DNA from: Gemmatimonadota bacterium
GTDB lineage: Bacteria > JAAXHH01
Assembly: GCA_026702745.1 (NCBI GenBank)
Contig: JAPPBT010000019.1
Location: 1 to 54,996, forward strand
DNA: 54,996 bases
Reading direction: 5' to 3'
Shown: piece after piece, positions 1 through 54,996 of the stretch
How positions within the stretch are numbered: the first letter of the stretch is position 1
Layout: every line of letters begins with the position of its first letter
The notes under the pieces: model-generated
The model's input: only the letters and a program-made list of their open reading frames with translations
Database searches by the model: none
Told to the model about the DNA's origin: nothing
Program-made: the position numbers and the translations under genes

Positions 1-691
1 CTTCGAGCCATTCGGTCGTCTTTTCGCTGTCGATGACGACGCGTGTGCCCTCGTCGAGAACGGGGAAACCGGGATTGCAATGATATACGAACATCAGGGG
101 TGAACGATCGACGGACTGGTTGTGTATACGGTCGTGGATATGAAGCGATTTTTCGCCCAGTACAGTCGAGATCTCCCGGGTGAGTTCCAAGTTGGTTCCG
201 AAAACGACGGCTTCCCGGACCCTTCCGCGCACCTTGACGATGTAGTCGTCGCCGTCCCACAGGCCATCTGTGTGGACCTGCCGTGCCGGCAGGAACGAAA
301 GGCGGCCGTGGAGACCGAGTTCTTCGTTTTCTTCTTCCGGATCGGTCTCCGGATGCCCAGTGAAGGTCATGCCGCAGCTCAGGACCAGCCCGCCGTAGAA
401 ACCGCGCATCCAGCCGTAGCCCTGCGGTTCGTAGAACGCCGGCCCTACGTCGCCCGTGTTGCCGCGGAAGCAGAGCGACATGCCCTTGTAGTGGGCCGAG
501 GCCACGTCCAGCGCCCGCCCGGGCAGCAGGGAGAAGCACAGGCCCGAGGCGTTGAACACCTCGATGAGATCGGCGCCCCGGTCGCTGCCTTCGCGCAGTT
601 CGCCGTACCGTGCGTGGGCCACCTGGCTCATGTCGCCGACGAGATCGAGCAGTTCCCTGCGTGTATACTCTTTACCGAATAGACGTGCCAT
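1..691 (-). CDS. DUF4432 aldose-1-epimerase-like protein (3' end outside window)
   Basis: The gene starts at the ATG at 691 and runs off the left edge, giving about 230 residues. The translation begins MARLFGKEYTRRELLDLVGD. It contains a glycine-rich segment around GYGWMRGFYGGLVLSCGM and a His-rich stretch (LHIHDRIHNQS) followed by MFVYHCNPGFPVLDEGT. This order of motifs is what I know from the DUF4432 family, which has the galactose-mutarotase beta-sandwich fold and is often annotated as aldose 1-epimerase family. The substrate is unknown; a sugar or sugar-acid mutarotase role is inferred from the fold. It lies 61 bp downstream of glnS on the same strand and may be cotranscribed with it. The active-site end cannot be checked because the C-terminus is missing. 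Confidence 0.75.
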   Translation of the reverse strand, partial: MARLFGKEYTRRELLDLVGDMSQVAHARYGELREGSDRGADLIEVFNASGLCFSLLPGRALDVASAHYKGMSLCFRGNTGDVGPAFYEPQGYGWMRGFYGGLVLSCGMTFTGHPETDPEEENEELGLHGRLSFLPARQVHTDGLWDGDDYIVKVRGRVREAVVFGTNLELTREISTVLGEKSLHIHDRIHNQSVDRSPLMFVYHCNPGFPVLDEGTRVVIDSEKTTEWLE

Positions 692-752
692 AGTCACCTT
701 CCTGGATGGAATCGTCTCTGTCAGTCGCGTAGACTCATTTTTTACTTCTGTT

Positions 753-2429
753 CTACTTCTGCTGGATCTTCGCCCAGGTATCGCGCAGGGTGATCGTCCG
801 GTTGAACACCGGTCCGTTGGGCTGCGTTTCGACGGCATCAACACAGAAGTAGCCCAGCCGCTCGAACTGGTAGTTTACGCCGGGTTCGGCTTCCGCAAGA
901 CCGGGTTCGACCTTGCAGTCCGTGACGGTCTTGAGCGAATCAGGATTCAACAGCGACTTCTCTTCGTCGACCTCGCCCGGACGGGGATCCGGTTCGCTGA
1001 AGAGCCGGTCGTAGAGGCGCACGGTGGCGTCCAGGGCGTGCGCGGCCGATACCCAGTGAATGGTGCCGCGTACCTTTCTTCCGTCCGGCGTAGTCCCGCC
1101 CCTCGATTCGGGATCGTAGGTGCAGTGCAATTCGACCACTTGCCCGTCATCATCCTTGATCAAGTCCGTGCAGGTGATGTAGTAGCCGTAGCGCAGGCGG
1201 ACTTCCCGGCCCGGCGCCAGCCGGAAGAACTTCCGCGGCGGATCCTCCATGAAGTCATTCCGCTCGATATAGATTTCACGGGTAAAAGGCACCTGCCGCG
1301 TCCCCATGCTCTCGTCTTCCGGGTTGTTCACGGCTTCCATCTGCTCGGTGCGGTCGGTGGGGTAATTGGTGATCACGACCTTCAGCGGGTCCAGCACGCC
1401 CATGACCCGGGGTGCCCGCTTGTTCAGGTCTTCCCGGATGATGAAATCCGCCAGGGCCATGTCGATGAGATTGTGGTGCTTGGCCACGCCGATGCGGTCG
1501 CAGAGGGTCCGGACGGCCTCGGGGGTGTATCCCCGGCGCCGCAGGCCGGACAGCGTGGGCATGCGGGGGTCGTCCCACCCGGACAGCACGCCTTCCTCGA
1601 TAAGCGGACGGTAAAAACGTTTCGACAGTATGGTGTGAGCCAGCGACAGCGGCGCGAACTCGATCTGCTGGGGATGGTAGACGTCCAGCCGGTCCAGGAT
1701 CCAGTCGTAGAGCGGGCGGTTGTTCTCGAACTCCAGGGTGCAGAGCGAATGGGTGATGCCTTCGATGGAATCCGACAGGCAGTGGGTGAAATCGTACATG
1801 GGATACACGCGCCACTTGTCCCCGGTGCGGTAATGATGAGCGTGCCGGATCCGGTAAAGCACGGGATCGCGCATCGTCAGGTTGGTATGGGCCATGTCGA
1901 TCCGGGCCCGCAGGACGTGCGCGCCGTCCGGAAACTCACCGGCCTGCATGCGTTCGAAGAAGTCCCGGTTTTCCGCAGCCGTCCGGTCGCGGTACGGGCT
2001 GTTGCGGCCCGGTTCCGTGGGCGTGCCCCGGTGATCCCGCATTTCTTCCCAGGTCAGGCTGTCCACGTACGCGTCGCCCTGGTCCACGAGTTGTAGCGCA
2101 TATGCGTACAGTTGATCGAAGTAATCCGAGGCGAAGTACAGGCGGTCTTCCCAGTCGAACCCCAGCCACCGGATGTCCCGCTTGATCCCTTCGACGAAAT
2201 CCACGTTCTCCGTTTCCGGATTCGAGTCGTCGAATCGTAGGTTGCAAAGCCCGCCATACTCCTCCGCCACACCGAAATTCAGGCAGATCGACTTGGCGTG
2301 GCCGATATGGAGATAGCCGTTCGGTTCCGGGGGAAATCGAGTCATCACCTTGCCCCCGAACTTCCCGCTCTCCATGTCCGCGTCGATGATCTCGCGTATG
2401 AAATCCCGGTATGGTTTTTCTGTGCTCAT
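753..2429 (-). CDS. glnS: Glutaminyl-tRNA synthetase
   Basis: This 558-residue protein is a class Ic aminoacyl-tRNA synthetase that charges tRNA-Gln with glutamine in the cytoplasm. The N-terminus has the class I signature [15 protein letters not shown], with HIGH intact, followed by the GlnRS-type FDDSNPETE segment. The KMSKS-equivalent loop is LSKRFY, in the sequence [16 protein letters not shown]. The C-terminal half has the two beta-barrel anticodon-binding domains (for example [32 protein letters not shown]). The length matches bacterial GlnRS (about 550 residues), and there is no YqeY-type tail. The start at 2429 fits the family start, and a sigma-70-like promoter lies 45-73 bp upstream. 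Possessing GlnRS suggests the organism does not depend solely on the Glu-tRNA-Gln amidotransferase route. Confidence 0.97.
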
Positions 2430-2473
2430 AAGTTCCTGTTCAGGTTGTCATTGGAACGGATTCAAGGCCGTGT

Positions 2474-2502
2474 AATATAGGGTGTTAGGGACAAACAAGC
2501 AA
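2474..2502 (-). promoter_or_regulatory. Predicted sigma-70 promoter of glnS
   Basis: On the minus strand there is TTGCTT (2497-2502), a 17-bp spacer and TATATT (2474-2479), 45 bp upstream of the glnS ATG. It lies in a locally AT-rich gap (2430-2714) that otherwise holds no recognisable gene or RNA. The prediction is by eye only. Confidence 0.6.
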
Positions 2503-2714
2503 GGTGAAGATGGGGTGACGGGAGGTAGGAAATCATGGTCAATTTCGTATGATTCTTATTGCATTCTGACTTCAATATAGAACTCAGTCGGCCCATTACT
2601 AAAGTCTGTGTTAAATACAGTTAAGGAACCATGCCTTATGCGAGCCTGACTTTAACAACGTTTCTGTCGTGATGTCGTAACAAACGGGATAATCGAAAGC
2701 GGAGCTATTGATTT

Positions 2715-3548
2715 TCACACTTTCGTCGCCCACGCCCCAATATGCGGCGGAATGACCACGGGACGTTTCGCCGCGACGATTTCCTCCCGGACCCGCTGGG
2801 GAATGGTGTCAATGTCCACCTCTTCGGCGGTTGCGATCCCGTAGTGTTCCAAGAGTGGTACGACGCTTCGGAAGGAATTCGCGACATACGAATACCCCGG
2901 CCAGTCCGCGGATCCGCCCAGCAACATGCCCGCGTCCAGGGTGGGTTCGGGCAGGCCGGCCTCGATGAATACTCGGTGGAGATCAAGTCCCATATTCGGG
3001 TTCGCCCCGGATCGCTCGAATACCTCCACGATCCAGTCAACCAACTGGCGCATGAGCGGAGTATCCTCGTTACTGTACGATCGGGTCATCGTGAAATCGA
3101 TCTCCTGGAATACGACGAGACCGCGGGGACGCAATCGGGTTACGAGTTGTTTGAGTGTGGCCACGGGATCGGGCAGGTACATGAGCACCAGCCTTCCGAT
3201 CAGGGCGTCGAAATCGCCGCCGATTTCCAGGGTATGCACGTCGCCGGCCTTGAACTCCACGTTCCGGTGCCCCGCCTGCCGGACCCGTTCCCGGGCGGTC
3301 TCCAGGATCTCCGGATTCATGTCCACGCCTACGACTTCTCCTTCCGGACCCACGAGCTCCGCCGCGACCAGCGCCACATCGCCCGCTCCGCTGCCGATAT
3401 CGAGGGCCCGCATGCCCCGCGCCAGGCCGGCCGACCGCAGAAACCGCTCTGTGATCGGCCTGAGTAGCCGGGACTGCTCGATCAGGCGATCCGTCTCTTC
3501 GTCGCTGCGTCCCATCGTGTATTGCCGCTCGCGGTCTTGATCCGTCAT
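2715..3548 (-). CDS. Class I SAM-dependent methyltransferase
   Basis: This is a 277-residue Rossmann-fold methyltransferase. Motif I is LDIGSGAGDVALVAAELVG (around residues 50-68), the acidic ribose-binding residue follows in GVDMNPEIL, and the post-motif segments FDALIGRLVLMYLPDPVATL and GLVVFQEIDF are typical of the UbiE/Methyltransf_25 group. The C-terminal third (MRQLVDWIVEVFERSGANPNMG) resembles small-molecule methyltransferases often annotated simply as class I. The acceptor substrate cannot be told from sequence. The gene stands alone: 206 bp separate it from the transport operon behind it and 285 bp from glnS. The ATG at 3548 has an AAGGAGCT Shine-Dalgarno about 10 bases upstream. Confidence 0.85.
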   Translation of the reverse strand: MTDQDRERQYTMGRSDEETDRLIEQSRLLRPITERFLRSAGLARGMRALDIGSGAGDVALVAAELVGPEGEVVGVDMNPEILETARERVRQAGHRNVEFKAGDVHTLEIGGDFDALIGRLVLMYLPDPVATLKQLVTRLRPRGLVVFQEIDFTMTRSYSNEDTPLMRQLVDWIVEVFERSGANPNMGLDLHRVFIEAGLPEPTLDAGMLLGGSADWPGYSYVANSFRSVVPLLEHYGIATAEEVDIDTIPQRVREEIVAAKRPVVIPPHIGAWATKV

Positions 3549-3626
3549 GTTCGTGACAGCTCCTTTCCATGTTTTCTACTTGCACATACTTGCGCTGACT
3601 TGGAATCGAATTCCCGCAAATCGTTC

Positions 3627-3655
3627 AAATAGTAAACCATTACGCCACTCGTCAA
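3627..3655 (-). promoter_or_regulatory. Possible promoter of the methyltransferase gene
   Basis: On the minus strand there is TTGACG (3650-3655) and, after 17 bp, CTATTT (3627-3632). An overlapping TACTAT gives a 15-bp spacer. The -35 element is good and the -10 element is weak. The rest of the gap 3549-3754 shows nothing but a C/A-rich stretch next to the permease stop. Confidence 0.35.
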
Positions 3656-3754
3656 CGCTTTTGAGTAGCGCGTACCGTTCACGTTCCGCTCAAATCCGGA
3701 GAATAAACTGTTTGGCCACCGTTACGACTTCACACCTTCACACCCACACCACCT

Positions 3755-4579
3755 CTACTCCTTCACCGCCCCCAGCGTAATCCCCTGCACGAACTCCCGC
3801 TGCATCGCGAGGAACAAAGCCATGATGGGCAGGATGGACAGCAGCGTACCGGCCATGAGCATGCCGTATTCCTGCCGGTAGACGCCCACCAGGCTGGCCA
3901 GGCCAAGGGGCAGGGTGTACTTGGCGGCGTCCCGCAGCACGATCATGGGCCAGAGGAACTCGTTCCAGGCTCCCAGGAACCCGAAGATGCTCAGGGCGCC
4001 CATGGCCGGCTTCACGGCCGGGATGATGACGCGCCAGTAGATACCGAATTCGGAGGTGCCGTCGATCCGCGCCGCATCGAGCAGGTCCGAGGGCACGCCG
4101 AGGATGAACTGCCGCATGAGGAACACGCCGAAACCGCTGGACGCCAGGTAGGGAAGGATGACGCCCTGGTAGGTGTCTAGCCACCCGAATTTGTACAGCA
4201 AGGTAAACAGGGGCACCAGCACCAGGTGAAAGGGGATCATCATGGATGCGAGGACGATGGCGAAGAGGATCCCGCGGCCCTTGAACGAATACTTGGCGAA
4301 GGCGAATCCGCCCATGGTGGCGATGGCGAGGAGCAGCAGCGTGTGGGAGGTGGCCAGGAAGGTGCTGTTGACAACGTACTGGACGATCGGCATTTCCTGG
4401 AACAGCCGGGTGAAGTTCTCGAGGGTGGGGTCCTGGGGCAGAAAGGTGGGCGGGTAGGAGAAGATCTCGCCCGACGGCTTGAAGGAAGCCGATACCACCC
4501 AGAACAGCGGCGTCAGGACCAGGACGGTCAGCAGGATCAGGAGCACATAGGTGATCGTGGTGCGAACAGGGTTTCTCAT
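3755..4579 (-). CDS. Carbohydrate ABC transporter permease (MalG type, CUT1)
   Basis: This 274-residue inner-membrane permease has six predicted membrane spans. It carries the EAA loop consensus that contacts the ATPase: DAARIDGTSEFGIYWRVIIP followed by AVKPAMGAL. The N-terminal TYVLLILLTVLVLTPLFWVVSASFK and the FSYPPTFLPQDPTLENF segment are standard for the MalG half of CUT1 importers. It starts 4 bp after the partner permease and is the last gene of the operon. No ATP-binding subunit is present in the window, so the complex presumably borrows a shared MsmK/MalK-type ATPase encoded elsewhere, as known for many CUT1 systems. Confidence 0.93.
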   Translation of the reverse strand: MRNPVRTTITYVLLILLTVLVLTPLFWVVSASFKPSGEIFSYPPTFLPQDPTLENFTRLFQEMPIVQYVVNSTFLATSHTLLLLAIATMGGFAFAKYSFKGRGILFAIVLASMMIPFHLVLVPLFTLLYKFGWLDTYQGVILPYLASSGFGVFLMRQFILGVPSDLLDAARIDGTSEFGIYWRVIIPAVKPAMGALSIFGFLGAWNEFLWPMIVLRDAAKYTLPLGLASLVGVYRQEYGMLMAGTLLSILPIMALFLAMQREFVQGITLGAVKE

Positions 4580-4583
4580 GATG

Positions 4584-5435
4584 TCAGTTTTCTCTGAATA
4601 CGCCGAATAACCGGACCTGGATGATGGAGATCACACCGATGATCACGGCCAGCGCCCAGCCAATGGTCGCCGCGTAGCCGAGGTTGATGAACTCGAATCC
4701 GTGCTTGTACAGGTACATCACCATGGTCATGCTCGCGTTGCCGGGACCGCCCTCCGTGAGCACGTAGGGCAGGTCGAAGAGCTGGAACGAGCCGATCATG
4801 GAGGTGATGACCACGAAGGCGATCACGGGTTTCAGCGCGGGGATCGTCACATGCACGAAGCTCTGCCAGGGTCCCGCGCCGTCCACCGCCGCAGCTTCGT
4901 AGAGCTCCTGGCGGATACTCTGAAGCCCGGCGAGGAAGTAGACCATGTTGAATCCCGCCCATCGCCATACGCCCGCCAGCACGAGGGCGGGCATGACCAG
5001 GTCCGGATCCTGAAGCCACTGGATCTCGGAACCGAGGGCCTGGTTCACCAGGCCGTAGCGCCGGTCGTACAGGAGGTAGAAGATCACGGCGATGAACACG
5101 CCGGAGATCAGCACCGGCGAGAAGAAGGAAAGGCGGAACAGGTTCCGGCCTTTCAGGCGGGCGTTGCTGAGGAGCAGGGCGAGGGCCAGGGCCACGGGCA
5201 ATTGCAGGAGCAGGCTGCCCGCGGCGAAATAGGCCGTGTTCCAGAGGGCGGTCCAGAAGAGCGGGTCGGCGATCAGCCGCTCGATGTTCTCGAGGCCCAC
5301 AAAGGTCTGGTTCTGCATGCCCCGGACGCTGTACGTGCTAAGACGGATCGAATCGAACAGGGGGTAGACCATGAAGACCCCGAAGAGCGCGAAGAAAGGC
5401 GCGAGGAAGAAGTAGGGGGCGTACCGGGGCTTCAT
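4584..5435 (-). CDS. Carbohydrate ABC transporter permease (MalF type, CUT1)
   Basis: This 283-residue membrane protein has the MalF/UgpA-type N-terminus (YAPYFFLAPFFALFGVFMVYPLFDSIRLS) and the EAA loop YEAAAVDGAGPWQSFVHVTIP near residue 200, which docks to the ATPase. It forms a heterodimer with the MalG-type permease encoded next. Its ATG overlaps the stop of the binding-protein gene in an ATGA, indicating translational coupling. Substrate specificity cannot be read from the permease, but CUT1 systems import oligosaccharides, polyols or glycerol-phosphate-like compounds. Confidence 0.93.
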   Translation of the reverse strand: MKPRYAPYFFLAPFFALFGVFMVYPLFDSIRLSTYSVRGMQNQTFVGLENIERLIADPLFWTALWNTAYFAAGSLLLQLPVALALALLLSNARLKGRNLFRLSFFSPVLISGVFIAVIFYLLYDRRYGLVNQALGSEIQWLQDPDLVMPALVLAGVWRWAGFNMVYFLAGLQSIRQELYEAAAVDGAGPWQSFVHVTIPALKPVIAFVVITSMIGSFQLFDLPYVLTEGGPGNASMTMVMYLYKHGFEFINLGYAATIGWALAVIIGVISIIQVRLFGVFREN

Positions 5436-6742
5436 TCGGTCTCTGCTGTGTTATCCCGCAGCGCGCGGACCTGCTCTGCCAGGTTGGACAGCGCATCGGC
5501 GGGCGTCCGAATCCCATTGGCGGCTTCGTACACAGCCAGCCGCAGCAGATCGTTGGCCTCGGCCCAATAGGGGTTCAGGTGGAATCCGGGGATGTCGGGC
5601 GCCAGTTCCGTAAGGCTTCTGCCCAGGACCTGCCCGTCCAGGTACGTCTCGGACTCGCCGTACACCGGGTTGGACCACGCCGAACGGATCGGCGGAATGA
5701 TAAAGGTCTTGCGGTAACGGTTCGCGAGGGCCTCGTCGTCCATGTAGGCGAACTTGGCGAATTCCCAGGCGAGATCCGGGTTCTCGGCCTGTCTGGTGAC
5801 CGCTATCATGGTGCCGCCCCAGGTCGAAGTGCGGCGCTCGCCATCCCGCCAGGCCGGCAGGGGCATGGCCCGCCATTTTCCCTCCAGTTCCGGGACGAAC
5901 CTCCGTACGAAGCTGATGTACCAGTCCGGTGCCAGCACGCCCAGAATAACGCCTTCCTTCATGGCCGCGTAGCTGGCCGGGTCCTGGGAGAATTCGGGGA
6001 TGGCCAGCTGCTCCTCGCTGAGCAGGCTGCAGTAGAATTCCAGGGTGGAAACGGCGATGTCGTTGTCGATGATGACCCCGCCGTCCGCATCAAACATGCC
6101 GCCGCCGTTCTGCAGGAGCAAAAGCCAGAAATGGCCGGGCTTGTGGGCGCTCAGCATGATCGGGTAGCGGTCGGGCCGCCCGTCTCCGTCATCGTCGCGG
6201 GCAAGGGGCCTGGTCTCGCGGACGAAATCATCCCAGGTTTCGATGGATGACGGATCGATCCCCGCTTCCTCGTAGACGTCGTGACGGTACAGGAGCATGA
6301 CGGGATGGACATCGCGGGGCAGGCCGTATACCCGGCCGCCTAAGGACCAGGGTGCGAGGCGCGCCTGGACGAATTCATCCGTGATCCCTTCGCGCTCGAT
6401 ACGGTCGGTCAGGTCCACGAAGCCGATTTCCTCCTTCGTGCCTTTAAAGAACCTGCCTACCGATGAAATCTCGACTTCGGACAGGTCGGGTCCGCCGATG
6501 CCGGACAGGAAGGCGGCCAGGAGCTTGTCGTGCAGTTTCGAGATCAGCCGAAGTTCGACCTTGACGCCGGGATGCGCCGCCTCGAAGGCCGGAATCCTCG
6601 CGCTGAACTCATCGTAGTGCGTCTGCGCGAAGATCCAGAACTCCAGTGTGTCCGAGCGGTCATCGCCCCGGAACACGATGACGGGAAAGGCCAGCAGGAA
6701 GAGCAGGCCGAAGATCAGGGGTGCCTTGCCGAGGTGGTTCAT
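5432..6742 (-). CDS. CUT1 extracellular sugar-binding protein
   Basis: This 436-residue family 1 solute-binding protein has an N-terminal hydrophobic segment (LIFGLLFLLAFPVIVF). No lipobox cysteine follows, so it is either membrane-anchored or cleaved by signal peptidase I. The core has the usual order: LEFWIFAQTHYDEF, FEAAHPGVKVEL, a GGPDLSEVE hinge region and WGGTMIAVTRQAENPDLAWEF near residue 310. An acidic loop, DDDGDGRPDRYP, resembles a calcium-binding DxDxDG loop and is not unusual in sugar-binding proteins. It is the ligand receptor for the two permeases downstream. It lies 6 bp after the SSS symporter gene, so ABC importer and sodium symporter are cotranscribed. The ligand is unknown. 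Confidence 0.9.
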   Translation of the reverse strand: MNHLGKAPLIFGLLFLLAFPVIVFRGDDRSDTLEFWIFAQTHYDEFSARIPAFEAAHPGVKVELRLISKLHDKLLAAFLSGIGGPDLSEVEISSVGRFFKGTKEEIGFVDLTDRIEREGITDEFVQARLAPWSLGGRVYGLPRDVHPVMLLYRHDVYEEAGIDPSSIETWDDFVRETRPLARDDDGDGRPDRYPIMLSAHKPGHFWLLLLQNGGGMFDADGGVIIDNDIAVSTLEFYCSLLSEEQLAIPEFSQDPASYAAMKEGVILGVLAPDWYISFVRRFVPELEGKWRAMPLPAWRDGERRTSTWGGTMIAVTRQAENPDLAWEFAKFAYMDDEALANRYRKTFIIPPIRSAWSNPVYGESETYLDGQVLGRSLTELAPDIPGFHLNPYWAEANDLLRLAVYEAANGIRTPADALSNLAEQVRALRDNTAETE

Positions 6743-6748
6743 ACGCGG

Positions 6749-8218
6749 TCAACCATCTCCCATCGCCTGCCGGATCGGGGTCATCACGGGATCGGTAACC
6801 GATTCGGGCGGCGGGGACGTGAAGAGCGAAACCACAACGCCGACGATGGACGTAGCCATGAAACTCCAAGCGACGGGCATGAGACCCGGGTTGGGCAGCC
6901 ACTCGTAGAACATGACGACGAGCACGACGTTCCCCGCGACGATGGCCGTGATGGCGCCCGGGGCCGTGAACCGTCGCCAGTGCAGGCCGAGCAGCCATAT
7001 GGGGGTCAACGTGACGAAACCCGAGAAGGACAACTGGGCCAGGGCGAAGATGGAGGCCGGCCGGAGGATCACGATGTAATAGGCGATCCCACCGAGTATG
7101 ACGAGGAACAGACGGCCCAGCACCACCTGCCTGCGCTGGGACAACCCGTACCACACGTCGCGGGTGAGCATGGACGACAGGGTGAGCATCTGGGCGTCCA
7201 GGGTGGACATGACCGCCGCCAGGATGCCGGCCAGGGCGAGTCCCTGGATCAGGGGACCGAAGTGGCTGCGGATCACCATGGGGAAGACCATGTCGGAATC
7301 CCTGCCCACGAAATCCGGGAATTCGATGCGTCCCCAGACGCCGTAGAGCGTGGCTACCAGCATCAATCCGATCATGATGATGGGGTAGTACCGGATGGAG
7401 TTCTTCAGTGATTTCACGTCTTTCGCGGCGAATACGCGCACCAGCAGGTGGGGAAAGGCGAGGACGACCAGTCCCATGGACATGCCCCATACGAACCAGT
7501 TGCCCGTCGTGAAAGGCGCCGTGTCTTTCGTGACCGTAAGCTCCGGGAACCGCCGGGCGACTTCCTGCATGACGCCCGAGACGCCGCCGAAATCCGCCGC
7601 GACGACGAAGATCGATATGTAGAGGAACATGCCGAAGACGAGGCCCTGGAACACGTTGGTCCACATGGTCGCCCGCATGCCGCCCGTGGTGGTGTAGAGC
7701 AGCGTGATGACCAGAATGCCGGCCGCCGCGACTTCGAAGGAGATGGCCTGCTGCGTGAACACGTCGACAGCCAGTCCCACGCCGGCGACGCCGGTGGACA
7801 GGTAGGGCAGCATGAAGACGAAGTACACGATGAAAAGCAGGCGGCCGAGGTTGGGGCTGTCGAGCCGCCGCGCAAGGAGTTCGGCCGGTGTCACGGCCTT
7901 CAGTTTCCGGGACGCGATCCAGGCGGGGTAGCCGATAACGTAGTAGGCGACGGGTATGATCAGGGCCGCCATGGCCGCCGTGTAGCCGAACACCCCGTAG
8001 CCGTGATGGTAGGCCAGGCCCGATATGCCCATGATCAGGAAGGGCGTGATGTTCGTGCCGAAGAGGGCCATGAACATGACGAGCGACCGGGCTAGGCGGC
8101 CTCCGAGAAAGTAGTCTTCGGCCGTCGGCTGGGACCGCCGGAACGCGGCGGCGCCAATGCCCAGCACCACGGTGAAATACACCACTACCACGACGAGAAT
8201 GGTCGCTTCAGGACTCAT
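6749..8218 (-). CDS. Sodium:solute symporter (SSS family)
   Basis: This 489-residue polytopic protein has about 13 membrane spans. The N-terminal signature AEDYFLGGRLARSLVMFMALFGTNITPF is the SSS family start (FFLAGR-type motif), followed by YWIGYPAWIASRK-like spacing, TPAELLARR, and TTTGGMRATMWTNVFQG, the conserved SSS motif around residues 175-190. It uses the sodium gradient to import an organic solute (sugar, carboxylate or amino acid); the substrate cannot be assigned. Its start overlaps the end of the DUF3311 gene by 11 bp. This small-protein/symporter pairing is a recurrent arrangement in SSS loci. Confidence 0.92.
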   Translation of the reverse strand: MSPEATILVVVVVYFTVVLGIGAAAFRRSQPTAEDYFLGGRLARSLVMFMALFGTNITPFLIMGISGLAYHHGYGVFGYTAAMAALIIPVAYYVIGYPAWIASRKLKAVTPAELLARRLDSPNLGRLLFIVYFVFMLPYLSTGVAGVGLAVDVFTQQAISFEVAAAGILVITLLYTTTGGMRATMWTNVFQGLVFGMFLYISIFVVAADFGGVSGVMQEVARRFPELTVTKDTAPFTTGNWFVWGMSMGLVVLAFPHLLVRVFAAKDVKSLKNSIRYYPIIMIGLMLVATLYGVWGRIEFPDFVGRDSDMVFPMVIRSHFGPLIQGLALAGILAAVMSTLDAQMLTLSSMLTRDVWYGLSQRRQVVLGRLFLVILGGIAYYIVILRPASIFALAQLSFSGFVTLTPIWLLGLHWRRFTAPGAITAIVAGNVVLVVMFYEWLPNPGLMPVAWSFMATSIVGVVVSLFTSPPPESVTDPVMTPIRQAMGDG

Positions 8219-8420
8219 CGTAGTCCCGCCAGACGTATCGGGTGAAGTAGAGGACGAATGCGGCGGCGGCGATCACCCAGACGATGTGGTAGGCCAGGTC
8301 TACGGGGAGCCACCCGAACAGCGGTGGGGGGGAGACGCCGTGATTGAAGAAATCGACGTGGAGCGCGGCCAGCACGACCACGAGTACCCAGAATATCCGT
8401 CTATGCTGTCTACGCGTCAT
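8208..8420 (-). CDS. DUF3311 small membrane protein
   Basis: This 70-residue protein has two membrane spans: [20 protein letters not shown] and [21 protein letters not shown]. The pattern is typical of DUF3311, whose genes usually precede an SSS symporter gene; a partner or stabilising subunit role is inferred. I chose the ATG at 8420, giving MTRRQHRR, because a longer reading adds a 20-residue tail encoded inside the upstream symporter gene. It overlaps the AGCS gene by 11 bp upstream and the SSS gene by 11 bp downstream, so the three genes look translationally linked. Confidence 0.8.
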
Positions 8421-9756
8421 GTCTGCCGATGTACCGCCGGGTTTCGGCGGCGACGATGGGAGAAAGGAAGAGCAGGGCAACCAGGTTGGGGAAGGCCATG
8501 AGGCCGTTCATGATATCGGAGACTCCCCAGACCAGTTCCAGTTCCGATACGGCGCCGACCCCGACGAAGAGGCAGAACAGCGTGCGATAGGGCAATGCGG
8601 AGCGTTCCCCGAGCAGGTATACGACGGATTTCTCGCCGTAGTAGCTCCAGCCCAGGATCGTCGAGTAGGCGAACAGTACCAGGCCCACAGCCACCAGGTA
8701 GCCCCCGAAGCCTCCCGGCAGGCCGCTGGTGAAGGCCGCCGCGGTGAGCGGCGCGCCTGTGTCGCCCGATAGCCAGACTCCCGTGCCGATGATGGTGAAA
8801 CCTGTGATCGTGCAGACGACCAGGGTGTCTATGAAGGTCTGGGTCATGGACACCAGGGCCTGTGTGACCGGATCCTTCGTCTGGGCGGCCGCGGCGGCGA
8901 TGCCCGCGCTGCCCAGGCCGGATTCGTTGGAGAAGATGCCCCTGGCCACGCCGAACTGGACCGCCTGACGGACCATCGCGCCCGCGAAGCCTCCGGCCGC
9001 GGCGGCGGGCGTGAAGGCGTGGGTGACCACGAGCTCGAAGATGCCCGGGATCGCCGAGGCGTTCATCAGGATGGCGGTAAGTCCGCCGAGGATGTACAGC
9101 ACGATCATCGTGGGGACGATCAGGCTGGCCGCCCGGCCGATGCTCTTGATCCCACCGATCAGGACCAGGCCCGTGCCGATCATCAGGACGATGCCAGTGA
9201 CCCACGGGTCCACGCCGAAGCTGCTCTGAAGCACGTCGGCCATGGAATTCGACTGGGTCATGTTGCCGATGCCGAAGGCCGCGAGCGCCGCGAACAGCGC
9301 GTAGGCGCCCCCCATCCACTTCCAGCCCATGGCGTTGGAGATGTAGTACATGGGGCCGCCCCTCATGAGCCCCTTCGAATCCGTCTCGCGGTACTTGACC
9401 GACAGGACCGCTTCCGAATATTTCGTGGCCATGCCCACCAGGCCCGTCATCCACATCCAGAAGAGCGCGCCGGGCCCCCCGGCCGCGATGGCCGTGGCCA
9501 CACCCGCGATATTCCCCGTACCAACGGTCGCCGCCAGCGCGGTCATCAGGGCCTGGAAGTGGCTGATATCGCCTTCGGCGCTGGCTTCCCGGCGCCTGAC
9601 GAAAGCCAGGTAGAGCGCATGCCAAAGGGAGCGGAACTGCACGCCTTTCAGCAGTATGGTAAGGTAGAGTCCCGTGCCGCCCAGCAGCACCAGCAGGGGC
9701 AATCCCCATACCAGGGCCTGTACGTTGCCGACGTATTCAAGCAGCGGGTTTTCCAT
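8410..9756 (-). CDS. Alanine/glycine:cation symporter (AGCS family)
   Basis: This polytopic protein of about 448 residues belongs to the AGCS family, which cotransports alanine or glycine with sodium. Diagnostic stretches are [20 protein letters not shown] near residue 70, [20 protein letters not shown], and [20 protein letters not shown] near residue 270, which form the conserved substrate and sodium site. I chose the ATG at 9756, with a GGAAG Shine-Dalgarno 5 bases upstream, over an in-frame TTG four codons earlier. It is the first gene of the six-gene transport operon. The combination with a sugar ABC importer suggests uptake of a mixed pool or of an amino-sugar-type nutrient, but that is speculation. 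Confidence 0.93.
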
Positions 9757-9798
9757 GAGGTCTTCCAAACGAGGGTGATGAGGCAGACAACGAAGGCC

Positions 9799-9828
9799 AA
9801 CCTAAGAGCCGGGCGGAACGCATGTCAA
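9799..9828 (-). promoter_or_regulatory. Possible promoter of the transport operon
   Basis: On the minus strand there is a consensus -35, TTGACA (9823-9828), followed after 18 bp by a poor -10, TAGGTT (9799-9804), 43 bp upstream of the symporter ATG. A weak -10 with a perfect -35 can indicate an activator-dependent promoter, but no operator is obvious. Confidence 0.4.
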
Positions 9829-9847
9829 GCACTTTCCATTTTGTTGC

Positions 9848-9876
9848 TTGATCTTTAAACGCCCCGATTTTATAGT
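9848..9876 (+). promoter_or_regulatory. Predicted sigma-70 promoter of the Gfo/Idh-mmsA cluster
   Basis: TTGATC (9848-9853), a 17-bp spacer and TATAGT (9871-9876) form a good promoter about 94 bp before the dehydrogenase ATG. It diverges from the transport operon promoter only about 20 bp away, so the two operons could share a regulator. Confidence 0.6.
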
Positions 9877-9969
9877 GAACCATCGCCGTTGACGGTCGGC
9901 ATAGACCGGGTTCGGCGTTTTCATTTCACCATATCAGGAAGAACCAGGACTTCTCGAGGACAACGCGAC

Positions 9970-10959
9970 ATGGAAACTCTCCGTATCGGCATTGCGGGCG
10001 CCGGCGGCATGGGCGGTCATCACGCCCGGTTGCTGTCCGCTCGTGAGGACGTCCGGGTCGTGTCTCTGTTCGATACCGACCCGGTCGCCATGAACCGGAT
10101 GGAAAAGACCCTGGGGCCGTCCGTGCAGGGGTTGAACCACTACGCTTCGCTCGAGTCGATGATCGACTCGGAGAGACTGGACGGGATCGTCATCGCGACC
10201 CCCCATACCCGGCACGCGGACCAGGTCCGGACCAGCCTCGAAGCGGGATTGCACGTGCTCGTTGAAAAACCCATGGCGACGACGACGCGGGACGCCCGGG
10301 ACTTCATCGAATACACGGAACGGGCGGACAGGGTGCTTGCCGTTGCCTACCAGCGCCACGGTGAGGGGAAGTTCATCAAGGCCCGGGAGATGATCGGAGA
10401 CGGCGTCATCGGCGATGTGCGCCTCGTCCACGTCATCATCGCCCAGGACTGCCTGGGGATCTTCAGCCCCGGCGCTTCGTGGCGCGCCGATCCCGCACTG
10501 TCCGGCGGCGGGCACTTCATGGACACGGGCAGCCACATCAATGACATCCTGTTGTGGACGACCAGCCTGGAACCAAAGAACGTCCATGCGTTCATCAACC
10601 CGGAAGGCACCCTCGTCGACGTGAATACGGCCATCTCGGTGGAGTTCACGAACGGCGCCGTCGGTAACCTGTCCTACACCTCCATGTCGCCCGAATGGCG
10701 GGAGGAATTCACCTTCTACGGCACCGAAGGCGTGATGCGTTTCGGCGCTTCCGAGCCGCTATTCGTCCACCGAAAGGGCGAGGATATCCGGCTGCCGCAG
10801 ACTCCGGGCCGGGGGAAACCGCCGGCGGAGAACTTCATCGAGGCCATCCTGGGCGAAGCGGAAGTGCAGGCCCCGCCGATCTGCGGACTGCGCGTCGTGC
10901 AATTGACCGAGGCGGCCTACAAGTCGGCCGAGAGCGGCAAGCCCGAAGCCGTGGGTTGA
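9970..10959 (+). CDS. Gfo/Idh/MocA family NAD(P)-dependent oxidoreductase
   Basis: This 329-residue protein has an N-terminal Rossmann domain with GIAGAGGMGGHHARLL at residues 6-21. The family hallmark EKP is in LHVLVEKPMATTT near residue 100, where Lys-Pro contributes to catalysis. The C-terminal alpha/beta domain includes GGGHFMDTGSHINDILLW, carrying the His/Asp pair expected in the active site. Members oxidise or epimerise sugars, inositols and related polyols. I chose the ATG at 9970, preceded by GAGGA, because an upstream in-frame start gives 27 unrelated residues lying over the promoter region. With the mmsA-type dehydrogenase and the epimerase nearby it suggests polyol or sugar-acid catabolism, which is an inference. 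Confidence 0.92.
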   Translation: METLRIGIAGAGGMGGHHARLLSAREDVRVVSLFDTDPVAMNRMEKTLGPSVQGLNHYASLESMIDSERLDGIVIATPHTRHADQVRTSLEAGLHVLVEKPMATTTRDARDFIEYTERADRVLAVAYQRHGEGKFIKAREMIGDGVIGDVRLVHVIIAQDCLGIFSPGASWRADPALSGGGHFMDTGSHINDILLWTTSLEPKNVHAFINPEGTLVDVNTAISVEFTNGAVGNLSYTSMSPEWREEFTFYGTEGVMRFGASEPLFVHRKGEDIRLPQTPGRGKPPAENFIEAILGEAEVQAPPICGLRVVQLTEAAYKSAESGKPEAVG

Positions 10960-11057
10960 TCAATAACGCCAATCGATTTCGCAGGTGGGTGGCATCGCAT
11001 TAAACATATTACTGAAACCAGTTTAGTTCTTACCTGGGGCAGACATCGAGGACTCAT

Positions 11058-12524
11058 ATGCATGATCAGGAATCAAACGGATGTCCACTGTTTATCGGCG
11101 GAAACTGGACCGGCGCGGTAGACGTGGCTACGGAACCGGTATTCAATCCATCGGACGGCAGCGTGATCGCGAGGACACCCATGTGCGGCGCTTCCGAAGT
11201 CGATGCCGCGGTTCGAGCCGCCCGGGAAGCCCTTCCCGGCTGGTCGACCACGCCGGTCGTGGACAGGGCCAGGATACTCTTCCGGTACGTGCATCTGCTC
11301 GAAACGCACTTCGAGGACCTTTCCCGGCTGGTCACGCGGGAGCACGGTAAGACCCTGGAGGAAGCCCGCGGCTCCGTACGGAGGGGTATCGAGGTCGTGG
11401 AGTTCGCCTGCGGAGCGCCGACGCTGCTCATGGGCGACGCACTGGAAGAGATCGCCAGCGGGATCGACTGCGACACTATCCGGCAGCCCGTGGGCGTCTG
11501 CGCGGGGATCACGCCCTTCAACTTCCCCGCGATGGTGCCCATGTGGATGTATCCCATCGCCATCGTGTGCGGAAACACCTTCGTGCTCAAGCCGTCGGAG
11601 AAGGTGCCGCTGACCGCTATCCGGCTCGTGGAGCTCCTGCAGAAAGCCGGACTGCCACCCGGCGTGATGAACCTCGTGCACGGCGGCGTGGACGTGGTCA
11701 ATGCCCTCTGCACCCATCCGGGCATCGACGCGGTTTCCTTCGTCGGATCATCGCCCGTGGCCCGGCACGTCTACCAGACCGCAACGGCCCACGGCAAGCG
11801 CGTGCAGTCGGCCGGCGGCGCCAAGAACTACATGGTCATCCTGCCCGATGCGGATCCGGAATTCACGGTGGACGCCCTGATAGGATCGGTGTACGGCTGC
11901 GCCGGGGAGCGGTGCATGGCCGGCAGCGTGGCAGTGACGGTGGATGACGCGGCCCGGCGCGTGCTGCCTCCGTTGCGCGAAGCGCTGGACGGGATGAAAG
12001 TCGGCCCGACGGACCGGGATCCCGATGTGGACATGGGGCCGGTGGTTACCCGGCAGCACCTCGACAAGGTGCACGGATACATCGCCTCTGGGCTGTCGGA
12101 CGGCGCTTCGCTCTACCGGGACGGCCGGGGGGTAAAAGTGCCGGAAACGCCGGATGGATTCTACCTGGGTCCCACGATATTCGACGGAGCGTCCACCGGC
12201 ATGAAGATCGTCCGCGAGGAGATCTTCGGTCCGGTCCTCTCCGTGATCCGCACGGACAGCCTTGACAAAGGCATCGAAGCCTGCAACCAGAGCGGTTTCG
12301 GCAACGCCGCGGTCCTGTTCACGGGTGATGGAGGGGCCGCCCGGACGTTCAGGAATCGGGTCAGCGCCGGGATGGTGGGCATCAACGTGGGCGTGCCGGC
12401 CCCCATGGCGTTCTTCCCGTTCTCGGGCTGGAACGGCTCGTTCTTCGGCGACCTGCACATCCAGGGCAAGGAAGGGTTCGCCTTCTATACGCGGCAGAAG
12501 GTCACCATGAGCCGGTGGGCGTGA
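11058..12524 (+). CDS. mmsA: CoA-acylating methylmalonate-semialdehyde dehydrogenase
   Basis: This 488-residue aldehyde dehydrogenase converts (methyl)malonate semialdehyde to propionyl-CoA or acetyl-CoA with loss of CO2, using NAD and CoA. Family-specific features are FIGGNWTG at the start, the GVCAGITPFNFPAMVPMWM cofactor segment, FVGSSPVARHVY, and the catalytic cysteine C286 in CAGERCMAGS. The usual ALDH glutamate position is replaced in AGGAKNYMVILPDAD, as expected for MMSDH (SGGAKNH type). The length matches the family. GAGGA lies about 7 bases before the ATG. The paralogue IolA acts in inositol breakdown, and the flanking dehydrogenase and epimerase fit that route equally well, so valine versus inositol use is unresolved. 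Confidence 0.92.
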   Translation: MHDQESNGCPLFIGGNWTGAVDVATEPVFNPSDGSVIARTPMCGASEVDAAVRAAREALPGWSTTPVVDRARILFRYVHLLETHFEDLSRLVTREHGKTLEEARGSVRRGIEVVEFACGAPTLLMGDALEEIASGIDCDTIRQPVGVCAGITPFNFPAMVPMWMYPIAIVCGNTFVLKPSEKVPLTAIRLVELLQKAGLPPGVMNLVHGGVDVVNALCTHPGIDAVSFVGSSPVARHVYQTATAHGKRVQSAGGAKNYMVILPDADPEFTVDALIGSVYGCAGERCMAGSVAVTVDDAARRVLPPLREALDGMKVGPTDRDPDVDMGPVVTRQHLDKVHGYIASGLSDGASLYRDGRGVKVPETPDGFYLGPTIFDGASTGMKIVREEIFGPVLSVIRTDSLDKGIEACNQSGFGNAAVLFTGDGGAARTFRNRVSAGMVGINVGVPAPMAFFPFSGWNGSFFGDLHIQGKEGFAFYTRQKVTMSRWA

Positions 12525-12597
12525 TCGCGGCGACCCACAAGCCGTGATTGCGGCGGCCGGCCGGAAACGAAATGAGTGGTTCGCAGGGGATGAGTAA

Positions 12598-13680
12598 ATG
12601 TCCCGACCTGATGTGTATATCATGAAAACCCGCCTGGACGGCGAAGACGCGTTAAGCGATGCGGCCTTCGCCGTACCGGCCCGCGAGATGCTGCGCGCGC
12701 TGGGCGTCGATCCCGGGAACCGCGCCGTGATGATGAAACCCAACGTCACGGCCGGAGCACCGCGGAACAGCGGTATCGTCACCCATCCGGCCTTCGTGGC
12801 CGGCCTGGTCGATTACTTCGCCGAAGACGCGGGCGTTTCAGCCGACGACATATACGTGGGTGAAGCGACCAGCAGGCTGACGTCGCAGGCCCAGCGCGAC
12901 CTGGCCTGGGCCCGGAGCGGCTACACGGAGATGGCTCGCGAGAAACGCGTGCGGTTGCTCGAGCTGGCGGACTACGGCAACGTGCGCGTCGTCCCGGGGA
13001 ACACGGTTCAGCTTCATAACATCGGGATCTCCCGCTGGGCGGCCGCGGAGAACGTGTTCTACATCAACGTACCCAAGCTGAAGACCCACAACCTGGGCGT
13101 GGTCACCCTGTGCGGCAAGAACCAGCAGGGCGTCATGATTCCAGTCACGGAACGGCACCTCTGCTCGGACGCGTGGCGCGCCACATTCGGACGCGACGAC
13201 CGGCGCAAGCAGGGACGGGAATGGATGCGCGTCGAGGACCACGAGGCCTGGCAGCGGACCATCGCTCACATGCACTGGGACGTCTTCCTGGCCTGCCAGC
13301 CCGACTTCAACGTCGTGGAGGGCATCGTGGGACGGGACGGCAACGCCTTCTACCTGGGTCGCAACTTCCCTGCCGGCCTCGTCGTCGCCGGCGCATCCAT
13401 GGCCGCGGTGGACCTCGTGGCGGCCCATCTCATGGGTTTCGAACCCGAAAACCTGGTCTATCTGCAGGTCGGGATCGAACGGGGACTGTGTCCGCCATCA
13501 ATCAATGACGTGAACGTACATCTGGTCCGGGACGGCGAGGTGGCCGGACTGGCCGATCCAGATCGCTACAGGGCCAATCCGCCCTTTGAAGTGTATCGCG
13601 ACATCCCCGCGGACTACGCCAAAAAAGACCTATTCGACGAGTACGATCCGAACGCCGAGGATTTTCAGATCACGGCCTGA
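12598..13680 (+). CDS. DUF362 domain protein
   Basis: This 360-residue protein has MMKPNVTAGAPRNSGIVTHPAFVAGLVDYF at residues 40-70 and INVPKLKTHNLGVVTLCGKNQQGVM near residue 160, both characteristic of DUF362. I see no CxxCxxC ferredoxin motif, which some longer members have. The biochemical role is unknown; DUF362 proteins are linked to Fe-S or redox chemistry only by association. The ATG at 12598 follows AGGGGA by 7 bases. Its TGA stop is followed in the same frame by 30 open codons of pentapeptide repeats that end in a TGA overlapping the start of the dioxygenase gene, so the protein may once have been longer, or still be so by readthrough. Confidence 0.82.
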   Translation: MSRPDVYIMKTRLDGEDALSDAAFAVPAREMLRALGVDPGNRAVMMKPNVTAGAPRNSGIVTHPAFVAGLVDYFAEDAGVSADDIYVGEATSRLTSQAQRDLAWARSGYTEMAREKRVRLLELADYGNVRVVPGNTVQLHNIGISRWAAAENVFYINVPKLKTHNLGVVTLCGKNQQGVMIPVTERHLCSDAWRATFGRDDRRKQGREWMRVEDHEAWQRTIAHMHWDVFLACQPDFNVVEGIVGRDGNAFYLGRNFPAGLVVAGASMAAVDLVAAHLMGFEPENLVYLQVGIERGLCPPSINDVNVHLVRDGEVAGLADPDRYRANPPFEVYRDIPADYAKKDLFDEYDPNAEDFQITA

Positions 13681-13690
13681 AGAGGGCCGG

Positions 13691-13765
13691 ACTTCCCGGT
13701 GGGGCACTTCCCGGCGGGACACATCCCGGCGGGACACATCCCGGCGGGACGCATCCCGGAGGGTC
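13691..13765 (+). repeat. Five 15-bp tandem repeats between the DUF362 and dioxygenase genes
   Basis: There are five contiguous units with consensus ACATCCCGGCGGGAC: 13691-13705, 13706-13720, 13721-13735, 13736-13750 and 13751-13765. The two central units are identical. The last unit has diverged to GCATCCCGGAGGGTC, and its GGAGGG is the Shine-Dalgarno of the ATG at 13770. In the DUF362 frame the units read as DFPVG, HFPAG, HIPAG, HIPAG and RIPEG. Confidence 0.95.
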
Positions 13766-13769
13766 TCCC

Positions 13770-14954
13770 ATGACCCAGGTGGAACCGGATCCCCTGTACG
13801 CCGCCTTGATGTCACCCGTATCACGTGACTTCACCCACGGTTTTCTTCCGCCTGAAGACCCCCTTTCACGCCTGCCAGAACCCTTCGAGGAATGGGAGCA
13901 GGCCGGCGGGGTGCTGCCCAAGCTGGCCCTGACGCGACATATCCGCCCCACGATAGAGGATCTTCCCCCCTTTCCGGGGAACAGGCTGGAAACCCTGGCC
14001 GAGCATGAACGGGCCATGAGCCTGTTGTCCTTCCTGGCCAACATGTACGTTTTCGCGCCTGATCACCCGGTGGCCACGGCCATCCCCCGGAACCTGGCCA
14101 CGGCCTGGCACGGCGTGGCCTGCCGCCTTGGACGCCCTCCCATGCTGACCTACGCCTCGCAGGTCATGTACAACTGGCGCAGGTTCGACCGACAGGGCCC
14201 CGTTGAAGTCGGCAATCTCCACATGATGCTGAACTTCCTCGGCGGGATGGACGAGGAGTGGTTTGTCACGATCCACGTGCATATCGAGGCCGTCTCCGGA
14301 CGCGCGCTCTCCGTGCTGATCCCCGGACAGGATGCGGTGTTGCGGGGCGATGCAGGCACTGTCGCCCGTTGCCTGGACGCCGTGACCGGGACGCTCCATG
14401 AAATGCGTTCGATCCTGGAGCGCATGACCGAACGGTGTGATCCCACTACCTACTATCACCGGGTCAGACCGTACATGTTCGGCTGGAAAAACAACCCCGA
14501 ATTGCCCGAAGGCATGGTATATTCGGGCGTGGAGGCCTATGGAGGAAAGCCCCGGCAGTTCCGCGGTGAAACCGGTGCGCAGAGCGCGGTCATCTACGCC
14601 GTGGACGGTTTTCTCGGGATCGAGCACGGTTACGATGAGATGCGGGCCTACCTGATGGAAATGCGCGACTACATGCCGATGCAGGACCGGCACTACATCG
14701 AAACGGTGGAAGCGGGACCGTCCGTCCGCAAGTTCGTCCTTGAACGAGGGGACAGTGAACCGGACCTGAAGAACGCCTACAACGCCGCGGTGGAAGCACT
14801 GTACGAATTCCGGCGGCTGCATATCGAGTACGCCGCCATGTACGTGCTCAAACCCGGTCAGCGGGAGAATAAGGGCCACGTGGGCACGGGCGGCACGCCC
14901 TTTACGGTCTATTTGAAAAAGCACATCGACGAAACTCTCGCGCACCGTATCTAG
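13770..14954 (+). CDS. Indoleamine 2,3-dioxygenase family heme protein
   Basis: This 394-residue protein aligns along its length with IDO enzymes, which open the indole ring of tryptophan to give N-formylkynurenine. Visible matches are RDFTHGFLP near the start, EPFEEWEQAGGVLPKL, the distal-pocket segment PPMLTYASQVMYNWRR, RVRPYMFGWKNNPELPEGMV, and the C-terminal GTGGTPF loop. By comparison with human IDO1, His351 is the proximal heme ligand (human H346), Arg233 corresponds to R231, Tyr228-Tyr229 replace F226-F227, and Thr268 replaces S263. Retention of the heme His, Arg and GTGGT argues for an active dioxygenase, but the pocket changes may alter the substrate. No kynureninase or formamidase gene is in the window. 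The ATG follows GGAGGG in the last upstream repeat unit. Confidence 0.9.
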   Translation: MTQVEPDPLYAALMSPVSRDFTHGFLPPEDPLSRLPEPFEEWEQAGGVLPKLALTRHIRPTIEDLPPFPGNRLETLAEHERAMSLLSFLANMYVFAPDHPVATAIPRNLATAWHGVACRLGRPPMLTYASQVMYNWRRFDRQGPVEVGNLHMMLNFLGGMDEEWFVTIHVHIEAVSGRALSVLIPGQDAVLRGDAGTVARCLDAVTGTLHEMRSILERMTERCDPTTYYHRVRPYMFGWKNNPELPEGMVYSGVEAYGGKPRQFRGETGAQSAVIYAVDGFLGIEHGYDEMRAYLMEMRDYMPMQDRHYIETVEAGPSVRKFVLERGDSEPDLKNAYNAAVEALYEFRRLHIEYAAMYVLKPGQRENKGHVGTGGTPFTVYLKKHIDETLAHRI

Positions 14955-14975
14955 CCGGTACGAAACCGAAAACCG

Positions 14976-15004
14976 TTGCCCTCAATGGCGCTTTCCGTTA
15001 AATT
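14976..15004 (+). promoter_or_regulatory. Predicted promoter of ispH
   Basis: TTGCCC (14976-14981), a 17-bp spacer and TAAATT (14999-15004) lie 38 bp before the ispH ATG. This suggests ispH has its own transcript in addition to any read-through from the dioxygenase gene. Confidence 0.45.
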
Positions 15005-15042
15005 GGTATACCGGTAAAGGCCATATCCACAAGGGCTTAGCG

Positions 15043-16299
15043 ATGGCGCGCCAGTTCGACATACCCAGTTACTACAAGAGTGAAATCACCTCCCGGATCA
15101 AGCAGGGCCGGCGGCTGGTTGATCCCAAGAAGAAGGACCTGTCGCCTTCCATCCTGGATTTCGGCGGCGTACGGTTCATTTTCGCACGGCATTTCGGCTT
15201 CTGCTACGGCGTGGAAAACGCCATCGAGATCGTGTACAAGACGCTGGAGGAAAACCCGGACAAGCGGATCTTCCTGCTCAGCGAGATGATCCACAATCCG
15301 AACGTCAATACCGACCTGCAGTCCAGGGGCATCCAGTTTATCCATACCACGCTCGGCGAACAGCTCATTCCCTGGGATGAACTGACCCGGGACGACCTGG
15401 TCGTCGTCCCCGCCTTCGGCACCACGGTGGAGATCAAGGAAATGCTGACCCGCCGCGGGATCGACTTCTGCACCTACGATACGACCTGCCCCTTCGTCGA
15501 GAAAGTCTGGACCCGGGGCGGCCAGATCGGCCAGCAGGGGTTCACGGTCGTCATTCACGGCAAGCCCCGGCACGAGGAGACGCGCGCGACTTTCTCTCAC
15601 AGCGTCCAGCAGGCCCCGACCGTCGTGGTTCGGAACCGGGAGGAGACCCTCATCCTCGCCGATATCATCACGGGAAAGGTCGACCGGGCACGTTTTTTTG
15701 ATGTATTCGGCGAAAACTGCTCGGAGGGGTTCGATCCGGAAATCCATCTGAACCGGGTCGGCGTGATCAACCAGACCACGATGCTCGCCAGCGAGACCCA
15801 CGAGATCGCGCGGCTGATCAGGGAAGCGCTGGAGGAACGGTACGGCCCCGAGCGCATATCCGATCACTTCGCCGATACCTCCGACACCCTGTGCTACGCG
15901 AGTAACGAGAACCAGAACGCCACCTACGCCATGATCGAGAAGGGGGCGGACGTCGCCCTCGTGGTCGGCGGCTACAACTCTTCCAACACCTCCCATCTGG
16001 TGGAGCTTTGCGAGGAGACGATCAGCACCTTCTTCATCAACAGCAGCAAGGACATCCTGTCGGACCGGCAGATCCGCCACTTCGACCTGGAATCCAAGTC
16101 GATCGTCGCAACCATCGACTGGCTGCCGGACACCCGGCCCGTCGATATCATCCTGACCTGCGGCGCGTCCTGCCCCGATATCATGCTGGACAACGTATTG
16201 CTGCGCATCCTTTCTTTCTTCCCCGACGCGCCCCCGGTAGTGGAAGTCCTCGCCGAATACGAGCATTCGGTCCGCCAGCCCGTCGTTTCCGCCTCGTAA
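15043..16299 (+). CDS. ispH: 4-hydroxy-3-methylbut-2-enyl diphosphate reductase (long type)
   Basis: This 418-residue protein performs the last step of the MEP isoprenoid pathway, reducing HMBPP to IPP and DMAPP with a 4Fe-4S cluster. The three cluster cysteines are C54 (HFGFCYGVENAI), C149 (YDTTCPFVEKVW) and C284 (DTLCYASNENQ). The GGYNSSNTSHL motif binds substrate diphosphate. At 418 residues it is about 100 longer than the E. coli enzyme. The N-terminal extension (first ~40 residues) and internal insertions resemble the cyanobacterial/plant form, which typically relies on ferredoxin. The extra C-terminal CGASCPD (C373, C377) aligns with the GASAPD segment of the short enzymes and is not a cluster ligand there. 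An AAGGG lies 8 bases before the ATG. Confidence 0.95.
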   Translation: MARQFDIPSYYKSEITSRIKQGRRLVDPKKKDLSPSILDFGGVRFIFARHFGFCYGVENAIEIVYKTLEENPDKRIFLLSEMIHNPNVNTDLQSRGIQFIHTTLGEQLIPWDELTRDDLVVVPAFGTTVEIKEMLTRRGIDFCTYDTTCPFVEKVWTRGGQIGQQGFTVVIHGKPRHEETRATFSHSVQQAPTVVVRNREETLILADIITGKVDRARFFDVFGENCSEGFDPEIHLNRVGVINQTTMLASETHEIARLIREALEERYGPERISDHFADTSDTLCYASNENQNATYAMIEKGADVALVVGGYNSSNTSHLVELCEETISTFFINSSKDILSDRQIRHFDLESKSIVATIDWLPDTRPVDIILTCGASCPDIMLDNVLLRILSFFPDAPPVVEVLAEYEHSVRQPVVSAS

Positions 16300-16316
16300 A
16301 TCGCCCAGGAAGTGCC

Positions 16317-17183
16317 ATGCAGATCGGAGTCAGTTCATACAGTTACAGCCGGCTGGTCCGTAACGGCGAGATGACGGAATTCGACGCCATCCGCAAGACG
16401 GCGGAACTCGGATTCGACGTGATCGAGTTCTCTTCGCTGCACCCGCCCGAAGGCGAATCGTTCGAACAGTACGCTCCCGACGTGCGCGCGGCCTGCGATA
16501 AGGCGGGTCTACCTATCGCCAACTACACGGTCGGAGCGGATTTCATCAATGGAAGCGGGGGGGACGTTCAACTCGAAGTGGAGCGGGTGAAGGACGAGGT
16601 GCGCATCGCTCATCTGCTTGGGGCGCCCGGCATGCGCCACGACGCCACGAGGGGGTTTCCCGAAAGCCGTCCCGGCGGGCGCTCATTCGATGATGCCCTG
16701 GCCGTCCTCGTCCCGGCGATCCGGGCGGTCACGGAGTTCGCGGCGGACCTGGGCGTCCGTACCATGGTGGAGAACCACGGGATGTTCTGCCAGGACAGCG
16801 AACGGGTGGAAAGACTGGTCAACGCCGTCAATCACGAAAACTTCGGCGTGCTCATCGACATCGGCAACTTCCTTTGCGTGGACGAACTGCCGGACGCCGC
16901 CGTGGGACGGTTGATCCCCTACGCCTTTCACGTCCACGCCAAGGACTTCCACACCCGGTCGGGAGCCGGCCCCGACCCCGGTGAGGGATGGTTCCGCACA
17001 CGGGGCGGCAACTATCTCAGGGGGGCTATCGTCGGCCACGGGGAAGTCCCCCTGGCGTCCTGCCTGCACGTCCTCTCACGCCACGGTTACGATGGCGTGC
17101 TTTCCATCGAATTCGAAGGACTCGAGCATCCCGTCGACGGTTGTCGCATCGGGCTCGACAATCTCAGGCGCTACCTGGGCTGA
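16317..17183 (+). CDS. Sugar phosphate isomerase/epimerase (TIM barrel, AP-endonuclease 2 family)
   Basis: This 288-residue protein begins MQIGVSSYSYSRLV and has the family features GFDVIEFSSL, TMVENHGMFC near residue 150 (metal-binding Glu and His), GVLIDIGNFL and HVHAKDFH (metal-binding His-x-His-x-Lys/Asp), ending with LSIEFEGLE. Members interconvert keto-sugars or inosose intermediates. It begins 17 bp after ispH, following AGGA. A longer open frame reaching back into ispH is not credible because those residues are out-of-frame ispH sequence. Its TGA stop lies inside the first unit of a 9-bp repeat array. With the Gfo/Idh and mmsA genes upstream it looks like part of a sugar or inositol pathway. 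Confidence 0.88.
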   Translation: MQIGVSSYSYSRLVRNGEMTEFDAIRKTAELGFDVIEFSSLHPPEGESFEQYAPDVRAACDKAGLPIANYTVGADFINGSGGDVQLEVERVKDEVRIAHLLGAPGMRHDATRGFPESRPGGRSFDDALAVLVPAIRAVTEFAADLGVRTMVENHGMFCQDSERVERLVNAVNHENFGVLIDIGNFLCVDELPDAAVGRLIPYAFHVHAKDFHTRSGAGPDPGEGWFRTRGGNYLRGAIVGHGEVPLASCLHVLSRHGYDGVLSIEFEGLEHPVDGCRIGLDNLRRYLG

Positions 17184-17218
17184 CCAGGCTGGCCAGGCTG
17201 ACCAGGCTGGCCAGGCTG
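17180..17218. repeat. 9-bp tandem array carrying stop codons
   Basis: Units alternate CTGACCAGG and CTGGCCAGG from 17180 (4.3 units, 18-bp higher-order period). The epimerase TGA (17181-17183) is in the first unit, and further in-frame TGAs recur at 17199 and 17217. Almost the whole 45-bp gap to the convergent gene consists of this array. Confidence 0.92.
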
Positions 17219-17228
17219 ACCGCACGGT

Positions 17229-18194
17229 CTACGCGAGTTGGACGACCTCGCCCGATTCCATGGATTCATTCGCCGCGAGAGTGACGGCGAGGCTGTTGAC
17301 GACGTCGCCGTAGGCCGATCGGACAAGGGACGGATTCTTCTCTTCGATGGCCTGCAGGAAAAGTTCGTTTTCGAGCTTGTACGGGTTGTTCCGGCCGGGA
17401 TACCGCACCGTTTCTTCTTCGCGCACGACCTCCAGGTCTCCCCCTGTGATCTTCACCGTGAGACCGCGGGCAATGACCTCCAGGGCGGTCCCGTAGCCCT
17501 GTTCGGCGACACAGGAAGAGAGAATAGTGGCCACGGCGCCGCTTTCAAACACGAGCGACACCGTGCTGGCGTCCTCCACGTCGTAGTTCGGCAGATCCAG
17601 CATCCGCCCCTTCGTTCCCGCCGCGTATACGCTGACCACGTCTCCCATGAGGTACCGCGCGCAGTCGTACACGTGCGTGGTCTGCTCCACGATCTGTCCG
17701 CCCGACTTCGCCTTCACGCGCCACCAGGGGGATCCGGGCGTGTTCCCGATCCAGTATCCGATCGCCAGGGCCGGACGGACGCCTGTCAACAGGTTCCGTG
17801 CTTTTTCGGTCGCGTCCTGGTACCGCCAGTTGTATCCCACGCACGAGAGAACGCCGCTTTCTTCTACCTTCGCCGCGATGTCGCGCGCGGTATCCACGTC
17901 CAGCGCCTGGGGTTTCTCGACGAAGAGGTGAAGGTCGCGTTCCAGCACCGCCATTTCGGGATCACCGTGGGCGAAAGGCGGAAGGCATACGTACACGGCG
18001 TCCAGTTCTTCCCGGTCCAGCATCTCCCGGTAGTCGCCGTACGCGCGGCCTCCGCACCGGTCGGCAGCCGCCTGTGCACGCTCGACCTGGATGTCCGCGT
18101 ACGCCACGAGTTCGGCCCGCTCGATATCCGGCAGGAGTCCCAGGTGCATGCCCGCAATGCCGCCGGTTCCGATAAAACCTATACGAACGCCCAT
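17229..18194 (-). CDS. Gfo/Idh/MocA family oxidoreductase
   Basis: This 321-residue protein has the N-terminal nucleotide-binding motif GFIGTGGIAGMHLGLL at residues 6-21, then LDAVYVCLPPFAHGD and the EKP motif in LHLFVEKPQALD near residue 95. The C-terminal domain contains WWRVKAKSGGQIVEQTTHVYDCARYLMG, with the His/Asp active-site pattern. It differs from the protein encoded at 9970 and is transcribed in the opposite direction, ending 45 bp from the epimerase gene. The substrate is unknown, probably a sugar, sugar acid or polyol. It is the last gene before the phosphatase operon, from which 74 bp separate it. Confidence 0.9.
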   Translation of the reverse strand: MGVRIGFIGTGGIAGMHLGLLPDIERAELVAYADIQVERAQAAADRCGGRAYGDYREMLDREELDAVYVCLPPFAHGDPEMAVLERDLHLFVEKPQALDVDTARDIAAKVEESGVLSCVGYNWRYQDATEKARNLLTGVRPALAIGYWIGNTPGSPWWRVKAKSGGQIVEQTTHVYDCARYLMGDVVSVYAAGTKGRMLDLPNYDVEDASTVSLVFESGAVATILSSCVAEQGYGTALEVIARGLTVKITGGDLEVVREEETVRYPGRNNPYKLENELFLQAIEEKNPSLVRSAYGDVVNSLAVTLAANESMESGEVVQLA

Positions 18195-18268
18195 GCGTAA
18201 TCCTCCGCTGTTCCCTGCCCGTGAATCCCTCTTTGACCGGTCACGCCTGCCGCCGGTTCACCCTGAAA

Positions 18269-20023
18269 TCATGGTTCTTTCTTTACGACGATCATCGTTG
18301 TGTCGTCGTCCTGTCCGCCGCCGCCCACGAAGGCGCGCCAAACTTCGATCACGTGGTCCCGGATCTCCTCGACCGGGCAGTCATGACAGTCCTTGATCGC
18401 CTGTTCCAGCCTTTCCATGCCGAAAATCTCGTCGTCCAGATTGGACTTCTCGATGAGGCCGTCCGAATACAGGACTACGACGTCTCCATCGTCCAGGTAC
18501 ACGCGGCCGTCCTCGAAACTCGCGTCCTCGAACGAACCCACGATCAGGCCCCCGGCGTGGAGATTGACCGTTTCACCGGATTTCCGGCACAGCAGTGGCG
18601 GTGGATGGCCGGCGTTGCAGTAGACGAAGGTGTTTTCCTGCAGGTTCACAATACCGTAGAACAGGGTGGCGAACCGATCCGCGGACGTCACCTCGTACAG
18701 TACCTCGTTGACGTGACCGATGACGTAACTCGGCAGGTAGACGTAGTAATTGGCGAATTCGTGGAACGACGTATAGAGCGAAGCCATGGTCAGCGCGGCG
18801 GGAATGCCCTTGCCGACCACGTCGCCCACGGCCACGCCCAGCTGCTTGTCGGAAAAGGGAATGAAGTCGTAGAAGTCGCCCCCGACCTCCCGGCTGGGTT
18901 CACTGAATGCGGCCAGGGAAAGGCCGCGCACTTCCGGCACGGCGCGTGGCAGCAAAGCACGCTGGATCTCTCCGGCGACCTCCAGCTCCCGGTCCAACAG
19001 CCGGCTCCGACGCGCGTCATCGAACAGGCGCGCGTTCTGTATGGCGATACTCGCCTGGGACGCAAAGGCCTCCAGCAAGGACTGGGCTTCCTCGTCGTAG
19101 GCGTTCGCCCGGTCGTTCTCGATGTTGAAGACCCCGATGACCTGAGTCCCGGAGAGCATGGGAACGGCCATTTCCGATTTCGTGCCCGGGCGATGCTGCA
19201 CGTACCGGTCGTCCTGGGACACGTCCGGCACGATGATCGCCCGTCCCGTCTCGGCCGCGGACCCGCTGATGCCTTCGCCCATCTTCAAGTTGATCGCGTC
19301 CAGGTCCGGTGAATATCCCCGGATGGTCCGTTCGATCACTGCATCCTGGTCCTCGTCGAGCAGGAAGATGACCGCCGCGTCGTAGGGCACCACCGTCTGA
19401 AGCGCGTCGATGATCAGGTTCAACACCTCGCCCAGGTCCAGCGAACTGCTGATCCGCTTGCCCACCTCGTACAGAGCGGTCCGGTGGATCATTTCCTGTT
19501 GGGCCTGCTTGAAATGCAGCAGGCGCGTGACCGCGTAGCCGGCGTGGCGCGCCAGGGAGATGGTTACCTCGAGGCGTTCGGAGTCGAAGCCGGTCTCAGC
19601 GGATGCCATGGCCGCAAGCAGCACGCAGTGAAACCGATCGTCGATCTGATGATGAAACAGTACGGCCTGTCCGGTCAGTACATCGCGGCCGGCCACGGTC
19701 CGCAGGGGCCAGTCCAACTGTTGGAAGTCCTCGACCAACCGGGTACTCGGCTGCGACCGCAGCCAGGACAGCAACGCCTCAACCTCCTGCTCCGTATCGG
19801 GCAGGACCAGATAGCGGCCGGTGGTTTCGAAGACGATCCGGTTCGAGACACAGTCCACCATGAAGAACCGGCAGGCTTCTGCGCCGGACAGCTCCAGCGA
19901 GATCTCCTCGATGGCGGCAGACAGGTCGGCTTCTCCCGTTGCGGCGGTCATGCGGGTCAGTCCATCGACCACACGGTGCCACAGGATATCCGAACGTGAT
20001 TCGACGACGGTTGAATCGAGCAT
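18269..20023 (-). CDS. GAF-domain SpoIIE/PP2C serine phosphatase
   Basis: This protein of about 584 residues has no membrane span. The N-terminal ~175 residues look like a divergent GAF domain. Residues ~180-345 are a clear GAF domain (ISSSLDLGEVLNLIIDALQ, AVPMLSGTQVIGVFNIEND), joined by a helix to a C-terminal PP2C domain with EVGGDFYDFIPF, VGDVVGKGIPAAL, VVVLYSDGLIE and a final DDDTTMIVVKK. The metal-binding aspartates are present. RsbU-type phosphatases of this kind dephosphorylate STAS-domain antagonists in partner-switching pathways. It sits 61 bp after the rluD-like gene and may end that operon. I chose the ATG at 20023; an in-frame TTG at 20038 is possible, and neither has a strong Shine-Dalgarno. 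Confidence 0.88.
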   Translation of the reverse strand: MLDSTVVESRSDILWHRVVDGLTRMTAATGEADLSAAIEEISLELSGAEACRFFMVDCVSNRIVFETTGRYLVLPDTEQEVEALLSWLRSQPSTRLVEDFQQLDWPLRTVAGRDVLTGQAVLFHHQIDDRFHCVLLAAMASAETGFDSERLEVTISLARHAGYAVTRLLHFKQAQQEMIHRTALYEVGKRISSSLDLGEVLNLIIDALQTVVPYDAAVIFLLDEDQDAVIERTIRGYSPDLDAINLKMGEGISGSAAETGRAIIVPDVSQDDRYVQHRPGTKSEMAVPMLSGTQVIGVFNIENDRANAYDEEAQSLLEAFASQASIAIQNARLFDDARRSRLLDRELEVAGEIQRALLPRAVPEVRGLSLAAFSEPSREVGGDFYDFIPFSDKQLGVAVGDVVGKGIPAALTMASLYTSFHEFANYYVYLPSYVIGHVNEVLYEVTSADRFATLFYGIVNLQENTFVYCNAGHPPPLLCRKSGETVNLHAGGLIVGSFEDASFEDGRVYLDDGDVVVLYSDGLIEKSNLDDEIFGMERLEQAIKDCHDCPVEEIRDHVIEVWRAFVGGGGQDDDTTMIVVKKEP

Positions 20024-20084
20024 GGCGGTATAGGTCAAAGTGCGCCCGTTTCCACGGGCAGTTCTGGGTCCCCGGTCGTTCCGG

Positions 20085-21098
20085 TCAGGATCCGGCCGAA
20101 CTCGTACTGTCGGACAAAATAGCGACAGCCTGTTTCATGTCATCGGGCAGGATTGCCCGGAAGGAATGGGGCCTACCCGAGTAGGGATGGATAAACTCCA
20201 GTTCGGATGCATGCAGCGCTTGCCGCCGCAGGACATCCAGCATCTTTTTCAGCTTAGGGCGGCGCCGGGGCGCCGTGCCGGCCAACCGCTTGAGCCTTCC
20301 TCCGTAGACCGGATCGCCGATGACGGGATGCCCCAGATGGGCCAGGTGCACCCTGATCTGGTGGGTGCGGCCGGTTTCCAGCGCAAGGGCCAGCAACGTC
20401 CCGTCCTCCATGGATTCGCTCACGCGGTAATGAGTGACGGCCCGTCGGCCGCGGCTTTCCTCCACCACGGCCATCCGCTGCCTGAACCGCGGATGCCGTC
20501 CGACCGGCGCGTCGATCGTGCCCAAAGGTTCGGCGAAACGGCCCCAAGCCAGGCCGGTATAACCGCGCTTAATGCGGCGCTCGGCCAGCTGTCGGGAGAG
20601 AAACGCGTGGGCGTCTTCGCGTTTCGCCACGATCATCAGGCCCGACGTGTCCTTGTCCAGCCGATGCACGATACCCGGCCGGACCGGATCGTCGAACTGC
20701 TCCAGGCTTCCGCAGTGGTGCAACAGGGCGTTTACCAGCGTCGAACGCGCATGCCCGAAGGCCGGATGCACGACCATGCCCGCCGCCTTGTTCACCACCA
20801 GGAGCGCTTCGTCTTCGTAGACGATGTCCAGTGGGAGGGGCTCCGGTTCCGCGGTCGAGGGAGGAGTTTCAGGAACGGTCACGGCGACGACGTCGCCTTC
20901 GGAAACCCCGTGGCCGCACTTTTCCACGACGACCGAGTTGACCGAAACCGCACCGGCGCGGATCCAGCGCTGTATTCTCGACCTGGTTACCGGCAGGTCC
21001 GTTTCCGACAGGTACCGGTCCAGTCGCCACTGGGACTGGGAGGCGGGTACCACGGTCTCGACGAAGGATCCCTCCCAGTCATCCGGAAGGCGCTTCAT
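20085..21098 (-). CDS. RluD-type 23S rRNA pseudouridine synthase
   Basis: This 337-residue protein has an N-terminal S4 RNA-binding domain (WRLDRYLSETDLPVTRSRIQRWI, with SVNSVVVEKCGHGVSEGDVV) followed by the RluA-family catalytic domain. The catalytic aspartate is in VHRLDKDTSGLMIVAK, and RTHQIRVHLAHLGHPVIGDPVYGG is the family's second signature. RluD makes pseudouridines in helix 69 of 23S rRNA. Other RluA-family paralogues target other sites, so the exact target is inferred from the S4 domain and gene order. Its ATG lies within the last 20 bp of lspA; lspA-rluD adjacency is a widely conserved order. Confidence 0.92.
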   Translation of the reverse strand: MKRLPDDWEGSFVETVVPASQSQWRLDRYLSETDLPVTRSRIQRWIRAGAVSVNSVVVEKCGHGVSEGDVVAVTVPETPPSTAEPEPLPLDIVYEDEALLVVNKAAGMVVHPAFGHARSTLVNALLHHCGSLEQFDDPVRPGIVHRLDKDTSGLMIVAKREDAHAFLSRQLAERRIKRGYTGLAWGRFAEPLGTIDAPVGRHPRFRQRMAVVEESRGRRAVTHYRVSESMEDGTLLALALETGRTHQIRVHLAHLGHPVIGDPVYGGRLKRLAGTAPRRRPKLKKMLDVLRRQALHASELEFIHPYSGRPHSFRAILPDDMKQAVAILSDSTSSAGS

Positions 21099-21555
21099 CG
21101 TTCAATATCCGGTTGATGGCGGACAGTCGGGTAAACAGGAGGATGATCCCGATGGTAATGGCGGAGTCCGCCACGTTGAATACGGGCCATCGGTACGCAC
21201 CCACCCCGATATCGATGAAATCCGTAACCGCGCCGTAGACCGCGCGATCGATCAGGTTGCCGACCGCTCCGCCCAGAATGCCCATCATGGCATACCGTCC
21301 CCACCGCTCGGCGGGGGGAAGCCTGAACAGGTAGTAGATCATGACCGCGCAGGCGATGACCGACAGCACCAGGTAGAACCAGCGGCCGCCGAGGGTGATG
21401 CCGAACGCGGCTCCGGGATTCCGAATGTACGTTAACTGGACCACTTCCCCCAGGAGAGGAATGGACTGGTGAAGCGCCATCCCCTGCTGAACGGCGATCT
21501 TGGTAATCTGGTCCAGGATCAGGATGCCGGCACAGACGACGGCCGGCTTTGCCAA
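21079..21555 (-). CDS. lspA: Lipoprotein signal peptidase (signal peptidase II)
   Basis: This 158-residue inner-membrane aspartic protease cleaves the signal peptide of diacylglyceryl-modified prolipoproteins. The two catalytic aspartates lie in GGAVGNLIDRAVYG and FNVADSAITIG, and YIRNPGAAFG is the third conserved box. Four membrane spans are evident. The start appears to be the TTG at 21555 (reading MAKPAVVCAGILILDQITK), 19 bp after the traR gene. No better ATG exists and the Shine-Dalgarno is weak. Substrates in this window include the HlyD-like efflux protein and the lipoprotein encoded at 26747. Confidence 0.95.
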   Translation of the reverse strand: MAKPAVVCAGILILDQITKIAVQQGMALHQSIPLLGEVVQLTYIRNPGAAFGITLGGRWFYLVLSVIACAVMIYYLFRLPPAERWGRYAMMGILGGAVGNLIDRAVYGAVTDFIDIGVGAYRWPVFNVADSAITIGIILLFTRLSAINRILNDEAPSG

Positions 21556-21574
21556 AGCTTTCAGTCCGGAGATG

Positions 21575-21949
21575 TTAGATCAGACCTCGTTCTTCCTTGG
21601 ATTTACATTCAATGCACATCCGGGCGTGGGGTACGGCCTCGAGCCGGGCCTTGCCGATCTCTCCATTGCACACGTAGCAAAGTCCGTAAGCGCCGTTTTT
21701 GATGCGCTCCAGGGCTTCGTCGATATGAAACAGGAAGCGTCCCTCGCGGGAAGCGAGGTCATAGGCCTGTTCCTGCTCCATCGATTCAGTGCCCTGGTCC
21801 GCCGGATGTTCAGAAAAGGGATAGCTGCCCGCGACATCTCGCGCCGCCGAGTTAATCGTCTTGTTTCCGAAATAGCCCAGCTCATGCAACAGCGTTTCGC
21901 GTTTTTCGAGCAGGAGCTTTTCGAACCGTTTCAGATCTTCACCCGTCAT
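21575..21949 (-). CDS. TraR/DksA-family zinc-finger protein
   Basis: This 124-residue protein begins MTGEDLKRFEKLLLEKRETLLHELG, a coiled-coil helical hairpin. It ends with a four-cysteine zinc finger, LCYVCNGEIGKARLEAVPHA followed by RMCIEC (CxxC-x17-CxxC). DksA-like proteins bind the RNA polymerase secondary channel and modulate initiation with ppGpp, whereas shorter relatives (YocK/YteA type) are less well understood. The start at 21949 is supported by GGAGG 5 bases upstream; a longer reading would add residues encoded inside the preceding gene. The traR-lspA-rluD order is common in several phyla. Confidence 0.9.
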   Translation of the reverse strand: MTGEDLKRFEKLLLEKRETLLHELGYFGNKTINSAARDVAGSYPFSEHPADQGTESMEQEQAYDLASREGRFLFHIDEALERIKNGAYGLCYVCNGEIGKARLEAVPHARMCIECKSKEERGLI

Positions 21950-22697
21950 CCAGACCTCCACGACAAAGTAGACATTGATTGATGATAGCAGCCAACCTTC
22001 CGTAATCCTCACTTCGCGCGGGTATCGACGAACATAAGACTTTTCCGCCGACCGTCAAACTCTTTTCAACGACCCCCACCGCGGCGACCGGCAGACCACA
22101 GTGTACGGCCCCGATCACTTCATCCACCAGACCTTCGCCGACCACGTCGATTCCCGCCTCGATCCATGCGGCGAATTCATCAGCGGCCCCGTACTGTGCG
22201 ACGCGTCCATACACGACGTCCTGCAGCTCAAGTCCCAGGGAAGCCGCGCCACGCTTCAGCGCGGTCGACCAGCGTGCGTCATAGGGCGCGCTCATGTCGG
22301 GATACCTCGAACCCAGCCGTTCGTCGTTCGGTCCCCTGAGCGGATTCTCGCCGGTCCAGTTTACATGATCGTCCACGATCACGAAAGTACCCGATTCATG
22401 CTCGTGTTTCAGCGGGGAACATCCGAATGCGCACAAAAGGCTTTCGGCCCGAAGCAACCGCAAGACCCGCACCGCATCGATGCGCCGTTCCACGTCCGTG
22501 GCGCTCCCAAGGCAGGGGAGCAGGACCGGCCCCGCGCGGTACACGGTTTCAAAGGGCGCACAGGATCCGGGCGCACTCACCGCGCTACACGGAAAGGCCT
22601 CCTGTGATCCATCGGGAAGCGACAGGCCGACAATCCTGTTTCCCCGCAGGTATTCGCCCATCCTTCCGGCCATCCGTGCGATTCGCTCGTAGGTCAT
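21939..22697 (-). CDS. Degenerate purine nucleoside phosphorylase-like protein
   Basis: This 252-residue protein is recognisable as a PNP/MTAP-family relative through HVNWTGENPLRGPNDE (residues 111-126) and RYPDMSAPYD (131-140), which match the purine-nucleoside phosphorylase core HINLxGxNPLxGPND and RFPxMSxAYD. Most catalytic motifs are altered. The NAAGG box is replaced around residues 88-95 by LCAFGCSP. The GPSFET box is replaced near 168 by QYGAADE. The GMST segment reads GEGLVDE, and the base-binding Thr-Asn reads VEK. The N-terminal phosphate loop (GSGLG) is missing, and the protein is about 30 residues shorter than trimeric PNPs. Catalysis therefore seems lost or changed. It sits between divIVA and traR and overlaps traR by 11 bp. 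Confidence 0.75.
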   Translation of the reverse strand: MTYERIARMAGRMGEYLRGNRIVGLSLPDGSQEAFPCSAVSAPGSCAPFETVYRAGPVLLPCLGSATDVERRIDAVRVLRLLRAESLLCAFGCSPLKHEHESGTFVIVDDHVNWTGENPLRGPNDERLGSRYPDMSAPYDARWSTALKRGAASLGLELQDVVYGRVAQYGAADEFAAWIEAGIDVVGEGLVDEVIGAVHCGLPVAAVGVVEKSLTVGGKVLCSSIPARSEDYGRLAAIINQCLLCRGGLDDG

Positions 22698-22740
22698 TCG
22701 TTGGCGTGTGTGCCTCTGGAGATCGGGCGTGCCCCGTTAA

Positions 22741-23295
22741 TCAACCTGGCCGGCGTTCAGCCTGGCCGGGGCTGCCTGGCCGGCGTTCAGCCTGGCCGGG
22801 GCTGCCGAGAGGGCCCGGTACCGGATGCTCGCCGCTTTCCCGGTCCGTGCTCTGCATCGCGTCGAGTTGTTCCTGGTGGGATTCGAGCAGAATCCTGAAT
22901 TTGACTTCGTAGTCCTTCCTCAACGTGGTGAGCGTGCCCAGTTCCCGCTTGATTTCGGCCACCTGGTTGTTCGCATCGGAGATCCAACGGTCCGCCTTGT
23001 TTTCCGCGTCTTTCAATACGTTCTCCGCTTCTTTCATGGCATTGGCTTTCATGTCGTGAATGACCCGCTGCGCGGACACGAGCGCGTCCTCGAGCAGTTT
23101 CCGCCTGCGGCCCACATCGGTCAACTCGGCGTCCATCTCCGCCATCCGGGCCCGCAGCGATTCGTTTTCCTTGGCGAGGTTTTCGAGCGCGCTGGCGGTG
23201 CTGTTCATAAACGCTTCCACTTCATCCATATCGTAACCGCTGACCCAGCGCGTCTTGAACTTCTGTTCTCGAATTTCCTCCGGGCTGATGTCCAT
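22741..23295 (-). CDS. divIVA: DivIVA-domain protein
   Basis: This 184-residue protein starts MDISPEEIREQKFKTRWVSGYD, followed by MDEVEAFM. This is the DivIVA N-terminal membrane-binding segment (normally ITPxDIxNxxFxxxxRGYDxxEVDxFL). A long coiled coil follows (residues ~35-150), with heptads such as LAKENESLRARMAEMDAEL. DivIVA binds curved membrane at cell poles and septa and organises division or polar growth. Its presence beside yggS and yggT fits the conserved division cluster. I start it at the ATG at 23295; a much longer open frame upstream is only the yggT gene read out of frame. The last 20 residues are two copies of SPGQAERRPG encoded by a perfect 30-bp duplication, directly before the stop. 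Confidence 0.9.
   Translation of the reverse strand: MDISPEEIREQKFKTRWVSGYDMDEVEAFMNSTASALENLAKENESLRARMAEMDAELTDVGRRRKLLEDALVSAQRVIHDMKANAMKEAENVLKDAENKADRWISDANNQVAEIKRELGTLTTLRKDYEVKFRILLESHQEQLDAMQSTDRESGEHPVPGPLGSPGQAERRPGSPGQAERRPG
22745..22804. repeat. Perfect 30-bp tandem duplication at the divIVA 3' end
   Basis: Two identical 30-bp units (22745-22774 and 22775-22804) each contain two CCTGGCCGG cores. They encode SPGQAERRPG twice at the C-terminus of DivIVA. The identity of the copies indicates a recent duplication. Confidence 0.95.
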
Positions 23296-23327
23296 GTATT
23301 CACCTCTGTTTCCTGGTCGCGCTCCCG

Positions 23328-24152
23328 TCAGATCCGCAGCAACAGGGGCAGGAGGCTCACCTGGATGAACCTTAGTATCAGAATGGCGATCAGCGGCGAA
23401 AAATCGATGCCGTACGTAGACGGCAGGATCCTGCGGATCGGCGCCAGAATGGGATCGCTGAAAAGAATGAGTATCTGGAAAAGCGTGTTGCCCGTGTCCG
23501 GGTTGAAGAACGAAAGCACCGCGCGTACGAGGATCACGATGAAGAGCACGTCGAAAATGAAGTCGATCACGTAGACGATGCTCTCGAGGATCATTTCCAC
23601 AGGGGTGCCGACGGCCTGTGTCACCATCGCTCCGGCCTGGTATAGTACGAGTCCATGCAAGACGCCCAGCAGTACGATGCCCAGCAGTGCGGATGCGTCC
23701 GGCCGCCCGATCCGGTAGCCGGTGAAGCGACGGATCGGGGCCAGGAAGAAGTGGGCGATGTTGTGCATCATATGCCCGGATTGACTGAAGGCGAACGGAG
23801 ACTCGATGGATATGAAGAAAGCGCCGAGAAACAGGATGGCGAGTACCCGCACCACGAAATCGAACACGTCCAGCATTCCGGCGGCCAGGGAACTGGACAG
23901 GGGCACGCCCATGACGGTCGTGACCAGGAATCCCCGCACAATCACGAGAGCAATGATGGCAAAGACAGGCGACCAGTCGAAACGCGGTTCGCCGCGCATG
24001 ATCACCTGGCGTATGGGCCGAAGCACCGGTTCGGTCGCCGTGTACAGTCCCCGCTGGATCGGGTTCTCGCTGAAGGGACTCGCGGCGGGCATGAACAGGC
24101 GGAGCCCGAAGGCCAGCATGTAGATGTTGATGATGAATTCGATCAGTCCCAT
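23328..24152 (-). CDS. YggT family membrane protein (two YggT domains)
   Basis: This 274-residue integral membrane protein has two tandem YggT units. The first is FIINIYMLAFGLRLFMPAASPFSENPIQRGLYTATEPVLRPIRQVI. The second is VLFIVILVRAVLSFFNPDTGNTLFQILILFSDPILAPIRRILP. The repeated TxPxLxPIR motif after the first helix of each unit is diagnostic. YggT proteins are linked to cell division and osmotic or potassium homeostasis; the mechanism is not established. The gene is 34 bp after yggS and 32 bp before divIVA, the classical order. Confidence 0.9.
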   Translation of the reverse strand: MGLIEFIINIYMLAFGLRLFMPAASPFSENPIQRGLYTATEPVLRPIRQVIMRGEPRFDWSPVFAIIALVIVRGFLVTTVMGVPLSSSLAAGMLDVFDFVVRVLAILFLGAFFISIESPFAFSQSGHMMHNIAHFFLAPIRRFTGYRIGRPDASALLGIVLLGVLHGLVLYQAGAMVTQAVGTPVEMILESIVYVIDFIFDVLFIVILVRAVLSFFNPDTGNTLFQILILFSDPILAPIRRILPSTYGIDFSPLIAILILRFIQVSLLPLLLRI

Positions 24153-24186
24153 GTCGGGTCCCGTTCAATACCGGGTCAACGGCGTG

Positions 24187-24876
24187 TCATGCCTGGCGTG
24201 CACCGAAAACGGCCGTGCCGATGCGGACCATGTCCGCGCCTTCCTCTATGGCTACCTCGAAGTCATGGGACATGCCCATGGAGAGTACATTCATATCTAC
24301 GCCCGCGATCCCGGCGGAAGCGATGCGGTCACTCGTTTCCCGAAGCAGCCGGAAAGCGGGCCGGGCATCTTCGGGATCGGGTGTGAACGCGGGGATCGTC
24401 ATCAGTCCCCTGACGGACAGTGCGGACAGGACGGACAACTGCTCCGCGAGTTCCAGCGCGCGGTCCGGCTCCACGCCGGTTTTCGTCTCCTCCGACGACG
24501 TATTGACCTGGATCAATACGGGCATGATCCTGCCCGCGGCCTGCAGCCGCCGGTCGAGTTCCTGTCCAAGGGAAAGGCGGTCGACGGAATGAATCATGTC
24601 GAAAATCCGCACGGCGAACCTGGCCTTGTTGCGCTGCAACGGACCGATCAGGTGCCAGGTCGCACCGTCGTCCTGCCGGATCTTCTCGAGCGCTTCCTGT
24701 ACCCTGTTTTCACCGAAATCCGTGACACCGGCCCGCCTGGCCTCTTCGATCGTCGTAAGGGGCCTGGTCTTCGATACGGCGATGAGCTGAATGGACGAGG
24801 CCTCGCGGCCGGCTCGCGCAGCGGCCCTGGATATACGGTCGTATACCTGGACCAGATTGTCTTTGATCGTGGACAA
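24187..24876 (-). CDS. yggS: YggS/PROSC pyridoxal phosphate homeostasis protein
   Basis: This protein of about 229 residues is an alanine-racemase-fold PLP carrier without known enzymatic turnover. The PLP lysine is in IQLIAVSKTRP, followed by DFGENRVQEALEKI, WHLIGPLQRNKARF, VLIQVNTSSEETKTG and SMGMSHDFEVAIEEGADMVRIGTAVFG, all family signatures. I start it at the TTG at 24876. It follows GGTGAGG by 8 bases and gives the usual length, and the promoter (-10 at 24908-24913) lies upstream of it. A start at 24936 would put the promoter inside the coding region. It is the first gene of the division-associated operon. Confidence 0.94.
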   Translation of the reverse strand: MSTIKDNLVQVYDRISRAAARAGREASSIQLIAVSKTRPLTTIEEARRAGVTDFGENRVQEALEKIRQDDGATWHLIGPLQRNKARFAVRIFDMIHSVDRLSLGQELDRRLQAAGRIMPVLIQVNTSSEETKTGVEPDRALELAEQLSVLSALSVRGLMTIPAFTPDPEDARPAFRLLRETSDRIASAGIAGVDMNVLSMGMSHDFEVAIEEGADMVRIGTAVFGARQA

Positions 24877-24907
24877 AAGATCAACCTCACCGAAAAACCA
24901 GTCTGCT

Positions 24908-24936
24908 AATATATGCGAACAGGGGGTTCGTCGCAA
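24908..24936 (-). promoter_or_regulatory. Predicted sigma-70 promoter of the yggS operon
   Basis: On the minus strand there is TTGCGA (24931-24936), a 17-bp spacer and TATATT (24908-24913). The expected start of transcription near 24901 leaves a short leader of about 25 bases before the TTG start of yggS. This placement rules out the longer yggS reading frame. Confidence 0.65.
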
Positions 24937-25085
24937 CAGAAATCAGTAAACTTCGAGGTCGCGTAAGGAAACGAGATTCCGCCCCGTCCCTCCGACTGAT
25001 ACGAATGTGTTTACGCCGATGGAATCCATCCCGGACCGGTCGGCATGCGACCCGTGACAGTACCAATATTCGAAGGAGGGAAAGC

Positions 25086-26627
25086 TTGCTATCACGTGTA
25101 TCGAGCGGCGCCGTGCAGGGGATCGAAGCGATTCCCGTTGTGGTGGAAACCCACATCACCAACGGCCTCCCTCATTTCTCAACCGTGGGACTGCCGGACA
25201 GCGCCGTGCGGGAGAGCAAGGACCGCGTCGTGGCTGCCATCAAGCAGTCCGGATTTACCTATCCGTACCGACGTATCACCGTCAACCTGGCCCCCGCGGA
25301 CGTGCGCAAGGCGGGTACTTCATTCGACCTGCCCATTGCCGTGGGCATTCTCGCCGCGTCGGCGCAGGTGCCGGTCCAGTCGCTCGAAGACACGATCCTG
25401 CTCGGCGAGTTGTCGCTGAACGGCGCGCTCAGGCCGATCCGCGGCGCGCTGCCCGTAGCGCTCGCCGCACGCCGCCTCGGCGCGCGCAGGCTGGTCGTTC
25501 CGAGCGAGAATGCGGAGGAAGCTGCCATGGGCGGCGGTATCGATGTTTTCGGCGTGCCGTCCCTGGAATCCGCAGTCCACTTGCTCCAGGGACGGAAGGG
25601 ATTTGAACGGTCCCGGCACGATGTCGGGCCCATGCTTTCTTCCGGTGCGGATTACCCCTTCGATTTCTCCATCGTCAAAGGACAGGATCACGCCAAGCGC
25701 GCCATCGAAGTGGCCGCCGCCGGATCACACAATCTGCTGCTCATCGGTCCACCGGGTTCGGGCAAGACGCTGCTGGCCCGTTGCGTGCCGTCCATCCTGC
25801 CAGATTTCACCCTGGAGGAGGCACTGGAAACGACGCAGATTCACAGTGTAGCGGGGAAGATACCGCCCTTTACCCCCCTGGTCACCACCCGTCCCTTCCG
25901 GGCGCCTCACCACACCGTCACGGAAGCGGGCTTGATCGGCGGCGGGAGCATTCCGAAACCCGGAGAGGTGTCGCTCGCCCACAACGGCGTGCTCTTTCTG
26001 GACGAGTTGCCCGAATTCAGGAAGCATGTGCTCGAAATGCTCCGGCAGCCCCTGGAAGACGGCAAAGTCAACCTGTCCCGCGTATCCAGGTCCCTGTCCT
26101 ATCCCGCGCGCTTTACGATGGTCGCCGCCATGAACCCGTGTCCATGCGGATACCTCGGCGACCCGGACCGGGAATGCACCTGCCCACCTGCCCGGATACA
26201 CCAGTACATGTCCCGGATTTCGGGTCCGCTGCTCGACCGGATCGATCTACACGTCGAGGTACCGCCGGTACCTTACGGGGACCTCGGCGGCCGTTCCGAC
26301 GGTGAACCCTCCCGTCGCGTCAGAGACCGGATCAACCGGGCCAGGGAACGACAGTTGCCCCGTTTCGCCAACCATCCCGGCGCTTTCGGAAACGCGCACA
26401 TGACACCCCGCGAACTGCGCCGGTACTGTGGATTGGACAGCAGGGCCCACGACCTGTTGCGGAACGCCATTACCCGCCTGGGTCTTTCCGCCAGGGCCTA
26501 CGATCGCGTCCTGAAAGTCGCCCGTACCATCAGCGACCTGGCCGGAGTGGAAGCGATAGGCGTCGAGCATGTGGCCGAAGCCATACAATACCGGTCCCTG
26601 GACCGCGGAAAATGGATGGATCACTGA
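25086..26627 (+). CDS. YifB/ComM family Mg-chelatase-like AAA+ ATPase
   Basis: This 513-residue protein opens with LSRVSSGAVQGIEAIPVVVETHITNGLPHF, the N-terminal Lon-like (ChlI) domain, which includes VGLPDSAVRESKDRV. The AAA+ module follows: Walker A LLIGPPGSGKTLLARC near residue 220, APHHTVTEAGLIGGG and Walker B GVLFLDELPEF. A CPCGYLGDPDRECTC four-cysteine motif and a C-terminal Mg_chelatase_C domain with ARTISDLAG complete it. ComM/YifB is a hexameric helicase that drives branch migration during natural transformation. I chose the TTG at 25086, 6-7 bases after AGGAGG; upstream codons in frame do not resemble the family. No com pilus genes are nearby. Confidence 0.94.
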   Translation: MLSRVSSGAVQGIEAIPVVVETHITNGLPHFSTVGLPDSAVRESKDRVVAAIKQSGFTYPYRRITVNLAPADVRKAGTSFDLPIAVGILAASAQVPVQSLEDTILLGELSLNGALRPIRGALPVALAARRLGARRLVVPSENAEEAAMGGGIDVFGVPSLESAVHLLQGRKGFERSRHDVGPMLSSGADYPFDFSIVKGQDHAKRAIEVAAAGSHNLLLIGPPGSGKTLLARCVPSILPDFTLEEALETTQIHSVAGKIPPFTPLVTTRPFRAPHHTVTEAGLIGGGSIPKPGEVSLAHNGVLFLDELPEFRKHVLEMLRQPLEDGKVNLSRVSRSLSYPARFTMVAAMNPCPCGYLGDPDRECTCPPARIHQYMSRISGPLLDRIDLHVEVPPVPYGDLGGRSDGEPSRRVRDRINRARERQLPRFANHPGAFGNAHMTPRELRRYCGLDSRAHDLLRNAITRLGLSARAYDRVLKVARTISDLAGVEAIGVEHVAEAIQYRSLDRGKWMDH

Positions 26628-26746
26628 GCGGGTTGCTACGTCTATAAACAACTTTGAATCCACCATGACCTGTGCTATAGTAGAAAAGATCAGCGAGACC
26701 TGCACAGCGCACCGACGATTCACCGAAACACCCGGGGCAGGAATCC

Positions 26747-27877
26747 ATGTCCAGCACAGGAACGAGGTCGGCCAGCCTTGCCGTCATGCTCCTTCTGGTC
26801 GTGGGATGCGGCGGTACCGGTCAGGCGGAGCCCGCCGTGTCCTTTTCTCCGGAACGCTATGCGGCCCTTGTGGATACCCTTTCGGAGCCAGGCGGATTCT
26901 TCGACAGCGACAACCTCGTCTCCAACGAGGCCGGTTATCTCCACGTCAAGCATGCGCTGAAGCGGCTCGGTGTCAAGGGCGGCGTCTACATCGGCGTGGG
27001 GCCGGACCAGAATTTCACCTACATCGCGCAGGTACGCCCGCGGTACGCCTTCATCCTCGATATCCGGCGGGACAACCTCGTCGAACACCTGCTTTACAAG
27101 GCCATTTTCACCCTGGCGGAATCACCGGCGGAGTTTCTTTCCATCCTATTCAGTAAACCCCTGCCTCGTGCCGGATTCGCCGACGGCCAGCCCACGATCG
27201 ATGGGTTGGTGACGTACTTCGACCGAACGGACGGCGACGAGGAACTTTTTCACCGCAATCTGGAGCGCATTCGGACCCAGATTAGCAATTACAAGGTCCT
27301 GTCGGGAGACCAGGAGACCCTGCGCGTGTCCGAACTGTACCGTTCCTTCCTGGAACAGCACCTGGACCTGAGGTGGGAATACCGGTCGGACGGTGACCGG
27401 GGCATATCCTTCATTACCTACAGGACGTTCCTGCTGGGACGGGACCTCGAGGGCGCTTACGGCAATTTCCTGGCTTCGGACGAAGACTACCGGTTCATCC
27501 GCGACATGCAGGCCAGAAATGCTATCATACCCGTCACCGGCGACTTCGCAGGCAGCCATGCCCTCCGGGCCATTGGGGATTTCGTTCGGGGAAGGGGGGA
27601 CCGCATCTCCGCGTTCTATCTTTCGAACGTGGAGTACTACCTCCATCCCGATGGCCGCCTCGACGAGTTCGCGGATAACGTCCGGTATCTGCCGACGGAC
27701 GCGAGCAGCGTGTTGATACGCGCCTTCGTCAACCTGAGACAGCGCGCCCATCCGTTGCGCGTGGAACGGGACCTGATGACCACGGTACTCCAGTACACGC
27801 GCTCGTTCAGCCAGCTTTTCGCAGACGGGGCCTACCGGTCCTATATGGACCTGGGCGTGAAGAACTACATGCAATAG
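26747..27877 (+). CDS. Unassigned lipoprotein
   Basis: This 376-residue protein has a lipoprotein signal, SLAVMLLLVVGCGG, with the lipobox cysteine at about residue 21, so it should be lipid-anchored in the envelope. The mature part contains a region that looks like a degenerate Rossmann/methyltransferase core (GVKGGVYIGVGPDQNFTYIAQVRPRYAFILDIRRDN) followed by RRDNLVEHLLYKAIFTLAESPAEFLS. The closest thing I recall is the LIC_10091-type family of spirochaete lipoproteins, but I cannot confirm this. No canonical SAM-binding glycine motif is visible. It starts 119 bp after yifB and ends 2 bp from the stop of the convergent aminotransferase gene. The ATG follows GGGGCAGGAA. Confidence 0.6.
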   Translation: MSSTGTRSASLAVMLLLVVGCGGTGQAEPAVSFSPERYAALVDTLSEPGGFFDSDNLVSNEAGYLHVKHALKRLGVKGGVYIGVGPDQNFTYIAQVRPRYAFILDIRRDNLVEHLLYKAIFTLAESPAEFLSILFSKPLPRAGFADGQPTIDGLVTYFDRTDGDEELFHRNLERIRTQISNYKVLSGDQETLRVSELYRSFLEQHLDLRWEYRSDGDRGISFITYRTFLLGRDLEGAYGNFLASDEDYRFIRDMQARNAIIPVTGDFAGSHALRAIGDFVRGRGDRISAFYLSNVEYYLHPDGRLDEFADNVRYLPTDASSVLIRAFVNLRQRAHPLRVERDLMTTVLQYTRSFSQLFADGAYRSYMDLGVKNYMQ

Positions 27878-27879
27878 GG

Positions 27880-29172
27880 TCAGAGCGTCCGTTCGACCGC
27901 TTCCACCGCATCGCCGAGCACCGTGGCGATCCGGGCTACCTCGTCTGTGTTGACGGTGTAGGGGGGACTGATCGCGACGTGATCGCCGTACACGCCGTCC
28001 ACGGGTCCCGGCGCGCCCGGCATGATCAGCACACCGCGGTCGAAAGCTTCCCGGACCACACGTCCCGTCACGCCCAGCGACGGATCGAATGGCGTGTCCC
28101 GTTCCTTGTCCGCCGTAAATTCGACGCCGCAGAGCAGTCCCTTCCCGCGCACCTTGCTCACCATGGGCGACTCGGTCAGCGGCTGCAGCTGTTCCAGCAT
28201 CACCTCGCCCATTTCGGCGCAACGCGCGACGAGATCATGGCGTTCGACATATTCCTGCACGGCCAGCGCGGTGGCGCAGGAAAGTGGGTTTCCTCCGTAG
28301 GTATGGCCATGCACGAAGGCCGGCGCGGTTTCATAGATGGTCTCGTATATCTCGTCCCGCGCGATCGTCGCGGCGATGGGCGTGTATCCGCTGCTCAAGC
28401 CTTTCCCGGTAGCCATAAGGTCCGGGACGACACCCCAGTGGTCGATCCCGAAGTCGACCCCGGTCCGGCCGTACCCGGTGACGACCTCGTCGACGATCAG
28501 GAGGATCCCGTAGTAATCGCAGAGTTCCCTGACCGTGCTGAAGTAATCGTCGGGCGGCGCCATTCCGGCGGATGAGGTGCCCAGGACGGGTTCGACAATA
28601 AAGGCGGAAATGTATTCCGCGCCGACCTGGCGGATCACGCGCTCCAGTTCGTCGACGCTGTGTTGCGAAATGTGAGGGAAATCCAGCAGGTACGGCGTGT
28701 AGTCTTTCCGCCAGGCCGACCGGCCCGACATGGACAGGGCGCCGATCGTGTTTCCGTGCCAGCTCTGCCAGCATGAAATGACCTGGTACTTGGACGGGTT
28801 GCCAGATTCCAGGTGGTATTTCCGTGCGATCTTCAGCGCTGCTTCCGTGGCCTCCGATCCTCCGGACACGAAAAACACCCGGCCCATTCCTTCCGGGGCC
28901 ATGTCAGAAATTTTACGGGCCAGGTCGATCTGCGGCTGGCTGATGAACTGGCCGTAGGCAAAGGCGATCTGCCGGGCCTGATCGGCCATGGCCTCCGCGA
29001 TTTCCTCGACTCCGTGGCCTATGCTGACCACGTGCACGCCGGCACAGGCGTCCAGGTAGGCCCTGCCTTCGGTATCATACAGGTAGCATCCCTTGCCGTG
29101 TGAAATCCGCGGCCAGTGTTCCTTCCGTGCACGGTGGAAGATTCGTTCCGACGGTTCATTAAGGCCGGTCAT
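27880..29172 (-). CDS. Class III PLP-dependent aminotransferase
   Basis: This 430-residue enzyme belongs to the omega-amino-acid/acetylornithine aminotransferase superfamily. Visible features are YLDACAGVHVVSIGH, VFFVSGGSEATEAALKIARKYH (phosphate-binding), SCWQSWHGNTIGALSMSG (ring-stacking aromatic), LLIVDEVVTGYGRTG (PLP Asp) and the Schiff-base lysine at about K257 in LMATGKGLSSGYTPIAA. HGHTYGGNPLSCA is the usual late motif. It moves an amino group from an omega-amino acid or amine to an oxo-acid; the donor is unknown. It lies 46 bp downstream of the acetoacetate-decarboxylase-like gene in the same orientation and probably shares its promoter, so the two may act on related beta-oxo or beta-amino compounds. 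Confidence 0.92.
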   Translation of the reverse strand: MTGLNEPSERIFHRARKEHWPRISHGKGCYLYDTEGRAYLDACAGVHVVSIGHGVEEIAEAMADQARQIAFAYGQFISQPQIDLARKISDMAPEGMGRVFFVSGGSEATEAALKIARKYHLESGNPSKYQVISCWQSWHGNTIGALSMSGRSAWRKDYTPYLLDFPHISQHSVDELERVIRQVGAEYISAFIVEPVLGTSSAGMAPPDDYFSTVRELCDYYGILLIVDEVVTGYGRTGVDFGIDHWGVVPDLMATGKGLSSGYTPIAATIARDEIYETIYETAPAFVHGHTYGGNPLSCATALAVQEYVERHDLVARCAEMGEVMLEQLQPLTESPMVSKVRGKGLLCGVEFTADKERDTPFDPSLGVTGRVVREAFDRGVLIMPGAPGPVDGVYGDHVAISPPYTVNTDEVARIATVLGDAVEAVERTL

Positions 29173-29218
29173 GTTTTCTCCAGGAATCGCTCATTCCGCC
29201 CGTAAACAGTGAAGCCGC

Positions 29219-30166
29219 CTACCGCAGGATGCGCTGATCGCTCAGGTCCTTGCCTCCGACCGTCTCCACGATACCAGCGCTCACGAAGGCGATTTGCTCC
29301 AGGCCCGCAATGGCGTTCACGATATGGTATTGCGTAGGCAGGTCCTGCCATTCCGCCCGGTGGAACCGCACCCTTCCCTGTCCTGAGCGCTGCGCTGTCA
29401 CCCTTCGGTTCGGGGTATCGGACGGGGTCATTACGGCGTATTCCGCATCGGCCACGTCCCATTGCCCGGTCCGTGGTATGTATTTGTAGTGCAGGGTTCC
29501 GTTAAGCGCGGTGCCATCCGTCCCGGCAACGGCTTCATCGGTGCCATCGGTCTCTACCGCGGCTTCATCGGCCGGCGCCGCTGCTTCATCGGCCGGCGCT
29601 GCAGCTTCATCGGTGCCATCGGTCTCTACTGTGGTTTCATCGGCCGGCGACGCGGGCGGTGTTTCCATTTCCGACAGGTACATTTCCATGAAGCGGAAAC
29701 CGAGCCAGTCGGCCGTGCACCGCGTCTCGCCGTTCTGCACGGACGGCGGCGGGATCGCGCAGTATATCTTCGAGAAACCGAGTTGTTCCCGCCCGGTAAG
29801 AATCGGATCGGCCAGGTTCTCCCACAACACCGCGAGGAAGGGACCGCGGGCACGGTCCCGTTTCCCCCTGTACTCGGCCGGGAAGCTCACGCCGAGGGTA
29901 TTGTAACCCCTTCCGGCCAGCCACTCGATTCCGGTCATATAGGAAACCGTCACGGTCACCACGGGATCTCCGGCCAGTCGGAACCCCATCGGCAGCAGGA
30001 CTTCTAGCTGTTCCGGCCGGGTCAGGAAACTCACGGAATACGAGGTAGTCCGCGGCGAGTGCTGACCGTCGAACCGGCGACCATCAGGTCCCTGGCGTGG
30101 ACCCGCGGCAGGCCCGAAATGGGTCGGCATCATGTACATGCGGCCTGGATGAATCTTGTAGGGCAT
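29219..30166 (-). CDS. Acetoacetate decarboxylase-like protein with repeat insertion
   Basis: This 315-residue protein has the ADC-family core: YSVSFLTRPEQLEVLLPMGFRL, a VTVSYMTGIEWLAGRGYNTLGV segment, LWENLADPILTGREQLGFSK near residue 120, and C-terminal HIVNAIAGLEQIAFVSAGIVET. K133 in GREQLGFSKIY aligns with the Schiff-base Lys115 of the clostridial decarboxylase, but the neighbouring Lys116 is Ile here and the preceding Pro is Ser. Loss of that pKa-shifting lysine suggests chemistry other than acetoacetate decarboxylation, such as aldolase or dehydratase reactions known for divergent members. An acidic, alanine-rich insertion of about 45 residues built of PADEAA and VETDGTDEA repeats splits the domain. 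Confidence 0.72.
   Translation of the reverse strand: MPYKIHPGRMYMMPTHFGPAAGPRQGPDGRRFDGQHSPRTTSYSVSFLTRPEQLEVLLPMGFRLAGDPVVTVTVSYMTGIEWLAGRGYNTLGVSFPAEYRGKRDRARGPFLAVLWENLADPILTGREQLGFSKIYCAIPPPSVQNGETRCTADWLGFRFMEMYLSEMETPPASPADETTVETDGTDEAAAPADEAAAPADEAAVETDGTDEAVAGTDGTALNGTLHYKYIPRTGQWDVADAEYAVMTPSDTPNRRVTAQRSGQGRVRFHRAEWQDLPTQYHIVNAIAGLEQIAFVSAGIVETVGGKDLSDQRILR
29532..29654. repeat. Mixed 21/30-bp in-frame repeat array
   Basis: GCTTCATCGG recurs at 29532, 29562, 29583 and 29604, and as GTTTCATCGG at 29634, giving periods of 30, 21, 21 and 30 bp. On the minus strand the units encode PADEAA and VETDGTDEA blocks inside the decarboxylase-like protein. All periods are multiples of three. 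Confidence 0.9.
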
Positions 30167-30274
30167 GGACGTTCTCTCGCTGAAACCGTCGGTCCGGCGG
30201 ACGGTCGAGGTACATACCGGGACGCGTGCCCACAGGCAGGTCTATCGAATATGTGCTGGCGTTGCAATGGTCGG

Positions 30275-30304
30275 ACTATATACAATCCATTCCAGGCCTG
30301 TCAA
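30275..30304 (-). promoter_or_regulatory. Predicted strong promoter of the decarboxylase-like/aminotransferase operon
   Basis: On the minus strand there is consensus TTGACA (30299-30304), an 18-bp spacer and TATAGT (30275-30280), about 110 bp before the ATG at 30166. It is the best -35/-10 pair in the window. It lies in the 167-bp gap shared with the divergent aldo/keto reductase gene. Confidence 0.6.
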
Positions 30305-30333
30305 GTAGTGGACATCGGCACACGGAGGCAGTC

Positions 30334-31320
30334 ATGCGGCACAGGATCCTCGGGAAAACCGGCATGCGGGTCAGCGAGATCGGCATGGGCGGGCTGTTCG
30401 TATCATCCCATGGCTCGGACCGGGCCGAGGGCATCCGGGCGGTACGGAGGGGACTGGAACTTGGCATAAACTACGTGGACACGGCACCTTCGTACCGCGA
30501 TTCCGAGGAAGTGATGGGGTTGGCCCTGGATGGGATGACGCAGCCCTTCATCCTTTCGACCAAACTCGGCGGGCGGCCTCAACCCTTCGATCCCAGGGAC
30601 CCGGACCAGTTGCGCCGGTCCGTGGAGACCAGCCTGGAGTTGTTGAAGAGAGACGCGATCGACATCCTCATGATCCACGAACCGGATCGCCCCGGCCAGT
30701 ATGACTGGTTTGCGGACTGGGAACGGTTTCACGGTCCCGTATGCGACCTGCTCGAGGCGCTGAAGTCCGAAGGCGTGATCCGGTACACGGGGCTGGGCGG
30801 CACCACGGCGTATACGTTGCCCGCCATCATGGCGACCGGCGCGTACGACGTCGTGCTTACGGCATTCAACTACAGCCTGCTCTGGCAGGAAGCGGTCCAC
30901 GCGGTGCTACCCGAGGCCGTGAAGCGGAACATGGGGATTGTCGTGGGATCCCCCCTGCAGCAGGGAGCACTTTCCGCGTGTTACACGGAACAGGTGGAGC
31001 GCGGGGCGCCCTGGTTGTCACCGCCCCGGCGCGAGCAGTTCAGACGGCTTTATGACCTGGTAGAGGAACTGCATATGCCGCTGCCGGAACTGGCGATTCG
31101 CTGGGTGTTGTCCAATCCCGGTGTCTCCACGGTCTTGTCGGGATCGAGATCGGTCGAGGAAGTCGAGCAGAACGTCGGCTACGTGGCATCGGGCCCGCTC
31201 CCCAGTGCGGTTATGGACCGGGTGCAGGAAATCGCGGACCTGGTACCCTTCCGACCCTTCGAGGAACCCTTCGGCCTGCCCTTCACACGCGACTACCGGG
31301 GGCCCGGCATGGCGCGGTAG
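30334..31320 (+). CDS. Aldo/keto reductase
   Basis: This 328-residue TIM-barrel oxidoreductase begins MRHRILGKTGMRVSEIGMGG. The catalytic tetrad is visible: Asp and Tyr in NYVDTAPSYRDSEE, Lys in FILSTKLGG and His in DILMIHEPDR. The C-terminal NADP-binding loop is in LSNPGVSTVLSGSRSVEEVEQN. It reduces aldehydes or ketones, or oxidises sugars, with NADP. I chose the ATG at 30334, which follows GGAGG by 4 bases; the longer in-frame start would begin inside the divergent promoter region. The neighbours give no specific substrate. Confidence 0.92.
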   Translation: MRHRILGKTGMRVSEIGMGGLFVSSHGSDRAEGIRAVRRGLELGINYVDTAPSYRDSEEVMGLALDGMTQPFILSTKLGGRPQPFDPRDPDQLRRSVETSLELLKRDAIDILMIHEPDRPGQYDWFADWERFHGPVCDLLEALKSEGVIRYTGLGGTTAYTLPAIMATGAYDVVLTAFNYSLLWQEAVHAVLPEAVKRNMGIVVGSPLQQGALSACYTEQVERGAPWLSPPRREQFRRLYDLVEELHMPLPELAIRWVLSNPGVSTVLSGSRSVEEVEQNVGYVASGPLPSAVMDRVQEIADLVPFRPFEEPFGLPFTRDYRGPGMAR

Positions 31321-31344
31321 ACCGACCGCAATGGACCGGCTGCC

Positions 31345-32697
31345 CTACTGCTCATCCGATCGATCGTCCATCATGCCCAGGACATTCCGCAGATTCGCGG
31401 TGGCCGTGGCGTAATCGTACTTCGCCGTAACGTGATCGGTCTCGGCCTGCTTCAGGACGAACTGGGCGTCGATGAGCTCGAGCTGCGTGCTGACGCCGCC
31501 CTCGTACTGAACCTGCGCGATGGACAGGCCGCGGCTGGCCAGTTCGACGGCCTCCTCGCCCGCCCTTACGCGTTCCGAAGCCTCCACCACGTTAAGCACG
31601 GCCTCGGTGACGTCTACCTCGATCTGCTTCCCGAGCTGGCGCTCGACGTAACGTGACAGTTCATAGTCCGCCTGGGCCTGCATGATACGGCCCGAGTTCT
31701 GCCTGCCGTCGAAGACCGGAATCGATATATTGATGAGCGTGTTCCAGCTTCGGGAGAAGTCGTTGAACCCGATCGACTTGAAACCGGGGTCGTTCACCTG
31801 GGCCTGCATCAGGTATCCCGCGGAAAGCGATACGTCGAGTCCGTTTTCTCCCCGTGCCAACCGGATTGCCGCATCGTTCATCGTGGTCTGCAACCGGGCG
31901 GCTTTCAGGTCCGATCGGTTCGCCAACGCCTGGTCCACGGCAGTTTCGATGTCCTCCGGCAAGCCGGATGCGTCCACGTCGAGGCTGCCGGTACACCGTA
32001 TATCCGCTTGCCGGGGCAGTCCGATCAGGCGCTTGAGATTCGCTTGCGCGATCGCGAGCCGGTTCCGGGCCTGGGTGACCGGCGGGAGGGCATTGGTCAC
32101 TTCCACCCGGGCCCTGAGCACGTCATAGTCCGATACCGTCCCGGCTTCGTAAAACCGCTGTACGCCTTCGTACTGGGCGACGGCACGGTCGTAGGCCGCC
32201 GTGGTAACCTCCAGCGTGGCTTCGGCCAGAAGGACATCGTAATACCCGTCGTGGACCTGGTGCACGATGTCCCCCCGCATCCGTTCCGTGTTGGACGTCG
32301 AAATCTGCTGGTAGTACCGCGCGATTCTCAGGCCGACGCCGACCTGCCCGCCCCGATATATGGTCTGGGAGAGATCGAGTCCGAAGTTGATCACGTTGTC
32401 GGTGCCTACCTTGAAGGTCTGGCCGCCGAAATTGAACTCCGGAAGAGCCCAGTTCCTGGTGATGGAACTGCTGAAGTCGAGCTTGGGCAGTGCCTCTGAA
32501 TACGCTTCCCGCACTTGCGCCCTGGCACGGTCTTCCTCCAGCCTGGTGCTCAGCAGGGATTCGTTGTTTCTGAGCGCAAGCTCGATGGCCCGGTCAAGCG
32601 TAAGCGCGATCTCGTCGGCCTGCTGGGCGGACAACGGAAGTGCGACGACGGCCGCTGTGGCGATCGACACCACCGCATTTGTTACGGTGCGAATCAT
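31345..32697 (-). CDS. TolC-family outer membrane efflux protein
   Basis: This 450-residue protein has an N-terminal signal peptide (NAVVSIATAAVVALPLSAQQA) and two OEP repeats rich in helical coiled coil. Typical stretches are LALRNNESLLSTRLEEDRARAQVREAYSEALPKLDFSSS near the start and SLSAGYLMQAQVNDPGF in the second half, followed by SRGLSIAQVQYEGGVSTQLELIDAQ. It forms the trimeric outer-membrane exit duct of a tripartite pump. It is the third gene of the operon, 32 bp after the RND transporter gene. No lipobox is present, so it is a TolC-type rather than an OprM-type lipoprotein. Confidence 0.92.
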   Translation of the reverse strand: MIRTVTNAVVSIATAAVVALPLSAQQADEIALTLDRAIELALRNNESLLSTRLEEDRARAQVREAYSEALPKLDFSSSITRNWALPEFNFGGQTFKVGTDNVINFGLDLSQTIYRGGQVGVGLRIARYYQQISTSNTERMRGDIVHQVHDGYYDVLLAEATLEVTTAAYDRAVAQYEGVQRFYEAGTVSDYDVLRARVEVTNALPPVTQARNRLAIAQANLKRLIGLPRQADIRCTGSLDVDASGLPEDIETAVDQALANRSDLKAARLQTTMNDAAIRLARGENGLDVSLSAGYLMQAQVNDPGFKSIGFNDFSRSWNTLINISIPVFDGRQNSGRIMQAQADYELSRYVERQLGKQIEVDVTEAVLNVVEASERVRAGEEAVELASRGLSIAQVQYEGGVSTQLELIDAQFVLKQAETDHVTAKYDYATATANLRNVLGMMDDRSDEQ

Positions 32698-32729
32698 ACT
32701 TTCCTCCAGCTAAACGCTCCGGCTTTCGG

Positions 32730-35700
32730 TCATACCGCGGGTACGGGCTGCTCAACGGCCGCACCGCTGTCCCGCCCGCTTTCTTCCTCCGCTTTCGCCT
32801 CCGCGTCGCCCCGTTCGGTCCATCCCGACACGAAGTCGTACATGACGGGCACCACGATCAGGGTCAGCACCGTGGCTATGGCCAGTCCGAAAATCACGGC
32901 CACCCCCATGGGACCCCACCACTGCGAGCTTTCTCCACCGATCTCGAGCGAGAGCGTCATGAAATTGAAGCTGAACCCGGTGGTCAGGGGAATGAGGCCG
33001 AGGATGGTCGTGACCGCCGTCAAAAGGACCGGCCGCAGCCGGGTCACCCCGCCCTGGACGATCGCTTCCCTCCGCCGCAGGCCGCGGTTTCGGAGTTTTC
33101 TTATGTAATCGATCAGCACAATGGCGTTGTTGACGACCACCCCGGCCAGACTGATGACTCCGATTCCAGTCATGATGATGCCGAAGGGTGTGGCCGTCAC
33201 GATCAGTCCCAACAGGACCCCGATCAGCGACAGCACCACGGACATCATGATGATGAAGGGCATGGTGACGGAATTGAACTGCGTGACGAGTACAAGCGTG
33301 ATCATGATCAGGGCGATGAAAAAGGCCCTGGACAGAAAGTCGGTCGCTTCTTCCTGTTCGACGTTCTCACCGGCGTACCGAAGGGTGTATCCCTGGGGTA
33401 GTTCGAGTGCCGCCAGGGCGGCTTGCACGTCCGTTAGCACGTCGTTCGCGAGACGGCCCTCCACGTCGCCTTCGATGGTCAGCACACGTTCCTGGTCCTT
33501 CCGCTTGATAGATCCCACGCCGCCGTCAACCCGGGTCCGCGCCAGGGTGCTCAGCGAGACCAGCTCGTCCTCATGGATGATGTGGATGCGTTCCAGGTCG
33601 GCAAAAGTGGCCCGCTCGGGTTCGGCGAACCGGACCACGATGTCGTATTCTTCCTCACCGACCCGGTACTTGGAGGCTTCCGTGCCGTTGATGGCGGTGC
33701 GGACCGCCCGCGCGATCTCGGCGGTGTTCATTTCCAGCAGGGCGGCCTGTTCACGGTCGATTTCGACTTTCAGTTCAGGCTTGCCCGAATCGTAGTCGTC
33801 CTTGAGGTCCACCAGGCCCGGGATGTTCTCGATGCGCAACATCACCTGGTCGGCCAGCCGGCCGAGTACGGCGAAATCCTCCCCCACAATTTCAATGTTG
33901 ACGGGCGCCGCGGTGGGTGGACCGGGCTGCGGGGTGATGATTTCCACGTCGGCGCCGATGAGACGTTCCATCCGACTCCGGATCATCTCCACCGTTTCAA
34001 AAGAGGACTGTTCCCTGTCCTGCCGTTCCAGCAGGTCGACGATGATCCGCGACCTGTGGGGCGTCCCGCCGCCGCCACCCGAGCCGGGATTCTGAGAGTC
34101 CGAGGCTGCCCCCACGCTGGCGACGTACTGGTTCATGTCGGGCACGTCCTGTATGAAGTCCTCCGCCTGCCGGACCACGCCGTCGGAGACGTCCAGCTGG
34201 GTGCCGATCGCCGTATTGACGTCGATGTATGCCTGGTTGGGCTCGGTCTCCGGGAAGAACTCCACACCCTTGCCGATTACCCCGTAAAGCGCAATCATCC
34301 CAATGAGCACGCCGCAGGTAACGAACATGACCGGCGCCCTGTGGGCCAGCGCCCACATGAGAAACCGGCTGTACCGCCGGCGCAGTGTCAATAGCCACTT
34401 CTGGTCCTTTTGGGCCGTGTTCACGGTGAGCAACACGGAGCAGACCGTGGGATTGATGATAAGGGCGACGAAAAGGGAGGCCGACAGGGTGATGATCAGC
34501 GTGGCCGGCAGGTAGCTCATGAAGTCGCCGATGATGCCCGGCCAGAACAGCATGGGGGCGAAGGCACACAGCGTAGTGAGGGTGGAAGTGCAGACCGGCA
34601 CGGCCACCTCGCCCACGCCTTCGCGGGCGGCGCGGACCAGGGGCCTGCCTTCCTCGCGATGGCGGTAGATGTTCTCGACGATGACGATGGCGTTGTCCAC
34701 CAGCATGCCGAGTGCCAGGATCAGGCTGAAAAGCACGATCATGTTCAGCGTGTAACCCAGGATATCGAGCACGATGAAGGAGATCAGCATGGACAGCGGA
34801 ATCGCTATGGCCACGAAAAGGGCGTTGCGCACGCCCATGAACATGAACAGCACGCAGACGACGAGGATCAGGCCCGATATGATATTGTTTTCCAGGTCGC
34901 TGACCATGGAACGGATGTCCTTGGACTGGTCCGCCAGGACCGCCAGGTTTACCGTCGCCGGCAACCTTTCCCGTTCTTCGTCCAGCAGCTCCTTCACGGT
35001 GTCGGCGATCTGAATCAGGTTCTCTCCACTGCGCTTCTGTACGTTCAAAGTCACGCAGGGCAGGCCGTTCAGCCGGGCGAAGGAGGATTCTTCCTTGAAT
35101 CCGAACCGGACCTCCGCCACGTCCGTGATGACGATGGGTTGCCGATTGCGGGTCTCGACCACCAGCGCTCCGATCTCCTCCGGCGTCGTGAATTCACCGG
35201 GTACCCGGACAGCGTACCGCAGGGTTCCGGTCTTGATCGAACCGCCAGGCATATTCAGATTTTCCTGTCGAATCGTTTCGATGATGTCATCGAGTTCCAG
35301 GCCGTAGTATACCAGCCGGTCCGGGTCGACGTTGACCTGTACTTCCCGCTCCAGTCCGCCCGCGACCGTTACGTCCAGCACGCCCGGGATCTGCTCGATG
35401 CGCTGCTCGAGGTCCTCCGCGATATCTTTCAGCGTTACGAGGCTGTGGGTCCCCGCGACGTTGATCACCAGGATGGGTATGTCGTCGAAGTTGATCTCCT
35501 GGACGGTGGATTCCTCCGCGTCATCGGGGATCTCGGTCCGCGCGAGGTCGACTTCTTCTCGAACCTTCTGGAGCGCATTGTTGATGTCGACGTCGGTTTC
35601 GAATTCGATGACCACCGTCGAGATGCCCTCGCTGGAGGTAGAGGTGATCACCTTCACGTTGGACAGATCTTCGAGATGCTTCTCGATCGGCTGTGTAACG

Positions 35701-35885
35701 AGGTTCTCGATATCCGCGGGAGACACGCCGAAATAGGGGGTGGCTACGAAAACAATCGGTATGGTGATCGAGGGGGTTGATTCGCGCGGCAGGGAAAGGT
35801 ACGACATGAAACCGAGGAGAATGACGGCCCCGGTCAGGACGAAGATACTGATTTTGTTTGTGATAGCCAGGTCAGATACTTTCAA
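32730..35885 (-). CDS. RND efflux transporter (AcrB/MexF-like, HAE1 group)
   Basis: This 1051-residue inner-membrane proton antiporter opens with LAITNKISIFVLTGAVILLGFMSYLSLPRESTPSI, the usual first helix. Twelve spans are arranged in two homologous halves with large periplasmic loops. The TM4 segment LILALGMLVDNAIVIVENIYRH carries the conserved Asp of the proton relay. GLILVVCVLFMFMGVRNALFVAIAIPLSMLISF and the C-terminal GVVVNNAIVLIDYIRKLRNRG are diagnostic. A glycine run sits in the second periplasmic region. The VDNA form and divergent sequence place it outside the enterobacterial AcrB group, so substrates may be hydrophobic compounds or metabolites rather than clinical drugs. Confidence 0.95.
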   Translation of the reverse strand: MKVSDLAITNKISIFVLTGAVILLGFMSYLSLPRESTPSITIPIVFVATPYFGVSPADIENLVTQPIEKHLEDLSNVKVITSTSSEGISTVVIEFETDVDINNALQKVREEVDLARTEIPDDAEESTVQEINFDDIPILVINVAGTHSLVTLKDIAEDLEQRIEQIPGVLDVTVAGGLEREVQVNVDPDRLVYYGLELDDIIETIRQENLNMPGGSIKTGTLRYAVRVPGEFTTPEEIGALVVETRNRQPIVITDVAEVRFGFKEESSFARLNGLPCVTLNVQKRSGENLIQIADTVKELLDEERERLPATVNLAVLADQSKDIRSMVSDLENNIISGLILVVCVLFMFMGVRNALFVAIAIPLSMLISFIVLDILGYTLNMIVLFSLILALGMLVDNAIVIVENIYRHREEGRPLVRAAREGVGEVAVPVCTSTLTTLCAFAPMLFWPGIIGDFMSYLPATLIITLSASLFVALIINPTVCSVLLTVNTAQKDQKWLLTLRRRYSRFLMWALAHRAPVMFVTCGVLIGMIALYGVIGKGVEFFPETEPNQAYIDVNTAIGTQLDVSDGVVRQAEDFIQDVPDMNQYVASVGAASDSQNPGSGGGGGTPHRSRIIVDLLERQDREQSSFETVEMIRSRMERLIGADVEIITPQPGPPTAAPVNIEIVGEDFAVLGRLADQVMLRIENIPGLVDLKDDYDSGKPELKVEIDREQAALLEMNTAEIARAVRTAINGTEASKYRVGEEEYDIVVRFAEPERATFADLERIHIIHEDELVSLSTLARTRVDGGVGSIKRKDQERVLTIEGDVEGRLANDVLTDVQAALAALELPQGYTLRYAGENVEQEEATDFLSRAFFIALIMITLVLVTQFNSVTMPFIIMMSVVLSLIGVLLGLIVTATPFGIIMTGIGVISLAGVVVNNAIVLIDYIRKLRNRGLRRREAIVQGGVTRLRPVLLTAVTTILGLIPLTTGFSFNFMTLSLEIGGESSQWWGPMGVAVIFGLAIATVLTLIVVPVMYDFVSGWTERGDAEAKAEEESGRDSGAAVEQPVPAV

Positions 35886-35930
35886 GTAGAAATACTCCCG
35901 TGGATGCCGTCGGCAATCGCTGTCACCGTG

Positions 35931-36998
35931 CTACATCCCTTCGTTTCTGACCTGAATGGCTTCGCCGTTTACCAGGTTTCGGTGGCCGACGACAATGAGG
36001 GTGTCGCCCGTCGCGAGCCCGTCGGTTACCAGCACCTGGTCGCCGGAAGTCGATCCCAGTGCGACCGGCACGGACCGGGCGACATTCTGGTCTGCAACGA
36101 ATACGATACGGCCCTGATCAGTGTCGATTACGGCGTCCTGGGGGATGACGATGGCTTCCGGGATGTTGTCTTTGACGACGCGGATGGTGACGGCCATTTC
36201 GGGCTTGAGCCGGTGCGCCGGATTGTCCAGGGTGATTTCCACGGGTACGGTTCGGCTGTCCGGGTCCAGCGTTGTTCCGATGTAAGATATGTCCGCTTCC
36301 AGGGTGACGTCTGGATAGGCAGGAAACGTCAGGGTAGCCCGCGTGCCCTGAGTGACGTGTTTCAAATGCCGTTCAGGTACTCCGGCCACGATCTTGACCC
36401 GGTCGATATCTACCAGGTCCACAAACTCCCTACCGGGCGTTGCCAATTCGCCCACCTCGAGATTTCGGCTGTCCACCACGCCGGAGATCGGCGCCCGGAT
36501 GACCGTCTTGCTCAAGTAGGTCTGGGCCTGCTGATGCCGCGCCAGGTCCATGTCATGGCGATACTTGGTGTCGAGGTAAACAGACTCCGCCAGGGCTTTC
36601 TGATCCAACAGGCGCTTCTGGTTGCGCAGGGTCAGGCCGCTGGCGTTTACGGCTGCTTCGGCCTCGTCGGCGGCAGCCTTGAGCAGTTCGTCGTCCAGAC
36701 GGGCCAGCACAGCGTCCTGTCGCACAGACTCGCCCTTTTCGATCTCGATGCGCTCAACCAGACCGGTCGCTTCGATACTCACCACGACGCGACGGACCGG
36801 CTTGACCTCGCCCACCAGTCTGAGGTGGTTGATGAATTCCCGGGGCTCGACCACCCGGGTCACCACGTTTACAGACCGCGTCTCCTCCACGGCGGACGCT
36901 TCGTTGGCGGCGCTGCCGCTTTCACTGCAGCCCGCGGCCGTCAGTACGACCGCCATGCATGCGGTCGTACCCAACCAATGCCTGGCGCGGTTGATCAT
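35931..36998 (-). CDS. RND efflux periplasmic adaptor (membrane fusion) lipoprotein
   Basis: This 355-residue protein has a lipoprotein signal ending in VVLTAAGCSES, which anchors it to the inner membrane. The order is as in AcrA/MexA: a barrel-sandwich domain with EATGLVERIEIEKGESVRQDAVLARLDD, a short helical hairpin, IRAPISGVVDSRNLEVGELATPGREFVDL and the beta-barrel and membrane-proximal domains with VPVEITLDNPAHRLKPEMAVTIRV. It bridges the RND transporter and the TolC-like duct. It is the first gene of the operon and lies 45 bp before the transporter. The upstream gap holds an inverted repeat that may be an operator, but no regulator gene is adjacent. Confidence 0.93.
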   Translation of the reverse strand: MINRARHWLGTTACMAVVLTAAGCSESGSAANEASAVEETRSVNVVTRVVEPREFINHLRLVGEVKPVRRVVVSIEATGLVERIEIEKGESVRQDAVLARLDDELLKAAADEAEAAVNASGLTLRNQKRLLDQKALAESVYLDTKYRHDMDLARHQQAQTYLSKTVIRAPISGVVDSRNLEVGELATPGREFVDLVDIDRVKIVAGVPERHLKHVTQGTRATLTFPAYPDVTLEADISYIGTTLDPDSRTVPVEITLDNPAHRLKPEMAVTIRVVKDNIPEAIVIPQDAVIDTDQGRIVFVADQNVARSVPVALGSTSGDQVLVTDGLATGDTLIVVGHRNLVNGEAIQVRNEGM

Positions 36999-37048
36999 CG
37001 ATGCCTACTCCTTCGCAATAGCTCGATATTCATGTGAAGTTCCCACGT

Positions 37049-37070
37049 ACTGTCCGCCCGGTTAGACAGT
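37049..37070. promoter_or_regulatory. Inverted repeat upstream of the efflux operon
   Basis: ACTGTC (37049-37054) and GACAGT (37065-37070) form perfect 6-bp arms around a 10-bp centre, about 50 bp upstream of the adaptor start. The geometry suits a TetR- or GntR-type dimer, but this is only a candidate operator. Confidence 0.35.
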
Positions 37071-37142
37071 GGGCGTGGTGCAATAGTTTCCGTAACCTCT
37101 CCATATCTTGCCATGCACCGTTTTCCGACGGCCAACCCCGCC

Positions 37143-37171
37143 TTGCCGGAACGGCCGAAATAACGTAATAT
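37143..37171 (+). promoter_or_regulatory. Predicted promoter of the GT9 gene
   Basis: TTGCCG (37143-37148), a 17-bp spacer and TAATAT (37166-37171) lie 84 bp before the proposed TTG start of the glycosyltransferase gene. Confidence 0.5.
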
Positions 37172-37254
37172 CAGGACATCCTGTCAAGTACATCTATACA
37201 AAAGGGGACGGGACGTCATTCAATAAAACCGCGGTCTGAACCGAGGTCGAGTCC

Positions 37255-38571
37255 TTGGCCGAGGAACCACGCCGCGCACGCCGCCGACAGGTCATGTGGA
37301 AAACAATCAACAACATCGCGTACCGGCTTTACTTCGCGTACCGGAACCGGATGTCGCGCCGCGAAAACAGGCGGTGGGTAGTCCGGACTGCACTAACGCC
37401 GGGCCCGGAACCCAGGCCCGTGCTCTACGTGGCATGGGGACGGATCGGAGACGTGGTCCTGACCACCGGGCACCTCAAGCGGATGCGACGGTGGTTCCAC
37501 CCCAGTCCGATCTGGTTCCTGGGAAGATCCCGCGTAAGGCCGCTCGTCGAACTGCACGTGGACGCCTTCCTGCCGTTCCCCGAACCAGCCGCACGCCGGA
37601 CCGGGGCTGATGGCCGGGACACTGGCCGGACCGGGGCTGACGGCCGGAACACTGGCCGGACCGGGGCTGACGGTGCCCCGGCCGCAATGCTCGAAGGGAT
37701 CGCGAACCGATCGTTCCGGTGCGTCATCGCGGACATCCACACGTTCTACGGCGGACTCTTCGCCCTGGATAGCGTGCTTTCCACCGTGCGGGCGGACCGC
37801 AAGTTCGTCTACGAAGGATACCGCCTCGGCGAGGACCTGGCGCCGGAACGGCCTTATCCGGCCGGGTACGAGATCGTGCCTAAATACGAGGAAAGAAAGG
37901 GGGTGGGCAAGGACGACGCCCCATGCCACTTACTTCATCACAACGCCCATTACCTCCGTAGCGTGCTGGAGCACTGTGGGGTCGAAACGGTTGGCGGGGA
38001 GGCGTGGCGGCCGGAACTGGATCACGTCGGATCGGGAACCGACGCTTGCCGCCAGTACGGGGTCGAACCCGGGGAGTACGTGGCGTGGCAACCCTTCAGC
38101 GACAATCGCAGGAAGGACTACCCGCTTGCACGATGGGCGGAGGCGATCCGCGCATTCCCAGAAATGCAGTTTGTCGCGCTGGTCGAGCCCGGCAGGGCCG
38201 ACGAAGTGAGCCGGACGGCGCCGCCCGGCGTTCGCGTGGTCGCTACGTCGCTAACCGGGGTGATGAAGTTGATACGGGAAGCGCGCCTGTACGTCGGACT
38301 GGATTCGGGGCTAAGCCATATCTCGACAGTGATGGGAACACCCACGGTCTGTGTCTGTCCCGACAGCCACCTCGGATATTTCTTTCCCTATCCGGAGAGC
38401 TACGGTTTCAAGAATCTGCAAACGGTCTCTCATCCGGACTACCTGTCGTGCCGTGGCTGTTTCATGACCTGCCGGCACGAACCTCTCACGTCAACGGTCA
38501 CCCGGGGCGCTCTCTGCCTTCGTACGTTGCCTTCCCAACTGGTCATCGAGGCTATCCGGTCCGCATTGTAG
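37255..38571 (+). CDS. Glycosyltransferase family 9 (heptosyltransferase-like)
   Basis: This protein of about 438 residues has two GT-B-type lobes. The N-lobe has RPVLYVAWGRIGDVVLTTGHLKRMRRWF, equivalent to the GDxxxxTP motif of LPS heptosyltransferases. The C-lobe has YVAWQPFSDNRRKDYPLARWAEAI and LYVGLDSGLSHISTVMGTPTVCV, the ADP-heptose-binding signature. A late C-x-x-C-x3-C cluster (SCRGCFMTC) is unusual. Family 9 transfers heptose to lipid A-core, so an LPS or related glycan role is inferred. I use the TTG at 37255, 8 bases after GAGG; the ATG at 37294 is an alternative. A hydrophilic loop between lobes is three degenerate copies of a 10-residue unit such as RTGADGRDTG. Confidence 0.82.
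   Translation: MAEEPRRARRRQVMWKTINNIAYRLYFAYRNRMSRRENRRWVVRTALTPGPEPRPVLYVAWGRIGDVVLTTGHLKRMRRWFHPSPIWFLGRSRVRPLVELHVDAFLPFPEPAARRTGADGRDTGRTGADGRNTGRTGADGAPAAMLEGIANRSFRCVIADIHTFYGGLFALDSVLSTVRADRKFVYEGYRLGEDLAPERPYPAGYEIVPKYEERKGVGKDDAPCHLLHHNAHYLRSVLEHCGVETVGGEAWRPELDHVGSGTDACRQYGVEPGEYVAWQPFSDNRRKDYPLARWAEAIRAFPEMQFVALVEPGRADEVSRTAPPGVRVVATSLTGVMKLIREARLYVGLDSGLSHISTVMGTPTVCVCPDSHLGYFFPYPESYGFKNLQTVSHPDYLSCRGCFMTCRHEPLTSTVTRGALCLRTLPSQLVIEAIRSAL
37591..37680. repeat. 30-bp in-frame tandem array in the GT9 gene
   Basis: Three units of 30 bp start at 37591, 37621 and 37651, with the core CCGGGGCTGA at 37601, 37631 and 37661. They encode RTGADGR(D/N)TG repeats. The outer ends of the array have diverged. 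Confidence 0.92.
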
Positions 38572-38600
38572 TCCGGCGCGCACTGTAGCTACATGCCGCG

Positions 38601-40604
38601 TCACAGTTCGGCGGTCGATCTGAGTTCGACCCGTGCGGGGCGGACCAGCGCGATGAGATCCTCGATATCGAACTCGGCCAGCAGTCCGAAGCAGAACAGG
38701 GACGAGAGGGATTCGTACCGTCCGGGTTCATCGATCAACCGGTGCAGACTGGCAAGGCCGCGATGCAGTATGACTTCATGGAACGGCCGGCTGCAAAGGG
38801 ACGCCGCCATCAGGGCGATCACCGAGGACAGGGGACCTTGTGCCGCGACAACCAGACGGGCCGCGACGCCCGGACGGGCCGCGACACCTGGATCGGCCGC
38901 GACGTCCGGACCGGCCGCGACACCCGGACGGGCCGATCCCATGTGATGCATGACCGCCGCGAGCTGTGCGACCTGGAGCCCCAGCATCCGGCCTCCGTTC
39001 GATGCCAGCATCATCGTCCACTGATGGGGCGCTTTGCCCAGTCCGCAAGCCCCCTGCATGACCACTTCCACCGTCGTCGCCGTGGCCTTGTCCCGTATGG
39101 CTTCCTCTACCAGGGCTTTCGTTCCCTTCCGCCCTTCATCCGCCAGGATCAGGCGCATATTTCCGTTGCTTTGGTCCGTGGGAACGGTGGTCACGGCGGG
39201 TAGCTCCCACCCATCGCGCAAGTGGTAACAGGGCCATTCCAGCCGGCGGCCGTCCCTCGCGTGCGGCGCCTGGCCGGTCACACGCTCAACGGGTAAGGGC
39301 CGGTACCGCAGCAGGAACTTCAGCCGTTCCCTGCCCGCCGCCTGCCACCGGGAGAAAGCGGCGGGATCCTCCGGCGGCTTCCGGCGTTCCAGGCCACGGG
39401 CCAGGGACCGGGCCAGGGAGACGAAATCGGCGTTGCCCGTCGGTGTTCCAACCCACAGTGCTTCTTCGGTGCGGACTTCGTCTTCCGAGGGAATCTCTCC
39501 GTCGCGGGACGGCACGCCAGGCCGGCCGTCCAGGAAATGCCGGTTCAAAAACCCGTAAAATCGCTCCCGGTGTTCCCGTTCGTAGTTGTGGGTGCCGGGA
39601 TCCAGGTTGTTGTGGAATGCAAAGGCGTCCGGACTTCCGAGTGCGGCGTACAGCGGTCGAACCGGTTCATAGACCGAGGGCCGAGCCCGGGCGGTCTGGA
39701 AGCAACAGTCGTCATACTCGTTATACATGAGCAGGGCAGGACGCGGTGCAAGCAGAGCCGTGAGCATGGGATAATCGGCCGTCGCGGCGAGGTCCGACGC
39801 GTTCTGTTCGATGTCACCCCGGTCGGCCCGGTGATTAACCCGGCTGTCCAGGCCGATGTAACCGGCGTTGGGCGCGGCGAGTCGCACCCTCGTGTCCAGG
39901 GCGGCGAGCACGATCGTCTGCCAGCCTCCGCCGGACAGTCCGGTCACGGCGATACGTTCCGGGTCGACCTGTCCCAGGTCCAGCAGCACCTCCAGCGCGC
40001 GGCACATGACCAGGTAGAACACGGCTATGCCGGCCACACCGCACAGATCCAGATAGCTCGCGTTGTTGTGCTGGTAGCCCGGGCCCTGCAGTTCCCCGAA
40101 GCTCAGCCACTCCGGATTCAGCGCGTAAACGCCCCGGCGGGCCAGGTTGACGCAACGTATCTGCTTGTAGTCCACCGCCTTGCCCGGCGGGCCCACATGC
40201 CCGTTCAGATTCAACACGCCCGGCGCCGGAACGGCTGGATCATCCGGTTCGTAAAGGAGGGCCGGGACGACCAGACCGGGATGATCCGACTCGTCCGGTT
40301 GACCCGACTGACCTGAATGACCCGGCTGACCCGGCTGACCGGGCAGCGCGCGGTAGGTCAGCTTGCGAATCCGGTATCCCTTGTCGGTTTCGATCACGTC
40401 GCCCCACTCGACCTCGGTCGCACCGTTTCTCCACGCATCGGGCACGCCTTTGAAAATCACCTCTTCCAGCACGGTCCGGCGCAACTTGCCGGCTTCTTCT
40501 TCCCAGGTAGCGGCGTCGGGGAGTTCAAATCGGGGGACGCGGCTCAGCAAGTAAGCCTTCAGCGTTTCCACCGTGTGCGATGACCGATCCAGGTCACTCA
40601 ACAT
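38601..40604 (-). CDS. Two-domain alpha/beta hydrolase (acetylxylan esterase-like)
   Basis: This 667-residue protein has an N-terminal esterase domain. The nucleophile is in RIAVTGLSGGGWQT (GxSxG), an acidic residue is in ALLMYNEYDDCCF, and the His is in NNLDPGTHNYERE. It resembles the large alpha/beta hydrolases annotated as acetylxylan esterase or dienelactone-hydrolase-like. The C-terminal ~270 residues look like a second, decayed hydrolase domain, because VVAAQGPLSS stands where GxSxG would be. No signal peptide is seen, so it should be cytoplasmic. Two repeat arrays interrupt it: PGQ-type triplets near residue 90 and PGVAA hexapeptides near residue 570. It overlaps the transglutaminase stop by 7 bp. 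The substrate is unknown. Confidence 0.78.
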   Translation of the reverse strand: MLSDLDRSSHTVETLKAYLLSRVPRFELPDAATWEEEAGKLRRTVLEEVIFKGVPDAWRNGATEVEWGDVIETDKGYRIRKLTYRALPGQPGQPGHSGQSGQPDESDHPGLVVPALLYEPDDPAVPAPGVLNLNGHVGPPGKAVDYKQIRCVNLARRGVYALNPEWLSFGELQGPGYQHNNASYLDLCGVAGIAVFYLVMCRALEVLLDLGQVDPERIAVTGLSGGGWQTIVLAALDTRVRLAAPNAGYIGLDSRVNHRADRGDIEQNASDLAATADYPMLTALLAPRPALLMYNEYDDCCFQTARARPSVYEPVRPLYAALGSPDAFAFHNNLDPGTHNYEREHRERFYGFLNRHFLDGRPGVPSRDGEIPSEDEVRTEEALWVGTPTGNADFVSLARSLARGLERRKPPEDPAAFSRWQAAGRERLKFLLRYRPLPVERVTGQAPHARDGRRLEWPCYHLRDGWELPAVTTVPTDQSNGNMRLILADEGRKGTKALVEEAIRDKATATTVEVVMQGACGLGKAPHQWTMMLASNGGRMLGLQVAQLAAVMHHMGSARPGVAAGPDVAADPGVAARPGVAARLVVAAQGPLSSVIALMAASLCSRPFHEVILHRGLASLHRLIDEPGRYESLSSLFCFGLLAEFDIEDLIALVRPARVELRSTAEL
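38842..38931. repeat. Five 18-bp in-frame repeats in the hydrolase gene
   Basis: Units of 18 bp start at 38842, 38860, 38878, 38896 and 38914, with consensus GCCGCGACACCCGGACGG. On the minus strand they encode a hexapeptide of the form (R/D/G)P(G/D)VAA in the second domain of the hydrolase. Confidence 0.93.
40281..40343. repeat. Seven degenerate 9-bp in-frame repeats in the hydrolase gene
   Basis: Units of 9 bp run from 40281, becoming more regular toward CTGACCCGG (40326-40334). They encode PGQ/SGQ/PGH-type triplets on the minus strand. The unit differs by one base from CTGACCAGG in the intergenic array at 17180. Confidence 0.88.
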
Positions 40605-41512
40605 CGCAACTCCTCGCGCATCGAATAGGATAAACCCTCAGGCGTTTCCGGTATCGTTTCCATACTTACCTCCACTTCAAGCTGGATTTCGCCCCCTCCG
40701 AACAGTACGCCCCGCGTGGGGGACACGTCCTGGTAGTCCCGCCCCACCGCCACCCGTACATGGCGTTCGTCGGCCAGCGTCGCGTTCGTGGGATCGAATC
40801 CCGTCCAGCCGGGACCGGGCAGCCGGCACTCCACCCAGGCGTGCGAAGTCGTTCCCCCGCCTGCCCCGCCCGCCGCGGATTCGTCATGGAGATAGCCGGA
40901 TACGTACCGGGCGGGAATACCCCAGGTCCGCGCGACGGCGATCATGACGTGGGCGTAATCCTGGCATACGCCGCGGCCGGTATCCAGGATGTGTTCGATC
41001 GTGGAAGAGATCGTGGTGCTCCCGGGCACGTACTCGAAGCGTTCGAAGAGTGCACCGGAAAGCCTCTTCAGCGCGGCCAGCGGGTCGCCCGCGGGTGTTA
41101 TGCCGATCCTTTGCACGAAACTTTCCAGGGCGGGCGAAGGAAGGGCCAGGCCGCTGTGATCCATATAGTCCCACTTGTGAAACGAATCGCGCCAGCTCCG
41201 GACAGTCTCCCATGCGCCTTCTTCGCACCTTTCGGGCGGTGCGTCACTTGCCCTGACGTCAACCATGGAACGCGCAGTGATGTACAGCGACTGGTGTTCG
41301 TGGTTCAGGTGAAGCTGGTGACGCCTGTTGCCGAAGGCGTCCGTGACCGGAAAGATCGAGCCTTCAGGTTCCGTGCCGACCCGGAACGCGGAGACGTGCT
41401 GCCTGCGGTCTTCGATCGGTCTGAGCGCCAGGGACATCGCGCAGTTACGCACGGGTAAGCCATAACGGTACTTCGTGACATGCTCGATCCGGTATCGCAC
41501 GGGTTTGTCCAT
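40598..41512 (-). CDS. Transglutaminase-like cysteine protease-fold protein
   Basis: This 304-residue protein begins YRIEHVTKYRYGLPVRNCAMSL, the bacterial transglutaminase N-terminal domain. The catalytic triad of the transglutaminase core is present: Cys in TGRGVCQDYAHVMI, His in TTSHAWVECRLPG and Asp in TGFDPTNATLADERHVRVAVGRDYQD. A glycine-rich insertion, AAGGAGGG, precedes the His. It is the standard third partner of the circularly permuted ATP-grasp and alpha-E genes, found 4 bp upstream. These trios are thought to build or cleave a small peptide, but the product is not known. There is no signal peptide. Confidence 0.92.
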   Translation of the reverse strand: MDKPVRYRIEHVTKYRYGLPVRNCAMSLALRPIEDRRQHVSAFRVGTEPEGSIFPVTDAFGNRRHQLHLNHEHQSLYITARSMVDVRASDAPPERCEEGAWETVRSWRDSFHKWDYMDHSGLALPSPALESFVQRIGITPAGDPLAALKRLSGALFERFEYVPGSTTISSTIEHILDTGRGVCQDYAHVMIAVARTWGIPARYVSGYLHDESAAGGAGGGTTSHAWVECRLPGPGWTGFDPTNATLADERHVRVAVGRDYQDVSPTRGVLFGGGEIQLEVEVSMETIPETPEGLSYSMREELRC

Positions 41513-41516
41513 TGCG

Positions 41517-42485
41517 TCATTGAACAGGCAGGGATTCCAGGGGATAGTCGATATAAGCGTCCATAATCTGCCGGTGGAGCTTCCGGCTGGCGCCGTTCAC
41601 CTGTTCCAGCGTGGCGCTCCAGGCCGTAACGTCGTTCTTGCCGTCCCGGACGGCCGAGCAAAGGGAGGCGCTGATCGACGCCGCTTCCCTGCTCGCATCG
41701 GGCGATGGACCCGATCCAATGGCGTCCAGCACGGAGGCGATCGCGTCGAGGGACCGGCGCACCGAACCCGGAAGCAGTTCGTCCGTTACGATCAGGTCGA
41801 GCACCTGACCGGGCTGAACCACTACACTGTAGGCATGCACGTATGCGTCGAAGGCGTGGAACACGTGCAGCAGGTTCGCCCAGTCCGCGTCGAATGATTC
41901 GTCCTGCCTGTCCTGCGCCGCAGTATGCGACAACAGGATCGATGCGGAAAGTTGCACCCGTTCGATATACCTGCCCAGCTGGATGAAATGCCAGCCATCA
42001 TCCCTGTACATGGTCGCTTCGGCCACGCCGGTGAAGGTGGCGATATCCTTTGCCGTCCCCGCGTAAAACGACTCCGGGGCCGTCTTCCAAATCTCCTGGA
42101 TGGTCAATCCCTGCAGGCGCAGGAAGGTCATGTTCAGCGAAAGCCACATCTCGGCGCTGATGTAGTTGCGTACCTGCCGCGCGTTCTCCCTGGCATACGC
42201 GAAGCAGTTCCATATGGAATCCGGATTCGTGGGTTCAAAAGTAAGATGATCGGCCAGGGTATAGGAGTCGGCCAGCGCGTAGTCGTCGCTCCCGAAGGCT
42301 TCAAGTGTACCGGCGGGCGGAAACTGGTTCATACTGCTGTACACGCGGTTCCATCCGAAGTGGATCTCGCGCAACGGACGGTCCACCAGCGTCTCCACCT
42401 GCAGTTGCATCAGCCGGCTGAGGTGTGCGGCGCGCTCGAGATACCGGCCCATCCAGTACAGGCCCTGTGCGCTTCTGGACAGCAT
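41517..42485 (-). CDS. Alpha-E domain protein
   Basis: This 322-residue all-helical protein starts MLSRSAQGLYWMGRYLERAAHLSRL, the alpha-E signature in which a conserved Tyr-Trp-x-Gly-Arg-Tyr-x-Glu-Arg stretch recurs. A second copy is seen as WHFIQLGRYIERVQLSASIL near residue 175. Its function is unknown beyond its tight association with circularly permuted ATP-grasp enzymes and transglutaminases. Its ATG directly abuts the stop codon of the ATP-grasp gene (TGAATG), and it ends 4 bp before the transglutaminase gene, so stoichiometric coexpression is likely. Confidence 0.93.
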   Translation of the reverse strand: MLSRSAQGLYWMGRYLERAAHLSRLMQLQVETLVDRPLREIHFGWNRVYSSMNQFPPAGTLEAFGSDDYALADSYTLADHLTFEPTNPDSIWNCFAYARENARQVRNYISAEMWLSLNMTFLRLQGLTIQEIWKTAPESFYAGTAKDIATFTGVAEATMYRDDGWHFIQLGRYIERVQLSASILLSHTAAQDRQDESFDADWANLLHVFHAFDAYVHAYSVVVQPGQVLDLIVTDELLPGSVRRSLDAIASVLDAIGSGPSPDASREAASISASLCSAVRDGKNDVTAWSATLEQVNGASRKLHRQIMDAYIDYPLESLPVQ

Positions 42486-43919
42486 TCAGTCCCCCAGTAC
42501 CCAGACGTCCTTGCCTCCGCCCCCCTGGCTGGAGTTTACGACCAGGCTGCCCTCCCGCAGCGCCACCCGGCAGAACGCGCCCGGCACGATACGGGTCTCG
42601 CGGCCATGGAGCACGAAGGGCCGCAGGTCCACGTGCCGCGCCGCGGCACGGCCCCCGATCAGGCAGGGCGCGCGCGAAAGGTCCAGTACGGGCTGCGAAA
42701 TGAAGTCCGCGGGGTCTTCCCGCAATGCACGGGCGCAGGCTTCTCGTTCATCAGCCGTCGATTCCGGCCCGACCAGCATGCCGTATCCCCCCGAACCGCC
42801 CACCCGTTTCACGACGAGGTCCCGGAGGTTGTCCAGGGTGAATTCAAGATCCTCCGGCCGTCGGCAGATGTAGGTCTTCACGTTCCGCAGCAACGGTTCT
42901 TCGGCCAGGTAATAGCGGATCATGTCGGGGACGTATGCGTATACGCTCTTGTCGTCCGCTACGCCCGTACCCGGCGCATTCACCAGGGTGACGTTTCCTG
43001 CCCGGTAGACACCCATGAGGCCGGGGAGGCCCAGCAGGGAATCCGGCCGGAATACGAGCGGATCCAGGAAATCGTCGTCCACCCGGCGGTAGATGACGTC
43101 CACCCTCTGCAGCCCCGAAGTGGTGCGCATGTATACATAACCGCCATCGACCAGCAGGTCCCGGCCCTCGACGAGGGTCGCCCCGATCTCGTGCGCCAGG
43201 TAGATGTGCTCGTAAAACGCCGCGTTGTATACACCGGGCGTCAGCAGTACCACGCAAGGATCGTAATCCGTGCGCGGAGCGAGTTCCCTCAGCGTTTCGC
43301 GAAGCATGCGCCCGTAGTGCTCGACTTCCTGCACCCGGCAACTGCGGTAGAGCCGGCGCAGGTTGGCCTTGACCGCCTTCCGGTTGGCGACCATGTAGGA
43401 AACGCCGGAAGGCACGCGCAGGTTGTCCTCGAGCACATGGAATCCTTCGTTCGTGCGGACCAGGTCGGTGCCGCAGACCGCGACATACGTCCCGTGCGGC
43501 ACGGGCACGCCCCGCATTTCGACGCGGTACTGGGGACAGCCGCGTACCAGGGCGACCGGGACGACTCCGTCTTCGACAATGCGGGCAGGACCGTACACAT
43601 CGGCAAGGAATCGGTTCAGCGCCTTCAGCCGCTGGGTAAGTCCAGCTTCGAGCTGCCGCCATTCTTCGGCGGGCAGGATCCGGGGCAGGCAGTCGACGGG
43701 CATGATGCGCTCGCCGGCTTCGTCTCCGCCGTATACCGTAAACGTGATGCCTTCGCTGGAAAAGGAATGCGTGACCCGTTCCTGCATGCGAACAAGTTCT
43801 TCGACGGAAAGCCGGAGCAGAGATTCGTGCAGGCTGCGGCAATGAGCGCGCGGCGTACCGTCAGGCAGGAACATCTCGTCGTAGAAAGCGCTGTCCAGGT
43901 CGTATGCGTCAAAATCCAT
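42486..43919 (-). CDS. Circularly permuted type 2 ATP-grasp protein
   Basis: This 477-residue protein belongs to the circularly permuted ATP-grasp type 2 group. Visible features are FLADVYGPARIVEDGVVP, GTYVAVCGTDLVRT, VLEDNLRVPSGVSYMVANR (a conserved block with Glu and Asn), VVLLTPGVYNAAFYEHIYLA, DLLVDGGYVYMRT and KRVGGSGGYGML, followed by SRAPCLIG. The group is expected to ligate carboxyl and amine groups with ATP, forming peptide-like bonds. It is the first gene of the trio with the alpha-E and transglutaminase genes. The 434-bp gap upstream is shared with the divergent metal operon. Confidence 0.93.
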   Translation of the reverse strand: MDFDAYDLDSAFYDEMFLPDGTPRAHCRSLHESLLRLSVEELVRMQERVTHSFSSEGITFTVYGGDEAGERIMPVDCLPRILPAEEWRQLEAGLTQRLKALNRFLADVYGPARIVEDGVVPVALVRGCPQYRVEMRGVPVPHGTYVAVCGTDLVRTNEGFHVLEDNLRVPSGVSYMVANRKAVKANLRRLYRSCRVQEVEHYGRMLRETLRELAPRTDYDPCVVLLTPGVYNAAFYEHIYLAHEIGATLVEGRDLLVDGGYVYMRTTSGLQRVDVIYRRVDDDFLDPLVFRPDSLLGLPGLMGVYRAGNVTLVNAPGTGVADDKSVYAYVPDMIRYYLAEEPLLRNVKTYICRRPEDLEFTLDNLRDLVVKRVGGSGGYGMLVGPESTADEREACARALREDPADFISQPVLDLSRAPCLIGGRAAARHVDLRPFVLHGRETRIVPGAFCRVALREGSLVVNSSQGGGGKDVWVLGD

Positions 43920-44353
43920 TACGAGGGTCTCCGATCGTCGGGCCAGCGAGATCCTTGTCCTGGAATCGCAAGGCTCGAAGCGGCCGGGGACTGGCCTTCA
44001 CGCCTTGCTCGGGCATTGCTTATATCTGGCTCATGCTTTCCACCGGCTAACATGTTATATCGGGCAAAGCGGCAGATCAAGGGAAGTCTCCCCGCGCGAT
44101 CAGGGCCCGGACAGCATGACTTCAGTATCCGGCCATACCGTATGCGAACCTGCCTTCCGATTCCAACATTTCTATTGCGCTTTCAGGTTCTCCAGGTATA
44201 ATCACGCTTAGGTATCATCACTCGTCAGATGTACCGTCCGCGCGCGAATCCTGTCTTGCTGATTCCAGTTGCATCAGCCTGATCGTCCTTCTTACATAAC
44301 CTGAGACATAAACAGAGGTTTCCGCGATAGTCATAACGGCGGGAGATGGATTG
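43920..44353. other. Divergent intergenic region without a recognisable gene
   Basis: This 434-bp stretch separates the ATP-grasp operon from the metal operon. A 68-codon open frame (44005-44211) has no family resemblance, no good Shine-Dalgarno and poor codon character, so I do not call it. On the minus strand near 44055-44085 there are AT-rich TATAAC/GATATA elements that could serve the ATP-grasp promoter, but spacing to a -35 is poor. No metalloregulator gene (CsoR, MerR or ArsR) is present. Confidence 0.6.
44269..44297 (+). promoter_or_regulatory. Possible promoter of the metal transport operon
   Basis: TTGCAT (44269-44274), a 17-bp spacer and TTACAT (44292-44297) lie 57 bp before the permease ATG. 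I see no CueR- or CsoR-type dyad in the spacer. Confidence 0.4.
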
Positions 44354-45673
44354 ATGGGCGCTACGCTGACGAATACACTTACCGCGTATTTTGACTTCAT
44401 CTGGATGTCCTTCCTGTTGCTGGGGCCGATGTTGATCCTGGGTCTGCTGCTCGCCGGCCTTATCCACGTGTTCATTTCCCGGGAAGCGATCCTCAAATGG
44501 CTTCGGGAAGACAGCCTCCGGTCGGTCTCCGTCAGCTCCGCGGTCGGCGTGCCGGTCCCGCTGTGCAGTTGTTCCGTTGTCCCCGTCGTGGCCGAAATGC
44601 GCCGGAAGGGCGCCTCACGTTCGTCCTGCATGGCCTTCCTGATCACCGCGCCGGAAACCGGAGCAGACTCCATTCTGGTCACCAACGCGTTTTTCGGGTT
44701 CGTCGCCGCCGTAGTTCGCCCTGTCATCAGCTTCATTACGGCCGTCGTAGCAGGCATTTTCTGCATTGGCCTGATCAAGGACGACAGCGGGGCGGTCAAG
44801 CCGGGCGAGGAAAGCCACGAACCCCCTGACCACGATCATGATCGTTGCCACGCGGCCCATGATCCGTTGATTTCGGACAAGAACGATTGCTACGTCAGAC
44901 CCTCCGCCATGAAGATCCTGATGACGCGGTGGTTAAAGGGGTTAACCACCGTGGCTTCCACCTGGAAGATCGGATCGTGGATCAAACCACGTTTATACCA
45001 CGAAATCGCCGGTGAACAGACTAGTAAGTCCGGCAAGGCTGCGGAGGCGAACCGCGTTGCAGCGCAATACCCCGGTCTCGATTTCAAGAAGATCGTCCGC
45101 CACATCATGCACTACGGCTTTGTAGAGATCGCCGACGATATTCTCTTCGCCCTGCTCGTCGGCATCGCACTGGGCGGCGTGCTCTATCTCGTCATTCCGG
45201 CCGACCTGATGTCGAACGATTACGCGCGCTGGCTGTCCTACCCCGTCATGGTCATCGTCGGCGTGCCCCTCTATATCTGTGCTTCGGCCAGCACACCGAT
45301 AGCGGCCGCGCTGGTGGCCCGAGGCGTGAGCCCCGGCGCCGCGCTGATTTTCCTGATGACCGGACCGGCTACCAACACGAGTACCATCGCCATGATCATG
45401 AGTCGATTCGGCAAGCGCTTCGCGGCCGTTTACGTGACCTCCGTCATCGCGGTAACCGTCGTGACCGGCATCGCCATCGACTTCATGCTGCTGGCGACGG
45501 GCTTCACGATTTCCGTCAACCTGCTCCCTTCCGGTTCCCACGCGATCCAGTTCATACAGTGGGGCGGCGCGATGGCATTGATCGCGCTGATCATCTGGCG
45601 GTACCGCGCGGGCGCCATGCGAAAAGGATACCAGGAAATGATGTCCAATGTCAGGATGCGTCCATCAAGATGA
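44354..45673 (+). CDS. Permease of the SO_0444 Cu/Zn efflux type
   Basis: This 439-residue polytopic protein has the permease (DUF318/ArsP-like) motif VPVPLCSCSVVPVVAEMRRKGASRSSCMAFLITAPETG, in which the CSC cysteines are expected to bind metal. A central cytoplasmic loop is rich in His, Asp and Cys (HEPPDHDHDRCHAAHD). The second half repeats the fold with VGVPLYICASASTPIAAALVARGVSPGAALIFLMTGPATN. SO_0444-like proteins confer copper or zinc resistance by export. The ATG at 44354 follows GGGAGA by 7 bases. Its stop overlaps the next start as ATGA, so it is coupled to the ZIP gene. Confidence 0.88.
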   Translation: MGATLTNTLTAYFDFIWMSFLLLGPMLILGLLLAGLIHVFISREAILKWLREDSLRSVSVSSAVGVPVPLCSCSVVPVVAEMRRKGASRSSCMAFLITAPETGADSILVTNAFFGFVAAVVRPVISFITAVVAGIFCIGLIKDDSGAVKPGEESHEPPDHDHDRCHAAHDPLISDKNDCYVRPSAMKILMTRWLKGLTTVASTWKIGSWIKPRLYHEIAGEQTSKSGKAAEANRVAAQYPGLDFKKIVRHIMHYGFVEIADDILFALLVGIALGGVLYLVIPADLMSNDYARWLSYPVMVIVGVPLYICASASTPIAAALVARGVSPGAALIFLMTGPATNTSTIAMIMSRFGKRFAAVYVTSVIAVTVVTGIAIDFMLLATGFTISVNLLPSGSHAIQFIQWGGAMALIALIIWRYRAGAMRKGYQEMMSNVRMRPSR

Positions 45674-46620
45674 ACGATATCGTTTTGCTGCTTCTCGCAT
45701 ATTCGACGATGATCTTTGCCGTGTCCCTGCTCGGCGGGAAGCTTTCGGCCATCGTCACCCTGACGCACACCCGGACGCATCTGGTCATGAGTTTCGTGGC
45801 GGGATTTCTTCTTGGCGTCGCCATGTACCATCTGTTGTTGCACAGTCTCGAAGATATCCCAGGTCCGCATGCCGGTGAAATCGCCGTGGGTTGCGTGGTA
45901 CTGGGCGTCATCATGATGATCGTACTGTTGCGGTTCTTCAGGTTCCATCAGCACGAATTCGGCCAGGATCCGGTCCAGGTATCGGATCATGATGGCCGGC
46001 ACGACCACCCGGACTCGCACGACCACCCGGACCCGCACGACCACCCGGGCCATCAGGGCCAGCCGGACCAGCACGGCCATCAGGCTGCGACAGTCGTCAA
46101 TCCCCGAAGCGTGTTCGGCGTCGCCACGGGCCTCGGCCTGCATACCATCACCGAGGGGATCGCCCTCGGCGCAAGCATGCGAATGGGACTGATTCACGAC
46201 GAGGGAGCGGTCCTCGTCGGACTGGGCGTGTTGTTGGCGATCATGCTGCATAAACCATTGGACGCGTACTCCATCATCGGATTGATGCGGGTATCCGGTT
46301 ACGCGAACCGGACCTGCACGCTGACCAATTTCGGTTTCGCCCTGCTCTGTCCGCTCATCACCGTATTGACCTTTTTCGGCGTCGGCCTGTTGAGCCATTT
46401 CAACGAACTGCACGTCGTGGGGTACGTCATGGCCTTCGCCGCCGGTGTTTTCCTGTGCATTGCTTTGAGCGACCTGCTTCCCGAGATTCAGTTTCACAGC
46501 CACGACCGCGGAATCCTCGCCCTGGTTTTTCTCATCGGGGTTGGACTCGCGTACGCCCTATTCCACTTCGAATCCGAGACCCTGCACGGGCTGGAGACGC
46601 TGGATAACCATAACCATTAG
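45670..46620 (+). CDS. ZIP-family metal transporter with His-rich loop
   Basis: This 316-residue protein has about eight membrane spans. The core metal-site helices read GLGLHTITEGIALGASM (TM4, with the His and Glu of the ZIP binuclear site) and LAIMLHKPLDAYSIIG (TM5). A cytoplasmic loop of HDHPD-type repeats near residue 110 is the usual ZIP metal-sensing segment, here built from 18-bp repeats. ZIP proteins move zinc, iron or manganese into the cytoplasm, although some close relatives act in the other direction. The ATGA overlap with the permease gene supports coordinate action. I start at 45670; a longer frame upstream would lie inside the permease gene. Confidence 0.88.
   Translation: MNDIVLLLLAYSTMIFAVSLLGGKLSAIVTLTHTRTHLVMSFVAGFLLGVAMYHLLLHSLEDIPGPHAGEIAVGCVVLGVIMMIVLLRFFRFHQHEFGQDPVQVSDHDGRHDHPDSHDHPDPHDHPGHQGQPDQHGHQAATVVNPRSVFGVATGLGLHTITEGIALGASMRMGLIHDEGAVLVGLGVLLAIMLHKPLDAYSIIGLMRVSGYANRTCTLTNFGFALLCPLITVLTFFGVGLLSHFNELHVVGYVMAFAAGVFLCIALSDLLPEIQFHSHDRGILALVFLIGVGLAYALFHFESETLHGLETLDNHNH
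46000..46053. repeat. Three 18-bp in-frame repeats encoding a His-rich loop
   Basis: Units of 18 bp start at 46000, 46018 and 46036, with core CACGACCACCCGGAC. They encode HDHPDS, HDHPDP and HDHPGH. Here the repeated peptide has an obvious possible role in metal binding. Confidence 0.92.
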
Positions 46621-46647
46621 CATCCCCCCGCACCGCGAGCAGCGCCC

Positions 46648-48867
46648 ATGTTGACCTCCACCCAGGGAACAGAGAACAGCGTGGATACCGAAACCCGTGT
46701 ATTCCACGTCGACGGCATGACCTGCAGCGCGTGCTCGGTACGGGTAGAGAAGGTCCTCTCCCAGGTCCCCGGTGTCGCAGCAGCCCACGTGAACCTCGCT
46801 CTGGAACGAGCGACGTTGACGGTTGCGCCCGGCGTGGAAGAAGGCGCACTGTCCGGACCCGTAGCCGCCGCGGGGTACCGGCTGAGCGCCGTTCAGGACG
46901 ATCGACGCGAGCCCGAAACGGAGCCCGGTCAGTCACGCAGGGACCGTGTCGCCATGGTCGTCTCGATTTGCCTGACGCTTCCCTTCCTGCTGCAGATGCT
47001 GGCCGGGCTGCTGCGGGGCTGGACCGGTTTCGACGGGCACATGCCGGTATACGTGGAAGCGATGCTCGCGACCGTACTGCAGATCGGGGTCGGCGCCCGA
47101 TACTACCGGAGCGCTTTCCACGCGCTGCGCGGCGGTGGGGCGAATATGGACGTACTGGTGGCCCTCGGAACCACTTCGGCCTACGCGTACAGCGGCTACC
47201 TCGCCTTACGACTGGGTGCCGACGCGGCGGGCCTGCTCTACTTCGAAGCCTCCGCGATCATCATCACCCTGGTACTCATCGGCAAGTACATCGAGACCCG
47301 GGCGCGCCGCAGCGCGAGCCGGGCGATTCGGGAACTGCTGGCGATCCGGCCGGTCACCGCGCGGGTACGGACGGCGAACGGCACGGAGCGGGAGACGCCG
47401 GTGCATGCCTTGAAGCCCGGCGATGTCGTTATCTGCCGTCCAGGCGACCGGGTGGCCGCGGACGGCGTCGTGCTCCGGGGCGAAGCCGAGGTCGACGAAG
47501 CGCTGATCACCGGTGAGAGCGTCCCGGCGCCCAAAAACCCGGCCGACACCGTGATCGCCGGATCGATGAACATCAACGGCTTCCTGGAAATCGAGGCCCG
47601 GGCTGTAGGGAGCGATTCGACGCTGGGTCGGGTAATCCGCCTGGTCGAAAGCGCACAGGCCGCAAAGCCGGCCATACAGCGCATGGTGGATCGCGTAAGC
47701 GCCGTTTTCGTACCGGTGGTCGTCGGCCTGGCCGTGATCACCTTCACCGCGTGGGCTCTTTCGGGGGCCGGACTGGAATACGCGTTGATCAATGCCGTCT
47801 CCGTCCTCGTCATCGCCTGTCCCTGCGCGCTGGGACTGGCGACGCCGACGGCCATCGTGGCCGGTGCTGGCGTGGCGGCCCGAGCGGGCATCCTGGTCAG
47901 GGACATCGAATCCCTGGAACAGGCGAACGACCTGACGCACGTTGTATTCGACAAGACGGGCACCCTGACCGAAGGCCGGTCCGTCATCGCATCCATTACG
48001 CCCCTGGCCGATCAGGACGAAGGCGGTCTGCTTCGTATCGCCTCATCGCTGCAGCAGGGCAGCGAGCATCCCCTGGCCACCGCGTTTCTGCGCATGACCA
48101 AGGAAAGAAACATCGCCCTTTTCGACGTGAGAGGATTCAGGAGCGTGGTGGCTAAAGGGGTCCAGGGGGAAATAGAGGGCGCAATCTACCTGCTCGGCAA
48201 CCGGAGGCTCTTCGATCAATACTGCCCGGGCATCGAGCCGCCCGAAGCACAGGACAGTGGAGGTTCAACACTGGTCTGGCTGGCGGTCCGAACCGATACC
48301 GGATGCGCTTTTCTGGCACGCTTCGAACTCATCGACGCGATGCGTCCCGATGCGGCCTTAGCGGTGGATGGACTCCGGAAGCTGGGAGTCAAGTCCCTGC
48401 TGGTTTCCGGCGACGCAGAGGCCGTCGTGGACCGTATCGGACGGCAGGCCGGCATTGAGGAGACCTACGGCGCCGCAACGCCGGAAGAAAAGGAACGAAT
48501 CGTAAGCCGGCTTACAGAGAACGGCGCCAGGGTCTGCATGGTCGGTGACGGGATCAACGACGCGCCTGCCCTCGCCCGTTCCGCCGTGGGGATCGCCATG
48601 GGCTCCGGTACAGACGTGGCCATGGAAACGGCCGCGATTACGCTGATGAGACCCGATCCGACCCTGGTGGCCGGGGCCATCGACGTGAGCCGGAAGACGA
48701 TCCGAAAAATCAAGCAGAATCTGTTCTGGGCGTTTATCTACAACGTGATCGGGCTGCCTCTCGCGGCGCTGGGGTTTCTCGTCCCCGCATTCGCCGCGGC
48801 CATGATGGCGGCCTCCAGCATAAGCGTCGTCCTGAACGCGCTGACACTTCGCTCGTGGCGTCCATGA
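46648..48867 (+). CDS. copA: Copper-exporting P1B-type ATPase
   Basis: This 739-residue protein has one N-terminal HMA domain (FHVDGMTCSACSVRVEKVL), then eight predicted membrane spans. The CPC metal-binding motif is at residues 391-393 (VIACPCALGLATPTAI), which with the HMA signature indicates Cu(I) specificity. The phosphorylated aspartate is D435 in FDKTGTLTEG. SEHPLATA is the nucleotide-domain HP motif, and VGDGINDAPALARSAVGIAMG is the hinge. Soft-metal residues in TM7/8 (YNVIGLPLAA and MMAASSISVVLNALTL) fit CopA. It begins 27 bp after the ZIP gene and completes a metal homeostasis operon. A GTG at 46681 is an alternative start. Confidence 0.95.
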   Translation: MLTSTQGTENSVDTETRVFHVDGMTCSACSVRVEKVLSQVPGVAAAHVNLALERATLTVAPGVEEGALSGPVAAAGYRLSAVQDDRREPETEPGQSRRDRVAMVVSICLTLPFLLQMLAGLLRGWTGFDGHMPVYVEAMLATVLQIGVGARYYRSAFHALRGGGANMDVLVALGTTSAYAYSGYLALRLGADAAGLLYFEASAIIITLVLIGKYIETRARRSASRAIRELLAIRPVTARVRTANGTERETPVHALKPGDVVICRPGDRVAADGVVLRGEAEVDEALITGESVPAPKNPADTVIAGSMNINGFLEIEARAVGSDSTLGRVIRLVESAQAAKPAIQRMVDRVSAVFVPVVVGLAVITFTAWALSGAGLEYALINAVSVLVIACPCALGLATPTAIVAGAGVAARAGILVRDIESLEQANDLTHVVFDKTGTLTEGRSVIASITPLADQDEGGLLRIASSLQQGSEHPLATAFLRMTKERNIALFDVRGFRSVVAKGVQGEIEGAIYLLGNRRLFDQYCPGIEPPEAQDSGGSTLVWLAVRTDTGCAFLARFELIDAMRPDAALAVDGLRKLGVKSLLVSGDAEAVVDRIGRQAGIEETYGAATPEEKERIVSRLTENGARVCMVGDGINDAPALARSAVGIAMGSGTDVAMETAAITLMRPDPTLVAGAIDVSRKTIRKIKQNLFWAFIYNVIGLPLAALGFLVPAFAAAMMAASSISVVLNALTLRSWRP

Positions 48868-48899
48868 AGCAGGCAGGTTTTTCAGGTCATCGATCCTGC

Positions 48900-51083
48900 T
48901 CAGGACGTCTGATCGGTATGGGAAGCGGCGGAGGTTTCCGGAGCGGCCTCGGTCGCGGACAGCGGTAACCTGATAGCCATTTCGGTGTACTGGCCCGGTT
49001 CCGAATCCACCTCGATCGAACCACCGTGTTCGCGAACGATGTCGTTAGACAGCGCCAGGCCGAGTCCGGTGCCTTCATCGGTCGGCTTGGTGGTGAAGAA
49101 GGGGTTGAAGATCTTGTCGATGACATGAGGAGGGATCCCCTTGCCGTTGTCCTTGATCCGGACGACGATCTGATCATCCTCGCGGCGGGTGGACAACCAG
49201 ATGCCGGGTACGTAACCGGATTCCGTATCCGGATCTTCCCGCTTCTCGTTGGTGGCGTGACAGGCGTTGTTTACCATGTTCAGGAATACCCGTGCCATTT
49301 CCTGGGAAACAATTTCGATCTCGCTCAGATCTGATTCGAAATCTTCGTGGATTTCGAGTTGAAAGTCTGCGTTCGATGCCCGGGCGGCGTGGTAGGCGAG
49401 ACGGGCGTGTTCTTCCAGCAGGGCATTGACGTCCGTCGACTGTTTGTCGCCCGATCCGCGGCCCATCTGGAGCATATCGCGCACGATGCGGTTGGCCCGT
49501 TCGCCATGCTCCCGGATCCGGCGCAGGTTTTCCGTGAGGTCACCGCCGATCTCCTGGATCAGTCCATCCTGCTCCTCGTCGATCGTACCGCCGGCTGAGG
49601 GCAGTTCTTCCTTCATTTCCTCGAGGAGCTCCTCCGAGGACTCCGCGAAGTTCTTGACGAAGTTCAACGGGTTCTGGATCTCGTGCGCCACACCCGCGGT
49701 GAGTTCGCCCAGGGCCGCCAGTTTCTCCCGCATGACGATCTGGTCCTGCGCCTTTTGCAACTCCGCCAGGGTGCTCTCCAACTCGTCGTTCTTTCCGCGC
49801 AGTTCCTCGGCCAGCTTCTCCACGAGATTCAACCTCTGTGCTTCGATCGAGTGAAGCCTGAAGACTTCCAGCGCGGCGGCCATGTCCGCCACTTCGTCGC
49901 GGCCGTCCAGTTCAACTTTCTGCTTCAGATCTCCCCCCGCCATGCGCCGCATGTGTTCCGAAAGAAACCCTAATCGGCGCAGTAGCACCTTGCCGACGAA
50001 CAACCACGCGATCAGCAAAGCGCCGACCAGACTGACCGCGTTCAATGCGAGGAGTAGCTGTCTGCCCACCTGGATCGTCTGCGTCGAAGCAACCGTGGCG
50101 AGTTCGGTACTCTCCTGCGCCGAATTTACGAGGCTTTCCACCTCGGCCACCAGTTCAACGGACAGATCCCGGTTGTTTTCGATCAAGGCGCGTTGCTGGG
50201 CGATCAGGTCCAGGTCCTCACCGCGAATCTCGAAGATCATCCCCTGGCCGTTGCCCAGTTCGAAGAGCTGGGTGAATACCGGTTCGAGCCGCTGCCGCAG
50301 GGGCGCCGTACCCAGGCCCGCGAGGCTTCGCTCCACGCCGCCGTCGGCCGACTCGAAACGCTCCAGCAGGGGTTCCAGCCGATCGGCATCGGACAGGTTG
50401 AAGACGTTGGAAAGGATTCGGGTACTCACGGTCGCCTCGGCCTGCAGATCGGCCAGGTGCCGGTAACGTTGCAGTTCCTCTTCGGAGAGGTATTCCTCGC
50501 GGGGCGCCACCGGCTCATCGATATCCCGGTATCCGGTCACCGTGTAGAACAGTTGGTTGTCGATCGCCGGGATCAGAATGCCCGTCAGTTCGAACTGCAG
50601 CCGTTCCAGTTCGAGACGCAGCTGCCGGCTCTGGTCCTGGAGCACGAAGCGCCTGGCCACGGACTCCTCGATCATTTCGATATTCGACATCAGCGTGCTG
50701 CCGGCTTCCCGGATGCGTTGAAAGCGTTCGTCCTCCATGCCATAGCCGGCGATGGCTTCCAGCTGCACCGCGAAACTCTCTCGTTCTTCGGCGATGCTCG
50801 CGGTTACGGCTTCAAAGGTTTCGGGAGTTTCCGCGGCCGTCAGGCGCGGCGCCGCCGCCGCCAGCGTCCCGCTCCGCTGCGCCACGCCGAAGGCCGCGGC
50901 GATCTCGGGTACGGCGACCTCGTTTACTTCTCGCTGGGCCTCGCCAACCTCGTTGAAGGCGAACCACGCCACCATACTGGCTAACATGGTAAGCGCAACC
51001 GCTGCACCAATGCCCAGATAGAGCTGCCCCGATATGCGGGATGGGCCCTTGTCGTATAGCCACAACAGCCACTGCTTGATCAT
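48900..51083 (-). CDS. Membrane sensor histidine kinase
   Basis: This 727-residue protein has a first membrane span at about residues 20-45 (LGIGAAVALTMLASMVAWFAF), a helical periplasmic sensor of about 300 residues, and a second span near 345-370 (LLLALNAVSLVGALLIAWLFVG). A HAMP domain (MRRMAGGDLKQKVELDGRDEVADMAAAL), a coiled coil and the kinase core follow. The phospho-accepting His is H467 in LTAGVAHEIQNPLNF. The ATPase domain has N-box FLNMVNNACHATNEK, G1 DNGKGIP and G2 GTGLGLALS. Its start overlaps the stop of the binding-protein gene (ATGA). The only receiver encoded nearby is fused to the SpoIIE phosphatase, the likely target. The all-helical sensor suggests a four-helix or binding-protein-docking input. 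Confidence 0.92.
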   Translation of the reverse strand: MIKQWLLWLYDKGPSRISGQLYLGIGAAVALTMLASMVAWFAFNEVGEAQREVNEVAVPEIAAAFGVAQRSGTLAAAAPRLTAAETPETFEAVTASIAEERESFAVQLEAIAGYGMEDERFQRIREAGSTLMSNIEMIEESVARRFVLQDQSRQLRLELERLQFELTGILIPAIDNQLFYTVTGYRDIDEPVAPREEYLSEEELQRYRHLADLQAEATVSTRILSNVFNLSDADRLEPLLERFESADGGVERSLAGLGTAPLRQRLEPVFTQLFELGNGQGMIFEIRGEDLDLIAQQRALIENNRDLSVELVAEVESLVNSAQESTELATVASTQTIQVGRQLLLALNAVSLVGALLIAWLFVGKVLLRRLGFLSEHMRRMAGGDLKQKVELDGRDEVADMAAALEVFRLHSIEAQRLNLVEKLAEELRGKNDELESTLAELQKAQDQIVMREKLAALGELTAGVAHEIQNPLNFVKNFAESSEELLEEMKEELPSAGGTIDEEQDGLIQEIGGDLTENLRRIREHGERANRIVRDMLQMGRGSGDKQSTDVNALLEEHARLAYHAARASNADFQLEIHEDFESDLSEIEIVSQEMARVFLNMVNNACHATNEKREDPDTESGYVPGIWLSTRREDDQIVVRIKDNGKGIPPHVIDKIFNPFFTTKPTDEGTGLGLALSNDIVREHGGSIEVDSEPGQYTEMAIRLPLSATEAAPETSAASHTDQTS

Positions 51084-52363
51084 GGCATCACGTCCCGGAG
51101 GGTACGGATGGGATGGTAGCGGCCATCCTGACCGATCACTGTGAGGAAAACCGCGTCCGAACCCTGGTTGTCCCCTTCGCCAAACTCGAGACGAAGTCCG
51201 CCCAGGTCGATCATTCCCGCACGATTCAGGCTCTCCATGAGGCAGGATCGTCTTACGTCGGGACCGCAGCCCTCGAGGGCGGTGATGGTCAGCTTGCCGG
51301 CGAGGTATCCTTCGAAGGAAACGAATCCGGGGTTCGTGCCCGGCGCGTACGCGGAGAGCGCTCTGCGGTACTGGACGGCGATGGCGATGTTTCCGGCCGC
51401 AGGAAAGGGCACCACCTGGGAGACCAGGACACCGCGTCCGTCGGGACCCAGTTCACCAGCCAGCGCATTGCTCCCGACGAATGAAATCGTTGCGAAAACG
51501 GGATTGAATCCCACGTGCCGCGCCCACGAAATGAGCGTGGCAACCGGCTGGTAGGCCCCGATCACCACGACTGCGTCCGGTTTTCCCTGTTGCAGATCGA
51601 GCAGGCCGGCCTTGATCGCGGTGGTGTTCCTGGGATACACACCGATGGCTACGGGATCGAGCTGCCGGCGCTCCAGCGCGCGTCGTACGCCTCGGTATCC
51701 GACCCGGCCAAAGGAGTCGTTCTGGTACATCACGCCGATGCGCGTGATGCCGAGGTCGCGCGAAAGGCGGTCGACGATTTCCTCGGTCTCCTGGAAATAG
51801 GAGGCGCGCAGGTTTATGACGCCCGTATCCGTGTTATCACGTAAAAAAATCGCGCCGGTGAATGGCGCGATATAGGGTACGCCGGCCTCCGAGGTAATGG
51901 GAACGGCCGAGCGGGAGGTGGGTGTGCCAACGGCGCCGATCAGCGCGAAAACCCCCTCCTCCTCGATCAGTTTCCGGGTGTTCGCGATAGCGGCTTCAGG
52001 TTCATAGGCGTCATCGAGCGTGATCAGCTCGAGCCGTCTTCCGTGTACGCCGCCCCGGCGGTTCGCTTCCTGAAAGGCCGCCTCGATCCCGACATTCATG
52101 TTCCGCCCGAGTTCACGGGCCGGTCCGCTGAAGGCCGCGGACTGACCGAAGAGAATGCGTTCGGCCGTCACACCGGGTTCGGTCGTCGCTTCGGACTCGG
52201 TCGTGGCTTCGGACTCAGTCGTGGCACCGAGCTCGGTTGTGGCACCGGGCTCTTCGACCTGGAAGGCGTTCGCACCGCTGTTTTCAGGGGATAAAGCGGG
52301 AGAGAACGCCGTCGCACAAAGGGCGAGCAGTACGACCGCCCAATGGCCGCGCGTTCGTCTCAT
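51080..52363 (-). CDS. Branched-chain amino acid-type ABC binding protein (Peripla_BP_6)
   Basis: This 427-residue protein has a signal peptide (VVLLALCATAFSPALS), then a Thr/Glu-rich linker of ATTE repeats, and a type I periplasmic binding fold starting at ERILFGQSAAFSGPARELGRNMNVGIEAAFQEANRRGGVHG. The LIV-type features LELITLDDAYEP, LIGAVGTPTSRSAVPI and RIGVMYQNDSFGRVGYRG are clear. No ABC permease or ATPase accompanies it. Instead it is locked between an RsbW-like gene (ATGA overlap) and a histidine kinase gene (ATGA overlap). I infer a signalling role, presenting an amino acid or similar ligand to the kinase periplasmic domain. Confidence 0.88.
   Translation of the reverse strand: MRRTRGHWAVVLLALCATAFSPALSPENSGANAFQVEEPGATTELGATTESEATTESEATTEPGVTAERILFGQSAAFSGPARELGRNMNVGIEAAFQEANRRGGVHGRRLELITLDDAYEPEAAIANTRKLIEEEGVFALIGAVGTPTSRSAVPITSEAGVPYIAPFTGAIFLRDNTDTGVINLRASYFQETEEIVDRLSRDLGITRIGVMYQNDSFGRVGYRGVRRALERRQLDPVAIGVYPRNTTAIKAGLLDLQQGKPDAVVVIGAYQPVATLISWARHVGFNPVFATISFVGSNALAGELGPDGRGVLVSQVVPFPAAGNIAIAVQYRRALSAYAPGTNPGFVSFEGYLAGKLTITALEGCGPDVRRSCLMESLNRAGMIDLGGLRLEFGEGDNQGSDAVFLTVIGQDGRYHPIRTLRDVMP
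52161..52250. repeat. Five 18-bp in-frame repeats in the binding-protein linker
   Basis: Units of 18 bp start at 52161, 52179, 52197, 52215 and 52233, for example TCGGTCGTGGCTTCGGAC. On the minus strand they encode a hexapeptide of the form (S/L/P)(E/G)(A/V)T(T/A)E between signal peptide and ligand domain. The two central units are nearly identical. Confidence 0.93.
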
Positions 52364-52785
52364 CCGTTTTCCTTCCGCTTGACGATCGTGAGTATGTTCT
52401 GGTTGTCTTCCCGGCGGTAGCTCAGTTCATCCATCATGGTCCGGACGAGGTAGATGCCCAGGCCGCCCACGGGTCGATCATCCAGTCCGGAGTCGATATC
52501 CGGTTCCGGCGAATCGGTCAGGGGGTTAAAGGCCCGCCCCTGGTCCCGCAACTCGATCGTCAGCGCGTCGGCATCCGAGTCCAGTACGATTTCAAACAAG
52601 TGGTCGGGATCGCTGTCGTGGCCGTGCTTGACGATGTTCACGCCCAGTTCCTCGAGGACCAGCTTGACCTGGTAGACCATAGCCGGCGGCCACTCTTCGG
52701 ACTCGCCGAGATCATCCACGGCCTCGTAGATGCGCTCCAGCTGGTCGAGCTTCGTGGACAGGCTAAGGGACAGTCTTCTGCTCAT
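52360..52785 (-). CDS. RsbW-like anti-sigma factor/serine kinase (HATPase_c_2)
   Basis: This 141-residue GHKL-fold ATPase has N-box VYQVKLVLEELGVNIVKHG, G1 IELRDQGRAFNP and G2 VGGLGIYLVRTMMDELSYRR, with the LVRxxMDE pattern of the RsbW/SpoIIAB family. Such proteins bind a sigma factor or other partner and phosphorylate the STAS antagonist. No sigma factor gene lies in the window. It starts 2 bp after the receiver-phosphatase stop and overlaps the binding-protein start by 4 bp, so the switch components are translationally tied to the sensor pair. Confidence 0.92.
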   Translation of the reverse strand: MSRRLSLSLSTKLDQLERIYEAVDDLGESEEWPPAMVYQVKLVLEELGVNIVKHGHDSDPDHLFEIVLDSDADALTIELRDQGRAFNPLTDSPEPDIDSGLDDRPVGGLGIYLVRTMMDELSYRREDNQNILTIVKRKENG

Positions 52786-52787
52786 GA

Positions 52788-53951
52788 TCAGACCTGGCGT
52801 TGAAGCACAGTAACACAGGTAATGTCATCCGATTGCGGCGTTTCTCCGGCGAATTCATGGACCGCCTTGAACACCGCTTTGTTGGCGTCTTCCGTACTGC
52901 CGGGAGGGGAACCCGCGAAAACCGCCTGCAGGCGATCCATGCCGAATTCCTCCCCATCGGCGTCCATGGCTTCGGTCACGCCGTCGGTATAAAGCAACAG
53001 GAGATCGCCCGGGGAGAGCACAACGGCGGACTGGCCGAAATTGACACCCGGAAAAACACCGAGTGCCAGACCGTCCGTACCGGGCAGCAGCGTCGATGAG
53101 CCGTCGGAGTGCACCACCAGCGGAGGATTGTGCCCTCCGTTGGAATAGTCCACCTGTCCTGTTTTGGGATTATATACCGCGTAGAACGTTGTGACGAACA
53201 TGGCCGCTTCGTTTTCCTCGGTAAGCAGGTCGTTGACCTCCTTGAGCACGGCACCCGGTTCGATGGCGCCGATCGCCGAGCCCTTCAGCAGCGTCCTGCT
53301 GGACATCATGAACAGGGCGGCGGGAACGCCCTTATCGGATACATCGGCGATGGCCAGGCCGATTTTACCACCGGGCAGGCCGAAAACATCGAAAAAGTCG
53401 CCGCCGACCTCCCTGGCCGGTTCCATGTTCGCGTAAATCTCGCAGTGATCGGATTCCGGGAACTCGGTGGGCAGAATCGACTGCTGCATCTTGCTTGCAA
53501 CGTTCAGTTCGTTCTGCAGCCGTACAAGCTTGTCCCTCGATTCCAGGGCTTCGCGCCACTCCTCCATGTTCTTCAGCGTGCGCTCAATCGTCACACGAAG
53601 GTCCTGGAAATCGATCGGCTTGGTTATGAAATCGAAGGCGCCCCGGTTCATGGCCGTGCGGATGTTCTTCATGTCCCCGTAGGCGGATACTACCACGGCG
53701 CGGATGTCGGGGGCAATGTTCGGTATCTGCGCCAGCAGCGTAAGACCGTCCATCCGGGGCATGTTGATATCGGAGAGGACCATGTCTATATCGGGCACTT
53801 CGTTCAGGCGTTCCAGGGCTTCCACGCCGTTCTGGGCGAAATAAAGCGTATACAGGCCGGAACGCACGTCACGGCGCATGCGCTGCCGCATCAGGTGTTC
53901 GAGATCCGGCTCGTCGTCCACTACAAGGATTTTGTACGGTGTCTGCGTCAT
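52788..53951 (-). CDS. Response regulator fused to SpoIIE/PP2C phosphatase
   Basis: This protein of about 387 residues has an N-terminal receiver with acidic pocket ILVVDDEP (D12, D13), the phosphorylation site D61 in MVLSDINMPRMDG, and K111 in FDFITKPID. A coiled-coil linker (VTIERTLKNMEEWREALESRDKLVRLQNELN) joins it to a PP2C domain with EVGGDFFDVFGLPGG, IADVSDKGVPAALFMM, LLLYTDGVTEAMD and SDDITCVTVL. Phosphorylation of the receiver should control dephosphorylation of the STAS protein encoded upstream. I chose the ATG at 53951, preceded by GGGGG; an in-frame TTG at 53990 would add 13 residues. Confidence 0.93.
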   Translation of the reverse strand: MTQTPYKILVVDDEPDLEHLMRQRMRRDVRSGLYTLYFAQNGVEALERLNEVPDIDMVLSDINMPRMDGLTLLAQIPNIAPDIRAVVVSAYGDMKNIRTAMNRGAFDFITKPIDFQDLRVTIERTLKNMEEWREALESRDKLVRLQNELNVASKMQQSILPTEFPESDHCEIYANMEPAREVGGDFFDVFGLPGGKIGLAIADVSDKGVPAALFMMSSRTLLKGSAIGAIEPGAVLKEVNDLLTEENEAAMFVTTFYAVYNPKTGQVDYSNGGHNPPLVVHSDGSSTLLPGTDGLALGVFPGVNFGQSAVVLSPGDLLLLYTDGVTEAMDADGEEFGMDRLQAVFAGSPPGSTEDANKAVFKAVHEFAGETPQSDDITCVTVLQRQV

Positions 53952-54044
53952 TTCACCCCCGGAAACCGCCGCGGCCGTATCCCGTTTCAAGTCTCGCCAT
54001 GACGCCTGGACGCTGCGACGCGAATAGTAAACGGGAAGAGGCGT

Positions 54045-54383
54045 TTACCGGCCGATCTTATCCACCGCTTCGGCCTGGGAATCGTGAATGGATATGATCT
54101 TGTCAAAACCGCTGATTTCGAAGACTTCCCGGATCGGATCAGAAAGCGAGCACAACGCGAACGCGGCATTCCGCTTCTGAAGCAGTCGAGCGATCAGCAG
54201 GATGACCCTGAGGCCCGCACTGCTTATGTAGGACAAGGTACTGAAATCCAGCAGCACCTTGCTGTCGTCTTCACCGATGGCGCCATTGAGCGCGTCTTCG
54301 AACTCCCGCGCGTTGGCACCGTCGATTCGACCTTCAACCTTCGCAATTAGTACTTCGTTTGCTCGGTCGACACTGATCTCCAT
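54045..54383 (-). CDS. STAS-domain anti-sigma factor antagonist (RsbV-like)
   Basis: This 112-residue single STAS domain begins MEISVDRANEVLIAKVEGRID. The phospho-acceptor serine is most likely S55 in LSYISSAGLRVILL, by comparison with SpoIIAA Ser58 in DSSGLG. The rest, FALCSLSDPIREVFEISGFDKIISIHDSQAEAV, matches RsbV/SpoIIAA. It would be phosphorylated by the RsbW-like kinase and dephosphorylated by the receiver-phosphatase encoded next, 93 bp downstream. It is the first gene of the five-gene operon. AAAGGGGG lies about 10 bases before the ATG. Confidence 0.94.
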   Translation of the reverse strand: MEISVDRANEVLIAKVEGRIDGANAREFEDALNGAIGEDDSKVLLDFSTLSYISSAGLRVILLIARLLQKRNAAFALCSLSDPIREVFEISGFDKIISIHDSQAEAVDKIGR

Positions 54384-54404
54384 GAAACCAACCCCCTTTA
54401 CAGG

Positions 54405-54433
54405 TTTATAAAAATGCCATGTTCGGCAAAATC
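54405..54433 (-). promoter_or_regulatory. Possible promoter of the signalling operon
   Basis: On the minus strand there is a good -10, TATAAA (54405-54410), 17 bp from a poor -35, GATTTT (54428-54433). This leaves a leader of about 15 bases before the STAS gene. The weak -35 could reflect use of an alternative sigma factor. Confidence 0.35.
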
Positions 54434-54516
54434 AGCAATCGGTACTCCATAGGTTATCCCTGGTTTTCACGATTCCGTACCCACCTGGCCGGCCTTGACC
54501 GGTCAGCGAATCGAAC

Positions 54517-54536
54517 GGCCTGGCCTGGCCTGGTCC
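54517..54536. repeat. Short 5-bp tandem array downstream of the PhyH gene
   Basis: GGCCT is repeated three times and followed by GGTCC (54517-54536), in the non-coding gap after the dioxygenase stop. It is the only array in the window whose period is not a multiple of three, and it is the weakest of the set. Confidence 0.6.
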
Positions 54537-54550
54537 GTACACGCAACTGC

Positions 54551-54996
54551 TCAACCCGATGCCAGGATGGGATGCAGCGGTCCTCCGAACGGTTCGCCCG
54601 GTTTCATGGTCTGGTCGCCGCCCGCGTCCCACCGGCCGTTGTAGTTCACATACTCCGGAATGTATATGATCGCCAGCGCTCTCCGGGGCGATGCGGTGCG
54701 ATTCGGCGTAGCGTAATGGAATGTGCATCCATGGTGAAAAGTCACGCCGCCCGCTTCCATGTCCATCACGACGGGTTCGACATCGACATCGACGTCGGTA
54801 CTTTCGATATCTTTCAGCACGCTTGCGCCTTCCGTGCTCAGCGGAACGGGCGCCAGCCGGCCGTACTTGTGCGATCCGGGTATGAACTGCATGCAACCGT
54901 TGTCCACCGTTACATTGTCCACGGCGATCCATGCCGATAGCGCACCGACTTGTTCCATAGGCCAGTACGGTGCGTCCTGGTGCCAGTTGGTTGCCT
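54551..54996 (-). CDS. Phytanoyl-CoA dioxygenase (PhyH) family protein, 5' end missing
   Basis: The C-terminal ~147 residues of a non-heme Fe(II)/2-oxoglutarate dioxygenase run in from the right edge. The iron ligands are visible: the HxD motif in TNWHQDAPYWPMEQVGALSA and two later His candidates, in QFIPGSHKYGRL and in VTFHHGCTFHYATPNRT, the latter being the usual distal His region followed by the 2-oxoglutarate-binding Arg (NRTASPRRALAIIYIP). PhyH enzymes hydroxylate many small molecules; the substrate is unknown. The frame is open to the window end, so the real start lies outside. Confidence 0.9.
   Translation of the reverse strand, partial: ATNWHQDAPYWPMEQVGALSAWIAVDNVTVDNGCMQFIPGSHKYGRLAPVPLSTEGASVLKDIESTDVDVDVEPVVMDMEAGGVTFHHGCTFHYATPNRTASPRRALAIIYIPEYVNYNGRWDAGGDQTMKPGEPFGGPLHPILASG

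Follow-up and report, generated by a model that had tools for sequence, protein, structure and literature searches.

What generates and maintains the ten short tandem arrays dispersed over this stretch of DNA? The window analysed here, the whole stretch of 54,996 nucleotides, belongs to genome G000, from which a sample of 486 kb out of 3.88 Mb was studied; most relatives were covered only where they are collinear with the window. A sequence-only reading had listed ten arrays and their unit lengths, and Tandem Repeats Finder (TRF) recovered both, with nine arrays scoring at least 50 and the tenth only 34. Genes were called with a purpose-made codon-usage caller, not a published tool. Within the window there was no Rfam match at gathering score and no tRNA. 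We give a probability of roughly two-thirds to the reading that the arrays are minisatellites (VNTRs) arising by local, microhomology-guided slippage and filtered by reading frame.

Three arrays are intergenic and touch gene 3' ends, as had been described. Array 1 (13691..13766, plus strand) consists of 4.7 copies of a 15-bp unit (TCCCGGCGGGACACA; TRF score 105). The stop of a DUF362 gene lies upstream at 13680, and the array occupies the leader of the downstream IDO gene as far as its ATG at 13770. Across seven mapped relatives, the orthologous interval measures 31 bp in G001 and G008, 44 bp in G010, 46 bp in G005, 71 bp in G007 and 78 bp in G004, while the site in G006 spans 63 bp with a different 15-bp unit. 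Array 2 (17178..17222, unstranded), with a 9/18-bp unit (GGCTGACCAGGCTGGCCA; score 88), covers the stop of a TIM-barrel gene (called at 16317-17183, plus strand) and ends 6 bp short of the 3' end of a GFO/IDH gene (17229-18194, minus strand). Its first one or two units are kept in G001, G006, G008 and G010, where other sequence follows, and G005 has 9 bp. Array 10 (54512..54536, unstranded), 3.4 copies of the 5-bp unit GGCCT near the 3' end of a gene called at 54551-54958 (minus strand), is too weak to stand alone at its score of 34. The site is 104 bp long in G002, where about eight units of 10 bp are present, and at most 3 bp in the other nine mapped relatives.

The remaining seven arrays were correctly assigned to reading frames. 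In the gene called at 22741-23295 (minus strand), which encodes a DivIVA-domain protein, array 3 (22741..22806, minus strand; score 124) repeats an exact 30-bp unit 2.1 times in the C-terminal tail; the Pfam DivIVA match stops short of the array, whose length is 0-60 bp in eight mapped relatives. Array 4 (29509..29653, minus strand) has 21/30-bp units with scores of 84, 68 and 93 in an acetoacetate-decarboxylase-like frame (29219-30166, minus strand), where it corresponds to about residues 172-220, just past the Pfam ADC match (residues 13-178). Array 5 (37595..37673, plus strand; score 144) holds 2.6 copies of a 30-bp unit in a glycosyltransferase-9 protein whose gene was called at 37294-38571 (plus strand). 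Across 11 relatives, these two arrays range from 43 to 148 bp and from 13 to 151 bp, respectively, and every difference is a multiple of 3. One esterase-like protein (38601-40604, minus strand) hosts both array 6 (38842..38935, minus strand; 18/36-bp unit, the 18-bp unit present 5.2 times; scores 125 and 139) and array 7 (40281..40344, minus strand; scores 54 for a 9-bp and 58 for an 18-bp unit). Array 6 measures 22 bp in 8/11 relatives and 55-58 bp in G006, G008 and G010. The 9-bp unit of array 7 translates into Gly-Gln-Pro-like triplets (PGQPGHSGQSGQPDESDHPG), and its length varies from 1 to 64 bp in steps of 9 in 11/11 relatives. Array 8 (45996..46085, plus strand; score 99), 4.5 copies of an 18-bp unit, forms a His/Asp-rich stretch within the Pfam Zip match of a transporter whose gene was called at 45670-46620 (plus strand); the array's lengths in seven mapped relatives, 18-90 bp, are all multiples of 9. 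Array 9 (52161..52252, minus strand; score 87), 4.6 copies of an 18-bp unit, lies in an ABC-type substrate-binding protein (51080-52363, minus strand), after the N-terminus and before the Peripla_BP_6 domain (residues 73-414). It is a single unit (20 bp) in 9/10 mapped relatives, among them G010, the sister of G008, and 110 bp in G008, with steps of 18; the array, long in both G000 and G008, has likely expanded separately in these two genomes.

The window had been called unusually repeat-rich, which is correct against shuffled sequence but not against its own genome. Its nine merged arrays at a TRF score of at least 50 amount to 16.4 per 100 kb, compared with 0.36 in Markov shuffles of the window (all Markov shuffles gave 0.6 or less) and 26.9 in the 432 kb of the G000 sample outside it. 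The window is thus below its own genome's average. Counting arrays with at least three copies, the genus has 148 in 1842 kb from 12 genomes (8.0 per 100 kb), a density 5.3-fold that of sister genera (6 in 393 kb, 1.5 per 100 kb; p=3.8e-7) and 13.4-fold that of six GC-rich controls (3 in 500 kb, 0.6 per 100 kb; p=4.4e-12). These control records comprise five Pseudomonadota and one Actinomycetota, namely five plasmids or chromids and one record of chromosome size that is deposited as a plasmid. The proposal of a lineage-wide trait is partly supported: it survives against sister genera and controls, but six genomes of other lineages, contributing 20-40 kb each (180 kb), reach 5.0 per 100 kb (the genus 1.6-fold denser, p=0.21, not significant), and the sister-order genome G014, with 19.8 arrays per 100 kb at the score-50 cut-off, is as dense as the genus. 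High minisatellite density is not unique to this genus. Two loci consisting of N runs (L092, L093) were removed before counting, and two Planctomycetes loci (L008, L009; 21.7 kb, 3 arrays) were excluded from later tallies.

Array length changes readily between relatives, as had been predicted. In a comparison between congeners, each species represented by one genome, 25/40 and 35/47 coding arrays (60/87 in total) differ in length between G005 and G001, against 23/392 and 17/464 matched random coding segments (40/856). Random non-coding segments also often differ (133/238 and 169/268), and over all array classes the differences are exact unit multiples in just 22/65 and 29/94; arrays lacking mappable flanks (9/92 and 7/116) were excluded. 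The arrays consist of head-to-tail copies of units of about 10-60 bp, and whole-unit steps in copy number separate related genomes at array 7 (by 9) and array 9 (by 18), as in VNTRs. Between congeners we found neither the control-level density nor the invariant, conserved lengths that the sequence-only reading had named as speaking against it.

Reading frame filters which changes are kept. The G000 sample is 85% coding and holds 125 arrays, of which 53 are coding and 54 non-coding (more than 90% of the array inside or outside called genes, respectively). The unit length is a multiple of 3 in 51/53 coding arrays and in 22/54 non-coding ones, and 33/34 exact duplications in coding sequence keep the frame. 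The suggestion that arrays are tolerated where the frame is kept is borne out: inside genes almost only whole-codon changes survive, and between genes any length does. The expected excess over codon-preserving controls was likewise found, with 57 arrays in coding sequences compared with 27-35 after synonymous resampling and 2-7 after codon-order shuffling. Synonymous resampling thus removes roughly 40-50% of coding arrays, which means that the coding DNA contains more repetition than its protein product calls for.

The units themselves appear to originate locally. In 67/94 arrays (26/33 and 41/61), the unit resembles local sequence in a shorter ortholog, beating all 20 random segments; the other 27/94 have no recognisable seed there. 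Junction homology of at least 3 bp accompanies 53/89 exact two-copy duplications, compared with 7.3% of simulated blunt duplications. We infer that slippage is the generating step and that the short direct repeats predate the duplication. A replicating strand would slip between two short direct repeats, turning a local ABA into ABABA and leaving a copy of roughly 9-40 bp in tandem. Later slippage events would then add or remove units and spread one unit's changes through the array, and the frame filter would let any length persist between genes and almost only whole codons within them. Only four exact duplications could be set beside an ortholog that is shorter by exactly one unit. Junction homology is missing from one of them; for the remaining three, the ortholog retains an intact A word at one end at most (letters kept at the two ends: 4/4 and 2/4, 2/3 and 3/3, 0/1 and 1/1), so these orthologs do not bear out a pre-existing ABA, and junction homology may partly represent decayed third copies.

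It is also possible, if somewhat doubtful, that slippage proceeds at an ordinary rate and that its products persist because selection is weak in a host-associated lineage. MutS, MutL, RecJ, ExoVII and Pol I are present in the window's genome, and the similar density in the six genomes of other lineages fits such a view. However, genomes of about 3.2-4.5 Mb whose samples are 85-94% coding do not resemble strong decay, and repeats with 1-6 bp units show no excess over controls in G000, G005 and G001, where they are rare, at 0.6-0.9 per 100 kb compared with 2.2 in controls. This scarcity is not genus-wide, as the other two congener groups have 2.3 and 3.2 per 100 kb. In a search of the same three genomes for units of 12-400 bp, 92/95 exact duplications fell between 12 and 30 bp. 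Few 1-6 bp repeats together with 12-30 bp duplications are what would be expected if mismatch repair works, and MutS and MutL domains are present. A distinct mutational regime is unlikely. In it, some step of replication, perhaps the processing of flaps or Okazaki fragments, would generate tandem duplications of 12-30 bp unusually often with mismatch repair intact, and would thereby feed new linkers and collagen-like repeats in a bacterium that is probably associated with sponges.

Several candidate causes in DNA repair were rejected. No loss of MutS, MutL, RecJ, ExoVII or the Pol I 5' nuclease was seen in the window's genome. A mismatch-repair mutator was set aside, with MutS_V (a single weaker match in G004) and the MutL domain PF01119 each in 12/12 genus genomes. 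So was a FEN1/rad27-type mutator: the Pol I 5'-nuclease domain (5_3_exonuc_N), which we take to be the bacterial counterpart of rad27 (FEN1), occurs in 15/16 genomes of the phylum and 11/12 of the genus. It is missing only from G004, a bin of 520 contigs that also has no DNA_pol_A match. The residues that matter for this nuclease are known, and its motifs are kept in the one protein examined, the aligned G005 protein. Duplications made by NHEJ were discarded with Ku in 0/16 genomes; the control search did find Ku in Bacillus subtilis.

Selection on proteins could instead drive the arrays, the genus favouring collagen-like (Gly-X-Y) and other low-complexity segments with DNA repeats following, which we regard as quite improbable. 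Pfam Collagen (PF01391) matches occur in 12/12 genus genomes and 0/4 other genomes of the phylum, at 7-45 per genus genome (45 in the window's genome; for three genomes at most 150 candidates were scored, and their counts are lower bounds). Moreover, in 33/69 coding arrays whose period is a multiple of 9, one of the frames has Gly in every third position, compared with about 12 after unit shuffling. Against this, 54/125 arrays are non-coding in a mostly coding sample, synonymous resampling takes away roughly 40-50% of the coding arrays, periods are multiples of 9 in only 42/125, and some Collagen matches fall in short frames or contain stops. A Gly-X-Y-like 9-bp unit recurs in only a minority of arrays, and a scan of 20 window proteins gave no match to Pfam Collagen.

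The shared GC-rich cores reported in the sequence-only reading are real but a minority signal. The word GCGGACCA occurs in 7/125 arrays of the G000 sample (0.23 expected), GCGGACCA/GGCGGACC-type words recur above expectation across unrelated G000 arrays, and the related words CGGACCAG and GACCAGGC are among those enriched in coding arrays of G001 or G005. A mobile short-repeat family that seeds new sites and then expands, as had been suggested, is nevertheless very improbable: units match local sequence in 67/94 shorter orthologs, no 8-letter word extends beyond 8/125 arrays, and the words enriched in non-coding arrays differ among G000, G001 and G005. With no dominant unit, a REP/MITE-like repeat was rejected as the main cause. 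Assembly artefacts are hardly credible, since 33/34 coding exact duplications are in frame, unlike assembly errors, and unit-step differences recur at the same sites in separate genomes, even though the named relatives are metagenome bins, the genus genomes are mostly in many contigs and short-read assembly can mis-size repeats.

The genus is useful in several ways. Many minisatellites have been born recently in its ordinary genes under a frame filter, and about a dozen related genomes are available for fixing ancestral states. It also permits testing how 10-40 bp tandem duplications arise in bacteria with mismatch repair retained. Array loci could serve for strain marking, and differences in protein length among such genomes should be read with caution, as they often reflect repeat turnover. 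In open-licence literature, we found no paper on tandem repeats of Latescibacterota and, among the matches listed, no description of this lineage's repeats.

Known systems resemble these arrays in part. In the accessible text of one study, yeast rad27 (FEN1) mutants form ABA to ABABA duplications with A of 1-21 bp (3-12 bp in an earlier report), and simple repeats are destabilised too (PMC5677150). The likeness lies in insertions with flanking short direct repeats and units of tens of bp (PMC5677150, same text). In contrast, the Pol I 5'-nuclease domain is retained here in nearly all genomes, and simple repeats are not enriched in G000, G005 and G001. Pasteuria ramosa, in the available portion of its description, shows a radiation of collagen-like proteins and, as here, numerous PF01391 matches in a bacterium (PMC13233619), whereas here Gly-X-Y units make up only the smaller part of the arrays.

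The closest counterparts share tandem units of about 9-40 bp that vary in copy number between relatives and remain in frame within genes. These are bacterial VNTRs, the minisatellites used in MLVA typing. The arrays studied here differ in being 13-fold denser than in the six GC-rich controls (at least three copies) and in occurring, along the genome as sampled, in genes of ordinary metabolism. As a whole, the repeats are real and quickly changing; they resemble a dense set of minisatellites of the familiar type rather than a novel class of element.

Tandem Repeats Finder (TRF) matched all ten short tandem arrays that the sequence-only reading had described in the window, so that observation is correct, with one weak member (the tenth, score 34). 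Nine merged arrays reach a score of at least 50, or 16.4 per 100 kb, whereas shuffling the window with a Markov model leaves 0.36 per 100 kb. Seven of the arrays lie within reading frames and three are intergenic. The arrays are fast-changing, frame-filtered minisatellites, and they are a real feature of all twelve genomes of the genus. The window corresponds to contig C19 in the 102-contig, 3.88-Mb genome G000, and eleven congeneric genomes were used beside it for comparison within the genus. The named contigs nearest to the window come from bins labeled Candidatus Latescibacterota or Gemmatimonadetes, with isolate names that resemble those of sponge samples. We infer a sponge association of the genus.

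The orthologous intervals of the ten arrays differ widely in length between relatives. For array 7 (40281-40344), they change by 9 bp or multiples of it, with lengths of 1, 10, 28, 37, 46, 55 or 64 bp. Array 9 (52161-52252) spans 92 bp in the window, 110 bp in congener G008, and 20 bp in nine of ten mapped relatives. Because G010, the tree sister of G008, has 20 bp at this site, the simplest history is that the same 18-bp stretch expanded twice separately; the alternative history is one of loss in G010 and others. The array 9 protein has a second match (38-39% identity) to a paralogous substrate-binding-protein frame in G003, G004, G005, G007, G010 and G011, with one or two stop codons in the matched stretch in these six congeners. 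Array 1 (13691-13766), whose 15-bp unit holds the inverted repeat CCCGGCGGG, fills the leader of an indoleamine 2,3-dioxygenase gene. A 15-bp step accounts for leader lengths of 31, 46 and 76 bp, but not for the 44, 63, 71 and 78 bp of four other relatives. Array 8 (45996-46085) encodes a His/Asp-rich stretch within a ZIP match, and its copy number may therefore change metal binding.

Congeners G005 and G001 (91% protein identity across tree genes) were compared over 460 kb of collinear sequence. Mapped arrays were of unequal length in 65 of 83 and 94 of 109 cases, and no more than 35 of the 83 and 37 of the 109 had an ortholog that itself contained an array (TRF score at least 30). Only 22 of the 65 and 29 of the 94 differences are exact unit multiples, indicating that turnover is not purely whole-unit. 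Unequal lengths were found for 25/40 and 35/47 coding arrays, against 23/392 and 17/464 random matched coding segments. The corresponding values are 30/33 and 39/40 against 133/238 and 169/268 for non-coding arrays, and 10/10 and 20/22 against 56/86 and 107/197 for edge arrays.

The 125 arrays of the G000 sample comprise 54 non-coding, 53 coding and 18 edge arrays, in sequence that is 85% coding. All but two of the 53 coding arrays (51) have a period divisible by 3, versus 22 of 54 non-coding ones. The called genes of this sample (416 kb) contain 57 arrays, 2-7 of which are left when codon order is shuffled. Redrawing synonymous codons leaves 27-35, so that about half of the signal in genes resides in the protein, while the remainder points to recent DNA copying.

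The GC-rich core proposed to be shared among the units is real for a subset of arrays. The top over-represented 8-letter words in G000 were GCGGACCA, present in 7 of the 125 arrays where 0.23 would be expected, and GGCGGACC, present in 8 where 0.45 would be expected. Their opposite strand is readable as GGT CCG CC(T), or Gly-Pro-Pro, and collagen-like triplets account for part of the core. When three genomes were pooled, arrays with periods that are multiples of 9 were Gly-X-Y-like in 33 of 69 coding cases (about 12 in unit-shuffled copies) and 13 of 39 non-coding cases (about 4). Each of the twelve genomes in the genus has 7-45 Pfam Collagen matches (with scoring limited to 150 candidates in three of them), and four genomes from elsewhere in the phylum have none. 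Adjoining open frames carry such matches, for example G008:C19:55151-69633 and G005:C5:39718-58835. The collagen-like proteins of the genus look like a radiation. Latescibacterota bins from sponges are described in PMC12993501, in the main text of which the word "collagen" does not occur.

The density of arrays in the genus is above that of sister genera and controls. At the loose cut-off of score 50, the G000 sample outside the window has 26.9 per 100 kb (116 in 432 kb), higher than the window itself, and congeners G001 and G005 have 25.4 and 19.8. Densities outside the genus are comparable, with 19.8 in G014 (sister family), 27.5 in G031 and 20.0 in G038; the latter two, from other lineages, are represented by 40 kb each at 63-64% GC. 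A strict count of arrays with at least three copies and score 70 gave, per 100 kb, 12.7 in the window, 10.4 in the remainder of G000, 10.1 in G001, 8.3 in G008, 8.1 in G002, 6.2 in both G005 and G010, 4.6 in G006, and 1.7-3.9 in G003, G004, G007, G009 and G011. The sister genera G012, G013, G014 and G015 have 0.8, 3.2, 0.8 and 0. Pooled, the genus has 8.0 (148 in 1842 kb), compared with 1.5 in the sister genera (6 in 393 kb; p=3.8e-7) and 0.6 in the GC-rich controls (3 in 500 kb; p=4.4e-12). The difference from six genomes of other lineages, at 5.0 (9 in 180 kb), is not significant (p=0.21). The genus has 6.1 exact duplications per 100 kb (unit length 12-400 bp), compared with 2.8 in sister genera (p=0.009), 0.8 in controls (p=7.7e-8) and 4.4 in the six genomes of other lineages (p=0.52). 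The expectation that such a density far exceeds that of a bacterial chromosome thus holds against sister genera and controls, but not against the six other-lineage genomes.

Loss of a repair gene does not explain the load for any of the genes checked. In the window's genome, MutS and MutL are represented by their domains, Pol I by both its 5' nuclease and its polymerase, and RecJ and ExoVII are present too; Ku is absent from all 16 genomes searched. Alignment with a solved Pol I indicates that the 5'-nuclease motifs are kept in G005 Pol I, at residues we take to be catalytic. The high load may reflect slippage of the ordinary kind under weak selection, or a bias linked to replication.

The units appear to be of local origin. 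In 26 of 33 and 41 of 61 cases where the other genome was at least 0.7 unit shorter, none of 20 random segments resembled the unit as closely as the shorter ortholog interval did. Exact duplications in G000, G005 and G001 have units of 12-30 bp in 92 of 95 cases and none above 60 bp. These genomes have few repeats of 1-6 bp (0.6-0.9 per 100 kb, versus 2.3 and 3.2 in other congeners and 2.2 in controls). Extra junction homology of at least 3 bp was found in 53 of 89 exact two-copy duplications, compared with 7.3% of simulated blunt copies. An unduplicated ortholog was comparable for only four duplications, and in none of the three with homology was the whole word found at both ends; that direct repeats were in place before duplication is therefore a step that we infer. 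Taken together, the arrays belong to a known type of sequence that is dense here, and are no new element; in form, the duplications of the genus are similar to the insertions that turn ABA into ABABA in rad27 mutants of yeast (PMC5677150).
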